From an uncultured Clostridia bacterium (GTDB lineage Bacteria > Bacillota > Clostridia > Christensenellales > Borkfalkiaceae), in contig CAKNLK010000010.1 of assembly GCA_930989535.1 (NCBI GenBank), forward strand, positions 1-64,000: 64,000 bases of DNA. Reading direction: 5' to 3'. The first letter of the stretch is position 1. Every line of letters starts with the position of its first letter. Below the pieces are notes generated by a model, which saw only the letters and a list, made by a program, of their open reading frames with translations, was not told the DNA's origin and made no database searches. Positions 1 through 64,000 of the stretch are shown here, piece by piece. The translations under genes were made by a program, and so were the position numbers.

Positions 1-293
1 GGGCCTGTAACGCTTAAACCCGCCGCACCTGTAGGGCCGGTAGCGCCCGTTGCACCTGTGGGCCCGGTCGCACCGGTCGGCCCTACGGGGCCTTGCGGGC
101 CTGTAACGCTCAAACCCGTCGCGCCGGTAGCGCCTGTTGCTCCGGTGGGGCCGGTCTGCCCGGCAGGGCCTTGCGGGCCGGTGGCGCCGCGCGGGCCCAT
201 TGTGCCGCGTACGACGGTAACGGCGATCGGGGCGCATGGATTGCAGCAGTTGCAGCGGCGGAAGCCGCAAAGGTCGTCCTTGTCTGTTATCAT
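1..293 (-). CDS. Collagen-like Gly-X-Y repeat protein (partial, 3' end off the window)
   Basis: Reading the minus strand from the ATG at 293-291 gives a cysteine-rich head ([15 protein letters not shown]) and then continuous Gly-X-Y triplets such as [13 protein letters not shown] and [12 protein letters not shown]. The phrase GLSVTGP recurs 33 residues apart, so the repeat is tandem at DNA level too. The frame is open to base 1, so the C-terminus is outside the window. A GAGG Shine-Dalgarno lies about 7 nt upstream. The start overlaps the stop of the upstream glycosyltransferase as ATGA. Collagen-like proteins of this kind sit on the exosporium or cell surface in spore-formers (family knowledge, e.g. 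BclA-like); surface location here is inferred. No signal peptide is visible. Confidence 0.85.
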
Positions 294-1372
294 AGTTTAT
301 CCTCGTTGTTAAAAATTTTATCGAAATACGATTTGTTGTGCAGATAACTCTTATCGAGAGGCTTTATCGCGCCCGCCAAATCGTTGTAATGCTTCGCGCG
401 GGAATAGTCTCCCAATTTGTCGAAGCATACGCACAGCCAAAGGTAGGGGATAAAGCCGCTATAATCGGGGCAAATAAAGCCGCTGCTCGCCTGCGTTTTT
501 TCGTTCGCGGCGAGCTTATACCAAAAAATCGCTTTGGAATACTCGTGCCCTTCCCGATAAAAATCGCCCAAGTCGCAGCAGATTTCCGGTCGGGGCGGCG
601 CGAAGTCAAAACTTTTCAGGAGGGCGCCGCGCTGCTTTTGCCGATTGCCCAGCATTTTATAGCATAGAGATAGGGCGCGGCAGGCGCCGATTTTATCTTC
701 CGTCCAGCCGCCGCCGCGCAAAAACCATTCGAACGCGGCGGCGGCCGTATCGTACAGCCCGTTGTCGCACAACTCCCGCGCGAAATAATATTTTTGCCTG
801 TCGTCCGGCATCGTGCCGTCGGCGAACATGCGTGCAAAGATAAACAGGTTTCTGCCGCGCTCCTTGCGCGTTCCCTTTTTATGCGTAACGGCGATGCCGT
901 CTTCGTAGCGCACGGGCGGAGAAACGCACAGCGTTTCGTGCACGCGCCCCTGCCAAGCAAACCCGCACTCCCGCTTTACGATGCGCTCGCGGAAGAAATA
1001 CATCGTCACGTTCCCGTCCTCGTCGAAGGCGGCATTGTAGCGCAAAAAATAGGCGTTTACGCTGCCGTCCATCGTTTTTTTGAGGGCTTGGAGCGCCGCG
1101 CAGTCCTTTTCGAGCAGAACGTCGTCCGCGTCGAGCCACAGGATATAGTCGGCGGAAGAGAGAGAAAATGCGTAGTTGCGCGCGGCGGCAAAGTCGAAGT
1201 TCCAGCGATAGCTGTACACTTTATCGGTATATTTTTTAGCGATATCGATGGTCGCGTCGTCCGAGCCGGTATCGACGATAACGATTTCGTCGGCGACGTC
1301 TTTGGCGCTGTCTAAGCACCGCGCGAGTACTTCTTCCTCGTTTTTTACAATCATGCAAAGGCCGATACTCAT
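290..1372 (-). CDS. Family 2 glycosyltransferase with helical (TPR-like) C-terminal half
   Basis: The protein of about 360 residues begins [20 protein letters not shown], the usual opening of GT2 enzymes. VDTGSDDAT and the DXD-like LWLDADD follow, where the nucleotide-sugar and metal bind. The C-terminal half is helical and repeat-like ([22 protein letters not shown]), as in GT2 proteins with TPR tails. A longer frame exists upstream, but the ATG at 1372-1370 has an AGAGGA Shine-Dalgarno and begins exactly at the GT2 domain. The gene overlaps the collagen-like gene by ATGA, so the two are probably translationally coupled. Glycosylation of the collagen-like protein is an inference from that coupling. 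Acceptor and sugar are unknown. Confidence 0.88.
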
Positions 1373-1505
1373 AAAAAGTTCCTCTTTTGTAATCGGTATC
1401 GGGTGGAAGCCCGTATTATCAGGATATGAAAAAATTTTTGCGAATGTGCCGCAAAACTTCTTTTCTTTTTGCACGGAATTTGGTATAATGGCAGAAAACG
1501 AATAT

Positions 1506-1582
1506 GCATCCGTAGCGCAATTGGATAGAGTGTCGCCCTCCGACGGCGAAGGTTGTGGGTTCGATTCCCGCCGGGTGCACCA
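1506..1582 (+). tRNA. tRNA-Arg (anticodon CCG)
   Basis: A full cloverleaf can be drawn. The acceptor stem GCATCCG pairs with CGGGTGC, with one G-T wobble. The D-arm sequence AGCGCAATTGGATAGAGT follows. The anticodon stem TCGCC/GGCGA encloses the loop CTCCGAC, giving anticodon CCG (Arg, codon CGG). The T arm carries GGTTCGATTCC. The discriminator A and an encoded CCA end the gene. A TATAAT box lies at 1484-1489. Confidence 0.95.
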
Positions 1583-1583
1583 A

Positions 1584-1625
1584 ACAAAAAGACACAGGTT
1601 TTTGACCTGTGTCTTTTTGTTTTTG
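1584..1625 (+). terminator. Rho-independent terminator of tRNA-Arg
   Basis: A near-perfect hairpin (ACAAAAAGACACAGGT paired with ACCTGTGTCTTTTTGT) directly follows the encoded CCA and runs into a T-rich tail. Confidence 0.9.
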
Positions 1626-1650
1626 TACGCTTTCAGGATAATGTATCGAT

Positions 1651-2213
1651 TTATTTTCCAATCGCCATCAGGCGTTCTTCCGGCAAAGAAAGCATATAGT
1701 CGGCGGGTTCTTCGCCGTCCTGCTTAATTTTCAGCATAGCCGATAAGTCGTCGTCGCAGATATCTAAAATCAGTTTTCCGTTCTCTTTCAGGCAGCTGTC
1801 GGCCGCGGATTTTGCATTTTTTGAAAAACCTTATTCTCCTTATAGGCGTCCGACGGGGATATATTTCCGTAATAGCAGAGGATAAAATCGCTTTCCCGCA
1901 GGGCGGCCCTTTTTTCTTCGCTTGCGTTGGCGAAGGTAAAGCAGGCCAATCGGAGTCCGTCCCTTTCCGCGCAGATATCTTCGCATAAGTCCTCGAATTG
2001 TTCGATAGATTCTTTGCGGTCGAATAAGACGGCAATGCTTTTCTGCTTTTCAGATGACGAGGCAAGGCGGCGGATTAACTCTGCTCCGACGCGATGAATT
2101 CCGGTTCCGGTCGCCATATGAACGGACATGCGCCGCTTGTTTTTAGATATGGCGTCCAATATCGCCTGAACGGCTTCGGTTTGGTATGGGCGCAAAGGGA
2201 AGTTTTCGCTCAT
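1651..2213 (-). pseudogene. Frameshifted, truncated helicase/type I-III restriction-like N-terminal fragment
   Basis: From the ATG at 2213-2211 (GAGG Shine-Dalgarno) the frame reads MSENFPLRPYQTEAVQAIL, the Q-motif-like opening of superfamily 2 helicases in restriction systems. The Walker A region reads MATGTGIHRV instead of the family's GTGKT, so the catalytic Lys-Thr is lost. The frame closes at 1788. Just before that, near a run of A and T at about 1826-1835, another frame carries on plausibly (SAADSCLKENGKLILDICDD, then EERLMAIGK) to a stop at 1651. The whole is about 190 residues, far shorter than a working helicase, with no helicase motifs beyond the first region. I read it as a decayed remnant. 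A small intact gene with a sequencing error remains possible, but the Walker change argues against function. Confidence 0.6.
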
Positions 2214-2248
2214 CGTTTTCCTCGCTCGTAAAAAGGTTTGTATAAAAT

Positions 2249-2276
2249 AGTATAATCGCAAACGCAAGAATGTCAA
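2249..2276 (-). promoter_or_regulatory. Sigma-A-type promoter for the helicase-like remnant
   Basis: On the minus strand TTGACA (2276-2271), a 16-base spacer and TATACT (2254-2249) lie about 36 nt upstream of the ATG at 2213. Confidence 0.6.
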
Positions 2277-2342
2277 TCGCCGTTTTCATTATTATGGAGG
2301 CGACGGCATAATTTGGGTAAAATTTGCGCTTCGCGGGCAATT

Positions 2343-3377
2343 CTACGGCCGCAGGGCGACCTTGATGACGCCGTCGCGCCTGTGTTCGAATACGTCGTAC
2401 GCTTTGTCGGCATCCTTCAAATCGAACACGTGCGTCACGAGCGCCGTCGTGTCCAGCTTTCCCTCGGCAAGCAGTTGCATGATTTCGGCGCAGTCGCATC
2501 CGTCCACGCCGCCCGTCTTAAAGGTCAGGTTTTTGCCGTACATCTCCGGCAGGGGCAGCACCTGCGGCGCGTCGTACAGCGCCACGACGGTCACCACGGC
2601 GTTCGGCCGCGCGCAGCGCCAGGCGAGGCGGAAGGTCTCCTCCGTGCCCGCCGCTTCGATTACGCAATCGGCTCCGCCGTGCTCGCTGTGCGCGAGCACA
2701 AATTTTTCGATGTTTTCCGGCTTCTCGGCGAGCACGCTCGGGTAGTGCTCCCGCACAAAGCGGAGGCGCTCCTCGTCCTTTTCGCACACGATGATTCGCC
2801 CGGGCGAATGCAGGAGCGCGCATTGCAGGGTGCAGATTCCCGTCGGCCCCGCCCCGAGGATGAGCACGGTGTCCTCCCGCCCGATTTCGGAAATGCGCGC
2901 CGCCCAGAACCCCGTCGCGAGGATGTCGCCCACGAACAGCGCCTGCAAATCGGAAACGTTGCCGGGTATCTTGGTCAGCCCCGTATCCGCATAGGGCACG
3001 CGCACGTATTCCGCCTGCCCGCCGTCGATGCGGCAGCCGAGCGCCCAGCCGCCGTTCGCGTCGGTGCAGTTGTTCACGAACCCGTTTTTACAGAAAAAGC
3101 AGTTCCCGCAAAAGGTCTCCACGTTGACGGCCACGCGGTCGCCTGCGCGCAGATTTTGGATACCGTTCCCCGTTTTTTCGACCACGCCGACCATCTCGTG
3201 CCCCACGGTTATGCCGGGCACGGCGCGCGGCACGCTGCCGTGTTTGATGTGCAAATCGCTGGTGCAGACAGAGGCGAGCGTCACGCGCACGATTGCGTCG
3301 CGCTCGCCCTGCAATTCGGGCAGCGGTTTTTCAGTCAGCCCGAACACCCCGGGCGCTTTGTACGTATAAGCCAGCAT
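2343..3377 (-). CDS. Zinc-dependent medium-chain alcohol/polyol dehydrogenase
   Basis: The 344-residue protein has the MDR layout. The catalytic zinc ligand is in VCTSDLH (about Cys38) with GHEMVGVV (His-Glu near residue 60). A four-cysteine structural zinc lobe follows (FCGNCFFCKNG then NNC). The Rossmann dinucleotide site is VLILGAGPTG near residue 165. Length and motifs fit sorbitol/threonine/alcohol dehydrogenases; the substrate cannot be told from sequence. It is a single gene with its own promoter (3398-3426) and a GGAGG Shine-Dalgarno. The short flank at 2277-2342 holds nothing else I can name. Confidence 0.9.
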   Translation of the reverse strand: MLAYTYKAPGVFGLTEKPLPELQGERDAIVRVTLASVCTSDLHIKHGSVPRAVPGITVGHEMVGVVEKTGNGIQNLRAGDRVAVNVETFCGNCFFCKNGFVNNCTDANGGWALGCRIDGGQAEYVRVPYADTGLTKIPGNVSDLQALFVGDILATGFWAARISEIGREDTVLILGAGPTGICTLQCALLHSPGRIIVCEKDEERLRFVREHYPSVLAEKPENIEKFVLAHSEHGGADCVIEAAGTEETFRLAWRCARPNAVVTVVALYDAPQVLPLPEMYGKNLTFKTGGVDGCDCAEIMQLLAEGKLDTTALVTHVFDLKDADKAYDVFEHRRDGVIKVALRP

Positions 3378-3397
3378 CGCTGTATCCTCCGCATACC

Positions 3398-3426
3398 ATT
3401 ATAGAGCATTTTGCGCCGTTTTGCAA
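3398..3426 (-). promoter_or_regulatory. Promoter of the zinc dehydrogenase
   Basis: Minus-strand TTGCAA (3426-3421), 17-base spacer, TATAAT (3403-3398), with the ATG 20 nt further on. Confidence 0.7.
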
Positions 3427-3566
3427 TCGAACGGCGCAAAAAACGTTTTCCCGCTATGGAAGCCGCCGTACAGCGGCGGCAGGGCGGTGCAGCAGGGGCG
3501 TGCTGCGGAATTATGTCGAAAGAGATGTTATAAATTTGTAAAAATGCAAAAGCGAGCGGTATAGAG

Positions 3567-3595
3567 TTGGATTTTTCATGCAAACGTGCTATAAT
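3567..3595 (+). promoter_or_regulatory. Promoter of the 77-residue hypothetical gene
   Basis: TTGGAT (3567-3572), 17-base spacer, TATAAT (3590-3595). Confidence 0.7.
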
Positions 3596-3640
3596 TATAT
3601 CGGTTGCGAAAGCGATACAAACGTTCGGGAGGCCCAAAAC

Positions 3641-3874
3641 ATGAAGAAGACACTTCGAGGCAAGACTTACGATACCGCCGAAATGGCCATTGTAAAAAAG
3701 ATTGCACATGGAAATTTTGGCGACCCTGCAGGATACGAAGAGACGCTGTACGTGTCGGAAAACGGAATGTATTTCCTGTATACGTACGGGGGCGAACAGT
3801 CGCCGTATCCCACCGAAAAACTCGTGAGCATGTCCAAGGCGAAGGCGCAGGCATGGGAAGAGGAGAACGCGTAA
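3641..3874 (+). CDS. Hypothetical small protein, 77 residues
   Basis: The frame is open from 3578, but the ATG at 3641 follows a GGGAGG Shine-Dalgarno at the right distance, so the product is 77 residues beginning MKKTLRGKTYDTAEM. It is soluble and mixed in charge, with no signal peptide, membrane segment or cysteine pair. Aromatic stretches (GMYFLYTYGG) suggest a small beta-rich fold. A good promoter at 3567 and a terminator at 3892 make it a stand-alone transcription unit. I do not recognise the family and assign no function. Confidence 0.75.
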   Translation: MKKTLRGKTYDTAEMAIVKKIAHGNFGDPAGYEETLYVSENGMYFLYTYGGEQSPYPTEKLVSMSKAKAQAWEEENA

Positions 3875-3891
3875 CGCGTCTTTTCAGGCAC

Positions 3892-3924
3892 AAAAGAGGG
3901 AGCCGCGCCGCGGCTCCTTTTTTG
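3892..3924 (+). terminator. Terminator after the 77-residue gene
   Basis: GGAGCCGCG pairs with CGCGGCTCC, flanked by an A-run and a T-run (TTTTTTG). Confidence 0.85.
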
Positions 3925-4072
3925 TTTCGGGCGATTGCATGCTGCTTTTTTCCGCACGGAACGGTTTTCGCCCGGTATTTTCCCCTGCGCACGGTTGTCA
4001 GGCGCCCCCGCCGTATAGTAGAATGTCTGAAAATTCAAAGCGCATACCCGAACGGATTATACGGGAGTCAGT

Positions 4073-4999
4073 ATGATTTACGAAAATATCGCCGAACTCA
4101 TCGGCAAAACGCCGCTCATGCGGCTTACAGGATTGCAGAAAAAATACGGCCTCGGCGCGGAAGTCCTCGCCAAGCTCGAATATTTCAACCCCACGGGCAG
4201 CGTCAAAGACCGCCCCGCCCTCGCCATCATCGAACAGCTGGAGCGGGAGGGGAAAATCAAGCCGGATACCGTGCTTTTGGAGCCGACCAGCGGCAACACG
4301 GGCATCGGGCTCGCCGCCGTCTGCGCCGTCAAGGGCTATACCCTCGTTCTGACGATGCCCGAAACAATGAGCGTGGAGCGCCGCAAGCTACTCGCCGCGT
4401 TCGGCGCCAAAATCGTCCTGACGGACGGCAAGGCGGGCATGAAGGGCGCCATCGCCGAGGCGGAGCGCCTGCACGCCGAAAATAAGAACAGCGTCATCTG
4501 CGGGCAGTTCGTCAACCCCGCCAACCCCGAGGCGCACTACCGCACCACCGGCCCCGAGCTGTGGGCGGACTGCGAGGGGAGGCTGGATATCCTCGTGGCG
4601 GGCGTCGGCACGGGCGGCACGCTTGCGGGCTGCGCGAAATTTTTGAAGGAGAAGAACCCTGCCCTGCGCGCGGTCGCCGTCGAACCGAAAAAATCGCCCG
4701 TGCTTTCGGGCGGCAACCCCGGGGCGCACGGCCTGCAGGGCATCGGCGCGGGCTTCGTGCCGGAAATTTTGGATACAAAGCTCATCGACGAGGTGTTCCC
4801 CGTCTCCGACGAGGACGCGTTCGCCTTCGGGCGCGAGGTCGCCAAAACGGACGGCGTATTCGCCGGTATTTCGGCGGGCGCGGCCGTCTATGCCGCCGCA
4901 GAAATTGCAAAGCGCCCCGAAAACGCGGGCAAGCGCATCGCCGTCATCATCCCCGATACGGGCATGCGCTATCTCTCCACGGCGCTGTTTTCCGAATAA
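4073..4999 (+). CDS. cysK: Cysteine synthase A (O-acetylserine sulfhydrylase)
   Basis: The 308-residue protein has the PLP lysine in NPTGSVKDRPA (about Lys45), the substrate loop TSGNTG and the phosphate-binding GVGTGGTLAG. It ends with the typical VIIPDTGMRYLST. It makes cysteine from O-acetylserine and sulfide in the cytoplasm. A GGGAG Shine-Dalgarno precedes the ATG. Its partner enzyme CysE is encoded about 2.6 kb downstream on the same strand; a DUF3267 gene, a regulator and an unknown gene lie between, so the two are not in one operon. Confidence 0.95.
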   Translation: MIYENIAELIGKTPLMRLTGLQKKYGLGAEVLAKLEYFNPTGSVKDRPALAIIEQLEREGKIKPDTVLLEPTSGNTGIGLAAVCAVKGYTLVLTMPETMSVERRKLLAAFGAKIVLTDGKAGMKGAIAEAERLHAENKNSVICGQFVNPANPEAHYRTTGPELWADCEGRLDILVAGVGTGGTLAGCAKFLKEKNPALRAVAVEPKKSPVLSGGNPGAHGLQGIGAGFVPEILDTKLIDEVFPVSDEDAFAFGREVAKTDGVFAGISAGAAVYAAAEIAKRPENAGKRIAVIIPDTGMRYLSTALFSE

Positions 5000-5002
5000 C
5001 GT

Positions 5003-5671
5003 ATGCGTAAAAACGGTACCGACACCCGCCGGCAGGCGCGGGAGGAGCGGCTCAAAAAGGAGCGCGAAGAGCGGTTTTCCCGCTTCGATGCGGCGTGCGC
5101 GGCTCTGTGCGGGCAGGGCTATACGCAGCGCGATAAAACACTGCCGCCCCGCCGCGCGGGCACGCTCGGCATCCTCACCGCGGCGCCGTTCGCGATCGCC
5201 GCAATCGTCGGCGGCCTGTTTTTGCCCGATTTGCATTTTCTTCTCACGGGCAGTCTTTTTGCGGACGCGGCGCTCTTTCTCGTGCTGCTGCTCGCGAGCA
5301 TCCCCGCGCACGAGGGGCTGCACGCGCTCGGCTGGGCGGCGGTGAGCGGCACCTTCCGCGGGCTTCGCTTCGGCTTGGCGGACGGCTCTCCCTACTGCGC
5401 GTGCGAAAAGCCGCTGTGCCGGTGGAAATATCTCGTCGGCGCCCTGTTGCCGCTCGCCGTGCTCGGGCTGGGGCTGAGCGCGGCGGGGCTGTGCCTGCGC
5501 ACGGTGCCGCTGTTTGTGCTGGGCGCGTTCAACATCGCCTGCGCAGGCGGCGATATCCTCGTATCGGCGCGGGCGGCCGCGTCGCCGGGGCTTCTGCTCG
5601 ACCACCCCGAGCGGTGCGGGTTTTATCAATTTTGCAGGCCGCCCGAATCGGCGCGGGGGGAAGAGAATTAA
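5003..5671 (+). CDS. DUF3267-type membrane protein with HExxH motif
   Basis: The 222-residue protein starts 4 nt after cysK and probably shares its transcript. The first 40 residues are very basic and charged. Hydrophobic segments follow at about 52-75, 80-98, 135-160 and 165-185. PAHEGLHALGW, next to the second segment, matches the zinc-protease signature HExxH of DUF3267 membrane proteins, which are proposed (not proven) metallopeptidases. The terminator hairpin at 5672 abuts the stop codon. Proteolytic activity is inference from the motif alone. Confidence 0.8.
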   Translation: MRKNGTDTRRQAREERLKKEREERFSRFDAACAALCGQGYTQRDKTLPPRRAGTLGILTAAPFAIAAIVGGLFLPDLHFLLTGSLFADAALFLVLLLASIPAHEGLHALGWAAVSGTFRGLRFGLADGSPYCACEKPLCRWKYLVGALLPLAVLGLGLSAAGLCLRTVPLFVLGAFNIACAGGDILVSARAAASPGLLLDHPERCGFYQFCRPPESARGEEN

Positions 5672-5697
5672 AAACAGCGGACAAATGTCCGCTGTTT
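5672..5697 (+). terminator. Terminator after cysK operon
   Basis: AAACAGCGGAC and GTCCGCTGTTT pair around an AAAT loop directly after the stop codon; the convergent DeoR-type gene ends about 75 nt further on. Confidence 0.8.
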
Positions 5698-5771
5698 GCG
5701 TTTTGTATTCCGATTTCTGCCCGAAAGGGGCGCGCCGGGGCGCAGAGCATGCGGCCTTGCGCCATGTTGCG

Positions 5772-6530
5772 TCAGATAACGACGATATTCTTTTCCTCGA
5801 ATTTTTCCTTCACCTGCGGGGGGAAGTTGTCGTCGGTGATGAGCACGTCGATATCCTCGGGAGCGGCGAAGGTATAGGGCATAATCTTGCCGATTTTGGA
5901 GGTATCGAGCATCATATACACCATTTTCGCGCGGGCGAGGATAAACTTCAAGAGGTCAGATTCCACCTGCGATATGCAGGAAAACCCCTGCTCGAAGGAG
6001 AATGCGGAGGCGGAAATAATCGCCAGCTCGAAGTTGGAATTTTCCAAAAACACCTTGGTATAGGGGGAGGCGGTGGAGAGGTTCTCCTTGATGAGCGAGC
6101 CGCCCACCAGCACCACTTCGGGCTGTTTTTTGTGCGCCAGCTCCTCGGCGACGACGATGCCGTTGGTGAATACGTGGCAGGGCCTGTCGGGCATCTCTTT
6201 GGCCAGATACAGCGCGGTCGTGCCGCCGTCCAAAAACATGCTTACGCCCTCGTCCACGAGCGAAACCGCCTTTTTGGCAATCACCTTTTTCGCGTCGGTA
6301 TTGATGGTCGATTTCTGCGCGTACGCCTCGTTGGAGCGCTTTTGCACTTCCAATACGGACATCGCGCCGCCCCGCACGCGGATGACCTTGTTTTCCTTTT
6401 CCAGCTCCAAAAGGTCGCGCCGCAGCGTCATGTCCGAAACTTCCGGGAACTGTTCCGAAAGCTCTTCCAGGCTCATTTTACCGTTTTTCTCGATCAGCAG
6501 GGCTATCTCTTCGATTCTCGTGCGCTTCGT
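5772..6530 (-). CDS. DeoR-family transcriptional regulator with apparent non-AUG start
   Basis: DeoR/GlpR layout. The N-terminal winged helix contains LEELSEQFPEVSDMTLRRDL and a VRGGA hinge. The DeoR C-terminal sugar-phosphate-binding domain has FLDGGTTALYLA, VFTNGI and VVLVGGS. The first in-frame ATG (6476) would cut off the first DNA-binding helix. Coding clearly continues upstream (KRTRIEEIALLIEKNG) to a strong AAGGAGG at 6545-6539. No in-frame ATG, GTG or TTG lies there; ACG at 6530-6528, 8 nt after the Shine-Dalgarno, is the best candidate. Such regulators usually respond to phosphosugars; the target here is unknown. It is divergent from the gene at 6730. Confidence 0.85.
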   Translation of the reverse strand, partial: TKRTRIEEIALLIEKNGKMSLEELSEQFPEVSDMTLRRDLLELEKENKVIRVRGGAMSVLEVQKRSNEAYAQKSTINTDAKKVIAKKAVSLVDEGVSMFLDGGTTALYLAKEMPDRPCHVFTNGIVVAEELAHKKQPEVVLVGGSLIKENLSTASPYTKVFLENSNFELAIISASAFSFEQGFSCISQVESDLLKFILARAKMVYMMLDTSKIGKIMPYTFAAPEDIDVLITDDNFPPQVKEKFEEKNIVVI

Positions 6531-6563
6531 AACTATTTCCTCCTTGGATTGTCTTACGCAGAT

Positions 6564-6592
6564 ATAATAACATATTTCACAATTTTGCGCAA
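6564..6592 (-). promoter_or_regulatory. Promoter of the DeoR-family regulator
   Basis: Minus-strand TTGCGC (6592-6587), 17-base spacer, TATTAT (6569-6564), leading to the AAGGAGG at 6545. Confidence 0.6.
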
Positions 6593-6663
6593 CAAAATTA
6601 CCATTAAATGTGAAAGATTTTCAATTTTTTAAAAAAGATTTTTTTCCGCATGTAAAAAAGCGT

Positions 6664-6691
6664 TTGAATTTTCACACAAAACATGTATAAT
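6664..6691 (+). promoter_or_regulatory. Promoter of the gene at 6730
   Basis: TTGAAT (6664-6669), 16-base spacer, TATAAT (6686-6691). It is divergent from the DeoR promoter, so an operator shared by both is possible in the AT-rich stretch between them. Confidence 0.7.
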
Positions 6692-6729
6692 AGAGGCAGA
6701 GTAATTTTCAGCAGGAGCGGTTTCAGGAA

Positions 6730-7356
6730 ATGAGTGAAGATTTCATCCACGACCTCAACGAATATTTCAATAAAAAATTTGTCAACTACGAAATGATTAG
6801 TTCGATGCCCTCGTACGAATCGATTACCATTTCGATGGTTTTAAAGAACCGCAACCGCATCGAGGAAGGGGAGTATGCGGCGAACGAAATGCGCAAAATC
6901 GCCTACCAGCCGAATCCCGACAAGGTACTCGCCGAGCTGAAAGAGCGGTATGTCGACAACAATTTCACCTTTTCCGTGCGCATTGCTCCCTTTAAAATGC
7001 GCATCAAGGCGTTATTCCGGTCGAAGGATTTGCCGGGGCCGTTCCTGGCGAAGCTCATCAAAAATTACGGCGAAACGCCCGAAGCGCTCTGGGAAAAGGT
7101 CGGCGTATCACAGGAGCTGTGGCAAAAAACCCTTCGCGGCTACTATGTGCCCGAAAAGGTTCTGCTCTTCAAAATATTTTTGCTCCTGGGCGTATCGCTG
7201 GAAGACAGCCTTGCACTCATGAAGCTGTGCGGCGCATATTATAACTACGAGGACGCGCGCGACGTAGTTGTACGCTATTTAATCGACTACCGCGTATTCA
7301 ACCGCGACATGATTGACCGGGCGTTCGGCGAGTTCCACATCCGCAAAATTTTATAA
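6730..7356 (+). CDS. Hypothetical protein with XRE-like helical C-terminal domain
   Basis: The 208-residue soluble protein divides in two. Residues 1-95 are charged and unfamiliar. Residues 95-208 resemble the helix-turn-helix-like module found in some clostridial proteins (sometimes next to macro domains). The pattern is an initial helix, LWQKTLRGYYVPEKVLLFKIFLLLGVS, then a C-terminal helix bundle ending in IDYRVFNRDMID. DNA binding is only inferred. It is divergent from the DeoR regulator and has its own promoter and a GGAG-type Shine-Dalgarno. Its 3' flank is the structured repeat at 7403. Confidence 0.7.
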   Translation: MSEDFIHDLNEYFNKKFVNYEMISSMPSYESITISMVLKNRNRIEEGEYAANEMRKIAYQPNPDKVLAELKERYVDNNFTFSVRIAPFKMRIKALFRSKDLPGPFLAKLIKNYGETPEALWEKVGVSQELWQKTLRGYYVPEKVLLFKIFLLLGVSLEDSLALMKLCGAYYNYEDARDVVVRYLIDYRVFNRDMIDRAFGEFHIRKIL

Positions 7357-7402
7357 AGCGCCCCAAAATAATTATTTGGTTTTAAATTATTAACAATTAA
7401 CT

Positions 7403-7622
7403 GCGCGTTTGAGAACGACGTTTCTCAAAAAGCGCACCCAATTTGCCGCATACTTACGGCTTTGGGGAAGAGGGTGAATTTGCGCCCATAAATAATATGT
7501 GTGCTCTAATAAAGGGCGCAAAGAGGGAGAAAACGCCGCAGAAAACGCGAAAGCGTTTTGATGGGCGGTGTCGCCCTCTAATCACGAAATTTTCTTTTGT
7601 CAGCTCAAAAGAAAATTTGTGA
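7403..7622 (+). repeat. Structured intergenic repeat, single forward unit before cysE
   Basis: Helix order as in all copies. P1 pairs TTTGAGAA with TTCTCAAA inside a GCGC/GCGC clamp. The linker CCCAATTTGCCGCATACTTA forms P2, followed by GGGTGAA. P3 is TTGCGCCC/GGGCGCAA with a TGTGTGCTC loop. P4 is GAGGG/CCCTC. P5 lies at 7582-7622: foot TCAC/GTGA, one bulged G, a perfect 13-bp stem (AAATTTTCTTTTG) and loop TCAGCT. The cysE Shine-Dalgarno starts at the last base of the foot. Confidence 0.85.
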
Positions 7623-7634
7623 GGAGATTTTGTT

Positions 7635-8354
7635 ATGTTTAAACGACTGCGTGCCGACATCGCCGCGGCGAAGCGCAACGACCCCGCCGCGCGCAATAAA
7701 TTCGAGATTTGGCTCACCTATTCGGGTGTGCATGCTCTTTCGTGGCATCGTTTTGCCAACCGGCTGTACCGCATGCACCTCAAACTTTTGGCGCGCATCG
7801 TCTCGCAGTTTGCCAAATTTCTGACGGGCATCGAAATCCACCCCGCCGCCAAAATCGAGGGCGGGGTATTCATCGACCACGGCACGGGCGTCGTCATCGG
7901 CGAAACGGCGGAGGTCAAATCGGGCGTCGTTATCTACCAGGGCGTGACGCTCGGCGGCACGGGCAAGGAAAAGGGCAAGCGCCACCCGACCATCGAAAAG
8001 GACGTCGTCATCAGTTCGGGCGCAAAGGTTCTGGGCGGCTTTACGGTAGGGGAAGGCGCCAAAATCGGCGCGGGCGCGGTCGTTTTAAAGGAAGTTCCGC
8101 CGCACGCCACGGTTGTGGGCGTACCCGGGCGCGTCGTGCGCATCAACGGCGAAAAACCTGACCTGCAGCAGGAAAAGATCGATCCGAACGCAGAGGAAAT
8201 CCACGCGCTCAAGTGCCGCGTACATAAGCTCGAGGCGGCGCTCGAAGCGCTCACCGGCAAAAAATTCGAGTGCACGCAGGAAGAGCTTTTCCCCGTCCCC
8301 GCGGACGAGGCGGCAGCCGAATCCGCCGCAGCCGAAGATACAGAAAAAGAGTAA
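7635..8354 (+). CDS. cysE: Serine O-acetyltransferase
   Basis: The 239-residue protein has the short CysE form. A helical N-terminus (HALSWHRFANRLYRM) precedes the left-handed hexapeptide beta-helix. The catalytic region is IDHGTGVVIGETAEV, followed by GVTLGGTGKEKGKRHPTI and VVGVPGRVV. It makes O-acetylserine for CysK at 4073. The C-terminal tail of about 50 residues is acidic and alanine-rich (EEIHALKCRVHKLEAALE then AAAESAAAED), longer than usual. A GAGGAG Shine-Dalgarno lies between the repeat hairpin and the ATG. Confidence 0.95.
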   Translation: MFKRLRADIAAAKRNDPAARNKFEIWLTYSGVHALSWHRFANRLYRMHLKLLARIVSQFAKFLTGIEIHPAAKIEGGVFIDHGTGVVIGETAEVKSGVVIYQGVTLGGTGKEKGKRHPTIEKDVVISSGAKVLGGFTVGEGAKIGAGAVVLKEVPPHATVVGVPGRVVRINGEKPDLQQEKIDPNAEEIHALKCRVHKLEAALEALTGKKFECTQEELFPVPADEAAAESAAAEDTEKE

Positions 8355-8404
8355 GCGTATAATAAAAATCGGTCAAAATCGTTTAATATATACAGAGGCA
8401 TGGT

Positions 8405-10234
8405 ATGATTACATCGAAAGAATTGCGAAACAAATGGTTATCCTTCTATGAGAGCAAAGGGCATGTGAATATCGGAGCGGTGTCGCTCATCGGCGACGGC
8501 ACCACGGGCGTCATGTTCAACGTGGCGGGCATGCAGCCGCTCATGCCCTATCTTTTGGGGCAGCCGCACCCCGCGGGCAAGCGCCTTTGCAACGTGCAGG
8601 GCTGCGTCCGCACCGTCGATATCGAGTCCGTCGGCGACGCCACGCACTTCACCTTTTTCGAAATGATGGGCAACTGGTCGCTGGGCGACTATTTCAAAAA
8701 GGAAAAGACGGCCTGGTCGTTCGAACTTCTCACCGAAGTATTCGGGTTGGACAAGGATAAAATCTGCTCCACCGTGTTCGCGGGCAACGAATCCGCCCCG
8801 CGCGACGACGAAACGGCGCAGCTTTTGCAAAACCTCGGCATCAAAAAGGAGCACATCTATTATTTGGACAAGTCCAACAACTGGTGGGAGCTGGAGGGCA
8901 CCGAAGGCACCCCCTGCGGGCCGGACAACGAGTGGTTCTACCCGCTCACCGACGAGGAATGCGGGCGCGAGCACTGCGACATTAACTGCCCCTGCGGCCG
9001 CTACGTCGAAATCGGCAACGATGTGTACATGCAGTACAAAAAGACGAAGGACGGCTACGTTCCGCTGGAAAACAAGAACGTGGACACCGGCTTCGGCCTC
9101 GACCGTATGCTCGCCTTTCTGAACGGGCTGACGGACGGATATAAAACCGATTTGTTCAGCGGCGCCGTCGCGTATCTGGAAAAGGTTTCGGGCAAAAAAT
9201 ACGACGACGGCGGCGAGGCGCAGAAGGCGATGCGCATCATCGCCGACCACACCCGCACCACCGTCATGCTCATCGGCGACGTGAACGGCATCCTGCCCTC
9301 GAACACGGGCGCGGGCTACATTCTGCGCAGGCTGATGCGCCGCGCCATCCGCTACTGCAAGGCGCTCGGCATCGACAGCCGCGAAATGCTCGGCGTGGCG
9401 AAGGTGTTCATCGAGGAGGTGTACAACGAGGCGTACCCGCTCCTGCCGCAGAAAGAGGAGTACATTCTGGAGGAAATCGGCCGCGAAATCGACCGCTTCG
9501 AATCCACCCTCGAAAAGGGCATGAAGGAGTTCGAAAAGACGCTCGCCGGCATCGAGCGCAAAAACGAGTTCATGGCAAAGCAGAACCCCGACTACGTCAA
9601 GGAGACGGCCATCGGCGGAAAGGCGGCGTTCAAATTGTTTGATACCTACGGTTTCCCGCTCGAGCTGACCGTCGAAATGGCTGCCGAGCGCGGCTACACG
9701 GTGGACGAGCAGGGGTTTGAGGAAGCGTTCAAGGAGCACCGCGAAAAGAGCCATGCCGCGGTCACGGCAGGCGAATTCAAGGGCGGCCTTGCCGATACGG
9801 GCGTGGCGACCACCCGCCTGCACACCGCCACCCACCTTCTGAACGCGGCGTTAAAGCAGGTTCTCTCGCCCGACGTCAACCAAAAGGGCAGCAACATCAC
9901 GCCCGAGCGCCTGCGGTTCGACTTCAACTTCTCCCGCCCGATGACGCAGGAGGAAATTGAGGCGGTCGAGGATCTCGTCAACGAAAAGATAAAGGAAAAT
10001 ATCCCCGTCGTGTTCGAGGAGATGCCGTACGATAAAGCGCGCGCCGAGGGCATCGTCGGCGTGTTCGACAGCAAGTACGGCGACGTAGTCAAAACGTACT
10101 CCATCGGCAATTTCTCGCGCGAAATGTGCGGCGGCCCGCACGCAAAATCGACGGGCGAGCTGGGGCACTTTAAAATCGTCAAGGAGCAGTCCTCCTCGTC
10201 GGGCGTAAGGCGCATCAAAGCTGTTTTGGAGTGA
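8405..10234 (+). CDS. alaS: Alanyl-tRNA synthetase, short form lacking the C-Ala domain
   Basis: The 609-residue protein carries the class II catalytic core (FNVAGMQPLMPYL, FFEMMGNWSLGDYFKKE, NVDTGFGLDRM). It also has the tRNA-recognition region and the editing/second-additional domain with zinc ligands HTATH and CGGPH. It ends right after the editing domain (SSSSGVRRIKAVLE). Most bacterial AlaRS run to about 870 residues with a DHHA1/C-Ala tail; that part is absent, and no frame downstream supplies it. It charges tRNA-Ala in the cytoplasm. Shortened AlaRS forms are known in some lineages, so this may be normal here. No T-box leader is visible upstream. Confidence 0.93.
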   Translation: MITSKELRNKWLSFYESKGHVNIGAVSLIGDGTTGVMFNVAGMQPLMPYLLGQPHPAGKRLCNVQGCVRTVDIESVGDATHFTFFEMMGNWSLGDYFKKEKTAWSFELLTEVFGLDKDKICSTVFAGNESAPRDDETAQLLQNLGIKKEHIYYLDKSNNWWELEGTEGTPCGPDNEWFYPLTDEECGREHCDINCPCGRYVEIGNDVYMQYKKTKDGYVPLENKNVDTGFGLDRMLAFLNGLTDGYKTDLFSGAVAYLEKVSGKKYDDGGEAQKAMRIIADHTRTTVMLIGDVNGILPSNTGAGYILRRLMRRAIRYCKALGIDSREMLGVAKVFIEEVYNEAYPLLPQKEEYILEEIGREIDRFESTLEKGMKEFEKTLAGIERKNEFMAKQNPDYVKETAIGGKAAFKLFDTYGFPLELTVEMAAERGYTVDEQGFEEAFKEHREKSHAAVTAGEFKGGLADTGVATTRLHTATHLLNAALKQVLSPDVNQKGSNITPERLRFDFNFSRPMTQEEIEAVEDLVNEKIKENIPVVFEEMPYDKARAEGIVGVFDSKYGDVVKTYSIGNFSREMCGGPHAKSTGELGHFKIVKEQSSSSGVRRIKAVLE

Positions 10235-10241
10235 GTGGCTA

Positions 10242-10417
10242 GCGAAAATCTCGGCAAGCTGTCGCCTGCAGTCTAACGCGGTCAATTTGCGAAGCAACCG
10301 CTTGCGGGCATTTATGCAAAATTGACAAAGAGAAAATCCCGCCGTTCGGCTACTGCCGAACGGCGGGATTTTCTCTCTTTCCGCGAAAGCCGCATGTATG
10401 CGGCAAATCGGGTGCGC
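10242..10417 (-). repeat. Degenerate structured repeat unit (reverse) after alaS
   Basis: The first part keeps the P5 phrase (GCGAAAATCTCGGCAAGCTG then CGCCTGCAG), though the stem no longer closes. The other end keeps the P2/P1 linker (GCCGCATGTATGCGGCAAAT then GGGTGCGCT). The middle is replaced by an unrelated strong hairpin (10329-10376). Confidence 0.6.
10329..10376 (+). terminator. Long perfect hairpin, probable terminator of alaS
   Basis: A 22-bp perfect stem around a TACT loop. The left arm spans 10329-10350 and the right arm 10355-10376, with core CCCGCCGTTCGGC/GCCGAACGGCGGG. The right arm and tail are T-rich (TTTTCTCTCTTT). Confidence 0.7.
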
Positions 10418-10439
10418 TATCTGAAAGGAGCTGATTCTA

Positions 10440-11354
10440 TTAAGATTCGCGCATATTATTATTTCGTTTTTTGAACAACGGCTTATCCTGTGAAGATAAG
10501 CACGCGCCAATCGCCATTAACCCCAAAGCGATAAAATAGGTGTAATGCGGTATTTCTCTGAATATCACGAGCGATAAAAGCGTTCCTATAAAAGGGGCTA
10601 TTGCATAATAAGCACTCGTACGCGCCGCGCCGAGTATTCTTTGTGCATATACATAGAAAAAAATACTTAACCCGTATGCGACGAACCCCACACCGAGAAC
10701 GGCGAAAACACTCCACAGAACTGTTATCCGCTCACCGATAATCAAACCGATAATAATTGAACCCAATCCGGAAAAAATGCCTTTTAATAAGACGATCTGC
10801 AACGGGTCTTTTGACGAGATTTTCCTCGTACAATTATTTTCAAAGCCCCAACATATGCAAGCGATTAAAATAAACAGAGAACCGAAAGAAAATTGCAAAC
10901 TCGTTATATCTTCAAAAGAAAGTAAGGCGCAAGACAGCGTAACAAATAAAATTCCGAGCCAAAGCCGCATACTGATTTTTTCTTTGAATACTGCCAACGC
11001 GATAATCGCTGTCGCAACGATTTCAAAGTTATTCAAGAGAGATGCGTTCGCCGCCGATGTGGATTTAAGTCCGAACAGCAGGCAGATCGGCGCGGCAATA
11101 TCCAGCAATACCATAGCGACGGTATATGGCAACTCTTTTTTGGTTAATTTCATTTCGACGTTTTCGGTCTTTTTTAGTTTGCGGATCAAAGCAATAACAC
11201 CCATGCCAATGCCTGCACCGATATATAAAAATCCGGCCATAAGAGTAGAGGGCATATAATCCAACAGAATTTTTGAAAAGGGAGAATTTATAGCATAAAA
11301 AGCGGCGGCAAGAATAGCTAAAAATATTCCCGTTTTTACTGACCTTGATTTCAT
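10440..11354 (-). CDS. EamA/DMT-family transporter
   Basis: The 304-residue protein has ten predicted membrane segments in two EamA halves (AAFYAINSPFSKILLDYMPS near the start; the second half opens with ACICWGFENNCTRKIS). It exports or imports a small metabolite; the substrate cannot be told. Its ATG overlaps the stop of the CsoR-type repressor by ATGA, so it is the second gene of a regulated operon and probably a metal- or stress-linked exporter (inference). Base composition is visibly more AT-rich than cysE/alaS, hinting at transfer. Confidence 0.88.
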   Translation of the reverse strand: MKSRSVKTGIFLAILAAAFYAINSPFSKILLDYMPSTLMAGFLYIGAGIGMGVIALIRKLKKTENVEMKLTKKELPYTVAMVLLDIAAPICLLFGLKSTSAANASLLNNFEIVATAIIALAVFKEKISMRLWLGILFVTLSCALLSFEDITSLQFSFGSLFILIACICWGFENNCTRKISSKDPLQIVLLKGIFSGLGSIIIGLIIGERITVLWSVFAVLGVGFVAYGLSIFFYVYAQRILGAARTSAYYAIAPFIGTLLSLVIFREIPHYTYFIALGLMAIGACLSSQDKPLFKKRNNNMRES

Positions 11355-11614
11355 AATAATTGATCGATTGCTGTTTTCAAATGCTTTATCGTTTCCTCAT
11401 CGTTTTCTTTTACGGCTTTTACAATACAGTGATCCATATGGTCTTTCAAAATCACTTTACTTGTATTCACGATTTCCGATTTAACGGCCGAAAGCTGAAT
11501 TAAAATTTCACTGCAATCCCTGCCGTCCTCAATCATCTTTTTAATTGCATTTAAGTGACCGCTTGCCCGTGCTATTCTATTCAGAACAGCTTTTGTGTGT
11601 TCATGTTGCTCCAT
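11351..11614 (-). CDS. csoR: CsoR/RcnR-family metal-sensing repressor
   Basis: The 87-residue, all-helical protein starts at the ATG 11614-11612 behind a GGAGG site; the longer frame upstream is not supported. The family's metal-site positions are filled Cys-His-Cys: Cys in GRDCSEIL, and His and Cys in DHMDHC. That is the CsoR-type Cu(I) pattern (family knowledge); RcnR would have His at the last position. The N-terminal MEQHEH adds extra histidines, so Ni/Co sensing is not excluded. The operator at 11627 lies just upstream. It is the first gene of an operon with the EamA transporter. Confidence 0.88.
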   Translation of the reverse strand: MEQHEHTKAVLNRIARASGHLNAIKKMIEDGRDCSEILIQLSAVKSEIVNTSKVILKDHMDHCIVKAVKENDEETIKHLKTAIDQLL

Positions 11615-11626
11615 AAAGCACCTCCG

Positions 11627-11647
11627 ATATCCCCCCATGGGGGATAT
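11627..11647 (-). promoter_or_regulatory. CsoR-type operator palindrome
   Basis: Perfect 9-bp inverted repeat ATATCCCCC / GGGGGATAT with a CAT spacer. It sits between the -10 box and the Shine-Dalgarno of csoR. CsoR-family operators are C/G-run palindromes with AT flanks, so autoregulation is expected. Confidence 0.8.
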
Positions 11648-11651
11648 AATT

Positions 11652-11680
11652 ATTATAATTTTTGCAGACAAATCTGTCAA
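11652..11680 (-). promoter_or_regulatory. Promoter of csoR-eamA
   Basis: Minus-strand TTGACA (11680-11675), 17-base spacer, TATAAT (11657-11652). The operator begins 4 nt past the -10 box. Confidence 0.85.
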
Positions 11681-11759
11681 TAGTTTAAGATGTGTAAAAA
11701 AGAGGAACTTGCGGAATTTCCGCAATCACTCTCTTTGTTTTTGCCGTATGCCGGTACGC

Positions 11760-11790
11760 AAAAAGTGCGCCCGTAGCGAGCGCACTTTTT
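11760..11790. terminator. Terminator hairpin between csoR and the 11.9-kb gene
   Basis: AAAAAGTGCGC pairs with GCGCACTTTTT, so it works in either direction. On the minus strand it ends the 11862-12302 gene; csoR is transcribed away from it. Confidence 0.7.
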
Positions 11791-11857
11791 CGTTGGGATT
11801 GTCCTCAAAATCATGTTTGTTTTAACGGTATAAAACAATTTGCGGGAATTTCGTGAA
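11791..11857 (+). repeat. Decayed copy of the structured repeat (P4 tail and P5)
   Basis: CGTTGGGATTGTCCTCAAAATCA matches the P4-P5 junction of intact copies (for example GGTTGTCCTCAAAATCACG at 20398). A broken stem TTTGTTTTAA / TAAAACAA follows and the segment closes with CGTGA. Confidence 0.45.
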
Positions 11858-11861
11858 TTTT

Positions 11862-12302
11862 TTACAGATAGTTCCGCAGCACGTTCTCGTAATTTTCTTC
11901 CAGATGCAGCAGCTCCTCGGCGATGGAAAGCACCTCCTTGTCCGTGCAGTCCTTGCAGTCGCCGATGGAGCGGGTGAGGGCGGTAATGCCCATCACGGTG
12001 CCCTGCGTCATCATCTCCGCGATGTGCGCGCGCGAATCGTCCTTCATCGTGTTCATCTTGATTGATCCCCACATCATCGCCTTTTTCACGGGGTTGGGCT
12101 CCTTCAACTCGATTCCCTTGTCCCGCGCGCAGATGGCCGCCTTGCCCGAAATGCGCTCGTATCCGTCGTGCATCTTTTTTAATTCCTCGCGCAGCGCCTC
12201 GTCCTCCGTTTCGGGGAGAATGTCCGAAATGGAATTGAGCGCATAGTGCGTGTTCCGATATATTTCCGCGAGCAGTTCGCTCTCCCGTTTGATGTCCGCC
12301 AT
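11862..12302 (-). CDS. Hypothetical helical protein, possibly ferritin-like
   Basis: The 146-residue soluble protein is predicted almost wholly helical, with regularly placed Glu and His (SELLAEIYRNTHYALNSISD; LSIAEELLHLEENYENVLRN). This recalls four-helix ferritin-like or DUF2383/DUF3231-type bundles. The metal ligands cannot be assigned with confidence. CKDC near residue 115 is a possible metal or redox pair. The AGG-type Shine-Dalgarno and the bidirectional terminator at 11760 support a single-gene unit. No function assigned. Confidence 0.65.
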   Translation of the reverse strand: MADIKRESELLAEIYRNTHYALNSISDILPETEDEALREELKKMHDGYERISGKAAICARDKGIELKEPNPVKKAMMWGSIKMNTMKDDSRAHIAEMMTQGTVMGITALTRSIGDCKDCTDKEVLSIAEELLHLEENYENVLRNYL

Positions 12303-12408
12303 AATTGACCTCCGTGCATTGTTGTACTGTCAGTATGCGCGGGGCGGGTACGTTTTATGCGCGTGGGAAATTCCCTCCCGCAAAATATCCGCATGGCTTT
12401 AAAATCGC

Positions 12409-12437
12409 TTGACAATTTTGCGGGGGTATGGTAACAT
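12409..12437 (+). promoter_or_regulatory. Promoter of rplU-rpmA
   Basis: TTGACA (12409-12414), 17-base spacer, TAACAT (12432-12437). Confidence 0.75.
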
Positions 12438-12439
12438 AC

Positions 12440-12529
12440 TTTTCGAGCCGCTCGTAGCGGGCTTTTTAAGCGCGCAGTTTTTGCGCCGCCTTGGCACACG
12501 GCGAGACTGGTTAGAGGAGGTAAAGTATT
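12440..12529 (+). promoter_or_regulatory. Candidate L21 leader RNA
   Basis: The roughly 90-nt leader has a first hairpin (GAGCCGCTCGTAGCGGGCTT) and then CCGCCTTGGCACACGGCGAGA before the Shine-Dalgarno. This arrangement resembles the autoregulatory L21 leader of Firmicutes. A covariance-model search would settle it. Confidence 0.5.
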
Positions 12530-12835
12530 TTGTACGCAATCATCGAGAACGGGAACAAACAGTATAAAGTTTCCGAGGGAGACGTCGTTCGGGTCGAAAA
12601 GCTGAAAGCGGAAGTGGGCGACGCGGTCGAGTTCAAGGTCGTCATGGTATCCGACGAAAACGGTGTCAAGACGGGCGCGGACGTAGCGAACGCGAAGGTC
12701 AGCGCGAAGGTCGAAGCGCAGGACAAGTTCAAAAAGATCATCGTTTTCAAGTACAAGGCAAAGAAGAACGAGCGCAAAAAGCAGGGCCACAGGCAGCCCT
12801 TCACCGCAGTCAAGATTGAAAAAATCTCGCTGTAA
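12530..12835 (+). CDS. rplU: Large-subunit ribosomal protein bL21 (TTG start)
   Basis: The 101-residue protein begins YAIIENGNKQYKV after the initiator and ends with the family's basic tail (KKQGHRQPFTAVKIEKI). The initiation codon is TTG at 12530, the only one placed correctly after GAGGAGG (9-nt gap). It is assembled into the 50S subunit near 23S domain I. rpmA follows 23 nt later. In most Firmicutes a small protease gene (prp/ysxB) lies between the two; here the gap is too short for it. Confidence 0.97.
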   Translation: MYAIIENGNKQYKVSEGDVVRVEKLKAEVGDAVEFKVVMVSDENGVKTGADVANAKVSAKVEAQDKFKKIIVFKYKAKKNERKKQGHRQPFTAVKIEKISL

Positions 12836-12858
12836 CACAGAACAAGGAGGATAAATAA

Positions 12859-13137
12859 ATGATTTTCATCAATTTATTTGCTCATAAAAAGGGAACGGGC
12901 TCCTCGCACAACGGCCGCGACAGCGAGGCAAAGCGCCTCGGCGTAAAGCGTGCAGACGGGCAGGAAGTGCTCGCCGGCAACATTCTGGTTCGCCAGAGGG
13001 GCACCAAGTTCCACGCCGGCAACAACGTCGGCATCGGCAAGGACGACACGCTGTTCGCCCTGGTCGACGGCGTGGTCAAGTTCGAGCGTTTGGGCAAAGA
13101 CAGGAAGCAGGTCAGCGTCTACGCGAAGGCCGAGTAA
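12859..13137 (+). CDS. rpmA: Large-subunit ribosomal protein bL27 with Prp-type N-terminal extension
   Basis: The 92-residue protein carries the conserved [20 protein letters not shown]. Before it is the extension MIFINLF, which fits the Firmicute rule that L27 is made with a short leader ending in Phe and is cut just before AHKK by the cysteine protease Prp. L27's freed N-terminus reaches the peptidyl-transferase centre. The prp gene is missing from its usual place between rplU and rpmA. A GC-rich terminator follows at 13154. Confidence 0.97.
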
Positions 13138-13153
13138 TTTAAAAGCAAATACG

Positions 13154-13187
13154 AGCGCCCCGGAGCATCCGCTCCGGGGCGCTTTTT
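13154..13187 (+). terminator. Terminator after rpmA
   Basis: GCGCCCCGGAGC pairs with GCTCCGGGGCGC around ATCC, followed by five T. Confidence 0.92.
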
Positions 13188-13315
13188 GCATGCGCCGAAT
13201 ACGGGGCGCGCGAAAGAAGCTGCACCCGCATAAAAAATGTTTGGCTTCCATACTCGGATTTTCAAACTCTTACGCAAAATCTTGCTGAAACAGCCCATTT
13301 ATTTTTCAACATGTG

Positions 13316-13344
13316 TTGACATTTATGAAAGACTTTGCTATAAT
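13316..13344 (+). promoter_or_regulatory. Promoter of the surface-protein gene
   Basis: TTGACA (13316-13321), 17-base spacer, TATAAT (13339-13344): a consensus promoter 290 nt ahead of the start codon. Confidence 0.85.
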
Positions 13345-13349
13345 TAAAC

Positions 13350-13633
13350 TGAATTTTTTCGTTAAAAAATATTTCATATTTGCAAGGAAACATACCCAAA
13401 GGAGCGCTCCTTTTCTTTACGGCTCATGCCGTAAAGAAGTCCATTGGCAGGCTTGCGGTATGTCGGCACAGATTTTAAGCAACGGTAATAACCTTTTACG
13501 GCTGTTATAGAGTAAAGCGAGGGGAGGTGAATAGCCAAACGAAAAAATAAGGGTGACAGGAGAAAAAAGGCAAATGGGCGGTGCAGGCCGCAAGTGAGAT
13601 TGGTTAATAACAAAGTTTAATAAGGAGAAGGAA
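13350..13633 (+). promoter_or_regulatory. Long, probably structured 5' leader
   Basis: About 280 nt lie between promoter and ATG with no ORF. Visible pairing includes GGAGCGCTCC and the hairpin TTTACGGC-TCAT-GCCGTAAA (13420-13439). Purine-rich single-strand-like stretches follow (GAGGGGAGGTGAATAGCC). I cannot match it to a named riboswitch class. Confidence 0.4.
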
Positions 13634-15631
13634 ATGAAAAAGAAAATTTTATTGACTTCGATTTTGTCGGTAGTGATGTGCTTGAGCCTCATCGTGGGCG
13701 CGACGCTGGCGTTGTTCGGCAGCGAATCGAAAAAGAACATCGCGGTGACGAGCGGTAAAGTCGAGGTCGAGGCGAATATCGTCGGCATCACGACCTATTC
13801 CAAGGGCGTCGCGACGGCCGGTTTAGAGGGCGGAGAAAACGGCGTCTTTGAAAACGGCGGCACGGCGGAAGTAGTGGGCGACACAATCGATATTGAAGGA
13901 ATGTCGCCGGGCGACAAGGTCGTGGCGGAAATACAAATCAACAACACCTCGAATATCGAATACGTACAGCGTTTCGGCATGAAAGGCGAGGGAGACAGCG
14001 CGCTGTTGAAGCAGATGCTCGTGGGCGTGAGCAAAGCGGATACAGACGCAAATTACACCTACTACAACAGCTTTGTGAGCGCGTGGTCGAACGAAAGCGC
14101 GGCAACGCAGACGCGGTACATAAGCATCGAATTGCCCGAATACGTGGGCAGTTCGGCGCAGGGAAAAGACTGCGAGTATACGCTGTCGGTAGAGGCGGTG
14201 CAGGGCAATGCGGACGTCAGCGGCGACGCTGCGGAAGAGAGCCGCATATACCTGGTGGAGGATCAGCAGTCGCTCACGGAAACGCTGAAAACGATGGGGA
14301 ACGGCGAAACGGTCGTGCTGTGGGGCGGCGAAGAGAAATGGACGACGGCGGATATATCGTTTGAAGACGAAAAGAGCATCACCGTATGCGGATACAACGT
14401 TGGCACGCTGACCATAAACGCGCCGCTCGGGAGCATCGAGTATTACATTGCGCACACGGGCAGTATTGAACGCGCCGTCGTGGCGGGCGAATCGCTGCAC
14501 ATTTACGGCGAAGTGGGCGAGCTCACGCTCAACAGCGGCCGCACGGTCGTAGAATCGGGCGCAAGCGTGGACGCGGTCGATGTCGTGCCTACGGAATCCG
14601 AAGCCAAGGTCGAAATCAGACAGAACGCAGAGGTTCAGTCGGTTACATCGCGGCCCGCGCAGGATGCGACCGCAATCATCGTAATCGATAAAGATACCGT
14701 TCTCCCCGTATTGGTTGCGGAAGGCGAGGGCGAGACCAAGCTGGACAGCAGCGGTACCGTGGAAGATACGCAGGGCGGCGGCACTTTGATTGAGGGAGCC
14801 GTTTCCTTCGAGAGCTTCGTTGCCAAGTTGGCAGAGGGCGGAAACATTTCTCTCGCGGCGGATATCGGCGTCTATGCCGACCCTTCCCTCAGCGATGAAG
14901 AAGTGCTTGTTCCGCTGCTCACCATCGACAGGGATACAACGCTCGATTTAAACGGCTATAAAATTTATGTCGAGTACGATGCTGAAGGCAGTTATATCTA
15001 TACCCCCGCAATTTTATCAATCGACGGTGCGAATGTCGTGATTGAGGGCAACGGCACAATCGATGCGGAGGCGGGAGACAATAACAGCTACGGTATAAGT
15101 CTTGTCAACGGAGCCTCGCTCACCGTCAACGATGGTACCTATTACGGTGCACCGACGGCGATTCAGGTGTCGAGCGGCGAGCTGACCGTCAACGGCGGAT
15201 TCTTCGACCTCGCCGAAACGTGCAAAGCCGCTGTGCCGGAATATGCAAAATATGTAATCAACTGCATCGACTCCAGTTTTAAAAACGGCACGGCGAAGAT
15301 TTTTGTCAAAGGCGGCACGTTTGTCAATTTTGACCCGTCGGATAATCCCGAGGGCGCCGGTACGACCTATCTTGCCGACGGATATGAAGCGATTTCCGCG
15401 CAGGCAGGGGACGAAACGCACTACACCGTGCAGCCCCTGTGGGACGGCACGGCGGTCGATACCTCCTGGTACAACGAAGAGGATACGGAGTTTGCCTTAA
15501 ATACGCCCATGCAGTTGGCGGGGCTTGCGAGCCTTGTCAACGGCGGCAACGATTTTGCGGGCAAAACGGTAACGCTCGGCGCGGATATCAACCTCAACAA
15601 TCAAGAATGGACGCCGATTGGTAACGGATAA
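13634..15631 (+). CDS. Secreted surface protein with SipW/TasA-type signal and beta-helix repeats (5' part of a disrupted gene)
   Basis: The 665-residue frame opens with a signal peptide of the SipW-dependent kind (KKKILLTSILSVVMCLSLIV, then GATLALFGSESKKNIAVTSG), as in TasA/camelysin-like proteins. An N-terminal beta domain is followed by parallel beta-helix segments (LTIDRDTTLDLNGYKI, GASLTVNDGTYYG, GELTVNGGFFD). It stops abruptly at NQEWTPIGNG. In GLUG-motif proteins that phrase normally leads into FxGTFDGxGHTI, so the following module is missing and the frame is lost. The next frame (15618) carries on with GLUG repeats. A deletion or frameshift, or an assembly collapse in repeats, is the likely cause. 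Confidence 0.8.
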   Translation: MKKKILLTSILSVVMCLSLIVGATLALFGSESKKNIAVTSGKVEVEANIVGITTYSKGVATAGLEGGENGVFENGGTAEVVGDTIDIEGMSPGDKVVAEIQINNTSNIEYVQRFGMKGEGDSALLKQMLVGVSKADTDANYTYYNSFVSAWSNESAATQTRYISIELPEYVGSSAQGKDCEYTLSVEAVQGNADVSGDAAEESRIYLVEDQQSLTETLKTMGNGETVVLWGGEEKWTTADISFEDEKSITVCGYNVGTLTINAPLGSIEYYIAHTGSIERAVVAGESLHIYGEVGELTLNSGRTVVESGASVDAVDVVPTESEAKVEIRQNAEVQSVTSRPAQDATAIIVIDKDTVLPVLVAEGEGETKLDSSGTVEDTQGGGTLIEGAVSFESFVAKLAEGGNISLAADIGVYADPSLSDEEVLVPLLTIDRDTTLDLNGYKIYVEYDAEGSYIYTPAILSIDGANVVIEGNGTIDAEAGDNNSYGISLVNGASLTVNDGTYYGAPTAIQVSSGELTVNGGFFDLAETCKAAVPEYAKYVINCIDSSFKNGTAKIFVKGGTFVNFDPSDNPEGAGTTYLADGYEAISAQAGDETHYTVQPLWDGTAVDTSWYNEEDTEFALNTPMQLAGLASLVNGGNDFAGKTVTLGADINLNNQEWTPIGNG

Positions 15632-16850
15632 CGTGACAGATTGCACGAATACGGGTACGGTTACGGCCAGCGGTACCGGTGTCGGCGGCATTGTCGGCGA
15701 ACAGCAAAACTACGGCATTGTTTCCGGCAATACGAACACCGCGGATATCACCAACAATTCGGACGGTTTCGGCACGGGCGGCATCGTCGGCTGGGTGCGC
15801 TATTCCGGTTCGGATTCCGATTATCAGATGAAAGCGATGGTTGAAGTCACGGGCAACAGGAACAGCGGCTCGGTGACGGGCGGCACTTCCTCGGGCGGTA
15901 TCGTCGGGCATATTTATAATAATTGCCTTGTCAGCGGCAACATCAATACGGCAACGGAAATTTCCTCCGACAATTTTGCGGCGGGCATCGTCGGCTCTCT
16001 GCAGTATAGCAGTGCAAGCGATTTTATGGGGCAGTGCGATTTGCGAGTCATCGAAAACGTGTCCACAACGCCCGCAGAGTCAATTGACGGCGCGTGCGTC
16101 GACCAGTTTGCGTACAATAACGACTCTTCGAACGAGCACGGCTTTATCGTAGCGTATAATTTTACCAGCGAACCCGAATTGGAAGAGACGGTTATTATTC
16201 ATGTTGCCAATGTAGCGTCGTTCAATGCCGCGCTCGCGTCTATAAACGAAGGCAGCGTAATCATTTTGGACGGGGATATTGATTTTGCTTCGGCAGGATA
16301 TGACGATGCTAATCCTTTCGTTGTTGATGCGGAAGGAATTACGATAGATTTGTGCGGGCGTACGATTTACACAAGGAACGTTGCTTTCATAATCAGCGGG
16401 GCGAATGTTACCATTCAAAACGGCAATATAGCCCGTCCGGAAGGGGCATTATATTCGTACGGAATCAAGGTTAACGGCCAAAACGTAACAATCAAAAATA
16501 TTAAAATCGATTCCGGCATCAATGTATCCGGCTATGATGGAGATTCCGTAAAAGCAGGTGTTTCCGCAAACATTATCGGCTGCACGATTACGTTGGATTG
16601 CGAATGGGCATATTATGCCGTTTGTGCACAGGGTGCATCTTCGGCCATTTTAGATGATGTAACGATAAACAGAACCAATGCGGGGAAGGCAAACAATTAT
16701 TTCTGGGTTGAAAAAGAATTTACCGATGATTTAGGGTATGTCGGCAATTCTTACATTGGTTATTATGACAACGTGGTGATGAAGTCGACATGCGGCACGA
16801 CTTTGTACAATATGGGCGGTTTGGCTCCTGAGTCATTGTATAAATCTTGA
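15618..16850 (+). CDS. GLUG-motif / beta-helix surface protein (3' part of a disrupted gene)
   Basis: The frame of about 400 residues continues the theme of the upstream gene. It has GLUG-like repeats (GVGGIVGEQQNYGIVSGNTN, GTGGIVGWVRYSG, SSGGIVGHIYNNCLVSGN), then a pectate-lyase-like beta-helix (GITIDLCGRTIYT, GANVTIQNGNIA). The only initiation codon is a TTG at 15618 inside the upstream frame with no Shine-Dalgarno, so it is probably not made on its own. No LPXTG motif or C-terminal membrane anchor is visible. The last 800 nt are more AT-rich than the 5' half, as if stitched from two alleles. Confidence 0.7.
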   Translation: MVTDNVTDCTNTGTVTASGTGVGGIVGEQQNYGIVSGNTNTADITNNSDGFGTGGIVGWVRYSGSDSDYQMKAMVEVTGNRNSGSVTGGTSSGGIVGHIYNNCLVSGNINTATEISSDNFAAGIVGSLQYSSASDFMGQCDLRVIENVSTTPAESIDGACVDQFAYNNDSSNEHGFIVAYNFTSEPELEETVIIHVANVASFNAALASINEGSVIILDGDIDFASAGYDDANPFVVDAEGITIDLCGRTIYTRNVAFIISGANVTIQNGNIARPEGALYSYGIKVNGQNVTIKNIKIDSGINVSGYDGDSVKAGVSANIIGCTITLDCEWAYYAVCAQGASSAILDDVTINRTNAGKANNYFWVEKEFTDDLGYVGNSYIGYYDNVVMKSTCGTTLYNMGGLAPESLYKS

Positions 16851-16931
16851 TGAGCCTAATGAAATGACGAAGAGCGCATATTCTGAAATTCAAACCGCAC
16901 AGACAGCAGAATAACAGTAAAACAGAGCAAG

Positions 16932-16966
16932 GCGCCGCCCGTTGGGAACAACGGGCGGCGCTTTTA
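16932..16966 (+). terminator. Terminator after the surface-protein gene
   Basis: GCGCCGCCCGTTG pairs with CAACGGGCGGCGC around GGAA, followed by TTTT. Confidence 0.88.
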
Positions 16967-16979
16967 TATTTTCCGCCAA

Positions 16980-17105
16980 TTTTCAACGAACGTTGACATT
17001 GCGGAAGGATATATCGCAGAGGCAGAGACGGTCGGAGAGGATGCCTGTTACACGGTCGTCAAAGCGCCGGGAGGGCAGGCAAAAACTAAAATTCAGTACA
17101 AGTAA
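16980..17105 (+). pseudogene. C-terminal remnant of a second surface-protein paralogue
   Basis: An open stretch without a start reads VDIAEGYIAEAETVGEDACY, then TVVKAPGGQAKTKIQYK and a stop. It mirrors the TYLADGYEAISAQAGDETHY-TVQ segment of the 13634 gene (residues about 565-590). Only the tail survives, directly behind the previous terminator. Confidence 0.6.
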
Positions 17106-17131
17106 AAAGGAGCGGCTCGGCCGCTCCTTTT
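17104..17131. terminator. Bidirectional terminator
   Basis: AAAAGGAGCGG pairs with CCGCTCCTTTT. It follows the remnant's stop on the plus strand and lies beyond the stop of the convergent 17164 gene. Confidence 0.8.
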
Positions 17132-17163
17132 TCTATCGGGATATAAATCGTTTTGCAATCGGC

Positions 17164-17481
17164 TCAGTTGCCGCCCCCAATCATGCCCATAAAGTTGCTG
17201 TACGTTTCGGGGAAGAACAGGAACACGACGATGAGCGCAAGCAGTGCGATAAAGATAAGTTGGAACAGCAGGTTGCGTTTAGACATAGCCTCCAGCCCCA
17301 CGACGGCAATGAGGAGCAGCGCGCCGTAGTTGCGGATAACTTCGAAGGCGTTTTTCAGCCATTCCACATTGCTGAGGAAGGGGAACTTCGCGTCGATGAT
17401 GAGCAGCGCGAACACGATAACCAGCACGACGGCGAGAATTTCGCCGATGATGTCGAACACTTTCTCCATCTTTTTGAACAT
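17164..17481 (-). CDS. Small membrane protein, 105 residues
   Basis: Three hydrophobic segments (about residues 12-30, 52-68 and 75-92) alternate with short charged loops. The N-terminus MFKKMEKVFDIIGEI is amphipathic. A GGAGG Shine-Dalgarno precedes the ATG. No known motif is visible and I do not recognise the family. The flanking terminator at 17104 makes it monocistronic on its 3' side. Confidence 0.7.
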   Translation of the reverse strand: MFKKMEKVFDIIGEILAVVLVIVFALLIIDAKFPFLSNVEWLKNAFEVIRNYGALLLIAVVGLEAMSKRNLLFQLIFIALLALIVVFLFFPETYSNFMGMIGGGN

Positions 17482-17673
17482 GTTTTCAATCCTCCTTCAT
17501 TTCTGCGCAAAGGCAGTTTTTTCCATTGTACCCTGCTTTGCCGCGCTTGTCAAGAAAAATTTTTGAAAATATCGGATGTATGAGGGCGTCGGAATGCTGC
17601 ATTTTGCCCGTTTCGGCGCAAAATTTGCCCGAAAACAATGCAATTGTATGCGCGCGGGGCGTCAAAACGGCAT

Positions 17674-17706
17674 AAAAAAGAACGGCCCCCGCATTGCCGC
17701 TCTTTT
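17674..17706 (-). terminator. Terminator of the 17.7-kb membrane-protein gene
   Basis: Minus-strand AAGAGCGGC pairs with GCCGTTCTT (one G-T), followed by TTTT. The rest of the stretch 17482-17717 holds nothing else I can name. Confidence 0.65.
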
Positions 17707-17717
17707 AAAAAATTTCG

Positions 17718-18293
17718 TCAAATTCCCGTCTTCGCGCGGGAGGAAGGCTCCTTTCCGCCGCGCTCGGCCGGCCTGTCCTCGCCCGCGCGGGCGATTGCCT
17801 CGTCCAAATCGAGCGGTTCGCCCTCCGCGTCTTGTGGCGTTACGGGCACAAATACCCGCCTGCCGTAGCCGTCCGCGAACTTGCGCTGAAAGTATTCCGC
17901 CAGCACGTTCGCAAACAGGCTCAGGAGAAGGAAGGGGATGGAAATGCACGCCATAATCACCGAAAACACGTTGGCGGCGTACACGGCGGAGAACACGAGC
18001 CCGAGCGCAAATCCCGAGCAGAGCAGCTGCACCGAGTATTTCGCAATCTTGATAAACCGATGCACGCGCGGCTTTTTCGCGCCCTTCAGATTGACGCGGT
18101 AGCTCACCGCGGTCACGACGACGGAGAGAGCCAAAGCGATTGCGATTAAGCACAGCAGCGCGATGCCCAGCCCCGTGCGGTAGGTCAGGTAAAAGTACAG
18201 CGCATAGGCAAAATAGGCCGCATATCCGACGGAAAACCCTAAACTTATTAAAAATTTGGAAACGCGAATCTTTCTTTTAAAACTCATAGGCAA
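17718..18293 (-). CDS. Integral membrane protein, 191 residues, unknown
   Basis: Four hydrophobic segments (about 11-35, 42-62, 88-110 and 112-132) follow a basic N-terminus (MSFKRKIRVSKF). The last 55 residues are hydrophilic and acidic (QDAEGEPLDLDEAIARAGED). Two nearby ATGs (18293 and 18287) are possible starts; neither has a clear Shine-Dalgarno. No family recognised. It is divergent from the DNA glycosylase at 18444. Confidence 0.65.
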   Translation of the reverse strand: MPMSFKRKIRVSKFLISLGFSVGYAAYFAYALYFYLTYRTGLGIALLCLIAIALALSVVVTAVSYRVNLKGAKKPRVHRFIKIAKYSVQLLCSGFALGLVFSAVYAANVFSVIMACISIPFLLLSLFANVLAEYFQRKFADGYGRRVFVPVTPQDAEGEPLDLDEAIARAGEDRPAERGGKEPSSRAKTGI

Positions 18294-18380
18294 AACAATG
18301 GAACGATGTGTATACGAATACTATACACCGAATTTTGCCGTTTGGCAATCTTTTTCGGGGGAAAAATCGCCGCGATTGTA

Positions 18381-18409
18381 TTGCAATCCTGCGCCGGACG
18401 TGTTATAAT
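18381..18409 (+). promoter_or_regulatory. Promoter of the DNA glycosylase-ferredoxin transcript
   Basis: TTGCAA (18381-18386), 17-base spacer, TATAAT (18404-18409). Its position excludes the upstream part of the long open frame and supports a start at 18444. Confidence 0.75.
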
Positions 18410-18443
18410 AATAAAAGTACAGTCGAATTATGCGGAGGCGGAA

Positions 18444-19289
18444 TTGTTCGAGTCGGATTTTGACGCAAAATATTTCGATGCGGCTTCCACCCTCGATTGC
18501 GGCCAAACCTTTCGCTTTGAGGCGTCGCGGGGCGGGTATATCGTATATTCGGGCGGGCGCGCGTGCCGCCTTTGGCGCCGCGGAGAGCGCACCGTTCTGC
18601 GCTGCGAAGAGGCGGACGACGCGTATTTTGCGCATTATTTCGATCTCGCGCGCGACTATGCGGAAATCTGCGGGCGGGCGCTCTCGTGCGGCATACCCTT
18701 CGTCGCGGAGGCGGCGCGGGCGGGCAAGGGCATCCGTATTCTCAACCAGGACGCGGAGGAAACGATATTTTCCTTTCTCCTGTCGCAGAACAACAACATT
18801 CCGCGCATCCGCATGCTCATCGGACGCATCTGCGCCGCGTTGGGCGAGGAGCTCTCGTTCGAAGGGGAACGTTACTTTGCCTTTCCCCGCGCCGAAAAGC
18901 TGGCGCAGAAGGGCGAGGGTTTCTATTTTTCGCTCGGGTGCGGATACCGTGCCAAGTATATCGCGGCCGCGGCGCGCATTTTGGCGGAGGAGAGTGCGGA
19001 AGGGTACGCCGCCCTGCCCACGGAGCAGCTGCGCGAAAAACTTCTGTCGCTGCCCGGCGTGGGGCCGAAGGTCGCGGATTGCGTTTTGCTGTTCGCGTAT
19101 CACCGCACGGAATCTTTCCCCGTGGATACCTGGATTGAAAAGGTATACCGCGAGGAGCTGGGCGGCACGTTAAAGGACAGAAAAAAGATAGCCGCGTATT
19201 TTGCCGGTTTATTCGGCGAAGCGGGCGGATACATACAGCAATATATCTTCCGCTACGAGCGGGAGAGGAGGACGAAATGGCAAGGATAA
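18444..19289 (+). CDS. 8-oxoguanine-type DNA glycosylase (OGG/HhH-GPD)
   Basis: From the TTG at 18444 (GGAGG 5 nt upstream, inside the transcript) the 281-residue protein has an OGG N-terminal domain (STLDCGQTFRFEA, RACRLWRRG). An HhH-GPD domain follows, with LLSQNNNIPRI and the hairpin LPGVGPKVADCVLLF, whose lysine is the expected Schiff-base nucleophile. PVDTWIEKVY contains the catalytic aspartate. It should excise oxidised purines. The frame is open 138 nt further upstream, but that part lies before the promoter. The 3' end overlaps the ferredoxin gene by 13 nt. Confidence 0.88.
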   Translation: MFESDFDAKYFDAASTLDCGQTFRFEASRGGYIVYSGGRACRLWRRGERTVLRCEEADDAYFAHYFDLARDYAEICGRALSCGIPFVAEAARAGKGIRILNQDAEETIFSFLLSQNNNIPRIRMLIGRICAALGEELSFEGERYFAFPRAEKLAQKGEGFYFSLGCGYRAKYIAAAARILAEESAEGYAALPTEQLREKLLSLPGVGPKVADCVLLFAYHRTESFPVDTWIEKVYREELGGTLKDRKKIAAYFAGLFGEAGGYIQQYIFRYERERRTKWQG

Positions 19290-19483
19290 CCATCGACGAA
19301 AAGGTATGCAAAGGCTGCGGCCTGTGTGCGGACGCATGCCCGAAAAATGTTATATCGCTGAGCGAGCACCGCATGAACGCGAACGGGTATTACGTAGCGG
19401 AAACGGTGAACCCGCAAAACTGCATCGGGTGCGCGTTCTGCGCGATGATGTGCCCCGACTGCGCGATTGAAGTGGAACGGTAG
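19277..19483 (+). CDS. 2[4Fe-4S] ferredoxin, delta subunit of 2-oxoacid:ferredoxin oxidoreductase
   Basis: The 68-residue protein has two CxxCxxCxxxCP clusters (CKGCGLCADACP and CIGCAFCAMMCP), the pattern of bacterial-type ferredoxins and of KOR/VOR delta subunits. The alpha, beta and gamma subunit genes follow in order on the same strand after a 987-nt repeat array, so this is most likely the complex's electron-carrying subunit. Translation begins inside the end of the DNA glycosylase gene (GGGAGAGGAGG Shine-Dalgarno). The stop codon lies 3 nt before the first P5 hairpin foot. Confidence 0.9.
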   Translation: MARITIDEKVCKGCGLCADACPKNVISLSEHRMNANGYYVAETVNPQNCIGCAFCAMMCPDCAIEVER

Positions 19484-19486
19484 GTC

Positions 19487-19717
19487 TCGCGAAAATCTCG
19501 GCGAGCTGACGCCTGCGATTTTCTGCGATTTTGAGGGTTCTGCCCTCTGTCCGCGATTTATAGGGGCACGCATATTACAAAATCGCGCAACTTCACCCGC
19601 TGTGCGAGGGCGTAGCCCGCTGCCCTGCCGAGGGTTCCCGTTTACGGGAAACGGCAGATGTCGCAAGTATGCGACAAATTGAGTGCGCTAATCCAAAATG
19701 GCGATTTTGGAACGCGC
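19487..19717 (-). repeat. Structured repeat, array A unit 1 (reverse)
   Basis: P5 at 19487-19528: foot TCGC/GCGA, arms GAAAATCTCGGCG and CGCCTGCGATTTTC with an internal loop, loop AGCTGA (reverse of TCAGCT), one bulged T. P4 (GAGGG/CCCTC), P3 (CGCGATTT/AAATCGCG with GGCACGCATATTA loop), P2 (GTCGCAAGTATGCGAC) and P1 (CCAAAAT/ATTTTGG in a GCGC clamp) follow in reverse order. Confidence 0.85.
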
Positions 19718-19741
19718 AGTTGATTATTAAAATAATAACTC

Positions 19742-20072
19742 GCAAAAGCAAAAACGACGCTTTTTGCTTTTGCCCTCAATATGCCGAAGGGCATATGCGG
19801 AAAGAGTGAATTTGCGCGCGCTCTATAATAATAGAGCCCTAAATAATGGGGCCCCCGAAAATCGCAACGCGCGTAGCGGTGTGAGATTTTTGGGGATAAG
19901 GAGCAACAAGTGTACGAGGGCTTGGCGGCAAGCATAGCGCGCCGCCTGTTCGCCGTCACCTTGTTGCGACGAGCGCAAAGAGAGAAAACAGGCGGTCAGC
20001 GGCAAAGCCGCGCGCCCGCGGGTTTTCTCTGAAATCAAGCGAATCGCAGCATCTCTTTTGCGAGATTCGCGC
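19742..20072 (+). repeat. Structured repeat, array A unit 2 (forward) with insertion in P3 loop
   Basis: P1 is GCAAAAGCAAAAA-CGACGC-TTTTTGCTTTTGC. After GAGTGAATTTGCGCGC the P3 loop holds about 125 nt that the sister array at 47113 lacks. This extra piece contains its own P5-like hairpin (19852-19894, CCCC/GGGG foot) and a CAACAAG/CTTGTTG stem. The unit ends in the hairpin GCGAATCGCA...GCGAGATTCGC. Confidence 0.8.
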
Positions 20073-20093
20073 GAAGGCTAAAATAAATATTTC

Positions 20094-20451
20094 GCGCAAG
20101 CAAAACCGCGCTTTTGCGTTAGCGCACCCGTATTTGCAAAAACTTTTGCTTTTGCAGGAAAGGTGAATGCGGCGCGCAATTTAATAAAAGGGCGAACCAA
20201 ATAAGCAGGTGAAGGCTTGCAATTAAAATAAAAGATAAAAGCCCTAAAAAATTGCAAGCCGAGGGCGGTAGCCCTGAAAATCTCGACTTTCCGCAGCGCC
20301 TTTGCGCGAGGAAAGTGAGAGGACAAAAAGGTGTGCCCTGAAAAAGCGCGCCGCAGAGGAAAACTCCGATTGCCCTGAGCATAGCGAAGGCAATGGGGTT
20401 GTCCTCAAAATCACGACAATTTGTTTTGACAGCTCAAAACAAATTGTGTGA
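20094..20451 (+). repeat. Structured repeat, array A unit 3 (forward), with nested partial unit
   Basis: P1 is GCAAAACCGCGCTTTTGC in a GCGC clamp. The terminal P5 at 20411-20451 has foot TCAC/GTGA, bulged G, a perfect 13-bp stem (ACAATTTGTTTTG) and loop ACAGCT. Inside the P3 loop sits a nested partial unit (about 20190-20329). Confidence 0.85.
20190..20329 (+). mobile_element. Nested partial repeat unit inserted in a P3 loop
   Basis: The insert carries its own AGGTGAA linker, a P3-like stem (GGCTTGCAAT/ATTGCAAGCC), a P4-like stem (GAGGGCGGTAGCCCT) and a P5 (20281-20320, foot TCTC/GAGA, arms ACTTTCCGCAGCGC and GCGCGAGGAAAGT). The sister site at about 47423 is empty. Boundaries are approximate. 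Confidence 0.7.
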
Positions 20452-20470
20452 ACAAAAGGAAGGTTCATTT

Positions 20471-21544
20471 ATGTCAAAAATTTTATTGCACGGAACGGAA
20501 GCGATTTGCGAAGGCGCCATGCGCAACGGCTGCCGCGCCTTCTTCGGCTATCCCATCACCCCGCAGAACGAAGTGCCCGAGTACATGTCCGTACAGATGC
20601 CGAAAATCGGCGGCGTATTCGTCCAGGCGGAGTCGGAAGTTGCCGCCATCAACATGGTGTACGGCGCGGCGGGCGCGGGCATCCGCGCCATGACCAGCTC
20701 CTCCAGCCCCGGCGTCAGCTTAAAGCAGGAGGGCATCTCCTACATCGCCTGCGCGCGCATCCCGTGCGTAATCGTCAACATCATGCGCGCCGGCCCCGGC
20801 CTCGGCGGCATTTTGCCCGCCCAGGGCGACTATTTCCAGGCGACCAAGGGCGGCGGCCACGGCGACTATCACCTCATCGTCCTCGCTCCGTCCACCGCGC
20901 AGGAGGCGTGCGACTTCACCTACCGCGCCTTCGATTTGTCGGATAAGTACCGCGTCCCCGCGATGATTCTGGCGGACGGCATGATTGGCCAGATTATGGA
21001 GCCGGTCGAGCTTCCGCCCATGCGCGACTTGAAGGACATCCCCGAAAAGCAGTGGGCGACGAGCGGGCACTACGGCAAGGAGCGCCGCATCCTCAACTCC
21101 CTCATCATCAAGCCCGAGGAACTCGAGCCGCACGTCAACGAATTGCAGAGGACGTACGACGAAATTTACGCCAACGAGCGCAAAGCGGAGTGCTATAAAA
21201 CGGAGGACGCGGAAATCGTCCTCACCGCCTACGGCACCATCGCGCGCATCTGCAAGAGCGTGGTCGACGAGCTGCGCATGCAGGGCGTCAAGGCGGGCTG
21301 CATCCGGCCGATTACCCTCTATCCCTTCCCCGACGACGCGTACGCGAAATGCGCGGCGGGTGCGGCGAAGGCGTTCCTCTCCGTCGAGCTGTCTTTGGGG
21401 CAGATGGTGGAGGACGTAAAGCTGGCGGTGAACGGCAAAAAGCCGGTGTATTTCTACGGCAGAACGGGCGGCAACGTGCCCGAAGAGGCGGAAATCATCG
21501 AGGCGGCGAAGAACGCGCTTAAAAAAGCGGAGGCGGTACAATGA
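20471..21544 (+). CDS. 2-oxoacid:ferredoxin oxidoreductase, alpha subunit (VorB/KorA type)
   Basis: The 357-residue protein has the pyrimidine-binding core (YPITPQNEVPEYM, QAESEVAAINMVYGAAGAG, SSSSPGVSLKQEG) and the C-terminal KOR domain (VKAGCIRPITLYPFPDD). With the beta, gamma and ferredoxin subunits it should convert a 2-oxoacid plus CoA to acyl-CoA, CO2 and reduced ferredoxin. Similarity favours 2-oxoisovalerate or 2-oxoglutarate over pyruvate; the substrate is not certain. The open frame begins earlier inside the repeat, but the ATG at 20471 has AAAGGAAGG upstream. Confidence 0.92.
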   Translation: MSKILLHGTEAICEGAMRNGCRAFFGYPITPQNEVPEYMSVQMPKIGGVFVQAESEVAAINMVYGAAGAGIRAMTSSSSPGVSLKQEGISYIACARIPCVIVNIMRAGPGLGGILPAQGDYFQATKGGGHGDYHLIVLAPSTAQEACDFTYRAFDLSDKYRVPAMILADGMIGQIMEPVELPPMRDLKDIPEKQWATSGHYGKERRILNSLIIKPEELEPHVNELQRTYDEIYANERKAECYKTEDAEIVLTAYGTIARICKSVVDELRMQGVKAGCIRPITLYPFPDDAYAKCAAGAAKAFLSVELSLGQMVEDVKLAVNGKKPVYFYGRTGGNVPEEAEIIEAAKNALKKAEAVQ

Positions 21545-22293
21545 AAGTATTTCAAAAGACGAAAATGCTCACCGACGCGCACCTGCATTACTGCCCCGGC
21601 TGTACGCACGGCATCGTGCACAGGCTGGTCGCGGAGAGCATCGAGGAGCTCGGCCTGCAGGATAAATGCATCGGCGTCGCGCCCGTCGGCTGCGCGGTGT
21701 TCGCGTACGACTATTTCAACTGCGACATGCAGGAGGCGGCGCACGGCCGCGCGCCCGCAGTCGCCACGGGCATCAAGCGCTGCCTGCCCGATCGGACGGT
21801 GTTCGTATACCAGGGCGACGGCGACCTCGCGTCCATCGGCATGGCGGAAACGGTGCACGCCGCGGCGCGCGGGGAAAACATCACCATCATCTTCATCAAC
21901 AACAGCATCTACGGCATGACGGGCGGCCAGATGGCGCCGACCACCCTCATCGGGCAGAAGGCGACCACCTGCCAGAACGGCCGCGACCCCGCCGTAAACG
22001 GCTATCCCATCCGCGTATGCGAGCTTTTGGCCACGCTCGACGCGCCGTACTATATCGAGCGCGTTTCCACGCACGACGTCAAGCACGTCATGGCGGCGAA
22101 AAAGGCGATTAAAAAGGCGCTCCGCTTCCAGTCGGAGGGGAGGGGGTACACCTTCGTCGAGGTGCTCGTATCCTGCCCGACCAACTGGCATATGCGCCCC
22201 GCCGAGGCGCTGCAATTTATGGGGAAGGAGTGCGTCAAAACATTCCCGCTCGGCGTATACCGCGATAAATCGGAAGGGGAGGCGGAAGTATGA
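21541..22293 (+). CDS. 2-oxoacid:ferredoxin oxidoreductase, beta subunit (TPP-binding)
   Basis: The 250-residue protein has CPGCTHGIVHRL near the N-terminus, the TPP-magnesium motif GDGDLASIGMAET and NNSIYGMTGGQMAPT, all hallmarks of OFOR beta subunits. It binds thiamine pyrophosphate and performs the decarboxylation. The start overlaps the alpha stop as ATGA and the stop overlaps the gamma start the same way, so the three genes are translationally coupled. Confidence 0.94.
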   Translation: MKVFQKTKMLTDAHLHYCPGCTHGIVHRLVAESIEELGLQDKCIGVAPVGCAVFAYDYFNCDMQEAAHGRAPAVATGIKRCLPDRTVFVYQGDGDLASIGMAETVHAAARGENITIIFINNSIYGMTGGQMAPTTLIGQKATTCQNGRDPAVNGYPIRVCELLATLDAPYYIERVSTHDVKHVMAAKKAIKKALRFQSEGRGYTFVEVLVSCPTNWHMRPAEALQFMGKECVKTFPLGVYRDKSEGEAEV

Positions 22294-22820
22294 TAAAAAT
22301 ATTGTTGGCCGGCCAGGGCGGCCAGGGCGTTCTGAGCGCGGGCAAATTTCTGGCGGAGAGCGGCCTGCACGAGGGCAAGGAAGTCACCTATCTCCCCGCC
22401 TACGGCCCCGAAATGCGCGGCGGCACGGCGAACTGCTCGGTCATCATCTCCGAGCATGCGATTGCCTCGCCTCTATGCAACAAGCCCGACGTGCTCATCG
22501 CCATGAACGGCCCCAGCTTCCATAAATTCGCGCCGCGCGTCAAGAGCGGCGGCATCATCATCGTCAACGGCTCGGTGTCCGACTGCTACGCGGGGCGCGA
22601 CGACGTGCATGTCTACGACGTCGCCGCGAACGACATCGCCATCGAAACGGGCGACGTGCGCTCGGCGAACATGGTCATGCTCGGCGCGTTCATCGCGCTC
22701 ACGGGCGCGGTCAAGGAGAAGAGCATCTTCAATTGCCTCAACGAAAAATTCGTCGGCAAGCCGCACGTCTGCGAGGTGAACGGAAAGGCATTCCGCGCCG
22801 GAATGCAGGCGGTTCGGTAA
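22290..22820 (+). CDS. 2-oxoacid:ferredoxin oxidoreductase, gamma subunit
   Basis: The 176-residue protein opens IKILLAGQGGQGVLSAGKFL, the standard start of OFOR gamma domains, with YGPEMRGGTANCSVIIS and VNGSV following. Full family length. It completes the four-gene enzyme. The GC-rich terminator 20 nt later closes the operon. Confidence 0.94.
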   Translation: MIKILLAGQGGQGVLSAGKFLAESGLHEGKEVTYLPAYGPEMRGGTANCSVIISEHAIASPLCNKPDVLIAMNGPSFHKFAPRVKSGGIIIVNGSVSDCYAGRDDVHVYDVAANDIAIETGDVRSANMVMLGAFIALTGAVKEKSIFNCLNEKFVGKPHVCEVNGKAFRAGMQAVR

Positions 22821-22839
22821 ACAGAATAAATCCAAACGA

Positions 22840-22871
22840 AAAGCCCCCGCGCAAACTTGCGCGGGGGCTTT
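22840..22871 (+). terminator. Terminator of the OFOR operon
   Basis: AAAGCCCCCGCGCAA pairs with TTGCGCGGGGGCTTT. The minus strand of the stem could also end the convergent gtrA-like gene. Confidence 0.88.
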
Positions 22872-22895
22872 CTGCCGCGGAAAAATCTCCGTTCG

Positions 22896-23438
22896 TTATT
22901 CAGCTTTCGGTGCGGCATTTTTGCCGCAGGGGCTGTCTCCCTGTCCGCCATCCGGCGGGTTACCCTTTTTCCGGAAGATAAAGAATTTTCGCGTCAGATA
23001 GTTATAGACGAGCACCACTGCCGTGAGGAATATCTTCACAATCCATTCGTCGATATGCAGCAGGTCATAGCCGAGGTACATACCGGCGAGGTGGATTGCC
23101 AGCCCGCCCGCGGACAGGAGCGCGAAAAAGAGAAATCCGCCGACGCTCTTCGAGTTTCCCTTCTCCCTGTACACGAACAGTACGGAAAATATATAGTTGA
23201 CGATGAGCCCCGCGAGGAAGCCGCAGCCGGTTCCGAGCACGGCGGCTGCCGTACTCGGCTCCTCCGTTCCGCCGAAAAAGATTGATAAAAAGCTCGGGTA
23301 AATTTCCGGCTGCATCCAATACAGCACCAGGCTCATGGTCAAAAAATCCGCGATTGTCGCGCAGCCGCCGACGATTAAAAAGCGGATAATTTCCCAAAAA
23401 GTGGCGTTATGCCACAGTTTTTTTAACAGATTGCGCAT
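22896..23438 (-). CDS. GtrA-family membrane protein (putative flippase for lipid-linked sugar)
   Basis: The 180-residue protein has four membrane segments in the GtrA pattern (EIIRFLIVGGCATIADFLTM; GFLAGLIVNYIFSVLFVYRE; YNYLTRKFFIFRKKG). GtrA/GtcA proteins are thought to flip undecaprenyl-phosphate-linked sugars. It overlaps the 3' end of the YfhO gene by 32 nt and belongs with the CsbB-like transferase at 26226. The hydrophilic tail (PPDGGQGDSPCGKNAAPKAE) is longer than usual. Confidence 0.9.
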   Translation of the reverse strand: MRNLLKKLWHNATFWEIIRFLIVGGCATIADFLTMSLVLYWMQPEIYPSFLSIFFGGTEEPSTAAAVLGTGCGFLAGLIVNYIFSVLFVYREKGNSKSVGGFLFFALLSAGGLAIHLAGMYLGYDLLHIDEWIVKIFLTAVVLVYNYLTRKFFIFRKKGNPPDGGQGDSPCGKNAAPKAE

Positions 23439-26085
23439 GTTTTCTCTTTCTCCAAGGTAAAACGTCCCGTATGCGTACGCCGCGGAAATCGCAATACGCG
23501 AGCAGGGCGGTAATTCCCGCGCCCGCGGCGCTCGCGGCGATGCCTGCGGCGAGCCCCGGTACGGAAAATTCGAGCACGATTTCGTTTTCTCCGCTCCCGA
23601 GCGCGACGCTGAGCATACAGTCGCCGATTAGTTCAAAGTCCGCCCTTTCCCCGTTTACGGTAATTTTCCAGCCGTCCTCGTAGGGGATGCTGAAGAATAC
23701 CCGTTCGTTTCCGTCCGAATGCACGGTGCATCGCACGGAGCCGTCCTGCACCGTAAGGTTCTCGGCGGCGCGCCCCTGCAGCGTTTCCGCCGCCTTCGCG
23801 AGCGCGTCCAGGTCGAGGTAATAGATATTGCTCTCCCGTACGTTGCCGTCGGCGATGCGTACCGTCGCCGTGCTTCCCGATTCCGTGCCGATATAAATCA
23901 CTTCCGGCGACAGCCACCGCCCCAGGGAATAGGTCGTCTCTTCGTTTACGACCGCCTCGCGCGCGCCGGTGTCGTTGAACAAAAACTGCCCGTACATCGC
24001 GCAAGCCGTTTCCGGCACGCGGATGGTGTACACCGTCTCCCCGCCGTCGGTTTCCGCCGAATATTCCGCTTCGCGGTAGAGTTTGATCTCCTCGCCCAAC
24101 AGGAAGGAATACAGTTGGTTTTGGTAGAGGAAGGGGGTTGTTTCCTCGCTGTTGAATGCCGGGCTCTCCGGGTAGGTGAAGGCGAGGGGCAGTGCGTACG
24201 GGTTTTGATAGGTGCTTTTGCCGTTGTAGGTACCGAGTTCGTCGAGTTTGATCAGACCGTTGATATCGGAGTCGGCAAGCACGTATTTGACGCCGAGCAG
24301 GGCGTCCGCCGCCACGATGCTCGTGTTCACGATATTCATGTTGTCGCCCATGATATTGTAGCCGAGCTTGTCCAGAAAGCGGCGCTCCCGGTCATTGGGA
24401 TCGGAAGTATAGCCGCTTATGGAACGGTAGCCGTACGCCAAAGATTCGTTGTAGTTCGCTGTCAGGTGCGCGCTCGAGGTGTTCCGCGTCGACGTCTGGT
24501 TGATGCGGTAAAATCCGCCGTCGTACGCCCGCAGGGCGGCGATTTGTTCCTGCTGCTGCATCACGTATTCCGCATACGCTTCGGCGTTGGAAACACTGTA
24601 TTCCTGCATCAACAGGCTCGCGTTGAAAGACAGCTCTGCCGCCGCTTCCGCGGCGATTAAAATTCCGAGGGAGATGGCCGCCGCTCGCAGGAGTTTTTCG
24701 CTCTTTGCGGAAACGCCCGTTTGCGCCCGCTCGGCTCCGCTTTGTCCGTTCGGCAGGCCGGTTTGCCCGCCCTGCGCGCCGTCCGGCAGCTGCCTGTTGT
24801 AGCAGTACAGCAGGGCTGCCGCCAAAGCGAACGAGAGCAATGCGAACAGGAAGGATTGCAGACCCAGCGCGATGAACAGCACCGCGGCGATTGCCGCGGC
24901 GGGCCATGCCCTGCGCAGGTCGACGCGGAGCGGCTGGTTCCCGGCTCGCTCGTAAAACCGCGCGGAGACGCACAGCACGGAAAAAATTCCCAGATACGAG
25001 TACCGGTACCAATAACTCGTCACGCTTTTGAACATCGAAAAGGCGAACACGAACGGCGAAAAGAAGAAGATGAGCGCGCTCGCGCAGAGAAAGACGATGA
25101 CGATGTTGCGCGCCCTGCCCCGTTCGGCGCCGGTAAAGAAATAGGCGAAACATCCGAACAGCGCAAAAAATCCGCAGTAGAGGGAAACGGAGCCTTCGCT
25201 GCTCGTGCCGCCGATTCGGAATTGCGTGAAGGCGCTGAAGATATTTTCCAGGTAATTCTTCTGCAGCAGAAAGAAATCCAGCCCCGCACGTCCGCCGCGG
25301 AGAGCTAAAAGTGTCGGAAAGATGAGGAACATGCTCAGCAATGCGCCGAGCACGAGGCATGCGGCGAAGCGCAGCGCCCGCAGGAGAAACGCGCGGAGCG
25401 CAAAGCGGTTTGCGAGGGTGTCCTCATAGAGGTAATAGATGCAGCAGAACATGCAGTTGATTCCCGCCGTATACCAGTTGAACAGCAGTGACAGCGCGAC
25501 GGAGAGGATGAGCAGAAGTTTATTTCTCCCGTTTTGCACGAGCTTCCATGTGCCGAGCAAAATGAGCGGAAGCATATACACCCCGTCCAGCCACATGATG
25601 TTGCTCGCCTGCGCCACCCCGTATTGGCACAGTCCGTATCCGAGCGAGAGGCAGGCGGCAAACAGCGGCTTCATGCGCGGAAAACGCGCGCGCAGATAAA
25701 TGGCGAAAAATGCCGCCGCAACGCCGAGTTTGCCCGCGACCATGAGCGTAAACATGGAATGGAAGTCCTTCTGTTCGAAAAACAGCACGAGCAGATTGAA
25801 CGGCGAGGTCAGATAATAGGAGAATACGGCTACGTTGTTTCCGCCGAGCACCTTTTCAAAGGTATAGGCGAGCGACGCTTCGCCGCGCAGTACCCGCTTC
25901 AGATAGGCAAAAAAGTCCAGATATTGGATATCCGCATCGACGCACGCGAAGGAATTTCCGCCGAAGGGCGCAAATCCGGAGAGCACCGCCAAAAGGTATA
26001 TGAGGGCGACGGTTGCGGCCAGGCAGGCCGCATACAGAGACAGGTTGATTGTCCTTGCTGAAAAGCGGGATTTTTCCGATGACAT
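23407..26085 (-). CDS. YfhO-family membrane glycosyltransferase (GT-C type)
   Basis: The protein of about 890 residues has some 12-14 membrane segments in the first two-thirds and a soluble beta-rich C-terminal domain before a last membrane helix. DADIQYLDFFAYLKR in the first outer loop fits the GT-C acidic motif of YfhO. The frame is open upstream, but a consensus promoter (26093-26121) places the transcript start at or next to the ATG 26085-26083, so the mRNA is probably leaderless. YfhO with CsbB and GtcA adds sugars to lipoteichoic acid in other Firmicutes; the acceptor here is inferred. Confidence 0.88.
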   Translation of the reverse strand: MSSEKSRFSARTINLSLYAACLAATVALIYLLAVLSGFAPFGGNSFACVDADIQYLDFFAYLKRVLRGEASLAYTFEKVLGGNNVAVFSYYLTSPFNLLVLFFEQKDFHSMFTLMVAGKLGVAAAFFAIYLRARFPRMKPLFAACLSLGYGLCQYGVAQASNIMWLDGVYMLPLILLGTWKLVQNGRNKLLLILSVALSLLFNWYTAGINCMFCCIYYLYEDTLANRFALRAFLLRALRFAACLVLGALLSMFLIFPTLLALRGGRAGLDFFLLQKNYLENIFSAFTQFRIGGTSSEGSVSLYCGFFALFGCFAYFFTGAERGRARNIVIVFLCASALIFFFSPFVFAFSMFKSVTSYWYRYSYLGIFSVLCVSARFYERAGNQPLRVDLRRAWPAAAIAAVLFIALGLQSFLFALLSFALAAALLYCYNRQLPDGAQGGQTGLPNGQSGAERAQTGVSAKSEKLLRAAAISLGILIAAEAAAELSFNASLLMQEYSVSNAEAYAEYVMQQQEQIAALRAYDGGFYRINQTSTRNTSSAHLTANYNESLAYGYRSISGYTSDPNDRERRFLDKLGYNIMGDNMNIVNTSIVAADALLGVKYVLADSDINGLIKLDELGTYNGKSTYQNPYALPLAFTYPESPAFNSEETTPFLYQNQLYSFLLGEEIKLYREAEYSAETDGGETVYTIRVPETACAMYGQFLFNDTGAREAVVNEETTYSLGRWLSPEVIYIGTESGSTATVRIADGNVRESNIYYLDLDALAKAAETLQGRAAENLTVQDGSVRCTVHSDGNERVFFSIPYEDGWKITVNGERADFELIGDCMLSVALGSGENEIVLEFSVPGLAAGIAASAAGAGITALLAYCDFRGVRIRDVLPWRKRKHAQSVKKTVA

Positions 26086-26092
26086 GGCTTCC

Positions 26093-26121
26093 ATTATAGA
26101 GGATTTACGGAGGAATGTCAA
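26093..26121 (-). promoter_or_regulatory. Promoter of yfhO-gtrA, placing the transcript start at the ATG
   Basis: Minus-strand TTGACA (26121-26116), 17-base spacer, TATAAT (26098-26093). The ATG begins 7 nt after the -10 box and no Shine-Dalgarno is present. Confidence 0.8.
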
Positions 26122-26164
26122 TGCGTTTCGTCGCGGGCATACAAATTTGCCCTTCCGTTTTGGG

Positions 26165-26193
26165 TTGACAAGCAGGGGAAAATATTGTAAGAT
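26165..26193 (+). promoter_or_regulatory. Promoter of the CsbB-like glycosyltransferase
   Basis: TTGACA (26165-26170), 17-base spacer, TAAGAT (26188-26193); divergent from the yfhO promoter 45 nt away. Confidence 0.75.
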
Positions 26194-26225
26194 ATACGCG
26201 TATTTTAAAAAAGCAGATGGTTTGT

Positions 26226-27158
26226 ATGGATAAATTGAGTATTGTCGTGCCCTGTTACAACGAAGAGGAATGCGTAGAGCTGTTCTACCAAACCGCGTCG
26301 GAGATATTGAAATCGATGCCCGTCGAGCCGGAGTTTCTCTTCGTCGACGACGGAAGTTCGGACGGTACATGTGCCATTCTTCGCCGTTTGGCGAAGAATG
26401 ATACGCGTGTCAGATATATATCGTTCAGCCGGAATTTCGGCAAGGAGGCGGCGCTGTATGCCGGGCTGTGCGGCGCTACGGGCGATTTGGTCGCCGTTAT
26501 GGATGCCGATTTGCAGGATCCGCCCGAGCTCCTGCTCGAAATGTACCGCGGCATTCGGGAGGAACAGTACGATTGCGTCGGCTGCCGCCGTTCCACCCGG
26601 AAAAACGAGCCGAAAATCCGCAGTCTGTTTTCCAAATTTTTCTATAAGCTCATCAATTCGATGACGGATACAAAAATAGTCGACGGCGCGCGCGATTTCC
26701 GCATGATGACGCGGCAGATGGTCGACGCCGTGCTTTCCCTGCGCGAAACGGAGCGGTTCAGCAAGGAACTGTTCAGCTGGGTTGGCTTTAAAACCAAGTG
26801 GCTCGAATACGAAAATATCGAACGCGCCAAGGGCAGCACAAAGTGGAGCTTCAAAAAATTGGCGCGCTATGCCGTCGGCGGCATCGAAAGCGCCAGCTGC
26901 GCCCCGCTGAAGGTCAACCTTCTATTTTGCGTGCTGTGCTTTTTGGTTTGCGTCGGGTTTGTGATCGCCGATATCGTAATCGCGGCAGCGGCTGGGAGCG
27001 TTTCGTGGCTCTTTATTTTGCTCCCTGTACTGTTTCTGCTCGCCGCCATGCTGTTTTTCGGCCTGTACATGCAGGGGGAATACGTGAAGAAGATTTTCTA
27101 CCAAGTCCGCGGCAGGCCCATGTTCATCGTCAAGGAAGACGAAAAGAGCGTGCGCTGA
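26226..27158 (+). CDS. CsbB/GtrB-like polyprenyl-phosphate glycosyltransferase
   Basis: The 310-residue protein has a GT2 domain (SIVVPCYNEEECVELFY, FVDDGSSDGT, VMDADLQDPPELL) and two C-terminal membrane helices (about 235-258 and 262-285). This is the layout of CsbB, GtrB and dolichol-phosphate mannosyltransferase. It should move a sugar from a nucleotide to undecaprenyl phosphate on the inner membrane face. The divergent YfhO and GtrA genes would supply the transferase and flippase. ATG 26226 is preferred over an upstream in-frame codon. The Shine-Dalgarno is weak. Confidence 0.9.
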   Translation: MDKLSIVVPCYNEEECVELFYQTASEILKSMPVEPEFLFVDDGSSDGTCAILRRLAKNDTRVRYISFSRNFGKEAALYAGLCGATGDLVAVMDADLQDPPELLLEMYRGIREEQYDCVGCRRSTRKNEPKIRSLFSKFFYKLINSMTDTKIVDGARDFRMMTRQMVDAVLSLRETERFSKELFSWVGFKTKWLEYENIERAKGSTKWSFKKLARYAVGGIESASCAPLKVNLLFCVLCFLVCVGFVIADIVIAAAAGSVSWLFILLPVLFLLAAMLFFGLYMQGEYVKKIFYQVRGRPMFIVKEDEKSVR

Positions 27159-27219
27159 CTCGTTTTTGCCGCACGGGCGGGAGAAACGGAAGTATCTGAA
27201 ATTTGCGGAACGAATGCCA

Positions 27220-27265
27220 GAGGAAATTGTAGACGGTGTAAACCGGCGGCAATTTCCTCTTTTTG
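27220..27265 (+). terminator. Terminator after the CsbB-like gene
   Basis: AGAGGAAATTG pairs with CAATTTCCTCT across a 19-nt loop, followed by TTTTG. Confidence 0.75.
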
Positions 27266-27266
27266 C

Positions 27267-27295
27267 TTGCTTTTGTGCCGAAACGATGGTATAAT
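27267..27295 (+). promoter_or_regulatory. Promoter of the lipoprotein gene
   Basis: TTGCTT (27267-27272), 17-base spacer, TATAAT (27290-27295). Confidence 0.65.
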
Positions 27296-27409
27296 GCAAA
27301 CAGAGGCCGACTCGTGCTGAGCATTTTCCGGGGACGGAAAAATGCAAACGTGTTGCAAAAAATTGTACATATACGCTTCGAGTGCGGCCCGTCAGGAGGT
27401 AAAAAGGAT

Positions 27410-28567
27410 ATGAAAAGAGCAATGCTCTGCGCCTTGGCGGCGCTGTTGGCACTGTCGGTGGCTGCCTTTTTCGTTGCCTGCGGCGGCGGTGGCGATGAGG
27501 GCGGCGGAACGGCGGACAAAGAATATTCCGTCACAATCACTCAGCCGGCGGGCGCGCAGCTTTCCGCGGATAAGCAAAAGGCAAAGAGCGGCGAAACGGT
27601 CACGGTCACCGCAACCGTGACGGACGCGGAAAAATATCTCATCTCCGTCACGGCGAACGGGGAAGAGTGCGAAGAGAGCGGCGGCAAATATACCTTCACG
27701 GTCAAGGACAAGGACGTCACGGTGACTGCCGAATTGGGAACGTATGCCGAAAAACTGACGGATAGCTTTTTGTCTTGGGATGAAAAGGCGCCTTCGCAGG
27801 TGATTCCCGCGGCGGAAGCGCCGCTGTCGCCCTCGTTCGGTATCCCGTTCAAATTTCCCTTTGACGAAATGATTTTTATCAACGAAAGCAAGAGCGGCAT
27901 TCAGTCCTCCGATCCGTCGGTTATCCCCGCCGATGCGTTTGCGATATCGTATCAAAGCATAAACGGCGGAAACGGTATGGGTTCGGGCACGGCTTATCTT
28001 GACGCGTCCAAAGTAAATCCCGGCGTAACGTACATACTTTTGCGCGTACAGGACAACACCGTTTCAACCAAAAATGCGACCGTGCTCAAGCGCGTCGAAG
28101 TCGTCGAGTCGGAAAATTTTACCTACGAAGTCATGGTCGAAACAATCGAATTGGACGTTTCCGACTTAAAGTCTGCGGGCGGGCGCTATGCGATCAACCT
28201 TTACGATGCCGACGATATTCTCGTGCAGGGCATCGACTTCGGGGAATTTAACTACGCGGTATCGGGCATCAACGGTTTCCTTTTGGACTCGCAGGAAGAT
28301 TTTGCGCGCTACGAAAACAGTTCAGCCGTTTGGATTTATTTTGACGCCGCAGATGTTTCAGACGGCGTCATCACCTTCAGGTTCGATTATATTGTAGGGC
28401 ACGAATACAGGCTGTTCGCCGTGCCCGTAAAGGACGACGGAACCGCCGATAACAGCCGCCTGCTCGCAATATCAAATCAGGCGGTATCGGGCGGCAGCTA
28501 TACGGAGGGCGGCGTGCTCTCGTTTACTGATACGAACGTTACTTTGGAATTGACGGTAACGGCATAA
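27410..28567 (+). CDS. Predicted lipoprotein, 385 residues, unknown function
   Basis: A lipoprotein signal peptide (MKRAMLCALAALLALSVAAF then FVACGGGG) places the lipidated cysteine near residue 24. A glycine linker and a beta-sandwich-like region follow (YSVTITQPAGAQLSA, GETVTVTATVTDAEKYLISV), resembling bacterial Ig-like repeat domains. The remaining 250 residues are predicted beta-rich and unfamiliar. AGGAGG before the ATG at 27410 fixes the start. It is probably anchored on the outer face of the membrane. The promoter and terminator make it a single-gene unit. Confidence 0.85.
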   Translation: MKRAMLCALAALLALSVAAFFVACGGGGDEGGGTADKEYSVTITQPAGAQLSADKQKAKSGETVTVTATVTDAEKYLISVTANGEECEESGGKYTFTVKDKDVTVTAELGTYAEKLTDSFLSWDEKAPSQVIPAAEAPLSPSFGIPFKFPFDEMIFINESKSGIQSSDPSVIPADAFAISYQSINGGNGMGSGTAYLDASKVNPGVTYILLRVQDNTVSTKNATVLKRVEVVESENFTYEVMVETIELDVSDLKSAGGRYAINLYDADDILVQGIDFGEFNYAVSGINGFLLDSQEDFARYENSSAVWIYFDAADVSDGVITFRFDYIVGHEYRLFAVPVKDDGTADNSRLLAISNQAVSGGSYTEGGVLSFTDTNVTLELTVTA

Positions 28568-28581
28568 ACGGAATTCGATTC

Positions 28582-28617
28582 AAAAGGCTCTCCCGGCGGA
28601 GGGCCTTTTCTCTTTTT
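28582..28617 (+). terminator. Terminator after the lipoprotein gene
   Basis: AAAAGGC...GCCTTTT with TCC/GGA above it and a TCTCTTTTTT tail. Confidence 0.75.
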
Positions 28618-28771
28618 TGCCCGTTCCTTGGCGCGGGGGGCAAAGGGAACCGAAAGGGAGGTTTTGCCCGGCGAGGCGCCTTCGGCGGAGCGTTGCGCCG
28701 GCCCCGCGCGGAAAGATATATTCGAACCGCGTCCGCAGGCAGAGAAAAGGGGCAAGCCGATGTTTGCAGGC

Positions 28772-28838
28772 GGGCACAGTAAAAACCCGAGCCGCCGCCG
28801 TTACCGGCGTGCAGGGCACAGTAAAAACCCGAGCCGCC
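28772..28838 (+). repeat. 25-bp perfect direct repeat
   Basis: GGGCACAGTAAAAACCCGAG-CCGCC occurs at 28772-28796 and again at 28814-28838, 17 nt apart. Confidence 0.9.
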
Positions 28839-28839
28839 A

Positions 28840-29354
28840 AAAAACAGCGCCTCGGGCATAGAATTTGTATTCAGTTGTAGGGGAACCGAATCGACGGTAT
28901 CTCTACTTATGCTATAATCAGCGCGGAAGCCTCCCGCCAGCTGTTCGCTCGGCTACGCCGCTAAATTTACAGATTTACGTCTTTTAAGCTGTTCCCAACC
29001 TCAAATTGTACATTGGACCGCCCTCCTATCAAGCAAGTTTTCGCAAATCGGACTTGTACATTGGCAGTACCTCCTTCGCCCTCTGCGGCAGGCGCGGCGC
29101 ATTTGTTTTGTGAGCTCTCTTTTCCGATAGCCGTGGTGTGAATAAAATGCTGCCGAACTTTCGCTGTGCCCGCCCCGATTGAAAATTCCTTTCGACCTTC
29201 TCTTTACCCTTGCATCGATATTCCCTGCGCGCATTTTCTTAAGCGGAAACCGAAGCAACTTGTTCGATAATGGGAGGGGAATCGGGCCAGCGTTCCCTTT
29301 GGGCATTGGTTGTACCGAGGGAAATTGGAAGTATTTTTCCCTTTGGTCAATTCT
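28840..29354 (-). other. Gene-less region transcribed from a minus-strand promoter; two tandem mini-ORFs
   Basis: About 500 nt with no convincing protein. Two minus-strand mini-ORFs with strong ribosome sites and near-identical starts lie in tandem. One is 29061-29029 (MYKSDLRKLA, after GAAGGAGG); the other is 29013-28984 (MYNLRLGTA, after TAGGAGG). Both begin CCAATGTACAA. A third GGTAC...CCAATG occurs near 29306, opening a 101-codon basic frame I do not trust. The rest of 28618-29544 shows no other feature beyond the 25-bp direct repeat. Confidence 0.4.
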
Positions 29355-29382
29355 ATTATAGCACAGTTTCCCCGTTTGTCAA
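29355..29382 (-). promoter_or_regulatory. Strong promoter reading into the gene-less region
   Basis: Minus-strand TTGACA (29382-29377), 16-base spacer, TATAAT (29360-29355). Confidence 0.75.
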
Positions 29383-29544
29383 GGGGGTTTTGAAAAAAAT
29401 TTTTACTTTTTGTTTTGTTTTCACAGTTTTTTAACAATGCAATTATCGATTGATAATGCTCACGCGCGCAAAAATAAAGTCGCTGCGACTTTCGCCGCTC
29501 TTTGTTCGAAAAGACGGGAATGGAAAGATTATAATTATCAGCTC

Positions 29545-29768
29545 GAAAAAGGCAAAACCATGCTTTTGCCTTTTTCCCTCAATTTGCCGTAAGGCTTTTG
29601 CAGGAAAAGTGAAGCCGCGCGATTTTGTAATATGCGTGCCCTTAAATCATCGCGCGGCGAGGAAAACTCCGAACGCAAAAAGGCGTATCGTGTTGGTATG
29701 CCTTTTTCGTTGGGGTTGTCCTCAATCTCACGGCTATTTGTTTCAACAGCTTGAAACAAATAACGTGA
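29545..29768 (+). repeat. Structured repeat, single forward unit at the gerC end
   Basis: P1 is GAAAAAGGCAAAA-CCATGC-TTTTGCCTTTTTC. P3 is GCCGCGCGAT/ATCGCGCGGC with loop TTTGTAATATGCGTGCCC. P4 (AGGA/TCCT) contains an extra hairpin (AAAAAGGC...GCCTTTTT). P5 at 29728-29768 has foot TCAC/GTGA, bulged G, a 13-bp stem with one mismatch and loop ACAGCT. The gerC stop codon on the other strand is 5 nt away. Confidence 0.85.
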
Positions 29769-29773
29769 ACAAC

Positions 29774-31054
29774 TCATTTCAGTGTATCAAATTGAATATC
29801 GTACACGACTTTCGCGTCCTGCAAAACGGTGTCCTTGAGCGCATCGAAGTACGGGCGCGCAAAGCGGTACAGTTTAATTTTCATTTCAAACAAATCGCAC
29901 CCGCCCGCATTCGCTTTTTTCAACACTGCGGAAAGCTTTTGCCGGAATTTTTCCTCCGCGGCGCGCAGAACGTGCTCGGGCACGATGGTCGTCTTTGCAA
30001 CTTCTTCAATCGTTTCCGATTTATTTGTATCCGCCACCTGCGCGTTGGCACGGATGCGGAAGGTGAACACGGGCACGCCTCCCTCCACCGTTAAATCTTG
30101 CGAGCGCTTTCCGATTTTCATCTTCAGGTTGTACGTCACGTCCTTCCCGTTTTCGGTCACGGTCACGTCGCCGTAGGCGAAATCGGTGGGGGAAGCGGCG
30201 AGGTTGTAGGCGAGCGTCTCCTCCGCCTCCAGGAGCGCCGTCCGCTTTCCTCCGAAAAAGAGCGCGGTTTTCGTCGCGTCGAACACGTCCGATTTGTTCT
30301 GATTGCCGCTCTTTCCGCCGCCCGCCCCCGAATTGCCGGAGCCGGAAGAACCCTGTACAGGCAGGGCAGAGGAGCCGGCAAAGCCGCCGCAATCTCCCGC
30401 GAAAGCTCCCTGCGCTCCGCCCGCGCCGCCGCTGTCTCCGCTCTCCGCCTCGGGCTTGGCGGAGAGCACGGGCAATGCGCCGCTGCCGCTCACGGAATAA
30501 TACCCTTTGGCAAAATCGCGCAGGTTTACGACGCACACGGTGCCCGTCTTCTGCGATTCGTTGGAGAGCACTTTGGCGATGGCGGCGCTGGTCATATCCC
30601 CGACGGAAGATTTTGCGCGCAAAAGCTCTTCCGCGCGCCCCTCGCACATCGCCAACAGGCAGGAATCTTCCACAAATTCGCTGCGCAGAAAATAATCGGA
30701 AAAGCGGAACACGTCCTCGCTGTCCGTGCCTTCGCCCAAAACGACGAGGCGGCAGTGCACGAGGGTGGGGTACCAGCCCGTCTTTCGGTTGAGCTCGGCG
30801 ATCGCCTCGCCCACGGTGGCCGCGCCATGAATGCTGACGTTGCTCGATGCTTCCGCCCCGCCGCCGCTGTTCGAGGATGCGGGCATGGCGATTTGTGCGG
30901 TCACGTCTACTTTATCTCCGTCCGCAATATCCAGCCCGACCGCCACGACGATCGCCGTCTTCTGAATGTTCACGATGCCGAAATCGTTGGAAAAGAACAG
31001 GAGGAGCAAAAAGGCGACGGCAAACAAAAAGATTCTCGACCAAAATTTATTCAT
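29774..31054 (-). CDS. Spore germination protein GerC-type, lacking the usual lipobox
   Basis: The 426-residue protein has a hydrophobic N-terminus and Ger(x)C hallmarks (VNIQKTAIVVAVGLDI, GWYPTLVHCRLVVLGEG, and the C-terminal domain ending VLQDAKVVYDIQ). GerC proteins are normally lipoproteins with LxGCWD; here the sequence is LLLLFFSNDFGIVN with no cysteine, so lipidation is not expected and the N-terminal helix may act as an anchor. A glycine/serine-rich linker (about residues 205-260) is unusually long. It is the third gene of the ger operon, overlapping gerB by 8 nt. Confidence 0.88.
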   Translation of the reverse strand: MNKFWSRIFLFAVAFLLLLFFSNDFGIVNIQKTAIVVAVGLDIADGDKVDVTAQIAMPASSNSGGGAEASSNVSIHGAATVGEAIAELNRKTGWYPTLVHCRLVVLGEGTDSEDVFRFSDYFLRSEFVEDSCLLAMCEGRAEELLRAKSSVGDMTSAAIAKVLSNESQKTGTVCVVNLRDFAKGYYSVSGSGALPVLSAKPEAESGDSGGAGGAQGAFAGDCGGFAGSSALPVQGSSGSGNSGAGGGKSGNQNKSDVFDATKTALFFGGKRTALLEAEETLAYNLAASPTDFAYGDVTVTENGKDVTYNLKMKIGKRSQDLTVEGGVPVFTFRIRANAQVADTNKSETIEEVAKTTIVPEHVLRAAEEKFRQKLSAVLKKANAGGCDLFEMKIKLYRFARPYFDALKDTVLQDAKVVYDIQFDTLK

Positions 31055-32219
31055 GCCGCTCCTCCCCGGTCGTATCCCCCTTGCGCGTTTCCTTCATGCG
31101 CGCGCCGCGGTTTCCGCACTGTGCGCCGTGTTTTTGCCCGCCCGTCTTTCCTTGCCTTCCGCGCTCCTGTTTTCGCAGCAGGTGTGCCGATACCGGCAAT
31201 ACGTATGAGAAAATTAAGAACACGAACCAGAGATTTTGCGTAAAAAATGTCTGCAGTTCGAGATATGAATACTTAAAAAATACAGTAAAGCCGAGCAGCA
31301 GTATATTGAGGGCGGCGGCGGGCCAGAGGGGGCCGATATCGCCGAGCGCGCGGCAGGCACAGTGCACGCTCAGCTGCGCGGGCACGCACTGCGAAAGTAC
31401 GAGCACGAGCGCGAGCGCAAAGATAAACAGCAAATCGATACGCCCGAGCGACGTGAACGCCGTCGTATATTTGGATATCTGTGCGACGGCGTTCTGCTGG
31501 CGCAGCGCGATATCGGCAAAAATTCCGTAAAATGTTCCGAGGAACAGGAGCACCGCCGCCGCGCCGACGAGGTAGCAAATTCCCACTTTCCACCAGGCTC
31601 CCTTTTCCCGCTTGAAATGCCCGAGGAAGAAGAGGGGGTACAGGCAGTCGGTGTACCAAGTCAGTCCGTACAGGCTGCCGCGGAAGATGCCCTCGCCCCC
31701 GCCGCCGACGGGCAGAAGCGCGGAAAAATCCGCCTCCGGCAGGGCGAGCAGGATAATCACAGCGAAGCACACCGCAAAGACGGGCATGGCGATGTCCGCC
31801 GCCCGCCCGATGGTCTTAAATCCCTTCACGCACGCAAAAAAGCTCACCCCGAAAAAGGGCGCAAAGGCGATGACGGGCGGGATATTCTCGTAAAAAATCT
31901 GCGTCACGAACCCCTTCTGCTCCATGAGCGGCAAAAGGGCGGAAAAGGCAAAAAAGAGTGCAAAAAGCCCGTAAATAATGCGCGCGGCAACCCTCCCGAA
32001 GGTGTTTTGCAGCAAATCGAAAAAAGTCATGTCGGTGCGGTAGGCTAAAAACAGAACGAGCGCGAGCACCGCGCCCATCAGCAGCAGGTTGAGCGCCGCA
32101 GAGAGCAGCAAGTCGTTTTTCGCGTAATAGCTCACCGTCGCGGGGTAGATGATCATCTTCGTCACGGGCATGAGCGCCGCGAACAGAAAGCAGATTTGCC
32201 GCAGTTTAATTTTGTCCAT
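31047..32219 (-). CDS. Spore germination permease, GerB type
   Basis: The 390-residue protein has about ten membrane segments in the APC-like GerAB fold (RQICFLFAALMPVTKMIIYP at the start; ENIPPVIAFAPFFGVSF; GLTWYTDCLYPLFFLG). GerB subunits bind the germinant in the inner spore membrane. A basic tail of 40 residues follows the last helix. It overlaps gerA by 14 nt and gerC by 8 nt, so all three are coupled. The germinant cannot be told. Confidence 0.9.
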   Translation of the reverse strand: MDKIKLRQICFLFAALMPVTKMIIYPATVSYYAKNDLLLSAALNLLLMGAVLALVLFLAYRTDMTFFDLLQNTFGRVAARIIYGLFALFFAFSALLPLMEQKGFVTQIFYENIPPVIAFAPFFGVSFFACVKGFKTIGRAADIAMPVFAVCFAVIILLALPEADFSALLPVGGGGEGIFRGSLYGLTWYTDCLYPLFFLGHFKREKGAWWKVGICYLVGAAAVLLFLGTFYGIFADIALRQQNAVAQISKYTTAFTSLGRIDLLFIFALALVLVLSQCVPAQLSVHCACRALGDIGPLWPAAALNILLLGFTVFFKYSYLELQTFFTQNLWFVFLIFSYVLPVSAHLLRKQERGRQGKTGGQKHGAQCGNRGARMKETRKGDTTGEERHE

Positions 32220-33699
32220 CGCTCTCCTCCTTTTGGCGGTTGTTCACGTTCAGCCGCGTCTTGTTTTTGCCGCGGAACACGGCGGGGCGCGTGTCGAGGG
32301 CATACATATCCGTTTTATACACCGTGTCGCGCAAATCCCGCTTGATGAGCGGGGAGAAGGGCGCGAGCAGCGGCGTGCCGTAGCTGTCCGACGAGATGAG
32401 GTAGTACAGGATAAGCGCCGTCAGCAGGATGATGCCGTAGGTGCCGATGCTCCCCGCCACCACCACGAGCGCGAGCCGCAAAACGGAGAGCGTGCCCGTC
32501 AAATCGGGCACCGTGTAGGCGGAAATGCCCGAAAGCGCCACGATGATGATGGCGGGGGAGGACACGATGCCCGCCTTCACCGCCGTATCGCCGAGCACCA
32601 GCGCACCGATGACGGAGAGCGCCAAAGCAACGTATTTGGGCATGCGGATGCTCGCCTCGATTAAAATTTCCAAAACGGCGAGCAGAAAAAACATTTCCAG
32701 GCTCGGCGAAAGTGCGAGCGCCTGTGTTCCGCCCGAAATGATGAGCAGAAGGTTCAGCGGAATGAGCTGCAGCTTAAACAGCTCCGCCGCCACATATGCC
32801 GCGGGCAGGTATAGCGCCGCAAACACGGCGAGCATGCGCAGAATGCGGCTCACCGTCGCGCGGAAGGGAGAAATGTAATAATCCTGCGAACTCTGGAAAT
32901 CCTCCGCCAGCATATACGGCACGGTCAGCGCGATGGGCGAGCCGTCCGCCAATATCGCCACCCGCCCCTCGAGCATCTTCGCACAGAGGATGTCCGGCTT
33001 TTCCGTCGTGCCGATTTGCTTGAAGATGGAGTAGGGCTTTTTGGAGATGAATTTGGCGATATAGGAGGAGTCGGGCACGCCGTCGATGTCCACGGCGGAA
33101 ATGCGCTGTTCGATTTCCTTCACCACCTTTTCGTCGGCGATGCCGTCGAGGTACGCCACGCACACGAGCGTCTTGCTGTGGCGGCCGACTTCCATGCTCT
33201 TAAAGCGCAGGGCGGGCGTCTTTAAGCGGCGGCGGATGAGGCTCATATTCGTCTTCACGTCCTCGATGAACCCCTCGCGCGGGCCCTTGACGGTGATGGC
33301 CGTCTGCGGCTCGGTGATGGCGCGCAGCGTCACCTTCTTCGTGCCCAAAACCAGCCCGCCCCCCATGCCGTCCACAAACAGCACGGGGTTGCCCGCGAGG
33401 ATTTCGCCGCAGGCGGCCTGCACGTCCTCCGCCTCCTTGCTCTCGGGGAAGTACAGCAGCTTTTCGGCCTCGGCGATGGTCTTGGGCGCCTTTGCGAGGG
33501 AGAGCGGCCGCGCCACGAGGCTGCCGAGCAGCTCCTTGTCCGTGATGCCGTCCGCATACACGGCGGCGCACTGCACGTCGTCGCCCGACGTAAATTTATA
33601 TACCAAAATATCCTCGGCGGGCAGAACGGCTTTGATATTTTGAATGTTTTCGTTCAAATCGGCCGAAAGGATTTTCGGCTGTTTTTGTTTCTTATCCAC
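32206..33699 (-). CDS. Spore germination protein, GerA type
   Basis: The 497-residue protein has the GerA soluble domain (DVQCAAVYADGITDKELL; GPREGFIEDVKTNMSLIRRR; VCVAYLDGIADEKVV) and then five to six C-terminal membrane helices. GerA subunits assemble in the inner spore membrane with GerB and GerC and form an ion channel in homologues. It is the first gene of the operon. In spore-formers such operons are expressed in the forespore under sigma-G; I cannot identify the promoter here. Confidence 0.92.
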   Translation of the reverse strand: MDKKQKQPKILSADLNENIQNIKAVLPAEDILVYKFTSGDDVQCAAVYADGITDKELLGSLVARPLSLAKAPKTIAEAEKLLYFPESKEAEDVQAACGEILAGNPVLFVDGMGGGLVLGTKKVTLRAITEPQTAITVKGPREGFIEDVKTNMSLIRRRLKTPALRFKSMEVGRHSKTLVCVAYLDGIADEKVVKEIEQRISAVDIDGVPDSSYIAKFISKKPYSIFKQIGTTEKPDILCAKMLEGRVAILADGSPIALTVPYMLAEDFQSSQDYYISPFRATVSRILRMLAVFAALYLPAAYVAAELFKLQLIPLNLLLIISGGTQALALSPSLEMFFLLAVLEILIEASIRMPKYVALALSVIGALVLGDTAVKAGIVSSPAIIIVALSGISAYTVPDLTGTLSVLRLALVVVAGSIGTYGIILLTALILYYLISSDSYGTPLLAPFSPLIKRDLRDTVYKTDMYALDTRPAVFRGKNKTRLNVNNRQKEESDGQN

Positions 33700-33794
33700 G
33701 CCGCAAGTATGTGGAGATATAGGAAATTTATTACAGGGTATCGCCCCGTTTGCCCTTCTTTTTGTTCCCGGCTTTTTAAAACAGATTTTGCGGA

Positions 33795-33829
33795 TAAAAA
33801 AGTGAGGCGCTCCGAACGGAGCGCCTCAC
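33795..33829 (-). terminator. Terminator of the 33.9-kb gene
   Basis: GTGAGGCGCTCC pairs with GGAGCGCCTCAC around a 4-nt loop; on the minus strand a run of T follows. Confidence 0.88.
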
Positions 33830-33861
33830 CGGTTGGGGTTTCCCTCTGGTTTATGCGAATC

Positions 33862-34356
33862 CTATGCCGATACAGCCTTCAGCGCGGGGAACAGCAGTTT
33901 CGCCGTCTCCTCGCCCACGATGTCCGCGAGTAGTGCCCGCGCCTTTTGCTCGTCCGAAGCCGCGGCGTCCGCAAGCGCCTGCGCTTCCTCGCAGGTCAGC
34001 TCCTTCCAGCCCGCCAAAAGCTGCTTTACGCCGTCCGCGCGCGAAACTTTGCCGCTCCCGCCCGAAGTCAGCTTTCCGCAGACGACGTTGATGACGGTCG
34101 CCAGCGAACCGCAGGTGATGCCCGCGGAGATGACCTCGTCCGCCGTCAGGCCGTTTGCAAAGCCGCCCGTCGCGGCCGCGTACGCCGCGTACAGCGCCGC
34201 GCCCATCAGGAAGGGCAGAAAGGCTGTCACGCGCGCGGGCGCTTTTCTGAGCAGCGTTTTGCCGAGCAGCAAATCGAGCGCCCAAACCGCCGCGCCGACG
34301 AGCAGGATATCCGCATTGAACTGTTTGAGGTAGGTGAAAAATTGAAATACGTCCAT
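33862..34356 (-). CDS. Hypothetical membrane protein, 164 residues
   Basis: A hydrophobic first half (segments at about 16-34, 42-62 and 75-95) is followed by a helical alanine-rich tail with EELTCEEAQALADAAAS-like character (about 110-164). A GGGAGGAAAA Shine-Dalgarno precedes the ATG and a strong terminator follows, so it is a single-gene unit. Its position next to the ger operon suggests nothing firm. Family not recognised. Confidence 0.68.
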   Translation of the reverse strand: MDVFQFFTYLKQFNADILLVGAAVWALDLLLGKTLLRKAPARVTAFLPFLMGAALYAAYAAATGGFANGLTADEVISAGITCGSLATVINVVCGKLTSGGSGKVSRADGVKQLLAGWKELTCEEAQALADAAASDEQKARALLADIVGEETAKLLFPALKAVSA

Positions 34357-34446
34357 GTTTTCCTCCCGTTTTTCCCCGCCGCAATACGATTATAGCGCGG
34401 AAAGGGGAGGTTTTCCATGTTTGCTGACAGTTTTTTGGCGTTGCTA

Positions 34447-34475
34447 TTGACAGCGCCCCTAACGGGCGGTATAAT
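34447..34475 (+). promoter_or_regulatory. Promoter of the Imm44-like gene
   Basis: TTGACA (34447-34452), 17-base spacer, TATAAT (34470-34475). Confidence 0.85.
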
Positions 34476-34554
34476 GGGATTGTGATTTTCGCTTTCCATT
34501 TAGAATTTGAGGGGTATTATTTGACCAATCAAAAGGAGAAATTAACGATATTTT

Positions 34555-34989
34555 ATGGAGATAATTTATACGGCTGAAACATATGCAACAGCATGTAATT
34601 TATTTATAAGCACAAAAAAGGTATTAGACAAAGCTTTAAGAAGTGTTTCTGCTAATTATTATGGAAATGAATTTGAAAGTATATCGATTATTCCTATAAT
34701 AATGCCAGAATCTATGCATGAGAATTACAAAGAAAGGAAATTAATAAGGGGTAAGCTTTTTGAAGCGGATGTTCGTTTATATGTTGATTATCAAAGATTT
34801 ATTCGAGGCAGATTTGATATTGAAGCAGAACCTTATAAACAAGAACGGTTATTGTTGTTGCTAAAAAATATTGTAGATTCTATAATGGTATTAGAAAGCT
34901 GGAAAAAGGGGGATTTTCAAGGAGAGAAATTGATTGAAGATATCTTAAAAGCTATGAATGTGAAAAGAGAGGATTTAGAAAAATTATAG
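34555..34989 (+). CDS. Imm44-like immunity protein (orphan)
   Basis: The 144-residue, AT-rich gene encodes a soluble protein with a core resembling the Imm44 immunity family (ERKLIRGKLFEADVRLYVDY, then RFIRGRFDIEAE, then helices ending in MNVKREDLEKL). Such proteins neutralise polymorphic contact-dependent toxins. No toxin gene is adjacent, so it would be an orphan immunity gene. Composition contrasts sharply with spoIIE and the ger genes, which suggests acquisition by transfer. AAAGGAG lies about 16 nt before the ATG, a rather long spacing. Family call is by eye only. Confidence 0.6.
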   Translation: MEIIYTAETYATACNLFISTKKVLDKALRSVSANYYGNEFESISIIPIIMPESMHENYKERKLIRGKLFEADVRLYVDYQRFIRGRFDIEAEPYKQERLLLLLKNIVDSIMVLESWKKGDFQGEKLIEDILKAMNVKREDLEKL

Positions 34990-34999
34990 CCAAATAAAA

Positions 35000-35031
35000 G
35001 GGGGCGGGATTTCATTCGAAATCCCGCCCCC
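35000..35031. terminator. Terminator between the Imm44-like gene and spoIIE (convergent)
   Basis: GGGGCGGGATTTC pairs with GAAATCCCGCCCC around ATTC; it lies between two converging genes. Confidence 0.85.
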
Positions 35032-35047
35032 CTCTGTATTTCAAAAC

Positions 35048-37378
35048 TTACGCCGCCGCGTCCTCGGCGCGCAAAAGCCGCACGGCGAGCACGGTCATGT
35101 CGTCGGGCGCAATGCCGCCCGTGCGCTCCAGCGCCCCCGCCAGCAAATCGTCCGCCACCGCCTGCGGGTTGGAAATGCGCATATTCCCCAAAAAATCGGC
35201 GATGTCCGCGCTCGAGCCGAACGCCGCGGTGATGCCGTCGCTCAAAAACACGAGCACGTCGCCGTCGTTCAGCTTCCGCGAAAGCACGGTCGGCCGCACC
35301 CCGTCGAGGATGCCGAGGGGGAGCGATTCGCTCTCCAAAATCTCCGTCTGCGTTTCGGTGAGCAGAAAGGCGAGCGGCGAGCCGATTTTTACGATATCCG
35401 CGCGGCCGCTGTCCAAATCGACCGCCGCCGTGTCGATGCAGGCAAAGCTCTCCTCCCGCCCGAATGCGAGCAGGCGGTTCACGGTGGAGAGCACCGCGTC
35501 GCCCGAAAGCCCCGCGCGGTAAAAACTCTCGATGAGGGAGAGGGAAGTATCCGAAATGCGCCGCGCGTGCGGGCCGCTGCCCATGCCGTCGGAGAGGGCG
35601 CATAAAAAGGTTCGCTCGTCGATTTTGATGACGGAATGGGTATCGCCGCAGGCGCTCTCCCCGTCTTTGGTGCGGCTCGCCACGCCGAACGCCGCGTCGA
35701 GCGCGGGCCTTTTGCGGAAGAGATAGCAGTATTTATCGGCGGCGAGGGCGCTTTTCGAGGCGAGAATGAGGGGAATGCCGAGCGCGCGCTCGGCGGCGGT
35801 GCGCATGGCGGCGGCGGAAATATTCCCCGCCGCGGTGATGTAGATGTCGGGCGATTCCCCGCCGATGAATACCTCCTCGCACGCGATGCCCGCCGCGGCG
35901 AGTGCGCCGCGCAGCTCCCGCTCCGCATCGAGGTGCTTTCCGACGGGCGCGCTCTGCGACAGGGCGAGGTGTTTTAGCATCTCCGCCACCGCGTGCGCCT
36001 GGTCGGCGAGGAGTTTGCGCCCCGCGGCGGCGTTCTCCTCGTCCACGGCGTGCCGCCTGTATTCGGCGAGCAGTTTGTTGAGGGAAAAGAGCAGGGCCGA
36101 GGGGTTCCGGCAGGCGGAAGCGAGGTCGGAGGGTAAGTCGATGAGGTTTACCTTTCCCTTGCCGCAGCCGATGTCCACGAGTTTCTGCAATCCCTCCTCC
36201 CGCGCGGTCTGCCCGCACTCGTTCCGGCGCTCGCACCCCGCGCACACCTCGCGCTCCATCTCCTCCAGTATAAAGCGCCGCCGCGCCCCGTCGTTTTCCG
36301 TGTCGTCGTCGAGTGCGGAAAAGGTCGCCTCGATTTCGCGGAAGGCGGCGGAAACCTCGTACAGCTTTTCCCCCACCATCGCGCGGTTGCGGTTGATGCT
36401 CTCGCGCGTCAATTGCCGCTCGCCGAATCTGCGCATCCGCGCCGCGCACTTGTTGAGCAGTTTTTCGGGCAGGAGCGCAAACAGCAGGCAGGGGATGAGC
36501 GGCACGAGCATGGTCAGGTAGAACGCCGCGCTCGCAAACGCCCCCGCAATGTTTTCGGCGCTGTAAAAGTCGGTCAGGTAGCGCACCGCCACGTCGGCGA
36601 GGAACACGGCGAGCACGGCGGGCAGCTTGCCCGCCCGCAAAAAGGCGAGCGCCAGGGCGGCGTACAGCACGTATTCCGCGCATACGACAAGCTGCGGCGC
36701 CGCGGCGGCCACGCTCCCGCAAATGGCGGGCGGCAGGGACAAGACGAGCGCGCAGAACGCCGCGTTTCCGTTTCGCAGCAGGCCGCAGGCGAGCAGGATG
36801 CCGAGCAGGGCAACGGATTCGTACACGTAACTCCCCGCGCAGTTATACAGCCCCACGCCCAGCGCCGCAACGGCCGCCGCGCAGAACACGAAATCTTCGG
36901 GCGAAAGGCGCATCTTCCCCGCGCGCACGAGGATACAGCGCATCGCCCCGATAAATACGAAGCAGAATATAAAAATAACTGCCGCCACAATGGCGGCGCG
37001 CAGGTAATCGCGGTACACGAATGCGCCGAACAGCCAAAAAAAGAGGGCGGCGGCGAGGAACAAGTAGAGGGCGAGCTCCGCCTTCATCGCCCGCCGCGTG
37101 CGCTCGTAAAACAGAAAAATGCCGCCGAGCAGGGCGCCCTGCACGGCGAACACGGCAAAGGGTATGCCGCCCGCGGCAAAGCTCAAGCCGCCCGCGAGTA
37201 TGTACAGCCCCGCACAGGCGAGCGGGTTGAACCCGCAGGCGAGCGCCGCCGCAAACAGCGCGAGCGAAAATGGCTCGAAGATCTGCATGGTAAAGTTCAA
37301 AAGCAGCATCCCTGCAAACAGGGCGAGGTAGGTGAGCACCGCCTTATAGTTGTAACGGAATCGTATTTTTTGCGCCAT
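35048..37378 (-). CDS. spoIIE: Stage II sporulation protein E, PP2C phosphatase
   Basis: The 776-residue protein matches SpoIIE layout. About ten membrane segments span residues 15-300. A central regulatory region has a cysteine cluster (CAGCERRNECG), and a C-terminal PP2C phosphatase domain has CALSDGMGSGPHARRIS and VLVFLSDGITAAFG, which contain the metal-binding aspartates. In sporulation it dephosphorylates SpoIIAA at the septum to activate sigma-F in the forespore (established in Bacillus). This is strong evidence for a spore-forming host. No clear Spo0A box was found upstream. Confidence 0.95.
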   Translation of the reverse strand: MAQKIRFRYNYKAVLTYLALFAGMLLLNFTMQIFEPFSLALFAAALACGFNPLACAGLYILAGGLSFAAGGIPFAVFAVQGALLGGIFLFYERTRRAMKAELALYLFLAAALFFWLFGAFVYRDYLRAAIVAAVIFIFCFVFIGAMRCILVRAGKMRLSPEDFVFCAAAVAALGVGLYNCAGSYVYESVALLGILLACGLLRNGNAAFCALVLSLPPAICGSVAAAAPQLVVCAEYVLYAALALAFLRAGKLPAVLAVFLADVAVRYLTDFYSAENIAGAFASAAFYLTMLVPLIPCLLFALLPEKLLNKCAARMRRFGERQLTRESINRNRAMVGEKLYEVSAAFREIEATFSALDDDTENDGARRRFILEEMEREVCAGCERRNECGQTAREEGLQKLVDIGCGKGKVNLIDLPSDLASACRNPSALLFSLNKLLAEYRRHAVDEENAAAGRKLLADQAHAVAEMLKHLALSQSAPVGKHLDAERELRGALAAAGIACEEVFIGGESPDIYITAAGNISAAAMRTAAERALGIPLILASKSALAADKYCYLFRKRPALDAAFGVASRTKDGESACGDTHSVIKIDERTFLCALSDGMGSGPHARRISDTSLSLIESFYRAGLSGDAVLSTVNRLLAFGREESFACIDTAAVDLDSGRADIVKIGSPLAFLLTETQTEILESESLPLGILDGVRPTVLSRKLNDGDVLVFLSDGITAAFGSSADIADFLGNMRISNPQAVADDLLAGALERTGGIAPDDMTVLAVRLLRAEDAAA

Positions 37379-37523
37379 AATGCCCCTCGGCGGCGCGGCG
37401 TTATCCCGCGCGCGCGTTTTTGTTTATCGTATCACACCCGCGCGCGGATATTTTCATAATTTTTGTCAAATTATGGGGGAATGGGCATAAAATTTGTTAC
37501 TGATAGGTAGTTTTGGACTATGC

Positions 37524-37553
37524 TTGACAAGTTGAAAAGCTACATGGTAAAAT
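37524..37553 (+). promoter_or_regulatory. Promoter of the 37.6-kb membrane protein
   Basis: TTGACA (37524-37529), 18-base spacer, TAAAAT (37548-37553). Confidence 0.65.
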
Positions 37554-37601
37554 ATTGTCAAAACAAGCGGTCGAACAGATAAGAAGGAAGATAATAAGGG
37601 G

Positions 37602-38108
37602 ATGAAGAGAACATATCAATATTTAAGCAATTACTTTTGGATTACTGTCATTGGCTTGATTGTTATGGGGGCCGTATTCATCGGGTGTATTTTTGTTGCA
37701 ATATATGGAAATATTTTTGCGGGGCTCCTTCTAATGGCAGTGCCTCTAATTGCGATTATTTACGGGGCATTGATTCAACCGTTTTTTATCGAACTTGATA
37801 CGGAAAGTATCCGAGAATTGACGTTGATAAAAAGAGTTAAAAAGGAAAAACAATGGGGAGAATTAACAGCGATAAAATTATTGACATTAGACCTGGCCGA
37901 AGGTGGGAGATTTTCATCTCTTTCTAATTATTGCTGTTTGTTTTTTACAGAGAACATCGAAGAATTTCAATACTTAAATGATATGCGCAGGGAAGATGAT
38001 ATTATGGTATTTGAATATGTGGAGGGTTTGGAAGAAGTTTTGAAAGAATATACCGATATAGCGATTATTGATGAAAGAAAAGAATTTGGTAAAAAGAAGA
38101 AACAATAA
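37602..38108 (+). CDS. AT-rich membrane protein, possible PH-like domain, 168 residues
   Basis: Two close membrane helices (about 12-35 and 40-60) are followed by a soluble part with alternating beta pattern (FFIELDTESIRELTLIKRV, EKQWGELTAIKLLTLDL). This recalls small two-helix bacterial PH-like domain proteins. A lysine-rich tail (GKKKKQ) ends it. Own promoter and terminator; AT-rich compared with neighbours. No function assigned. Confidence 0.65.
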   Translation: MKRTYQYLSNYFWITVIGLIVMGAVFIGCIFVAIYGNIFAGLLLMAVPLIAIIYGALIQPFFIELDTESIRELTLIKRVKKEKQWGELTAIKLLTLDLAEGGRFSSLSNYCCLFFTENIEEFQYLNDMRREDDIMVFEYVEGLEEVLKEYTDIAIIDERKEFGKKKKQ

Positions 38109-38113
38109 ATATA

Positions 38114-38150
38114 AAAAAGCATCGGCGGAAATAACGCCGATGCTTTTTTA
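38114..38150 (+). terminator. Terminator after the 37.6-kb gene
   Basis: AAAAGCATCGGCG pairs with CGCCGATGCTTTT around a 7-nt loop, with a T-run. Confidence 0.88.
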
Positions 38151-38156
38151 TATGAA

Positions 38157-38174
38157 GTTTTAACAGCTTAAAAC
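38157..38174. repeat. Isolated P5-like hairpin relic
   Basis: GTTTTAA-CAGC-TTAAAAC is a perfect 7-bp stem with the core of the P5 loop, left of the intact unit. Confidence 0.45.
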
Positions 38175-38201
38175 AATTTTCGCGAGCAAAAATAATCTCT
38201 T

Positions 38202-38386
38202 GAAAAAGGCAAAACCACGTTTTTGCCTTTTTCCCTCAATTTGCCGAAAGGCTTACGGAAAGGGTGAAACAGCGGCATTATAATAATAAGCGTGCCCTTA
38301 AAAATGCCGCTGTGAGGGGAAAGCCGTTCGGGTTTCCCCTCCAACTCACGACAAATAATTTTGTCAGCTCAAAATTATTTGTGTGA
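38202..38386 (+). repeat. Structured repeat, single forward unit overlapping the mnmG stop
   Basis: P1 is GAAAAAGGCAAAA-CCACGT-TTTTGCCTTTTTC. P3 is CAGCGGCAT/ATGCCGCTG with loop containing AAGCGTGCCC. P4 is AGGGGAAA/TTTCCCCT. P5 at 38346-38386 has foot TCAC/GTGA, bulged G, a perfect 13-bp stem (ACAAATAATTTTG) and loop TCAGCT. The last codons and stop of mnmG (38375-38377) lie in the P5 right arm. Confidence 0.88.
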
Positions 38387-40249
38387 TAAAGAAAGGTACA
38401 CCATCAAAACCGCGATGTCCGCGGGGTTCACGCCCGAAATGCGCCCCGCCTGCCCGAGGTTTTCGGGGCGTATTTTGTTCAGCTTCTGCCGCGCTTCCAG
38501 GCGCAGCCCCTCGATCTTTTCGTAGTCGATGTCGGGCGGCAGCTTTTTATCTTCCAGCTTTTTCGCCTTTTCGATTTGCTCCAGGCCGCGCTTCAGATAC
38601 CCCTCGTACTTGATGTCGATAATCGCCGTCTCCGCGTCCGCGCGCCGCTCTCCGACGAAGACGCCGAACTCTTTGCCGATGTCCTCGGCGGGGATTCCGC
38701 GGCGCAGCATGTCCGCATACGAAACGCCTCCGTTGGGCGCGGAAAATCCGTGCGCTGTCAAAAAATCGGTGCAACGTGTGGGGGAAACGCGCTCATTCAG
38801 CTTCTCCGCGATGCGCGCAATCGCCTCCTTGCGCTGTAAGAAGCGTGCATACCGTTCCTCGGTTACGAGCCCCGCGGCGTACCCCTTTTCGGTCAGGCGC
38901 AGGTCGGCGTTGTCCTGCCGCAGGTGGATGCGGTGCTCGGCGCGCGAGGTCATCATGCGGTATGGCTCGTTCGTGCCCTTGGTGACCAAATCGTCGATGA
39001 GCACGCCGATGTACGCCTCGTCGCGCCGCAAAATCAGCGGCTCCATTCCGCGCAGTTTGAGCGAAGCGTTCAGCCCGGCAATCAGCCCCTGCGCCGCCGC
39101 CTCCTCGTAGCCGCTCGTGCCGTTGATTTGCCCCGCCGTGTAGATGCCCTCGATTTTTTTAAATTCCAAGGTCGGGTATATATCCAGCGTGTCGATGCAG
39201 TCGTACTCGATGGCGTAGGCATAGCGCATGATTTCCACGTTTTCCAGCCCGGGAACGGTGCGGTACATCGCCCGCTGCACGTCGTGGGGGAGGGAAGAGC
39301 TCATTCCCTGCACATACACCTCGTGCGAGCCGGCGCTCTCCGGCTCGAGGAAAATCTGGTGCCGCTCCTTGTCGGCAAAGCGCACCACCTTGTCCTCGAT
39401 GGAAGGGCAGTAGCGGGGGCCGGTTCCCTTGATTACGCCCGCATACAGCGGCGAGCGGTGCAGGTTGGCGCGGATAATTTCGTGCGTTTTTTCGTTGGTG
39501 TAGGTCAGGTAGCAGGGCGCCTGCTTCTGCGGCACCCCGTCGGAGAGGTAGGAAAAGGGATAGATGTCCGTTTCCCCCTCCTGTATTTCGCATTTGGAAT
39601 AGTCGATGGTTCGCCCGTCCACGCGCGCGGGGGTGCCCGTCTTGAACCGCCGCACCGCAAAGCCGAGGGAAATGAGGTTTTCGGTCAGCTCGTTTGCGGG
39701 CGCGAACCCGTTCGGGCCGGAACTCTGCTTGAATTCCCCCGCGATTACCGCGCCTTTCAGGTACACGCCCGTAGCAAGCACCACCGCCTCGCAGGGGATA
39801 ATTTCGCCGAAGGTCGTCTTCACGCCGCACACGCGCCCGTTTTCGGTGAGGATTTCGGCTGCCTCGCTCTGGCGGATGACGAGGTTTTCGGTGTTTTCGA
39901 GCGTCTTTTTCATCGCGGCGTGGTAGGCGTGCTTGTCCTGCTGGGCGCGCAGGCTCTGCACCGCCGCGCCCTTGCCCGAGTTGAGCATGCGGATCTGCAT
40001 CGCCGTCTTGTCGGCATTGATGCCCATTTCTCCGCCGAGCGCGTCGATCTCGCGCACGAGGTGCCCCTTGGCGGTGCCGCCGATGGAGGGGTTGCACGCC
40101 ATGAATGCGATGCTGTCGAGGTTGAGTGTGAGCATGAGGGTGCGGATGCCCGTCCTTGCGAGGGCGAGGGCGGCTTCGCACCCCGCGTGCCCCGCGCCGA
40201 CGACCACCGCGCGGAACCCTTCGGTATAAAATTTGTTGGTAATGTTCAT
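38375..40249 (-). CDS. mnmG: tRNA uridine 5-carboxymethylaminomethyl modification enzyme MnmG
   Basis: The 624-residue protein has the FAD site AVVVGAGHAGCEAALALARTG, the conserved NPSIGGTAKGHLVREIDALGG, GTGPRYCPSIEDK and the GYEEAAAQGL region. With MnmE it modifies U34 of several tRNAs. The C-terminus ends MVYLSLSHK, and its final codons and stop are formed by the P5 hairpin of the adjoining repeat. No mnmE is present in the window. Confidence 0.96.
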   Translation of the reverse strand: MNITNKFYTEGFRAVVVGAGHAGCEAALALARTGIRTLMLTLNLDSIAFMACNPSIGGTAKGHLVREIDALGGEMGINADKTAMQIRMLNSGKGAAVQSLRAQQDKHAYHAAMKKTLENTENLVIRQSEAAEILTENGRVCGVKTTFGEIIPCEAVVLATGVYLKGAVIAGEFKQSSGPNGFAPANELTENLISLGFAVRRFKTGTPARVDGRTIDYSKCEIQEGETDIYPFSYLSDGVPQKQAPCYLTYTNEKTHEIIRANLHRSPLYAGVIKGTGPRYCPSIEDKVVRFADKERHQIFLEPESAGSHEVYVQGMSSSLPHDVQRAMYRTVPGLENVEIMRYAYAIEYDCIDTLDIYPTLEFKKIEGIYTAGQINGTSGYEEAAAQGLIAGLNASLKLRGMEPLILRRDEAYIGVLIDDLVTKGTNEPYRMMTSRAEHRIHLRQDNADLRLTEKGYAAGLVTEERYARFLQRKEAIARIAEKLNERVSPTRCTDFLTAHGFSAPNGGVSYADMLRRGIPAEDIGKEFGVFVGERRADAETAIIDIKYEGYLKRGLEQIEKAKKLEDKKLPPDIDYEKIEGLRLEARQKLNKIRPENLGQAGRISGVNPADIAVLMVYLSLSHK

Positions 40250-40308
40250 AGATCCTCCGCCTTACAGGAAAACCGCAGAACGCGGGCGTTCTACGGTCAA
40301 AAACAAAC

Positions 40309-40484
40309 TCGCGAAAATCTCGGCAAGCTGTTGCCTGCGATTTTCTGCGATTGAAGGGCTCTGCCCTCGTTGCGCGATAATTCAAGGGCACGCATATTAC
40401 AAAATCGCGCAACTTCACCCGCAGAGGTCGCAGGTATGCGACAAATTGAGTGCGCTAATCCAAAATAGCGATTTTGGAACGCGC
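40309..40484 (-). repeat. Structured repeat, inverted pair, left unit (reverse)
   Basis: P5 at 40309-40350: foot TCGC/GCGA, arms GAAAATCTCGGCA and TGCCTGCGATTTTC, loop AGCTGT. Against the 19487 copy the loop-closing pair G-C has become A-T on both arms, a compensatory change. P4, P3 (CGCGAT/ATCGCG), P2 (GTCGCAGGTATGCGAC) and P1 follow. Confidence 0.87.
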
Positions 40485-40509
40485 AATAAATTATTATAAT
40501 AGATATTTC

Positions 40510-40698
40510 GCGCAAGCAAAACGACGCTTTTGCGTTAGCGCACCCGTATTTGCCGATACTTCGGCTTACGGAAGGGGTGAGCCGTGCGATTATAACAATA
40601 TGCGTGCCCCAAAATATCGCACGGCGAGGGGAAAGCCGTGCGGGTTTCCCCTCAAATCTCGGCATTTCGCAGCCGTCAGCTCGGCGAGAAATGCGAGA
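40510..40698 (+). repeat. Structured repeat, inverted pair, right unit (forward)
   Basis: P1 is GCAAAACGACGCTTTTGC in a GCGC clamp. P2 is GCCGATACTTCGGC. P3 is GCCGTGCGAT/ATCGCACGGC. P4 is AGGGGAAA/TTTCCCCT. P5 at 40657-40698 has foot TCTC/GAGA, arms GCATTTCGCAGCCG and CGGCGAGAAATGC, loop TCAGCT. The dnaA stop is 6 nt away on the other strand. Confidence 0.88.
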
Positions 40699-40704
40699 AC
40701 TTAC

Positions 40705-42057
40705 TTATTGTTTGAGTATCATATTCCTTATATCTTCCACCTCTTTGGCGACGCGGTCGTTGACCTTGATGAGGTTGGAAACCTTCTCGCGCGAGTGGAT
40801 GACGGTCGTATGGTCTCTGCCGCCGAGCGCCTCGCCGATGGAAACGAGGGGGATATTCATAATTTCGCACATCAGAAACGCGCAGATTTGGCGCGGCTGC
40901 ACCAGCTCCTTTTTCTTGCTCTTGCCCAAAAGTTTGTCTCGCGTGAGTTTATAGAAGGAGCAAACGCTGCCAATGATTTTATCCGAAGTCACCGTCTCGT
41001 GCTCTTCCTCGCTCACCGCCTCGTTGAGCGCGGTGGCGGCAAGTTCGAGGGTGATGGGCTTTTCGTGCAGCTTGCTCGCAAAGATGACCTTCGTCAGCCT
41101 CCCTTCGAGCGTGCGCACGTCGGTGCCCGAGTCGCGTGCCAAAAATTCCAGCACGTCGGCGGGCAAAATCGCCTTGCGCTCGTACGCCTTCTGCTTTAAG
41201 ATGGCGATCTTCGTCTCGGTGTCGGGCGGCTGAATGTCCGCAATCAGCCCTCCCTCGAAGCGGGTGCGCAGGCGCTCTTCGAGCGTGGAGATTTCCTTGG
41301 GCGGCACGTCGGAAGTGAGAACAATCTGCTTGTTTTCCGCCTGCAGGGCGTTGAATGTATGGAAAAGTTCCTCCTGCACCGCCTGCTTCTTCGCCAAAAA
41401 CTGCACGTCGTCGATGAGCAGAACGTCCACATTGCGGTAGCGGCTGCGGAAGCGCGCCTGCATGTCGCGGTTGTTCCCTTTATTTAAATAGATGGAGTCG
41501 ATAAGCTCGTTGATAAACTTTTCGCAGGTGGTGTACAGCACGCGCAAGCCGGGCTTGTGCAGGTTGATGTAGTTGGCAATCGACTGCAACAGGTGCGTCT
41601 TCCCCAGGCCCGAGGCGCCGTATATGTAGAGGGGGTTGAAGTTCGCGCCCGGGTTTTTCGCCACCGACTTTGCCGCGGCGAACACGAACTCGTTGCTCTT
41701 GCCCGCCACGAACGATTCGAAGGTAAAGCGAGGGTCTATGGTGGCGGGGGAATAGTCCTCGCCGTCCTCCTCCTCGACGCTCGTAAAGTACACCTCGTCG
41801 TTTCCTTCCACGACAAGCTCGAAGTCGGTGATGCCCGTATCCGCCTTTTTAAACGCCTCTTTTATTTTCTCGGTCAGGCTCTTGCCGATGTAGTTGGCGA
41901 AGAACTCCGTGTCCGTCTTGAGTACGATTTTCGTCCCGTCGATGTCCACGGGTACCAGCTTGGATATATAGGTGTTGTAGGTGACGGTCGACATGCTCGC
42001 CTGCAAAATTTCCCGTATCTTTTTCCACAAGATTTCGTACTGATTGTTTTCGGACAT
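40705..42057 (-). CDS. dnaA: Chromosomal replication initiator DnaA
   Basis: The 450-residue protein (start at ATG 42057-42055, GAGG Shine-Dalgarno) has domain I (LWKKIREILQASMSTVTYNT), the AAA+ Walker A GASGLGKTHLLQ, Walker B VLLIDDVQFLAKK, and domain IV with the DnaA-box-binding GGRDHTTVIHSREKV. It opens oriC. The frame upstream of 42057 is not supported. dnaN is not next to it and no TTATCCACA boxes occur in the gap to recF, so the usual dnaA-oriC-dnaN arrangement is broken here. Confidence 0.96.
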   Translation of the reverse strand: MSENNQYEILWKKIREILQASMSTVTYNTYISKLVPVDIDGTKIVLKTDTEFFANYIGKSLTEKIKEAFKKADTGITDFELVVEGNDEVYFTSVEEEDGEDYSPATIDPRFTFESFVAGKSNEFVFAAAKSVAKNPGANFNPLYIYGASGLGKTHLLQSIANYINLHKPGLRVLYTTCEKFINELIDSIYLNKGNNRDMQARFRSRYRNVDVLLIDDVQFLAKKQAVQEELFHTFNALQAENKQIVLTSDVPPKEISTLEERLRTRFEGGLIADIQPPDTETKIAILKQKAYERKAILPADVLEFLARDSGTDVRTLEGRLTKVIFASKLHEKPITLELAATALNEAVSEEEHETVTSDKIIGSVCSFYKLTRDKLLGKSKKKELVQPRQICAFLMCEIMNIPLVSIGEALGGRDHTTVIHSREKVSNLIKVNDRVAKEVEDIRNMILKQ

Positions 42058-42254
42058 AAAAAACCTCGAATCGCTTTGTCTTTTTTCGTAAAATATGCTA
42101 TAATATCCGGGTAAAAACGCGGCTCGCATCGTCCCCGTGCGGCGCGGCGGCCCCGCGTATAAATTCGTGACATTTATTATAATATAAATCGGCGAGAAAC
42201 ACAAGTTAAAATTGCCCAAAATAGAGCGGAAAAAATAGGGCGCGGCGAAAGGCG

Positions 42255-43352
42255 ATGCAAATCAAAAAACTCATACTCAAAAATTTCAGAAATTATGTAG
42301 ACGAAGAGTTTGACTTTTCGGGCGGCGTCAACGTGCTCTACGGCAAAAACGCGCAGGGCAAAACCAACTGCGCCGAGGCGGTGTTCTACCTCTGCGCGGG
42401 CGTTTCCCCCCGCGCCAAAAAGGACAGGCAGATGATTCTCTCCGGGCAGGACTGCGCCTACATCCGCGCCGACGCCGAAACGCGCTTCGGCAACATCTGC
42501 ATCGAGGCGGACATCTTCGAGAACAAGCGCGAAATCCGCGTCAACGGCAGCAGGATTGCCAAAAACGCCGACCTTCTCGGCAACATCAACGGCGTGTTTT
42601 TCAGCCCGAGCGAACTGCGGCTGGTGCAGGACGGGCCGGACGAGCGCCGGCGGTTTTTAAATGTCTCCATCTCGCAGATGTCCAAGAGCTACTACACCGC
42701 GCTCGTGCGCTACAACAAGATACTCGAACAGCGCAACGCGCTCTTAAAAAACAGGGACGTATCGCTGATTTTTGAAACATTGCCCGTGTGGGACGTGCAG
42801 CTGTGCCGCTACGCCGCCGAGCTCGCGATGCGCCGCGCGGAGTACATAGCCATGCTCGCGCCCTTTGCCAGGGAGAAGCACGCCTTTTTGACGGACGGCG
42901 CGGAAACGCTGGAAATCTCCTCCGACAGGCACTACGGCGAGGACAGGGAGGAAATCGAAAAGCGCCTTATGGCGGAGTTCGAATCCAACTACGAAAAGGA
43001 TGTAAAGCTCGGCTTTACGACCGCCGGCCCGCACAGGGACGATTTGAAAATCCTCATCAACGGCACGGAGGCGCGCGTGTACGGCTCGCAGGGGCAGGCG
43101 CGCACGGCGGCGCTCGCCATCAAGCTCGCGGAGGTGGAAATCTTCCAAAAGGCGGCGGGGGAGAGCCCCGTGCTCATTCTGGACGACGTGATGAGCGAAC
43201 TCGACTTAGCCCGCCGCCGCAAATTGCTCGCCGAAATCGACGGAATCCAGACCATTCTCACCTGCACGCATACGGAAAAAGTTTTGTTCGGCAAAACAGT
43301 GAACAAGATCCGCATCGTCGGCGGGAAAATAAAACAGGCAAAAGGGAATTAA
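42255..43352 (+). CDS. recF: DNA replication and repair protein RecF
   Basis: The 365-residue SMC-like ATPase has Walker A YGKNAQGKTNCAEA, the signature region GSQGQARTAALAIKLAE and Walker B VLILDDVMSELD. It loads RecA at gapped DNA with RecO and RecR. It is divergent from dnaA, with a 197-nt AT-rich gap; the usual dnaN and S4-domain genes are absent. A terminator overlaps its stop codon. Confidence 0.95.
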   Translation: MQIKKLILKNFRNYVDEEFDFSGGVNVLYGKNAQGKTNCAEAVFYLCAGVSPRAKKDRQMILSGQDCAYIRADAETRFGNICIEADIFENKREIRVNGSRIAKNADLLGNINGVFFSPSELRLVQDGPDERRRFLNVSISQMSKSYYTALVRYNKILEQRNALLKNRDVSLIFETLPVWDVQLCRYAAELAMRRAEYIAMLAPFAREKHAFLTDGAETLEISSDRHYGEDREEIEKRLMAEFESNYEKDVKLGFTTAGPHRDDLKILINGTEARVYGSQGQARTAALAIKLAEVEIFQKAAGESPVLILDDVMSELDLARRRKLLAEIDGIQTILTCTHTEKVLFGKTVNKIRIVGGKIKQAKGN

Positions 43353-43373
43353 CTGTTTCCTTTTGCCTGTTTT
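43330..43373 (+). terminator. Terminator overlapping the recF stop
   Basis: AAACAGGCAAAAGG pairs with CCTTTTGCCTGTTT, followed by a T-run; the left arm lies in the last recF codons. Confidence 0.9.
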
Positions 43374-43397
43374 TTTACTTGCCGCTTATTAAAGTTT

Positions 43398-43727
43398 TTA
43401 ATTTTCAGATTTATGTTCGAAAAGATCGACGTCAATCAATATTTTTTTACCGCAATCGGGGCAAAATACTGTAATTTGATCCGTTTTTTGTTTTTTGTGT
43501 ATGCTGAAAAACAGCGACGAAAGCATCAGCGCAATTCCTGAAACGGATAAAATCAGTCCGCTTCCGACAAGGGCAAAAAGAATTTTATATTGTCCTTTAT
43601 TCGAATAGGAAAAACCCCCGATGAAACATGTGCTCAATCCTATAAAACAGCCAATCCCCGCAATAACCAATGCAAGTGCGACAAAAAACAGCGTTTTATA
43701 AAGGTTTGAATTATTTTTACCTTTCAT
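43398..43727 (-). CDS. AT-rich small membrane protein with zinc-ribbon-like end
   Basis: The 109-residue protein has two membrane helices (about 13-33 and 48-72) and a C-terminal half zinc ribbon (VFCPDCGKKILIDVD). Its consensus promoter lies at 43756-43784 and a GGGGG-type ribosome site precedes the ATG. It is AT-rich relative to recF and the VanW gene and forms its own unit. Family not recognised. The flanking stretch 43785-43985 holds nothing I can name. Confidence 0.68.
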   Translation of the reverse strand: MKGKNNSNLYKTLFFVALALVIAGIGCFIGLSTCFIGGFSYSNKGQYKILFALVGSGLILSVSGIALMLSSLFFSIHKKQKTDQITVFCPDCGKKILIDVDLFEHKSEN

Positions 43728-43755
43728 TCTAAGTAGCCCCCTTAAGTTTTTTGAT

Positions 43756-43784
43756 ATTATATCATCCGCACGGTTTCATGTCAA
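43756..43784 (-). promoter_or_regulatory. Promoter of the zinc-ribbon membrane protein
   Basis: Minus-strand TTGACA (43784-43779), 17-base spacer, TATAAT (43761-43756). Confidence 0.85.
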
Positions 43785-43985
43785 GGGGAATTATGGTGCG
43801 TATCGTCTGTCCGGGCAAAACAAGAGTTGCGCTTCCGCACGCAGGAAAATAGAAAGAAAAGATGCGCAAAGAAACATTGAAAAATTCCTCCGCATCGCTC
43901 TCGCTTTTTCCTGTAGCCGGCGCGCAAAAAATCGATTCCTGCACATACTGTCAAAAAGCGCGCGGGCGCGCGGCGGGGGTGCGGT

Positions 43986-45413
43986 ATGCAGAGGGAGAAA
44001 AAGTTTTGGTTGTATCCGGCGGCAGTCGTCTGCCTGTATTTATTGCTGTGCGGCTTTGCTCCGCCCCGCCTGCCGCAAAACACCTTTATCGACGGGGTGG
44101 ACGTGTCGGGCATGGCGGCGCCCGCGGCGCTTGCCGCCGTGCGCGAACACCTCGCCGAGGAGCTTGCGGATAAGGTCTTTATCATCCGCGCGGGCGGTCG
44201 GAGCTATTCCTTCCGCTATCCCGAAATTTATTATGAAACGGACGCGCGCGAGGTCGTGCGCGCCGCCCGCAAAGGGGGCGAATATGTCCTCAAAAAGTCG
44301 ATACGTCTGACGAAAATTGACGACACATTGCGCGGAATCTGCGACGATTTTTATAAAAGGAGCGAGGATGCGCAAACCGAATTTCTCCCGAGCGAGGCGG
44401 AGCCTTTCCGTTTTTCCAAGGAAAGGGCGGGGCAGTTTTTAAACGGCGCACAGCTCAAAGAGGAGGTGGAAGCTGCGCTCGCAAACGGCGCGTGGGAGGT
44501 GTCCGTGCAGCCGCAAAAGGAGCTTCCCCGCCTCACCGAGGCCGCGGCACGGGCGCAGGCGAGCCTTCTCTCCGCCTTCACCACCTATTTTAGCGCGGAA
44601 AACGCGCCGCGCGCGCACAACATCGCTTTGGCGGCGGAAAAGCTCAACGGCACCGTTTTGGAGGCGGGCGAAATTCTGTCCTTCAACAAGCGGGTGGGGC
44701 CGCGCACGGCAAAGAACGGCTTTTTGGAGGCGCCCATCATCAAAGCGGGGGAATACGTCCCCGGTCTGGGCGGCGGGGTGTGTCAGGCGAGCACCACGCT
44801 GTACAATGCCGCCCTGCTGGCGGGGCTGGAAATCAAGGAATACCACCCGCACAGCCTCGTCTCGGGCTACATCGAGCCGTCGTTCGACGCGATGGTCAGC
44901 GGCTCGAACTGCGATTTGAAGATTAAAAACACCCTCGCGGGCAAAGTGTATCTCGTCTGCCGCTCGGGGAAGGGCTGGCTCAAAGTCAGCATCTACGGGC
45001 GGGAATCCCCCGTCACCTATGTGCGCGAGAGCGTGGTGTTAAACCGCATCGCCCCGCCCGAAGCGGAAGTGCGCGAAGGGGAGGAGGATTCCGTCATCCG
45101 CGCCGAAAAGGAGGGTATCGTCAGCGAAGGGTATCTTATCCGCCGCGAGGCGGGCAAGCCGGATAAGCGCGTGCGCATCCGCAAGGACAAGTACGCGCCC
45201 GTGCAGGGCATTCTCGTGCGCAAGCCGGAATCGGCCGCCGAGCAAACTCCCGCCGGACAGGGCGAAGGGGAGGGCGGCGAAAACAGGGGTGCAACGGAAC
45301 AAACAGAGTACGAAGGAGGCGGCCTCGTAATCGCCTTTCCGCATGCGCGCTTTCGTTTCTATTTGGAACGGGCGCGCGGGCGCAGTATACGCGCGGGCGC
45401 ACAATATAAGTAA
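43986..45413 (+). CDS. VanW-family protein with G5-like C-terminal region
   Basis: The 475-residue protein has an N-terminal membrane anchor or signal (WLYPAAVVCLYLLLCGFAPP), then a PG-binding-type region (FIDGVDVSGMAAPAALAAV). The VanW domain follows (FNKRVGPRTAKNGFLEAPII, LGGGVCQASTTLYNAALLAG, HSLVSGYIEPSFDAMV), and a G5-like segment lies near residue 360. The tail is glutamate/glycine-rich and then basic. VanW proteins are linked to the cell wall but their reaction is unknown. Likely extracellular. The ATG at 43986 has only a weak Shine-Dalgarno. Confidence 0.88.
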   Translation: MQREKKFWLYPAAVVCLYLLLCGFAPPRLPQNTFIDGVDVSGMAAPAALAAVREHLAEELADKVFIIRAGGRSYSFRYPEIYYETDAREVVRAARKGGEYVLKKSIRLTKIDDTLRGICDDFYKRSEDAQTEFLPSEAEPFRFSKERAGQFLNGAQLKEEVEAALANGAWEVSVQPQKELPRLTEAAARAQASLLSAFTTYFSAENAPRAHNIALAAEKLNGTVLEAGEILSFNKRVGPRTAKNGFLEAPIIKAGEYVPGLGGGVCQASTTLYNAALLAGLEIKEYHPHSLVSGYIEPSFDAMVSGSNCDLKIKNTLAGKVYLVCRSGKGWLKVSIYGRESPVTYVRESVVLNRIAPPEAEVREGEEDSVIRAEKEGIVSEGYLIRREAGKPDKRVRIRKDKYAPVQGILVRKPESAAEQTPAGQGEGEGGENRGATEQTEYEGGGLVIAFPHARFRFYLERARGRSIRAGAQYK

Positions 45414-45438
45414 AATTTACGATTCGACAAATTTATAC

Positions 45439-45467
45439 TTGATAAATCCGTAAGTTTTTGGTACAAT
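45439..45467 (+). promoter_or_regulatory. Promoter of asnS
   Basis: TTGATA (45439-45444), 17-base spacer, TACAAT (45462-45467). Confidence 0.7.
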
Positions 45468-45512
45468 GATAGGAAATAAACTGCGTTATTACACACTTAC
45501 GGAGATTTGGTT

Positions 45513-46895
<1,383 letters not shown>

Positions 46896-46901
46896 AAGGG
46901 T

Positions 46902-47088
46902 TCACGAAAAAAGTTTTAAGCTGATAAAACTTTTTTCCGTGATTTTGAGGGGAAACCCGAGCGGCTTTCCCCTCATCGATGCGCTATTTAAGGGCACACC
47001 AAAATACGCGCGGCGCATTCACCCGCTCAGGTCGCAAGTATGCGACAAATTGAGTGCGCTAATCCAAAATTGCGATTTTGGAACGCGC
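46902..47088 (-). repeat. Structured repeat, array B unit 1 (reverse)
   Basis: P5 at 46902-46942: foot TCAC/GTGA, a perfect 13-bp stem (GAAAAAAGTTTTA), loop AGCTGA, one bulged C. P4 is AGGGGAAA/TTTCCCCT. P3, P2 (GTCGCAAGTATGCGAC) and P1 (CCAAAAT/ATTTTGG) follow. Confidence 0.88.
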
Positions 47089-47112
47089 AAATAATTATTA
47101 AAATAATAACTT

Positions 47113-47316
47113 GCAAAAACGGAAATCGCAATTTTCGTTTTTGCCCCCAATATGCCGAAGGGCACAAGCGGAAAGAGTGAATTTGCGCGCATAAAGGTAT
47201 GAGAGCCCTGAAAAAGCGCGCAAAGAGAGAAAACAGGCGGTCAGCGGCAAAGCCGCGCGCCCGCGGGTTTTCTCTGAAATCAAGCGAATCGCAGCATCTC
47301 TTTTGCGAGATTCGCG
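47113..47316 (+). repeat. Structured repeat, array B unit 2 (forward), without insertion
   Basis: P1 is GCAAAAACGGAAA...TTTTCGTTTTTGC. P3 is TTTGCGCGC/GCGCGCAAA with a short loop containing GAGAGCCC. From 47218 to 47422 the sequence is identical to 19973-20177 of array A. Confidence 0.85.
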
Positions 47317-47338
47317 CGAAGGCTAAAATAAATATTTC

Positions 47339-47551
47339 GCGCAAGCAAAACCGCGCTTTTGCGTTAGCGCACCCGTATTTGCAAAAACTTTTGCTTTTGC
47401 AGGAAAGGTGAATGCGGCGCGCGTAAAATGGTGTGCCCTCAAAAGGCGCGCCACAGAGGAAAACTCCGATTGCACCGAGCGCAGCGAGGCCAATGGGGTT
47501 TTCCTCAAAATCACGACAATTTGTTTTGACAGCTCAAAACAAATTGTGTGA
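47339..47551 (+). repeat. Structured repeat, array B unit 3 (forward), empty-site version
   Basis: P1 is GCAAAACCGCGCTTTTGC. The P3 loop is short (GTAAAATGGTGTGCCCTC). The terminal P5 at 47511-47551 is identical to that at 20411-20451 (stem ACAATTTGTTTTG, loop ACAGCT). Confidence 0.88.
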
Positions 47552-47571
47552 ACAAAAGGAAGGTATTTTTC

Positions 47572-48600
47572 ATGAAAATCGTAGTAGACGCAATGGGCGG
47601 GGATAACGCCCCGCAGGAAATCGTCAAGGGCGCCGCAATGGCGCTTTCCAAGGATAAAGATTTAAAGGTCGTCCTGACGGGCGACGAGCAGAAGATAAAT
47701 AAGACGCTCGCCGGCCTTACATACGACAAGGCGCGGCTGGAAGTCATAAACTGCACCGAGGTCATCACCAACGACGACACGCCCACCCTCGCCATCCGCC
47801 AGAAGAAGGATTCCTCCCTCGTCGTGGCGCTCAAACTTCTCAAGGAGGACGAGGAAGTGCAGGGCTTCGTTTCGGCGGGCTCCACGGGCGCGGTGCTCAC
47901 GGGCGCGCTGCTGCGCGTCGGGCGCATCCGCGGCATCTCCCGCCCCGCTGTCTGCCCCATGCTCCCCACCGCAACGGGCGGCAGGGTGCTCATCATCGAC
48001 GCAGGCGCCAATGCCGAGTGCAAGCCGGTCAATTTGGCGCACTTTGCGATTATGGGCACGGCGTACGCCAAGGCGTCGGGCATCGCGAACCCGCGCGTCG
48101 GCCTCGTCACCAACGGCACCGAGGAGCACAAGGGCGACCCGCTCCATCAGGAGAGTTATCACCTGTTGAAGGGTTTACAGGGCATCAACTTCGTCGGCAA
48201 TGTCGAGGGGCGCGACATCATGAGCGGCGACATCGACGTGGCGGTATGCGACGGCTTTTCGGGCAACATCGCCTTAAAGACGGCGGAAGGCACGGCGCTC
48301 GCGGTCATGAGCGTCATCAAACAGAACATCAAGGCGTCGTTTGCGGCAAAACTGGGTTATGCCCTGTTCATGCGCGGCGCGTTCAAAAAGATCAAAAAGG
48401 TTCTCGATTACAGCAAGTACGGCGGCGCGGTGCTTTTGGGCATCGAAAAGGTCGTCGTCAAGTCGCACGGTTCGAGCAAGGCAGAATCCGTCTGCGCCTC
48501 TGTTTTGCAGGCGAAGGACGCGGCGGCGCAGAACCTCACGGCAAACATCGCGGCGATGCTCGCCGCGGTCGATTTGGAGTCGGTCGGTGCTCAGCAGTAG
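47572..48600 (+). CDS. plsX: Phosphate acyltransferase PlsX
   Basis: The 342-residue protein starts KIVVDAMGGDNAPQEIVKGA, the PlsX hallmark, with SAGSTGAVL, ATGGRVLIIDAGANAECKP and CDGFSGNIALKTAEG following. It converts acyl-ACP to acyl-phosphate for phospholipid synthesis. The ATG at 47572 follows AAAGGAAGG, the same leader as the korA-like gene. In many Firmicutes fabD, fabG and acpP follow; here rnc follows directly with overlapping ends. Confidence 0.96.
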   Translation: MKIVVDAMGGDNAPQEIVKGAAMALSKDKDLKVVLTGDEQKINKTLAGLTYDKARLEVINCTEVITNDDTPTLAIRQKKDSSLVVALKLLKEDEEVQGFVSAGSTGAVLTGALLRVGRIRGISRPAVCPMLPTATGGRVLIIDAGANAECKPVNLAHFAIMGTAYAKASGIANPRVGLVTNGTEEHKGDPLHQESYHLLKGLQGINFVGNVEGRDIMSGDIDVAVCDGFSGNIALKTAEGTALAVMSVIKQNIKASFAAKLGYALFMRGAFKKIKKVLDYSKYGGAVLLGIEKVVVKSHGSSKAESVCASVLQAKDAAAQNLTANIAAMLAAVDLESVGAQQ

Positions 48601-49237
48601 CGCGCTTTCGCAGATCGAGCGCAAAATCGGCTATACGTTCCGCGATAAATCGCTCCTTTCCACCTGCTTCACCCACTCGTCGTATGCCAACCGCTGCGGC
48701 GGGGAGAGCAACGAGCGGCTGGAATTTTTGGGCGACGCGGTGCTCGGCTTTCTGGTCGCGGAACAGCTGTACCGCCGCGGCGGCAGCGAGGGGGAGATGA
48801 CCTCCGCGCGCATCCGCCTCGTGTCGGCAAAGCCGCTCGAACAATCCGTCCGCGCCATGGGGCTGGAGCAGTACCTACTCTCGGCGGGCACGGCGGGGGA
48901 AAAGAGCGTTTCCAGCCTGTTCGAGGCGCTCACGGCGGGCATCTATTTAGACGGCGGCATGGAAGCCGCGCGCGCCTTCGTTTCGCGCCACCTTCCCTCG
49001 TCGGCGGAGCCGAATTATAAAGGGGATTTGCAGGAATTTTTGCAGGGCAGGCACCTCGAAACGGCGAAGTACACCGTCGTCGGGCGCTCGGGCGAAGACC
49101 ACGCGCCGCACTTCGTCGTGGAGGCCGCGGGCGCGGGCAAAACGGCGCGCGGCGAAGGCAACAGCGTCCGCGCGGCGGAAAAGCAGGCGGCGAAAGCCCT
49201 TTTGCAGATATTGAACGAAAAAACAGGGAGAGAATAA
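48587..49237 (+). CDS. rnc: Ribonuclease III
   Basis: The 216-residue protein has the RNase III signature NERLEFLGDAVLGFLVAEQL with the catalytic acidic residues, and a C-terminal double-stranded RNA-binding domain (NYKGDLQEFLQGRHLETAKY; SVRAAEKQAAKALLQIL). The chosen GTG at 48587 has GGAG 8 nt upstream and overlaps the plsX stop by 14 nt. The longer open frame to 48341 lies inside plsX and is rejected. Processes rRNA and other structured RNAs, so the repeat hairpins described here could be its targets. Confidence 0.93.
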   Translation: MLSSSALSQIERKIGYTFRDKSLLSTCFTHSSYANRCGGESNERLEFLGDAVLGFLVAEQLYRRGGSEGEMTSARIRLVSAKPLEQSVRAMGLEQYLLSAGTAGEKSVSSLFEALTAGIYLDGGMEAARAFVSRHLPSSAEPNYKGDLQEFLQGRHLETAKYTVVGRSGEDHAPHFVVEAAGAGKTARGEGNSVRAAEKQAAKALLQILNEKTGRE

Positions 49238-49241
49238 GGCT

Positions 49242-52200
49242 TTGAACTTCAAAAAAGTCGAACTCAACGGTTTCAAGTCCTTTGCGGACAAAACCGAAAT
49301 CAAATTTGATAACGGGGTAACGTGCATCGTCGGGCCGAACGGCTGCGGCAAGAGCAACGTGGCGGATTCCATTCGCTGGGTATTCGGCGAGCAGTCGGCA
49401 AAAACGATGCGCGGCTCGAACATGCAGGACGTCATCTTCGGCGGCACGCAGACGCGCAAAAGCCAATCCTTCTGCGAAGTCACGCTCACCTTCGATAACT
49501 CGACGCACATGTTCGCCGACCTCGATTACGACGAAGTCGCGTTCACCCGCCGCCTCTTCCGCAGCGGCGAAAGCGAGTACCTCATCAATAAACAGCCCTG
49601 CCGCATGAAGGACATCGTCGACAGGCTGCACGCCGTCGGCCTCGGCAAAGAGGGCTACTCCATCATCGGGCAGGGCAAAATCGAGCAGATTATGAACGCC
49701 AAGCCGGAGGACAGGCGCGCCATCTTCGAGGAAGCGACGGGCATCATCGTTTTCAAATCGCGCAAGCAGGAAATCGAGCGGCGGCTTGCCAATTCGTACA
49801 CCAACCTCAACATCTTTCTGCAGAGGATGGGCGAAGTCGAGCACATGCTCACGCCCCTTGCCCGCCAGGCGGAAAAGACGAAGAAATACAAGGAGCTGTA
49901 CGAGCAGCTCAAACACAACGAAATCAACCTCTACATATACAAGCACGACAACGCCGAATCGGCGCGCGCGTCCATCGGCAGCGTCCTCACCCGTATTCAG
50001 GCGGAAATCGACGCAAGCCGCAGAGAGGCGGAGGGCATGGACGAAAAGTACGCCGAAAACCGCCGCCGCATCGCCCAGAGCGACGAGCTTTTGCAAAAGC
50101 TGAACGAAAAAATCCTCGAATACACCGTCGAAATGCAGAAAAAGGAGGGCGACGTCAACGTCATCCGCGCCCGCATCACCTTCTTCGAGCAGCAGAAAGA
50201 GGGGGAAGAAAAGGCGGTCGAAGAGGGCGGCGCGCGGTTGGAAGCCATCGGCGAAGAGCTCGCCGCGGCACAAAATTCCGCAGACGATTACGAAAAAAAG
50301 ATAATCGACGCCCAAAGGGAGAGCGAAACGCTCTCGGGCGAAATCGCCGCGCTCAGCGAAAAGCTCTCCGAGTACGAGGCGCTCTCCGACGAGTCGCAGA
50401 AGAGCATCGTCGACACCATCGAAAACCTCTCGGAAATCCGCCAGAACATCGGCACCCTCTCCGCCAAAAAGGAGGCGGTGGAGGAGCGCATCGCCGAAAT
50501 CGCCGCCGCCGCCGAGTCGCTCAAGGGCGAAATCGAGGCGGATAAAAAATCGCTTTCCGAGTGCTCCGACTGGTACGACGAGGTGGTCGAGTACGTCTCC
50601 CGCGAAAAGGAGATGAAAGCGGCAAAGGAGCAGGAAATCCTCGATTTGAACACCGCGGCGGATGCGGCGAGCGAGTCGCTGTTCAACTGCAACGCCCGCA
50701 TCGCGGCGCTCAAAGACCGCGAGCGCTTCTACCGCAACGTCAAGGACGATTTCGAGGGCTACAAATTCTCCGTCAAAAAACTGATGAGCGACGCCCGCCG
50801 CAGTGCCGACCTTTCCGACCGCATCAAGGGCGTCATCGCCGACATCGTCAAAACGGACGAAAAGTACGAGGTCGCCATCGAAACGGCGTTCGGCGGCGCC
50901 ATGCAGAACATCGTCACGGCGACCAGCGACGACGCGCGCTATCTGATTGAATACTTAAAGCGCACCAAGGGCGGGCAAATCACCTTCCTGCCCGTCAAGT
51001 CGTTAAAGCCGCACTACGAAACGGACTACACCCGCCGCGCCTTAAAGGAAAAGGGCGCCGTCGGCCTCGCCAACGAGCTGGTGCGCTACGACAAATATTA
51101 CGACAACGTCATCTATAACCTCATCGGCAACACGCTGATCGCCGACAACATCGCCAACGCCACGGACATCGCGAAAAAATACCCGCACGCCTTCCGCATC
51201 GTAACGCTGGACGGCGACATCATCTCCACGAGCGGCTCCATGACGGGCGGCTCGCGCCGCGAGGGCGGCAGCAACTTCCTCGCCAACGAGCGCCGCATCG
51301 AGCAGGCGCAGGCGGATATCGCCGCGGCGGAAAAGGAGGCGAAGGTGTTTTCCGAAAAGCGCACCGCCTGCGAGGAGAAAAAGCAGAAGGCGGCGGCGGA
51401 GCTCGAGCAGCTGCGCGAGAGCTTCCAGGAGGCCCGCGCCAAGATCGCCGCGCTCGCCGAAAAGAAGACCACGCTCGAGGAAAAACTTTCCGAGGACGAA
51501 AAGGACTTAAAGACGCAGGAAACGACGCTCGCCCTCCTGTACGAGCGCATGAAGGACATCGACAGCGACTATTCCGCGTCCTCCGAGGGCGAGGAAAAAA
51601 TCAACCGCATGAAGAGCGATGCGCAGGGCGAATCCGACCGCCGCAAAGGGGAGTACGACAAGGTCAAGTCCGACTTGGGCGAGCGCAACCTCCGCATGAA
51701 CGTGCTGCAGGTGTACATCGCGCAGTACCGCGCCGCGGCGGAGGCGGACAAGGCGAACGTCGCCCGCCTCGAAAAGGAGCGGGAGGATTTAAAGGCGCGC
51801 ATCGCCGACGCGAAGAAGAACATCGGCAACATCGCCGCCACCATTTCCGATTTGGAGGACATGGCGGAAAAGGCGGCGCTCACGCCCGAGCAGCTGCAGG
51901 AGCTCAACGCCCTGCGCGAAAAGAAGGACGAGGAAACGCGCGCCAAAGAGAAGCTCAACGCAGAGCTCGAAAACGTAATGGCGCAGACGCGCGCCCTCAA
52001 CGAGCGCATCGAAAACCTTTCCGAGCGCCGCCATGCGCAGGAAATCGAGCTGACGAAAATCGATTCGGAGCTGGAAAATCTGCAGGCGCGCATCGACGAG
52101 GAGTATCAGGAAACGTACGAATCCTGTCAACAGTATAAGGACGACTCCTTCGACCCGAAGGAGGGGCAGACGGCGGTCAACCGCTTAAAGCGGGAAATCA

Positions 52201-52841
52201 ACTCGCTCGGTGCCATCAACCACAACGCGCTCGAGGAGTACGAAACGCTCAACGCCCAGTACCAGGAGATGACCGCCCAGCGCGACGACGTGCAGAAGGG
52301 CATCGACGATACGACCGCCGCTTTGGAAGAGCTGAAGGGCGAAATGCAGAAGCAATTCGACGAAGGGTTCAACCAAATCAACGAAAATTTCAAAAAGCTG
52401 TTCAAGGAATTGTTCGGCGGCGGCAGGGCGGAACTGCAGATGGACTACACCGACTGCGACGATCCGCTTTCCGCGGGCGTGGAAATCGTGGCATGCCCTC
52501 CCGGCAAAAAGCTGACGAAGATTTCGCTTTTGTCGGGCGGCGAGCGCGCCTTAACGGCAATCGCAATTTTGTTCGCTATCTTAATGCTGCGCCCCATGCC
52601 TTTCTGCGTGCTCGACGAAATCGAGGCGGCATTGGACGAGGCGAACGTCGATAAATTCGCGCAGTTCTTAAAGAAGTTCGCCAAGGAAACGCAGTTCATC
52701 GTCATCACCCACCGCAAGCCGACGATGGAAAAGGCAGACAGCCTCTTCGGCGTCACGATGGAGGAAAAGGGCGTTTCCAAAATCGTCTCCGTCAAACTCT
52801 CCGAGGTGGAGAGCCGGCTGGGCGGGGATACGGTGGCGTAA
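49242..52841 (+). CDS. smc: Chromosome segregation ATPase SMC
   Basis: The 1199-residue protein has an N-terminal Walker A ([20 protein letters not shown]), about 330 residues of coiled coil, and a hinge at about 500-650 ([32 protein letters not shown]). A second coiled coil follows, with the C-terminal signature [14 protein letters not shown] and Walker B [15 protein letters not shown]. It forms the condensin core with ScpA and ScpB. The start is TTG at 49242. Its stop is 4 nt before a repeat P5 hairpin. Confidence 0.97.
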   Translation: [1199 protein letters not shown]

Positions 52842-52845
52842 CTGC

Positions 52846-53074
52846 TCGTGAAATTTGTTTTAAGCTGATAAAACAAATTTCTACGATTTTGAGGGCTCTG
52901 CCCTCGTTGCGCGATATTTAAGAGCACACATATTATAAAATCGCGCAACTTCACCCGCTGTGCGAGGGCGTAGCCCGCTGCTCTGGCGAGGGTTCCCGTT
53001 TACGGGAAACGGCAGATGTCGCAGGTATGCGACAAATTGAGTGCGCTCAGGCAAAAGCGTGGTTTTGCTTGCGC
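52846..53074 (-). repeat. Structured repeat, reverse unit after smc
   Basis: P5 at 52846-52886: foot TCGT/ACGA (a fourth foot variant that still pairs), a perfect 13-bp stem (GAAATTTGTTTTA), loop AGCTGA, bulged T. P3 is TGCGCGAT/ATCGCGCA. P2 is extended (GTCGCAGGTATGCGAC plus CCGTTTACGG). P1 is GGCAAAAGCGTGGTTTTGCT in a GCGC clamp. Confidence 0.86.
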
Positions 53075-53120
53075 AATTGACTATTAGAATATTATAATAG
53101 AATACTAAATCCAAAATCCT

Positions 53121-53163
53121 CACGGAAAATCGCAGGGAGCAAAGCGAGCGAGATTTTCGTGAA
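53121..53163 (+). repeat. P5-only fragment (forward) before ftsY
   Basis: Foot TCAC/GTGA, bulged G, arms GAAAATCGCAG and GCGAGATTTTC with the GCA/GA internal loop. The apical part is altered (AGCAAAGCGAGC). Confidence 0.65.
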
Positions 53164-53178
53164 CAAGGCGGCGGAGCC

Positions 53179-53229
53179 GAGGCGGAAATAAGCAATGCCC
53201 GCCAGGGCATTGCGGCAAACTCGCCTCGT
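53179..53229. other. Nested palindromes ahead of ftsY
   Basis: GCAATGCCC-GCCA-GGGCATTGC (53193-53214) is enclosed by GAGGCG/CGCCTC. It does not match the repeat consensus. Confidence 0.4.
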
Positions 53230-53316
53230 GCGCAGCCGCTAAGTGCGGAGCGCGAGCGGATTCGCAATGCAATTTTATTATAAAAATTTGTTTTTATTCT
53301 TGTTGAGGTGTTTTCA

Positions 53317-54210
53317 ATGGGTCTGTTCGGTAAAATCATCGGTGCGCTCAAAAAAACGAAGGACAATATTTCCTCCAAACTCTCCGCCCTCTTTACAAAA
53401 GATCTGGGCGACGATTTCTACGACGAATTGGAGGAAATTTTAATTTCCGCCGACATCTCCGTCATCACCGCGGAGGACATCGTCGAGCAGATCCGCGCCG
53501 AGGCGAAAAGGGAAAAGCTGAAGGATAAGGAGTACGTCATCAACCTTTTAAAGGACGTCATCGAGGATACTCTCAGCGAGGCGGAGGTGCCCGAAATCGA
53601 GTACCCCGCGGTCATCATGCTCGTCGGCGTGAACGGCGTGGGCAAAACCACGACCATCGGCAAGCTCGCCAACTATTTCGTGCGCGAAAAGAAGAGCGTC
53701 ACCCTCGCGGCGGCGGATACCTTCCGCGCGGCGGCGGCAGACCAGCTCACCGTCTGGGCGGACAGGGCAAAGGTGCGCATCGTCAAGCACGAGGAGGGGA
53801 GCGACCCCTCCGCCGTGGTGTACGACGCCATCTCCTCCGCCAAGGCGAAAAAGACGGACGTCGTCATCGTCGATACAGCGGGGCGCCTGCACGTCAAGGC
53901 GAACCTCATGGAGGAGCTGAAAAAGATGGACAGGGTGGTCGCGCGCGACTATCCCGAGGCGCATTTCTATAAATTTTTGGTGTTGGACGCAACCACGGGG
54001 CAGAACGCGCTCTCGCAGGCGCGCCTCTTCGACGAGGCGGTCGACTTGGACGGCATCGTTCTGACCAAGCTCGACGGCACCGCCAAGGGCGGGTTCGTGG
54101 TATCGCTGTGCGGCGAGCTGAAAATCCCCGTCGTGTTCGTGGGCACGGGCGAAAAGCTGGACGATCTGCAGCTGTTCGACGCGGAAGAGTTCACCGAAGG
54201 CATCATATAG
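53317..54210 (+). CDS. ftsY: Signal recognition particle receptor FtsY
   Basis: The 297-residue protein has a short N-terminal region with no acidic A domain, then the NG GTPase: VGVNGVGKTTTIGKLA (G1), DTFRAAAADQL, VIVDTAGRLHVKANLM (G3), TKLDGTAKGG (G4). It docks SRP-ribosome complexes at the membrane. ATG 53317 with TTGAGGTG upstream is preferred to an earlier codon at 53308. Order smc-ftsY-ylxM-ffh is the classical Firmicute one. Confidence 0.96.
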   Translation: MGLFGKIIGALKKTKDNISSKLSALFTKDLGDDFYDELEEILISADISVITAEDIVEQIRAEAKREKLKDKEYVINLLKDVIEDTLSEAEVPEIEYPAVIMLVGVNGVGKTTTIGKLANYFVREKKSVTLAAADTFRAAAADQLTVWADRAKVRIVKHEEGSDPSAVVYDAISSAKAKKTDVVIVDTAGRLHVKANLMEELKKMDRVVARDYPEAHFYKFLVLDATTGQNALSQARLFDEAVDLDGIVLTKLDGTAKGGFVVSLCGELKIPVVFVGTGEKLDDLQLFDAEEFTEGII

Positions 54211-54216
54211 GCGGGG

Positions 54217-54975
54217 TTGCAAGTGCTGTTTTTCCAACTCGTATTTTTATTTATGGTCGGCTCGGTCGGCGGCTGGGTGCTCGAATTGTTCTTCCGCCGA
54301 GTCTTCAGCGCAAAAAAGTGGATTAACCCGGGCTTTCTGAACGGCCCGTACCTGCCCATGTACGGCTGCGGCACCCTCCTCTTGTACGGGGCGTGCTTCA
54401 TCCCGCTCCCGCGTTGGGCGCTCGTTCTCATCCTCATCGCCGCGCTCACCCTGCTCGAATATATCACGGGGCTCATCTTCATCAAGGGCCTGAAAATCAA
54501 GCTGTGGGACTATTCGAAGCAGTGGGGGAACATTCAGGGCATCGTCTGCCCGCTGTTTTCCCTGCTGTGGGGCTGCATCGCGGCGGGGTTCGTGTACCTG
54601 CTGTTTGACCCGCTGCACGCCGCGGCGGTCTGGGCGGGGAGCAACGTGTGGATGATTTTCGCCGTCGGCGCGTTTGCCGGCGTGTTCATCGCCGACCTGT
54701 GCGTCAGCTTCAACGTGTCGCTCAAGATACGCAAGGCCGCCGCGCAGTTCAAGGAGGCGGTGCATTACGAAGAACTCAAAGCCGCAATCAACGAGCGCAG
54801 GGCGGCGCGCAGGCTGCGGCGGCATTTCCTGTTCCCCTTTGCGGGCGCGCCCCTCTCCGACGCCGTGCGCGACATGCTCGAACGGCAGAAGGAGCGCCTG
54901 CGCACCGTGCGCGATTCCGTCCGCCGCAAAAAGGGCGAACCCGACAAGAAGGACGAGCAAGAAAAGGGCGAATAA
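54217..54975 (+). CDS. CmpB-type putative ABC transporter permease (PF06541-like) membrane protein
   Basis: The 252-residue protein has about five membrane helices (LFFQLVFLFMVGSVGGWVLE; LVLILIAALTLLEYITGLIF; SNVWMIFAVGAFAGVFIADL). The motif GWVLELFFRR...FLNGPYLPMYGCG is typical of the family annotated as putative ABC transporter permeases. The C-terminal 70 residues are charged and helical (RRAARRLRRHFLFPF). It starts at TTG 54217 or GTG 54223, 6-12 nt after ftsY, so it is probably translated from the same mRNA. Function in the SRP neighbourhood is unknown. Confidence 0.8.
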   Translation: MQVLFFQLVFLFMVGSVGGWVLELFFRRVFSAKKWINPGFLNGPYLPMYGCGTLLLYGACFIPLPRWALVLILIAALTLLEYITGLIFIKGLKIKLWDYSKQWGNIQGIVCPLFSLLWGCIAAGFVYLLFDPLHAAAVWAGSNVWMIFAVGAFAGVFIADLCVSFNVSLKIRKAAAQFKEAVHYEELKAAINERRAARRLRRHFLFPFAGAPLSDAVRDMLERQKERLRTVRDSVRRKKGEPDKKDEQEKGE

Positions 54976-54994
54976 ATCGCCGCGTTTCGGCGGT

Positions 54995-55023
54995 TTGACA
55001 GCGCCGATAATTTCCGTTATAAT
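54995..55023 (+). promoter_or_regulatory. Promoter of ylxM-ffh, 6 nt from the start codon
   Basis: TTGACA (54995-55000), 17-base spacer, TATAAT (55018-55023). The ATG begins at 55030 and no Shine-Dalgarno exists, so the transcript should start at or within 1-2 nt of the ATG. Confidence 0.85.
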
Positions 55024-55029
55024 AGCGCT

Positions 55030-55359
55030 ATGAAAGATTTGAAATATCTGCCCCTGTTCGACGCCTACGGCGCGCTCCTCACCGGGCACCAACGCGAGGT
55101 GTGCGAGCTGTACTATATGTGCGATTTGTCGCTCACCGAAATCGCCGAGCAGAAGGGCATTTCCAAGCAGAGCGTTTCGGATACCCTCGCCAAGAGCCGC
55201 CAGGCCTTGGACGAGTACGAGCAAAAGCTGCGCGTCGTGCAGACGGCGCAAAATATGGCGCGGGCGGAGGAGCTGCTCTCCGCGTTTTCCGAAACACACC
55301 CCGATTTAGCCGAAGAACTCGCCGAAATTGCGGCGCTTTTGAAAGGGGAATCATTGTAA
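55030..55359 (+). CDS. ylxM: YlxM/UPF0122 sigma-like DNA-binding protein
   Basis: The 109-residue protein has a sigma-70 region 4-like helix-turn-helix (LTGHQREVCELYYMCDLSLT, then EIAEQKGISKQSVSDTLAK), the YlxM hallmark, and a C-terminal coiled helix. YlxM interacts with SRP components in streptococci. The gene directly precedes ffh. Its mRNA is predicted to be leaderless, since the -10 box ends 6 nt before the ATG. Confidence 0.92.
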   Translation: MKDLKYLPLFDAYGALLTGHQREVCELYYMCDLSLTEIAEQKGISKQSVSDTLAKSRQALDEYEQKLRVVQTAQNMARAEELLSAFSETHPDLAEELAEIAALLKGESL

Positions 55360-55383
55360 AATCATCGCAAAGAGGTAAAGATA

Positions 55384-56700
55384 GTGGCATTGTTTTCATC
55401 CCTCTCGGAGAGGCTCAACCACATTTTTTCAAAGCTGACAAAGCACGGCCGCCTGACCGAGCTGGAAATTAAAACTGCAATGCGCGAGGTGCGCATCGCG
55501 CTTTTGGAGGCGGACGTCAACATCCTCGTCGCCAAAAAGTTCATCGCGGACGTGTCCGAAAAGGCGGTGGGGCAGGAGATTCTAACCAGCCTCAACCCCG
55601 CCCAGCAGGTCATCAAAATCGTCAACGAGGAACTCATCGCGCTGATGGGCTCGACCAACGCAAAGCTCGAGGTCGCCGACAGGCCGCCCACAATCATCAT
55701 GATGTGCGGCTTGCAGGGCGCGGGCAAAACCACGCTGTGCGGCAAGCTCGCCATGCTCCTCAAAAAGCAGGGCAAAAAACCGCTCCTGGTCGCGGGCGAT
55801 ATCTACCGCCCCGCCGCTATCAACCAGCTGCAGGTGGTAGGCGGCAAGGCGGGCGTTCCCGTATTCGAAAAGGGTACGCAGAACCCCGTCAAAACGGCGA
55901 AGCAGGCCATCGACGAGGCGCGCTCGATGGGGTACGATACCGTCATCATCGATACGGCTGGCCGCCTGCACATCGACGACGCGCTCATGCAGGAACTCGA
56001 AAACATCAAAAACGAGGTTCACCCGAACGAAATTTTGCTCACCGTCGACGCGATGACGGGGCAGGACGCGGTCAACGTCGCCGAAACCTTCAACAAGCGG
56101 CTGGACGTGACGGGCGTTATTCTGACGAAACTGGACGGCGACACCCGCGGCGGCGCCTGCCTGTCCATCAAGGCGGTCACGGGCAAGCCCATCAAGTTTA
56201 TCGGCGTGGGGGAAAAGCTCACCGATTTGGAGCCGTTCTACCCCGACCGCATGGCTTCCCGCATTCTGGGCATGGGCGACGTGTTGTCCCTCATCGAAAA
56301 GGCGCAGGAGGCGGTCACCGAGGAGCAGGCGAAAAAGCTGGAAAAGAAACTGCGCGACGCGTCCTTTACCTTGGAGGATTACCTCGACCAATTCGAATCG
56401 CTCAAAAAGATGGGCGGCATCGCTTCCGTCATGGGCATGATGCCGGGCATGAGCAAGCTGAAAATCAAGGAGAGCGACTTCGACGAGCGCAAAGTGGAAA
56501 AATTAAAGGCGATGATTCTGTCGATGACCAAAAAGGAGCGCGAAAAGCCGGAGATTATCAACTCCTCGCGTAAAAAGCGCATCGCGGCGGGCAGCGGCAC
56601 GACCGTGCAGGACGTGAACCTGTTGTTAAAGCAATTCGAACAGACAAAGACGCTGATGAAGCAAATCAAGGGCGGCAGAAAACTTCCGTTTATGCGGTGA
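55384..56700 (+). CDS. ffh: Signal recognition particle protein Ffh
   Basis: The 438-residue protein has the N domain, GTPase motifs MCGLQGAGKTTLCGKLA, VIIDTAGRLHIDDALM and TKLDGDTRGGACLS, and the methionine-rich M domain (MGGIASVMGMMPGMSKLKIK; GSGTTVQDVNLLLKQFEQ). It binds signal sequences with SRP RNA. It starts at GTG 55384 with AGAGG upstream. The next gene overlaps its stop. Confidence 0.96.
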   Translation: MALFSSLSERLNHIFSKLTKHGRLTELEIKTAMREVRIALLEADVNILVAKKFIADVSEKAVGQEILTSLNPAQQVIKIVNEELIALMGSTNAKLEVADRPPTIIMMCGLQGAGKTTLCGKLAMLLKKQGKKPLLVAGDIYRPAAINQLQVVGGKAGVPVFEKGTQNPVKTAKQAIDEARSMGYDTVIIDTAGRLHIDDALMQELENIKNEVHPNEILLTVDAMTGQDAVNVAETFNKRLDVTGVILTKLDGDTRGGACLSIKAVTGKPIKFIGVGEKLTDLEPFYPDRMASRILGMGDVLSLIEKAQEAVTEEQAKKLEKKLRDASFTLEDYLDQFESLKKMGGIASVMGMMPGMSKLKIKESDFDERKVEKLKAMILSMTKKEREKPEIINSSRKKRIAAGSGTTVQDVNLLLKQFEQTKTLMKQIKGGRKLPFMR

Positions 56701-57104
56701 TGCGAATGGAAGAATCGCGAATTCGGATGTATTTGACGTATTGGTTCAATGCGGACCAAGACGAAAAAGAAATACTCGAATATTTATCTCGGTTGGGGTT
56801 TGACGGGTATAAATTTGTTCGGGCTAAAATGGGGGATGTCGGCGTAAAGTTTTCGGAATTTTGCGTGAATACTTACTGTTTGGACGACCTTACCGTTGAA
56901 TTTTTGAAAATGTATTCCCCGAAAGTTGACAGTTTAAATGAATTTTCTGAAAAGTATGCGGGGAAATACATCCTTGAAATTGTTCCCGAAATGTATAATG
57001 AAGAAAGACCGGCACTTGTCTTTGATCGGGAATTTTTGGACTTTATTAAACAACTCAAAAATTTGGATAGTATCGATGTCGACCAATATTTTTATTGGGA
57101 ATAA
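56697..57104 (+). CDS. Hypothetical protein, possibly DUF4279-like, 135 residues
   Basis: An AT-rich gene squeezed between ffh and rpsP. The soluble protein (RMYLTYWFNADQDEKEILEY, then KFSEFCVNTYCLDDLTVEFL, then LDFIKQLKNLDSIDVDQYF) has the alternating pattern and final helix-strand of DUF4279-type proteins, some of which occur beside polymorphic-toxin loci. Starts at 56697, 56700 and 56706 are possible; all overlap or abut the ffh stop. Family assignment is tentative. Confidence 0.55.
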   Translation: MMRMEESRIRMYLTYWFNADQDEKEILEYLSRLGFDGYKFVRAKMGDVGVKFSEFCVNTYCLDDLTVEFLKMYSPKVDSLNEFSEKYAGKYILEIVPEMYNEERPALVFDREFLDFIKQLKNLDSIDVDQYFYWE

Positions 57105-57128
57105 AGTTTATATGTAAGAGGGGGGATT

Positions 57129-57491
57129 ATGGAAAAGGATTTCCAAAAACAAATCGACGATATCGAGGAGTCGATGTATTCTTACGCGCAGGAATGTAAG
57201 AGCGACGGCGACGAGTGCGGCTATTCGCCCAAGCATATACGCAAATGCAAAAAGATACTGCAAACATATCTGAATCATTTGAATAAAATGACCGCACCGA
57301 CCGACGGCGTTATTATGGCGGAAGTCGAAAAAACGGTTTTAGCGCTGAACCGGTTGAACGAGAAAACCGATTACGAGCTCATTGAAACAGACGAGCGGGA
57401 GGCGATTGCCGAGTTTATTCAAACAGCCGCGCTTGCGTTCGGATTGCAGGAACCCGACGGAGATATAACCGAAGAGTGGCGCGAATGGTAA
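57129..57491 (+). CDS. Hypothetical acidic helical protein, 120 residues
   Basis: A GAGGGGGG ribosome site precedes the ATG 24 nt after the previous gene, so the two form a pair. The product is soluble, helical and very acidic (KQIDDIEESMYSYAQECKSD; TDEREAIAEFIQTAALAFG), with two or three cysteines near residue 23-31. Size, charge and company recall immunity-type proteins, but I see no defining motif. Function unknown. Confidence 0.6.
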   Translation: MEKDFQKQIDDIEESMYSYAQECKSDGDECGYSPKHIRKCKKILQTYLNHLNKMTAPTDGVIMAEVEKTVLALNRLNEKTDYELIETDEREAIAEFIQTAALAFGLQEPDGDITEEWREW

Positions 57492-57520
57492 ATTTTTCTG
57501 CACCTGTCAAGTAAAAATGC

Positions 57521-57549
57521 TTGACAGGCGCGCTTTGTTTCGGTATAAT
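57521..57549 (+). promoter_or_regulatory. Promoter of rpsP, with the -35 in an inverted repeat
   Basis: TTGACA (57521-57526), 17-base spacer, TATAAT (57544-57549). The -35 is the right arm of CCTGTCAAG...CTTGACAGG (57503-57528). Confidence 0.85.
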
Positions 57550-57625
57550 AGCAAAGGTAAAAGGGCGCGGGAGCGTTTGTTTCCTCGCGCAAAAATTTTG
57601 TTTTTATTAAAAAGGAGTACTTATC

Positions 57626-57919
57626 ATGGCAGTTAAAATGCGGCTTACGAGAATGGGCGACAAAAAATCTCCCTTCTATCGTATCGTAGTTGTGGATTCG
57701 AGAAAGGCTCGCGACGGCGAGTACATCGAAAAGGTCGGGCACTACAACCCCACCATGCAGCCCGAGGAAATCGTCATCGACGAGGCGAAGGCGAAGGATT
57801 GGCTTTCGAAGGGCGTTCAGCCGACCGATACCGTTAAAACCCTCCTCATCCGCCAGGGCATCATGGAAAAGCCGACCAAGCTTTCCGCTCCCCGCACCAA
57901 AACAAGGAAAAAGAAGTAA
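57626..57919 (+). CDS. rpsP: Small-subunit ribosomal protein bS16
   Basis: The 97-residue protein opens [20 protein letters not shown], diagnostic of S16, with [20 protein letters not shown] following. AAGGAGT precedes the ATG. It helps assemble the 30S 5' domain. Followed 19 nt later by khpA in the classical order. Confidence 0.97.
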
Positions 57920-57938
57920 GCGATAGGGGGCGAGGAAA

Positions 57939-58187
57939 ATGCTGGAACTTGTAAAGTACATCGTCAGCCAATTCGCCGAATACAAAGACGAGATTGAGTA
58001 CCTTGTCGAGGACAAGAACGGAACGGTAGAAATCACCGTTCTGCTCGATGAGTCGGATATGGGCAAGGTCATCGGCAAACAGGGCAAAATTGCCAAGGCG
58101 CTCCGTACCATCGTGCGCTGCGCTTCCGCGAAAGAGGGCAAAAAATACAACATCGAAATCAAGGAAAAGGCTAAGGACGCGGAGTAA
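57939..58187 (+). CDS. khpA: KH-domain RNA-binding protein KhpA (YlqC)
   Basis: The 82-residue protein is a single KH domain with the GxxG loop in VIGKQGKIAKALR. KhpA works with KhpB in RNA regulation and cell elongation in other Firmicutes. A GGGGCGAGG ribosome site lies just upstream. Spacing shows one operon with rpsP. A small hairpin region (58205-58250, AAAAATCGTCGCAAAAGATTTTT) follows before rimM. Confidence 0.95.
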   Translation: MLELVKYIVSQFAEYKDEIEYLVEDKNGTVEITVLLDESDMGKVIGKQGKIAKALRTIVRCASAKEGKKYNIEIKEKAKDAE

Positions 58188-58330
58188 TTTTTGCGCCGCA
58201 AATCCAAAAACGGTGAGGGAAAAATCGTCGCAAAAGATTTTTCCCTTCTTTTGTTTTTCGGATAGAATTTTGCGCCGCTCGGGCAGTGCGCCGCTTGTTC
58301 GGCGGCGGGCGGCGAATGTTCGGAGGGAAT

Positions 58331-58834
58331 ATGCAGGATAAAATCGTTATCGGCGAAGTGCTGAAGCCGCAGGGCATCCGCGGCGAAGTGAAAGTTAAGC
58401 CGCTCGTGGACGAAGTTTCCGATTTAAAAACCGTAAAAAGGGTGTTTATCGGCGATACGGAATATAAAATTCTGTCCGCGCGCGCGGACGCGCAGGCGGC
58501 ATACCTCGCTCTGTCGGGCGTGGCGGACAGGAACGCCGCCGAACTTTTGCGGGGCAAAGAGGTGCTTGCCGACCGCGCCGATTTGCCCGTGCTCGAGGAG
58601 GGGCGGTATTATATCGTCGACATTCTCGGCTGCGCCGTTGTCACGGAAAATGGCATACGTTTGGGCGAAATTGCGGACATTCTCCCCGCGCATACGGATA
58701 TTTACGTTTTGAAAGAGGGGGACAAGGAGTTTATGTTCCCCGCGGCGGAGGGCGTAATTTTGAGCGTGGACACGGAAAAGAAAACGGTGACGGTGAGCGA
58801 AAAGCGAATCGGCGAGGTGCTGGTGGAGCAATGA
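58331..58834 (+). CDS. rimM: Ribosome maturation factor RimM
   Basis: The 167-residue protein begins DKIVIGEVLKPQGIRGEVKV, the RimM N-terminal barrel, and has a PRC-barrel C-terminal domain (YYIVDILGCAVVTENGIRLG; DKEFMFPAAEGVILSVD). The start at ATG 58331 after GGAGGG is preferred to the earlier frame opening at 58286. It assists 30S maturation with S19. The next gene overlaps its stop by ATGA. Confidence 0.95.
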   Translation: MQDKIVIGEVLKPQGIRGEVKVKPLVDEVSDLKTVKRVFIGDTEYKILSARADAQAAYLALSGVADRNAAELLRGKEVLADRADLPVLEEGRYYIVDILGCAVVTENGIRLGEIADILPAHTDIYVLKEGDKEFMFPAAEGVILSVDTEKKTVTVSEKRIGEVLVEQ

Positions 58835-58845
58835 AGGAGGAAAAG

Positions 58846-59577
58846 ATGCAATTTTTAGAAAAATTGAGGCAGAAAAACGACGATATGTACGGCGCGGCGC
58901 CCGTGACTTTGGCGTTTTTGGGCGACAGCGTCACGAACGGCTGTTTTGAGCTGTACCTCGTGGGAGAGAACGCGTTCGACGCGGTGTTCGAAAGGCATAA
59001 TTCGTATGCTTCGCGGTTGGTGCGCATGCTCAACTATCTGTACCCGCGCGCGCAAATCAACCTCGTGAACGCCGGAATCAGCGGCGACAACGCTTCGAAC
59101 GGGGCGCGGCGGCTTTCGCGCGACGTGCTTCCGTACCGCCCCGACCTCACCGTCGTGTGCTACGGGCTGAACGACTGCATGGCGGGCCCGGAGCCGGAGA
59201 GGCGCGAGGCGTATGCTTCCGCCCTGCGCGAAATTTTTACAGCGCTCAAGGAAAACGGCAGCGAGGCGATTTATCTGACACCCAATTCGATGTGCGGCTA
59301 CGTTGACGCACAAATCCGCAGCGAAGCGGAGCGGCAGGCCGCCGCGGCGACGTGCGCCGTAACGAAGGAAGGACGGCTGGAGGCGTTTTTGCAGGCAGGG
59401 AAAGCCGTTGCGGCCGACTGCGGCGTAAAGGTCTGCGACTGCCATGCCCGCTGGCAGAAACTGCGGGCGGCGGGCGTGGATACGACGGCGCTTTTGAGCA
59501 ACCGAATCAATCACCCTACGCGCGAAATGCACGATTTATTCGCCGTTTCGCTGTTGGAAACCATCTTTGAAGAATGA
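58846..59577 (+). CDS. SGNH/GDSL hydrolase inserted between rimM and trmD
   Basis: The 243-residue protein has GDSL block I (VTLAFLGDSVTNGCFELY), block II/III (NAGISGDNASNGARRL; VCYGLNDCMAG) and the catalytic His in NHPTREMHDLF. It is a cytoplasmic esterase-type hydrolase; no signal peptide is present. The ATG at 58846 has AAGGAGG 5 nt upstream; an earlier ATG at 58831 overlaps the rimM stop. The 3' end overlaps trmD by ATGA, so the gene is fully embedded in the rimM-trmD operon, an unusual place. The substrate is unknown. Confidence 0.88.
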   Translation: MQFLEKLRQKNDDMYGAAPVTLAFLGDSVTNGCFELYLVGENAFDAVFERHNSYASRLVRMLNYLYPRAQINLVNAGISGDNASNGARRLSRDVLPYRPDLTVVCYGLNDCMAGPEPERREAYASALREIFTALKENGSEAIYLTPNSMCGYVDAQIRSEAERQAAAATCAVTKEGRLEAFLQAGKAVAADCGVKVCDCHARWQKLRAAGVDTTALLSNRINHPTREMHDLFAVSLLETIFEE

Positions 59578-60284
59578 GAATCGATATATTGACGCTGTTC
59601 CCCGAGATGTTCGCGCCGCTGCGCGAGAGCATTATCGGCAGGGCGCAGAAGGAAAACAAAATTGAAATCAACGTCGTGAACATCCGCGACTACACCGAGG
59701 ACAAGCACTTAAAGTGCGACGATTATCCCTTCGGCGGCGGCGCGGGCATGGTGATGACGGCTCAGCCCATCGGTTCCGCCATCGAGGCGCTCGATCCCGA
59801 ACATAAGGCGCGGCGCATCTATATGTCGCCCAAGGGCGAAACGTTCCGCCAGCAGAAGGTGTTCGAACTTTTGGGGTATGAGCACCTCATTTTGCTGTGC
59901 GGGCACTACGAGGGCGTCGACCAGCGCGCCATCGATTTGTTTATCGACGAGGAAATCAGCATCGGCGATTACGTGCTCACGGGCGGCGAACTGCCCGCGA
60001 TGGTCGTTGCCGACTGCGTGGCGCGGTATGTGGACGGAGTTATCAACACCTCGTCGCTCGTGCAGGAGAGCTTTTCGGAAAATCGGCTGGAATACCCGCA
60101 GTACACCCGCCCCGTGGAGTACCGCGGCCTGACGGTGCCCGAGGTTTTGCGCAGCGGCAACCATGCGGAAATCGACAAATGGCGGCGGGAACAGTCGGAA
60201 AAGCTCACGCGCGAAAAGCGGCCGGATTTAATGGGTTCTCGCTTTTTGTTTCAAGCTGATGAAACAAAAAGCCGAGATTTTTAG
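59574..60284 (+). CDS. trmD: tRNA (guanine-N1)-methyltransferase TrmD, C-terminus supplied by a repeat
   Basis: The 236-residue SPOUT enzyme has RIDILTLFPEMFAPLRESII, the knot-forming LLCGHYEGVDQRAID and ISIGDYVLTGGELPAMVVAD. It methylates G37 of tRNAs. The family normally ends soon after REKRPDL. Here the frame continues GSRFLFQADETKSRDF through the P5 hairpin of the following repeat (60237-60277) and stops at 60284. The last 12-16 residues therefore come from the repeat. Confidence 0.95.
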   Translation: MRIDILTLFPEMFAPLRESIIGRAQKENKIEINVVNIRDYTEDKHLKCDDYPFGGGAGMVMTAQPIGSAIEALDPEHKARRIYMSPKGETFRQQKVFELLGYEHLILLCGHYEGVDQRAIDLFIDEEISIGDYVLTGGELPAMVVADCVARYVDGVINTSSLVQESFSENRLEYPQYTRPVEYRGLTVPEVLRSGNHAEIDKWRREQSEKLTREKRPDLMGSRFLFQADETKSRDF

Positions 60285-60451
60285 GACAACCCCACGGCAC
60301 GCGGCTCTGCCGCTGACCGTCGGAGTTTTCCTCGCCGCGCAATATTTCAGTGCACACATATTATTAAAATTGCGCGGCTCACCTTTCCTGCAAAAGCAAA
60401 AGTATTTGCAAATAGGGTTGCGCTAACGCAAAAGCGCGGTTTTGCTTGCGC
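60237..60451 (-). repeat. Structured repeat, array E unit 1 (reverse), overlapping the trmD end
   Basis: P5 at 60237-60277: foot TCTC/GAGA, a perfect 13-bp stem (GCTTTTTGTTTCA), loop AGCTGA, bulged C. P4 carries GGACAACCCC/GGAGTTTTCC. P3 is CCGCGCAAT/ATTGCGCGG. P1 is AACGCAAAAGCGCGGTTTTGC in a GCGC clamp. Confidence 0.86.
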
Positions 60452-60466
60452 GAGAGATTATTCGGC

Positions 60467-60640
60467 TCGCGAAAATCTCGGCGAGCTGACGCCTGCGATT
60501 TTCTGCGAAATGGAGGGCCAGCCCTCTGCGCCGCGCAATTTAAGGGCACGCCAAAATACGCGCGGCGCATTCACCCGCTCAGGTCGCAGGTATGCGACAA
60601 ATAGAGTGCGCTAATCCAAAATAGAGATTTTGGAACGCGC
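60467..60640 (-). repeat. Structured repeat, array E unit 2 (reverse)
   Basis: P5 at 60467-60508 is identical to the array A copy at 19487-19528 (foot TCGC/GCGA, loop AGCTGA). P4 is GGAGGG/CCCTC. P3 is CGCCGCGC/GCGCGGCG. P2 is GTCGCAGGTATGCGAC. P1 pairs CCAAAAT with ATTTTGG. Confidence 0.87.
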
Positions 60641-60664
60641 AGTTGATTAATAAAATAATAACTT

Positions 60665-60870
60665 GCGAAAGCAAAAACCACGCTTTTTGCTTTCGCCCCC
60701 GATATGCCGAGAGGCATATGCGGAAAGAGTGAATGCGGCGATTCAAAAATAAGAGAGCCGTAACATATCGCCGCAGAGAGAAAACCGAACACAGAGCCGC
60801 AGGAAATGCGGCGAATGTTGGGTTTTCTCTGAAATCAAGCGAATCGCAGCATCTCTTTTGCGAGATTCGC
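60665..60870 (+). repeat. Structured repeat, array E unit 3 (forward)
   Basis: P1 is GCGAAAGCAAAAA-CCACGC-TTTTTGCTTTCGC. P3 is TGCGGCGAT/ATCGCCGCA. P4 has a variable inside (CCGAACACAGAGCCGCAGG...). The end hairpin GCGAATCGCA...GCGAGATTCGC is the same as in arrays A and B. Confidence 0.85.
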
Positions 60871-60892
60871 GCGAAGGCTAAAATAATCAAAT

Positions 60893-61112
60893 GCGCGTGG
60901 CAAAACGACGCTTTTGCCAAAGCGCACCCAATTTGCCGCATACTTACGGCTTACGGGAAGAGGGTGAATTTGCGCCCATAAATAGTATGCGTGCCCTGAA
61001 AAAGGGCGCAAAGAGGGAGAAAACGCCGCAGAAAACGCGAAAGCGTTTGAACGGCGGTGTCGCCCTCCAATCACGGAAAACCGCAGGCGACAGCTCGCCG
61101 AGGTTTTCGTGA
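60893..61112 (+). repeat. Structured repeat, array E unit 4 (forward), before rbgA
   Basis: P1 is TGGCAAAA-CGACGC-TTTTGCCA in a GCGC clamp. P3 is TTGCGCCC/GGGCGCAA. P5 at 61071-61112 has foot TCAC/GTGA, bulged G, arms GAAAACCGCAGGCG and CGCCGAGGTTTTC, loop ACAGCT. It is nearly colinear with the 7403 unit, but P1 and P5 stems are quite different. Confidence 0.87.
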
Positions 61113-61129
61113 AAAATACAGAGGTTTGC

Positions 61130-61990
61130 ATGAAACACATCCAATGGTTCCCCGGCCACATGACCAAGGCCATGCGCATGATGGAGGAGCAAATCAAGCT
61201 CGTGGACGGCGTGCTCGCCGTGCTCGACGCCCGCGCCCCCGCCGCGACCAGGAATAAAAAACTCGATACGCTCTTCGGCGCAAAACCCGTGCTGTACATC
61301 CTCAACAAGAGCGACCTCGCCGACGATAGAAAGACGGACGCGTTCCTCGCCGAATTTGCCAGGGCGGGGCTGACAGCCGTCAAGTGCTCCGCCAATTCCG
61401 CCGGCGCGGCGAAACAGCTTTCTGCCAAAATTTCTTCGCTCGTGCGCGAAAAATTTGAACGGGACGAGAAAAAGGGCATCGTCCGCCCGCCCAAGCTGAT
61501 GATCGCGGGCGTTCCGAACACGGGCAAGAGCACCGTCATCAATGCTCTCAGCGGCGAAAAGCGCGCCGTCACGGGCGACAAGGCGGGCGTTACGCGCGGC
61601 AAGCAGTGGATTCGCTGCGCGGGGTTCGAGCTGCTCGATACCCCCGGCACCATGCCGCCCTCCTTCGAGAACCAGACGCTCGCGCGGCACCTCGCGTACA
61701 TCGGCAGCATCAACGACGACATCCTCGATATGGATGACGTGGCGCTCGAGCTGTTGCGCGAAATTGCGCAGACGTATCCGCAATTTTTGACGGAGCGCTA
61801 CAAAATCGAGGACTTTTCCTCGCCGCTTGCCATGTACGAACAGGTTTGCCGCAGCCGCGGGTTCCTTTTAAAGGGCGGCGATTACGATTACGAGCGCGGC
61901 GCAAAGGCGATTGTGGACGACTTCCGCAAGGGGCGGCTGGGCAGAATCACCCTGGAGAGCGCCGAAGCGTTCGCCGAATATATCCGGTAA
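61130..61990 (+). CDS. rbgA: Ribosome biogenesis GTPase RbgA (YlqF)
   Basis: The 286-residue protein is a circularly permuted GTPase. It begins KHIQWFPGHMTKAMRMMEEQ and has G4 NKSDLAD before G1 GVPNTGKSTVINAL and G3 LLDTPGTMPP. A helical C-terminal RNA-binding domain follows. It acts late in 50S assembly in Bacillus. The ATG at 61130 has CAGAGG upstream; an earlier GTG at 61109 lies in the repeat hairpin and is less likely. Confidence 0.95.
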   Translation: MKHIQWFPGHMTKAMRMMEEQIKLVDGVLAVLDARAPAATRNKKLDTLFGAKPVLYILNKSDLADDRKTDAFLAEFARAGLTAVKCSANSAGAAKQLSAKISSLVREKFERDEKKGIVRPPKLMIAGVPNTGKSTVINALSGEKRAVTGDKAGVTRGKQWIRCAGFELLDTPGTMPPSFENQTLARHLAYIGSINDDILDMDDVALELLREIAQTYPQFLTERYKIEDFSSPLAMYEQVCRSRGFLLKGGDYDYERGAKAIVDDFRKGRLGRITLESAEAFAEYIR

Positions 61991-62046
61991 AAGGTACGAA
62001 AGCGGAACGCATCGGCAGAAAGCCGGACAATCACGAAAGAAAAACG

Positions 62047-62730
62047 ATGAAGAGACGAAAAAAAATCGACGTTGACAAACTCGCCTACGAAAGAGAGATG
62101 CTCGCGCTGGGCGCGGAGTACATCGCCGGCGCGGACGAGGTGGGGCGCGGGCCGCTGGCCGGCCCCGTGGTGTGCGCGGCGGTCATCATGCCGCTGGGCG
62201 AGGGCGAGCTTATCGAGGGCATCGACGACAGCAAAAAGCTCAAACCCGAGGAGCGCGAGCGGCTGGCGGCGCTCATCCGCGAGCGGGCAATCGCCTACAA
62301 GGTGTGCGAGGAGAGCAGCGAAACCATCGATTCCATCAATATTTTAGAGGCGACGCGGCTTTGCATGAAGCGCGCGGTGGAGGGGCTTTCGGTGCAGCCG
62401 GACGTGGTGTTCACGGACGGAAATTTCCGCCTGCAAATCGATTTGCCGCAGCAGAACATCGTGCGGGGGGACGCGCTCTCGTACACCATCGGCGCGGCGA
62501 GCATCCTCGCCAAGGTGTACCGCGACGCGCTCATGTGCGAATACGACAAACTTTATCCGCAGTACGGGTTCGCCGTGCACAAGGGGTACGGCACCAAGCG
62601 GCACACCGACGCGATACGGGAGTACGGGCTATGCAAAATTCACCGCAGGACGTTCACAAAAAAGTTTTGGGAAGGAGCGGAGAGCGGCGCGCCGCAAAAT
62701 ACCTCCGCGCCCTCGGATACAAAATCGTAA
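62047..62730 (+). CDS. rnhB: Ribonuclease HII
   Basis: The 227-residue protein has the RNase HII active site IAGADEVGRGPLAGPVVCAA with the DEDD acidic residues, GIDDSKKLKPEERERL and HKGYGTKRHTDAI. It removes ribonucleotides from DNA-RNA hybrids. The ATG at 62047 starts just before the domain; the frame opening at 61846 lies inside rbgA. The 3' end overlaps yraN by 100 nt. Confidence 0.95.
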   Translation: MKRRKKIDVDKLAYEREMLALGAEYIAGADEVGRGPLAGPVVCAAVIMPLGEGELIEGIDDSKKLKPEERERLAALIRERAIAYKVCEESSETIDSINILEATRLCMKRAVEGLSVQPDVVFTDGNFRLQIDLPQQNIVRGDALSYTIGAASILAKVYRDALMCEYDKLYPQYGFAVHKGYGTKRHTDAIREYGLCKIHRRTFTKKFWEGAESGAPQNTSAPSDTKS

Positions 62731-62996
62731 AGACGAATTACCGCACCCCCTTCGGCGAGGCGGACATCGTGGCGGCGGACGGGGATACAATCGTCTTTTG
62801 CGAGGTCAAAACCCGCCTGTCCGAAAAATTCGGCACGCCTGCCGAGGCGGTGGAGGCGCATAAGCAGAGGCGGTATATCGACATCGCGCGCTATTTTTTG
62901 ATGAAACTCGGCCGCGACGACGTGAACGTGCGCTTCGACGTGGTGGAAGTGTTTGCCGATTCCATCAACCATATCGAAAACGCTTTCGGCGCATAG
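62631..62996 (+). CDS. yraN: UPF0102 (YraN) endonuclease-like protein
   Basis: The 121-residue protein has the restriction-endonuclease-like fold signature of YraN: LGRSGERRAAKYLRALGYKI, then FGEADIVAADGDTIVFCEVK with the acidic and lysine positions of a PD-(D/E)xK site. The function is unproven. The gene begins within rnhB, overlapping it by 100 nt in another frame, an unusually long overlap. No better start with a ribosome site is visible downstream. Confidence 0.9.
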   Translation: MQNSPQDVHKKVLGRSGERRAAKYLRALGYKIVKTNYRTPFGEADIVAADGDTIVFCEVKTRLSEKFGTPAEAVEAHKQRRYIDIARYFLMKLGRDDVNVRFDVVEVFADSINHIENAFGA

Positions 62997-63149
62997 GCGC
63001 GGGGAAACATATGCGCGCAAATGCAGTAAATCGGCGCGTTTCGGGCGCAAAATCCGCTCCCGTGCGCCGCGGCGCATATGTCTGCGGGCGCATGAAGAAG
63101 AAAATCTGCGCCCAAACGAGGAAAATCTGCAAAATCGGCGTAAAAACGG

Positions 63150-63178
63150 TTGCGCTGTGCCCCGATTTATGGTAAAAT
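63150..63178 (+). promoter_or_regulatory. Promoter of rplS
   Basis: TTGCGC (63150-63155), 17-base spacer, TAAAAT (63173-63178). Confidence 0.6.
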
Positions 63179-63184
63179 AACAAA

Positions 63185-63240
63185 AGACTTCGGGCGGTCC
63201 TCTGGCATTGCGGCCACGAACGCTTAGTAACAATGGAGGT
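63185..63240 (+). promoter_or_regulatory. Candidate L19 leader RNA
   Basis: The short leader AAGACTTCGGGCGGTCCTCT...GGCCACGAACGC can pair GG(T)CC with GGCC before the GGAGG. Its layout resembles the L19 leader of Firmicutes; a covariance-model search is needed. Confidence 0.45.
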
Positions 63241-63247
63241 AAAGTCG

Positions 63248-63592
63248 ATGAAAGGATTGATTGAAGCTATCGAGAAAGAGAATCTCAAAGACAGCGTTCC
63301 CGCTTTCAACGTAGGCGACACCGTCAAGGTCAGCGTTAAGGTCGTCGAGGGCACGCGCGAGAGGTTGCAGGCGTTCGAAGGCGTCGTGATAGCGAAGAAG
63401 AACGGCGGTATCCGCGAGACCTTTACGGTTCGGAGGCTTTCGTACGGCGTAGGCGTCGAGAGGACGTTCCCCGTACATTCCCCCAAAATCGCGAACATCA
63501 CCGTAGTCCGCAAAGGTAAAGTGCGCAGGGCGAAGCTGTACTATCTGCGCGGCCGTACCGGTAAGGCGGCGAAAATCAAAGAGGTTAAGTAA
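63248..63592 (+). CDS. rplS: Large-subunit ribosomal protein bL19
   Basis: The 114-residue protein has [40 protein letters not shown] and the basic [18 protein letters not shown]-type end ([17 protein letters not shown]) of L19. GGAGGT lies 6 nt before the ATG at 63248. In Bacillus rplS directly follows trmD; here rbgA, rnhB and yraN come first, and rplS has its own promoter and leader. Confidence 0.97.
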
Positions 63593-63620
63593 ACCGCAAA
63601 GAATGAAACATCAAAGAGAA

Positions 63621-63660
63621 TGTGCGTTCCCAAATCGTGTTTGGGGGCGCATATTTTTTA
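63621..63660 (+). terminator. Terminator after rplS
   Basis: GTGCGTTCCCAAA pairs with TTTGGGGGCGCAT (one G-T), followed by a run of T. Confidence 0.85.
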
Positions 63661-63715
63661 CCTTTTAGCAAAAATGTGGGGCGATTCCGCCGGGCGGCGT
63701 GGATTTTTAAAAATG

Positions 63716-63745
63716 TTGACAGATTTGGATGGGGTATAGTATAAT
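63716..63745 (+). promoter_or_regulatory. Promoter of the last, partial gene
   Basis: TTGACA (63716-63721), 18-base spacer, TATAAT (63740-63745). Confidence 0.8.
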
Positions 63746-63764
63746 AAAAAAAAGGGGAAGAGCA

Positions 63765-64000
63765 ATGGTACGATATAAGGGAAAGGAAATTATTTATAGC
63801 TTTCGCTATAGCGGATTGATGTCCCGTAAATTTTTGGCTTTTTTGTATTTAACATTCGGCGTTGTCTGGATGGCATTATTGTGCGGCCTTGTTGCTATGT
63901 GTATCCGCGATGGCGGCTTAAATGCAGACAGTACTGCGGTTTTATGTTTAATGCTCGGATTTTTTGTGATTGGAGCCTTTTTCCTGGCCATCGATTTATA
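63765..64000 (+). CDS. AT-rich membrane protein (partial, runs off the window)
   Basis: From ATG 63765 (GGGGAAG ribosome site) the frame stays open to the window end for 78 codons: VRYKGKEIIYSFRYSGLMSR, then two hydrophobic stretches (FLAFLYLTFGVVWMALLCGL and LCLMLGFFVIGAFFLAIDL). It is another AT-rich, self-promoted membrane protein of the same style as those at 37602 and 43398. The C-terminus is not in the window. Family not recognised. Confidence 0.7.
   Translation, partial: MVRYKGKEIIYSFRYSGLMSRKFLAFLYLTFGVVWMALLCGLVAMCIRDGGLNADSTAVLCLMLGFFVIGAFFLAIDL

Follow-up and report, generated by a model that had tools for sequence, protein, structure and literature searches.

The question raised by this locus, a window of 64,000 nucleotides from the genome of an uncultured Clostridia bacterium, is what kind of element its many intergenic multi-hairpin repeats represent, and whether their common fold is kept as RNA or as DNA. 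The earlier note had described about 17 copies or fragments at eight or more sites, sharing one plan of five helices (P1 to P5), and a covariance model of P1-P3 (R1) identified 17 units at 9 sites of the window (Table 1). The training set of R1 comprised 31 units; six came from the window, and the matches of these six are therefore true by construction. The search of the whole genome and its relatives with such a model, also proposed there, recovered at least 87 units in the genome itself and members in 37 of 40 genomes of the same genus (probably Candidatus Borkfalkia), the number per genome within one genus ranging from 0 to at least 87. Across the order, members were identified in 23 of 297 genomes sampled.

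Table 1. Repeat units and associated features in the window (positions from the first nucleotide of the window).
Feature	Position	Strand	Details
Complete unit P1-P2-linker-P3-P4-P5	7402..7622	+	R1 7402-7528, 142 bits; P5 7582-7622; DNA fold z -8.4; precedes cysE (7635)
Linker purine tract AGAGGG	7469..7474	+	Mirrors P4 purine strand GGGAG at about 7525-7529
Decayed unit	10335..10453	-	R1 45.6 bits
Unit with type-2 P5	19487..19718	-	R1 19542-19718; P5 19487-19528; left half of head-to-head pair
Unit with module M2 within its P3	19741..20074	+	R1 19741-19867; M2 19848-19972; type-3 P5 20035-20074
Unit	20093..20451	+	R1 20093-20213; P5 20411-20451; precedes vorB (20471)
Complete unit	29544..29768	+	R1 29544-29664; P5 29728-29768
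Complete unit	38201..38386	+	R1 38201-38319; P5 38346-38386; DNA fold z -8.2
Unit with type-2 P5	40309..40485	-	R1 40363-40485; P5 40309-40350; left half of head-to-head pair
Unit with type-2 P5	40509..40698	+	R1 40509-40631; P5 40657-40698; right half, pair with 40309..40485
Unit	46902..47089	-	R1 46969-47089; P5 46902-46942; left half of head-to-head pair
Unit	47112..47319	+	R1 47112-47230; type-3 P5 47280-47319
Unit	47338..47551	+	R1 47338-47461; P5 47511-47551; precedes plsX (47572)
Unit between smc and ftsY	52846..53075	-	R1 52900-53075; P5 52846-52886
Unit overlapping 3' end of trmD frame	60237..60452	-	R1 60328-60452; P5 60237-60277
Unit with type-2 P5	60467..60641	-	R1 60521-60641; P5 60467-60508; left half of head-to-head pair
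Unit	60664..60874	+	R1 60664-60781; type-3 P5 60835-60874
Complete unit	60892..61112	+	R1 60892-61018, best score, 146 bits; type-2 P5 61071-61112, read from sequence; precedes ylqF (61130)

This multi-hairpin DNA repeat, with scores of copies in one genus of uncultured gut Clostridia, is undescribed. No named family with this plan was known to the earlier note, and none was matched by Rfam at the gathering threshold in the DNA scanned: the window gave only one tRNA at the curated threshold, six stretches of this genome (118 kb) gave an FMN riboswitch and two tRNAs and nothing else, and a 1.1-kb stretch gave no fitting family at a lax threshold. The repeats were absent among the matches listed in literature searches on Borkfalkia, Christensenell* repeats, BOX, REPIN/RAYT and mirror repeat/triplex, with most subscription journals and preprints outside the coverage, and no units were found when viral, phage and plasmid collections were searched with a single exact pattern and a single query of 231 nt.

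The pairing of P1, P2 and P3 was counted in two alignments. The first (A1, 31 sequences, MAFFT) had 92.0% of 790 cells as standard pairs, compared with 39-52% when the strands were slid, P2 being the weakest helix (79.8%). The second (A2, 98 units of this genome fitted to R1) had 93.2% of 2363 cells as standard pairs against 36-53% slid, with 597 cells altered on both sides and a covariation score of 0.543, compared with a shuffled mean of 0.146 and reached by none of 500 shuffles. The covariation of stems around constant loops and linkers claimed in the earlier note is confirmed by these counts and by the shuffle test, and the P3 stem variants given there were found as listed. P4 is supported by folding, being visible in the template-free DNA folds of both units folded (z -8.4 and -8.2); GAGGG/CCCTC is one of several P4 types. 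The motif GCATACTTRCG, placed at the centre of P2 in the earlier note, is by itself no more frequent in the window than chance predicts (29 occurrences, 30 expected).

The P5 hairpin was identified by a model-free scan (TCNN, one base, 13 bp with one mismatch allowed, a 6-nt loop, 13 bp, NNGA), which gave 47 matches in 443 kb and none in three local shuffles. Directly 3' of a unit and on the same strand were 44 of the 47; 38 had G as the bulge base and 9 had A, and 45 had the loop NC(A/T)GCT. This independent scan recovered the plan predicted for P5 (foot, one-base bulge, stem of about 13 bp, NCAGCT loop) with every foot named (TCAC, TCTC, TCGC and TCGT), in addition to TCGG and TCTT once each. 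A second type is formed by 7 bp, a GCA/GA internal loop and then about 4 bp, and was identified 32 times in this genome and 38 times in relatives (61 distinct). The bulge follows the third base of the foot, being A where this is G, and G where it is A or T. When the distinct hairpins of this genome and relatives were pooled, with no mismatch allowed in the foot and no more than one in the stem, the rule was obeyed by 137 of 140 (79/79 type-1 and 58/61 type-2, the latter with the three exceptions).

Paired changes in palindromes are also produced by template switching in replication (PMC8794818), so that covariation alone is no proof of selection for the fold. Repair of quasipalindromes by this route could keep the palindromes perfect, with covariation as a mutational by-product and the repeats near-neutral or selfish. 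Besides being a described cause of matched changes, it is consistent with the excess of two-sided over one-sided changes (147 to 89) in 114 pairs of nearest-neighbour units differing at 1-5 pairs, although a nearest neighbour is no true ancestor and a swapped block can mimic double changes. Template switching would however be expected to erase the bulge and invert the loops, which stay fixed in P5, and it has no obvious route to the mirror repeat described below; as the whole explanation it seems rather unlikely. Selection is better evidenced by the constant loops and by the bulge and mirror rules than by covariation.

Stems that covary between conserved loops and linkers are also the classic sign of RNA, and several units stop just 5' of a likely ribosome-binding site, as might be found if the units were the many paralogues of a structured RNA, either a cis leader or a small RNA. 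The wobble pairs point elsewhere. In the units of this genome G-T was present in 24 and A-C in 30 of 2363 cells (G-T 1.0%), and in relatives in 50 and 34 of 3168 (G-T 1.6%, somewhat above A-C), compared with 40 and 4 of 561 pairs (G-T 7.1%) in 33 tRNAs of this genome. The relatives' alignment (A3) consists of the 150 best among 185 matches, 127 of them distinct; six duplicate loci (L147, L149, L154, L156, L160 and L171) were kept in it, identical rows being merged for the wobble and neighbour counts. G-T is thus rare and hardly more frequent than A-C, if at all, unlike in tRNA stems, and apparently the fold is kept as DNA. Sites were located between gene pairs in every orientation (18 ++, 18 --, 14 convergent, 8 divergent and 5 inside crude ORFs, as raw counts with no background comparison for 63 of 66 sites), promoter-like and terminator-like matches at two scanned sites differed from shuffles by no more than 1.5 sd, and an Rfam match was absent in the scanned DNA, all of which makes an RNA family improbable. 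The earlier note had left open the choice between RNA and single-stranded DNA; that structure is kept is supported, and the scarcity of G-T together with the mirror rule favours DNA. Separating RNA constraint from palindrome maintenance is a general problem for covariation-based RNA discovery, for which a measurable test is to compare G-T with A-C in stems and to take the fraction of pair changes that are of the transition type. The unit at 29544..29768 lies next to a gene on the minus strand, at its 3' end; this gene is similar to Ger(x)C but scores under the cut-off of that family.

The mirror rule concerns the linker: its purine tract repeats the P4 purine strand in reverse order, with 5.19 of 6 positions identical compared with 3.99 in shuffles (z 18.5, the best among 25 registers tried). 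The test comprised units in which a GTGA linker could be detected and P3 had at least 6 bp, and used 157 of 164 distinct combinations, seven being dropped where P4 did not start with RAR. The rule acts on tract positions 2-5, in this genome and in relatives alike, and its classes are seen again in other families of the order, for example linker GGAAAGAG with P4 GAGAGAAAAC and linker AAAAGGGG with P4 GAGGGGAAAC. A direct repeat, or Watson-Crick pairing of the linker with the P4 3' strand, was considered and rejected, the direct registers giving z of at most 10.5 against 18.5 for the mirror. The tract lies 5' of a hairpin and mirrors its purine strand, the arrangement of class I purine-motif intrastrand DNA triplexes, and the tract can be read as a candidate triplex of this kind. 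Such triplexes are described as impossible in RNA (PMC4666352), so that the mirror tract favours DNA. The tract is short (about 5 nt), and the class AGCGGG with GAGGGCA sets C over a C-G pair, a poor triad. In the intergenic Escherichia coli motif TM_ECO (BoxC), single-stranded DNA folds in vitro into an intrastrand triplex of the purine motif, which is linked to instability, and in-vivo footprinting was reported as negative; the motif is described by a single consensus of 37 nt, its loops measuring 3-6 nt and its pyrimidine strand leading (PMC4666352), whereas in the predicted triplex here the third strand comes first, the loop is the whole hairpin P3 and the sequence varies under the mirror rule.

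Neighbouring units were arranged as 14 head-to-head pairs (one of them two overlapping matches) and 1 tail-to-tail pair, and 9 of the 14 had a gap of 22-24 nt, inverted doublets as expected of a REPIN or REPtron. The units form mosaics, and positions 47218-47422 and 19973-20177 are 100% identical over 205 nt at sites 27 kb apart. Units are also gained and lost, as orthologous sites were found in empty and filled states; with the six duplicate loci omitted, 54 such pairs were flagged, and among the 22 examined no clean excision footprint or target duplication, as a classical MITE with terminal inverted repeats would leave, could be established. In one pair (L086/L091) both edges carry GGGGT, perhaps as conserved flank. 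The ends of identity blocks lean to P3 (12 of 21 in-unit ends compared with about 7 expected, in 18 blocks), too few for a claim. Being intergenic, palindromic and multicopy, the repeats could be double-stranded sites that bind a nucleoid protein or gyrase or that serve in ending transcription, roles proposed for BIMEs, but freely varying stems with fixed loops and bulge suit a folded strand better, and the sites extend beyond convergent gene pairs; we consider this quite unlikely.

The units are similar to REP, REPIN and BIME sequences in being intergenic, present in many copies and arranged in inverted doublets (PMC3116915), and in having a bulge, which in E. coli REPs is conserved and required for recognition as single-stranded DNA (PMC8266576). 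REPs are described as single palindromes of 20-40 bp tagged with GTAG or CGTC (PMC3733652), whereas the units here comprise five helices and a mirror tract with no Y1 enzyme (TnpA_REP, RAYT) tracking them; no GTAG or CGTC tag was identified within 10 nt of the 47 type-1 P5s of this genome, and CTAC was identified once, on the 3' side. IS200/IS605 ends are also irregular hairpins in single-stranded DNA, with unusual guide pairing (PMC8266576), but no transposase gene was seen within a unit. BOX of Streptococcus pneumoniae is, like the units, modular; it is structured, present in 125 copies in one genome and proposed to be parasitic, and its structure figure, drawn as RNA, colours pairs by compatible types, indicating some pair variation (PMC3049150). 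A mirror rule and a bulge rule are not among the features described for BOX in the excerpts of PMC3049150.

No mobilising enzyme was found to track the units when Y1, reverse transcriptase and IS110 were sought across 40 genomes. Y1_Tnp (PF01797) was present in 23 of the 40, with 4 matches in this genome, and these matches, together with the doublets and bulged hairpins, would fit ordinary REPINs or MITEs mobilised by the IS200-type Y1 transposase of this genome. The Y1 protein tested, however, is IS200/IS605 (149 bits, cut-off 55) and is below the cut-off of the REP-associated transposase model (41 bits, cut-off 80), and the four Y1 loci (6.8 kb) had no R1 match. Six element-rich genomes (G003, G006, G007, G018, G031 and G039, with 77-87 units each in assemblies 66-91% complete) had no PF01797 match, and G015 had seven Y1 matches and no R1 match, which leaves mobilisation of this sort very improbable. 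Among the candidates rejected were a retroelement or group II intron relic (PF00078 in 4 of 40 genomes, none in this one) and an IS110 bridge-RNA element (PF01548, DEDD_Tnp_IS110, in 5 of 40, none in this one); integron attC sites were considered and dropped. Y2_Tnp (IS91/Helitron-like) was identified in 0 of 40 genomes, and the control for this search likewise gave a match in 0 of 14.

The best explanation, adopted with moderate confidence, is a DNA element, modular and non-autonomous, that would be active as folded single-stranded DNA read by a trans-acting factor. The hairpins P1, P2, P3 and P5 would display their fixed loops, P5 adding its one-base bulge; P3 would abut P4, and the linker strand would fold back along P4 as a third strand, giving a short triplex of the purine motif with some 5 base triples. 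On an exposed strand, such as the lagging-strand template, a putative enzyme or DNA-binding factor could recognise the fold and spread the units, perhaps by transposition, or maintain them, often as head-to-head doublets like REPINs. Template-switch repair of the palindromes probably adds to the covariation. If this is right, covariation can reveal DNA folds as it does RNA folds, down to a triplex constraint exclusive to DNA, and an enzyme reading folded DNA still awaits discovery.

A wider proposal is tentative, and possible more than probable: that the units represent an order-wide natural family of folded single-stranded DNA, with helices, a co-evolving third strand and a rule-docked bulge in the service of a DNA element. 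Such a family would be for DNA what structured RNA families are for RNA, and the same covariance models could detect it.

The core of the repeat is formed by the hairpins P1 to P3, where standard pairs make up 92.0% of 790 cells (one cell being one base pair of one aligned unit) in a MAFFT alignment of 31 units, against 39-52% with slid, that is displaced, partners. The weakest helix in this count is P2 (79.8%). The covariance model R1, built from 31 aligned units with the P1-P2-linker-P3 structure (127 positions, 26 pairs), identified 98 units in 443 kb of the source genome (the window plus 20 stretches picked for containing matches). In these units pairing reached 93.2% of 2363 cells and 36-53% with slid partners, in an alignment that was fitted to R1 and leans towards the model. 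Relative to the commonest pair, 597 cells were changed on both sides, and the covariation score was reached by none of 500 shuffles, which keep relatedness whereas the slid control removes it; the stems thus covary between copies, as the earlier note had claimed. The 443 kb contained 47 P5-shaped hairpins, the last element of the plan proposed there, and three local shuffles gave none; 44 of the 47 lie directly 3' of a unit on the same strand. Folded as single-stranded DNA, one unit gave all five helices in succession (z -8.4) and a second P1, P3, P4, P5 plus a 3-bp P2 (z -8.2).

The window, contig 10, belongs to a genome of 2.12 Mb whose genus is probably Borkfalkia, since in a comparison of SMC proteins the closest named relatives were Candidatus Borkfalkia species, along with unnamed Clostridia assemblies. 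One unit used as BLAST query matched 54 places in this genome and 36 of 40 same-genus genomes. The covariance search of genome and relatives suggested earlier yielded at least 87 units genome-wide and matches in 37 of the 40 (source genome included), counts per genome ranging from 0 (G015, G028 and G034) to at least 87. Under stricter filters, 23 of 297 genomes of an order-wide sample were positive, 17 from the same family and 6 from three others; in two of these three, units inspected by eye kept the plan with quite different stems. No Rfam model was matched by the repeats in the window and six further stretches of the source genome, in agreement with the earlier note, which knew of no named family with this plan.

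Stems of RNA evolve via G-U pairs. Units of the source genome contain 24 G-T and 30 A-C among 2363 cells, and those of relatives 50 and 34 among 3168, while in 33 tRNAs of the source genome the acceptor, anticodon and T stems contain 40 and 4 among 561 (12 and 3 among 102 in a smaller set of 6 tRNAs). By these counts G-T is about 7 times rarer than in tRNA in units of the source genome and 4-5 times rarer in those of relatives; it slightly outnumbers A-C in relatives but not in the source genome. The fold looks to be kept as DNA, not RNA: of the earlier "RNA or single-stranded DNA", the conservation of structure stands, and the choice shifts to DNA by the rare G-T pairs and the mirror rule described below. 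Between nearest-neighbour units 147 changes were two-sided and 89 one-sided. Transition-type changes were 45 of 137 Watson-Crick to Watson-Crick replacements, one third, as in random pair replacement, compared with 61.0% of instantaneous compensatory changes in rRNA in a passage of PMC8794818, a comparison that is supporting only because nearest neighbours are no phylogeny. Template switching likely helps to keep the stems perfect; as the main cause of their perfection it appears improbable.

The mirror rule links the linker to P4, the helix that folding predicts next to P3: the linker purine tract ending in the G of GTGAA, reversed, equals the 5' strand of P4 from its third base. The classes are AAAGAG with GA-GAGAA, GAAAGG with GA-GGAAA, AGAGGG with GA-GGGAG, AAGGGG with GA-GGGGA and AGCGGG with GA-GGGCA. 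Over 157 distinct combinations agreement was 5.19 of 6 positions against 3.99 with shuffled partners (z 18.5, by a shuffle that ignores kinship), and the remaining mirror and direct registers gave z of at most 10.5. In source-genome units and relatives alike, agreement exceeds composition at positions 2-5, position 1 being nearly invariant and position 6 showing none beyond composition; in other genera (13 combinations) it does so at positions 2-6. The linker exits the P3/P4 junction antiparallel to the purine strand of P4, a path whose predicted course matches purine-motif triplex geometry with the third strand first. We infer that linker and P4 strands would form a triplex; the C-containing class is poorly suited to standard triads. 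Purine-motif triplexes do not form in RNA according to a passage of PMC4666352.

A second rule concerns the P5 bulge, which is A where the third foot base is G, and G where it is A or T. Distinct hairpins of source genome and relatives obey it in 79 of 79 cases for type 1 (13-bp stem) and in 58 of 61 for type 2 (GCA/GA internal loop). Stem pairing does not demand it, and the pattern hints at either a tertiary contact or recognition by a reader. The favoured reading, given an even chance, is that the repeat would be a folded single-stranded DNA read by a putative factor. The source genome contains no reverse transcriptase. Its Y1 transposase is of IS200/IS605 type (loci L135, L136 and L137, the last two identical over 721 nt), no R1 match was found beside it, and Y1 is missing from six element-rich genomes. 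The IS110 enzyme does not track the units among same-genus genomes.

REPINs are most like these repeats in their working, sharing doublets and bulged hairpins, and BOX elements resemble them in having modules; from REP they differ in both the tag test and the enzyme test. The mirror rule is reminiscent of the E. coli triplex motif, here with a hairpin in place of the loop and with variable sequence. We call them structured intergenic repeats with a co-varying third strand as added feature. The latter was not met in any named repeat in the literature covered on Borkfalkia, Christensenell*, BOX, REPIN/RAYT and mirror repeats or triplexes, most subscription journals and preprints lying outside this coverage.

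Among the 98 units, neighbours within 450 nt form 17 tandem pairs, 14 head-to-head pairs (one being two overlapping matches; gap 22-24 nt in 9) and a single tail-to-tail pair. The genes on either side of the sites occur in every relative orientation; 5 sites fall within crude predicted ORFs. Orthologous sites vary among species, the smc-ftsY, plsX and trmD-ylqF gaps containing different modules or none, and relative to one genome (G008) modules were exchanged or entire arrays gained. Where a 5'-partial unit is followed by a full one, the two are stacked at the P3 loop. An identical run of 205 nt is shared by two stretches 27 kb apart and extends from P3 of one unit to that of its successor, and one locus (L181) retains only P5-like and P4-like pieces. 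Occupation of the smc-ftsY gap may be very old, because a half unit occurs in an assembly with SMC only 51% identical. Of the 236 residues in the trmD frame, TrmD profiles cover 1-220 or 1-221, and the final residues together with the stop codon seem to come from the P5 hairpin. Three loci (L085, L091, L112) have insertions of repeats of type TGTCATTTCGA...GAGAAATCTC and TGTGTCACCCTGAGCG... next to the units or separating them. Two relatives (L081, L088) have an extra gene in the smc-ftsY gap whose DNA reads ADPPYN, a motif known from adenine-type DNA methylases.

Location of modules and minor features in the window and in fetched loci (L-numbers)
Feature	Position	Other loci	Observation
Module M2, GGGGCCCCCGAAAATCGCA...TTGTTGCGACGA	window 19848-19972	L004, L098, L127	another hairpin repeat; inside P3 of several units; GCA/GA internal loop common to type-2 P5
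Module M3, TCACGGAAAATCGCA...GAGATTTTCGTGA, adjoining GGCGGCGGAGCCGAGG...	window 53120-53162	L024, L030, L114	several times near the AT-rich leader of a unit; foot, bulge and GCA/GA loop the same
P1-P2 half unit, 66.9 bits	L186 6155-6230		located in the smc-ftsY gap; Clostridia assembly less closely related
3' end of trmD frame	window 60237-60284		continues through P5 hairpin
Short GC-rich tandem repeats	window 10-205		9-nt steps; perhaps a putative collagen-like protein
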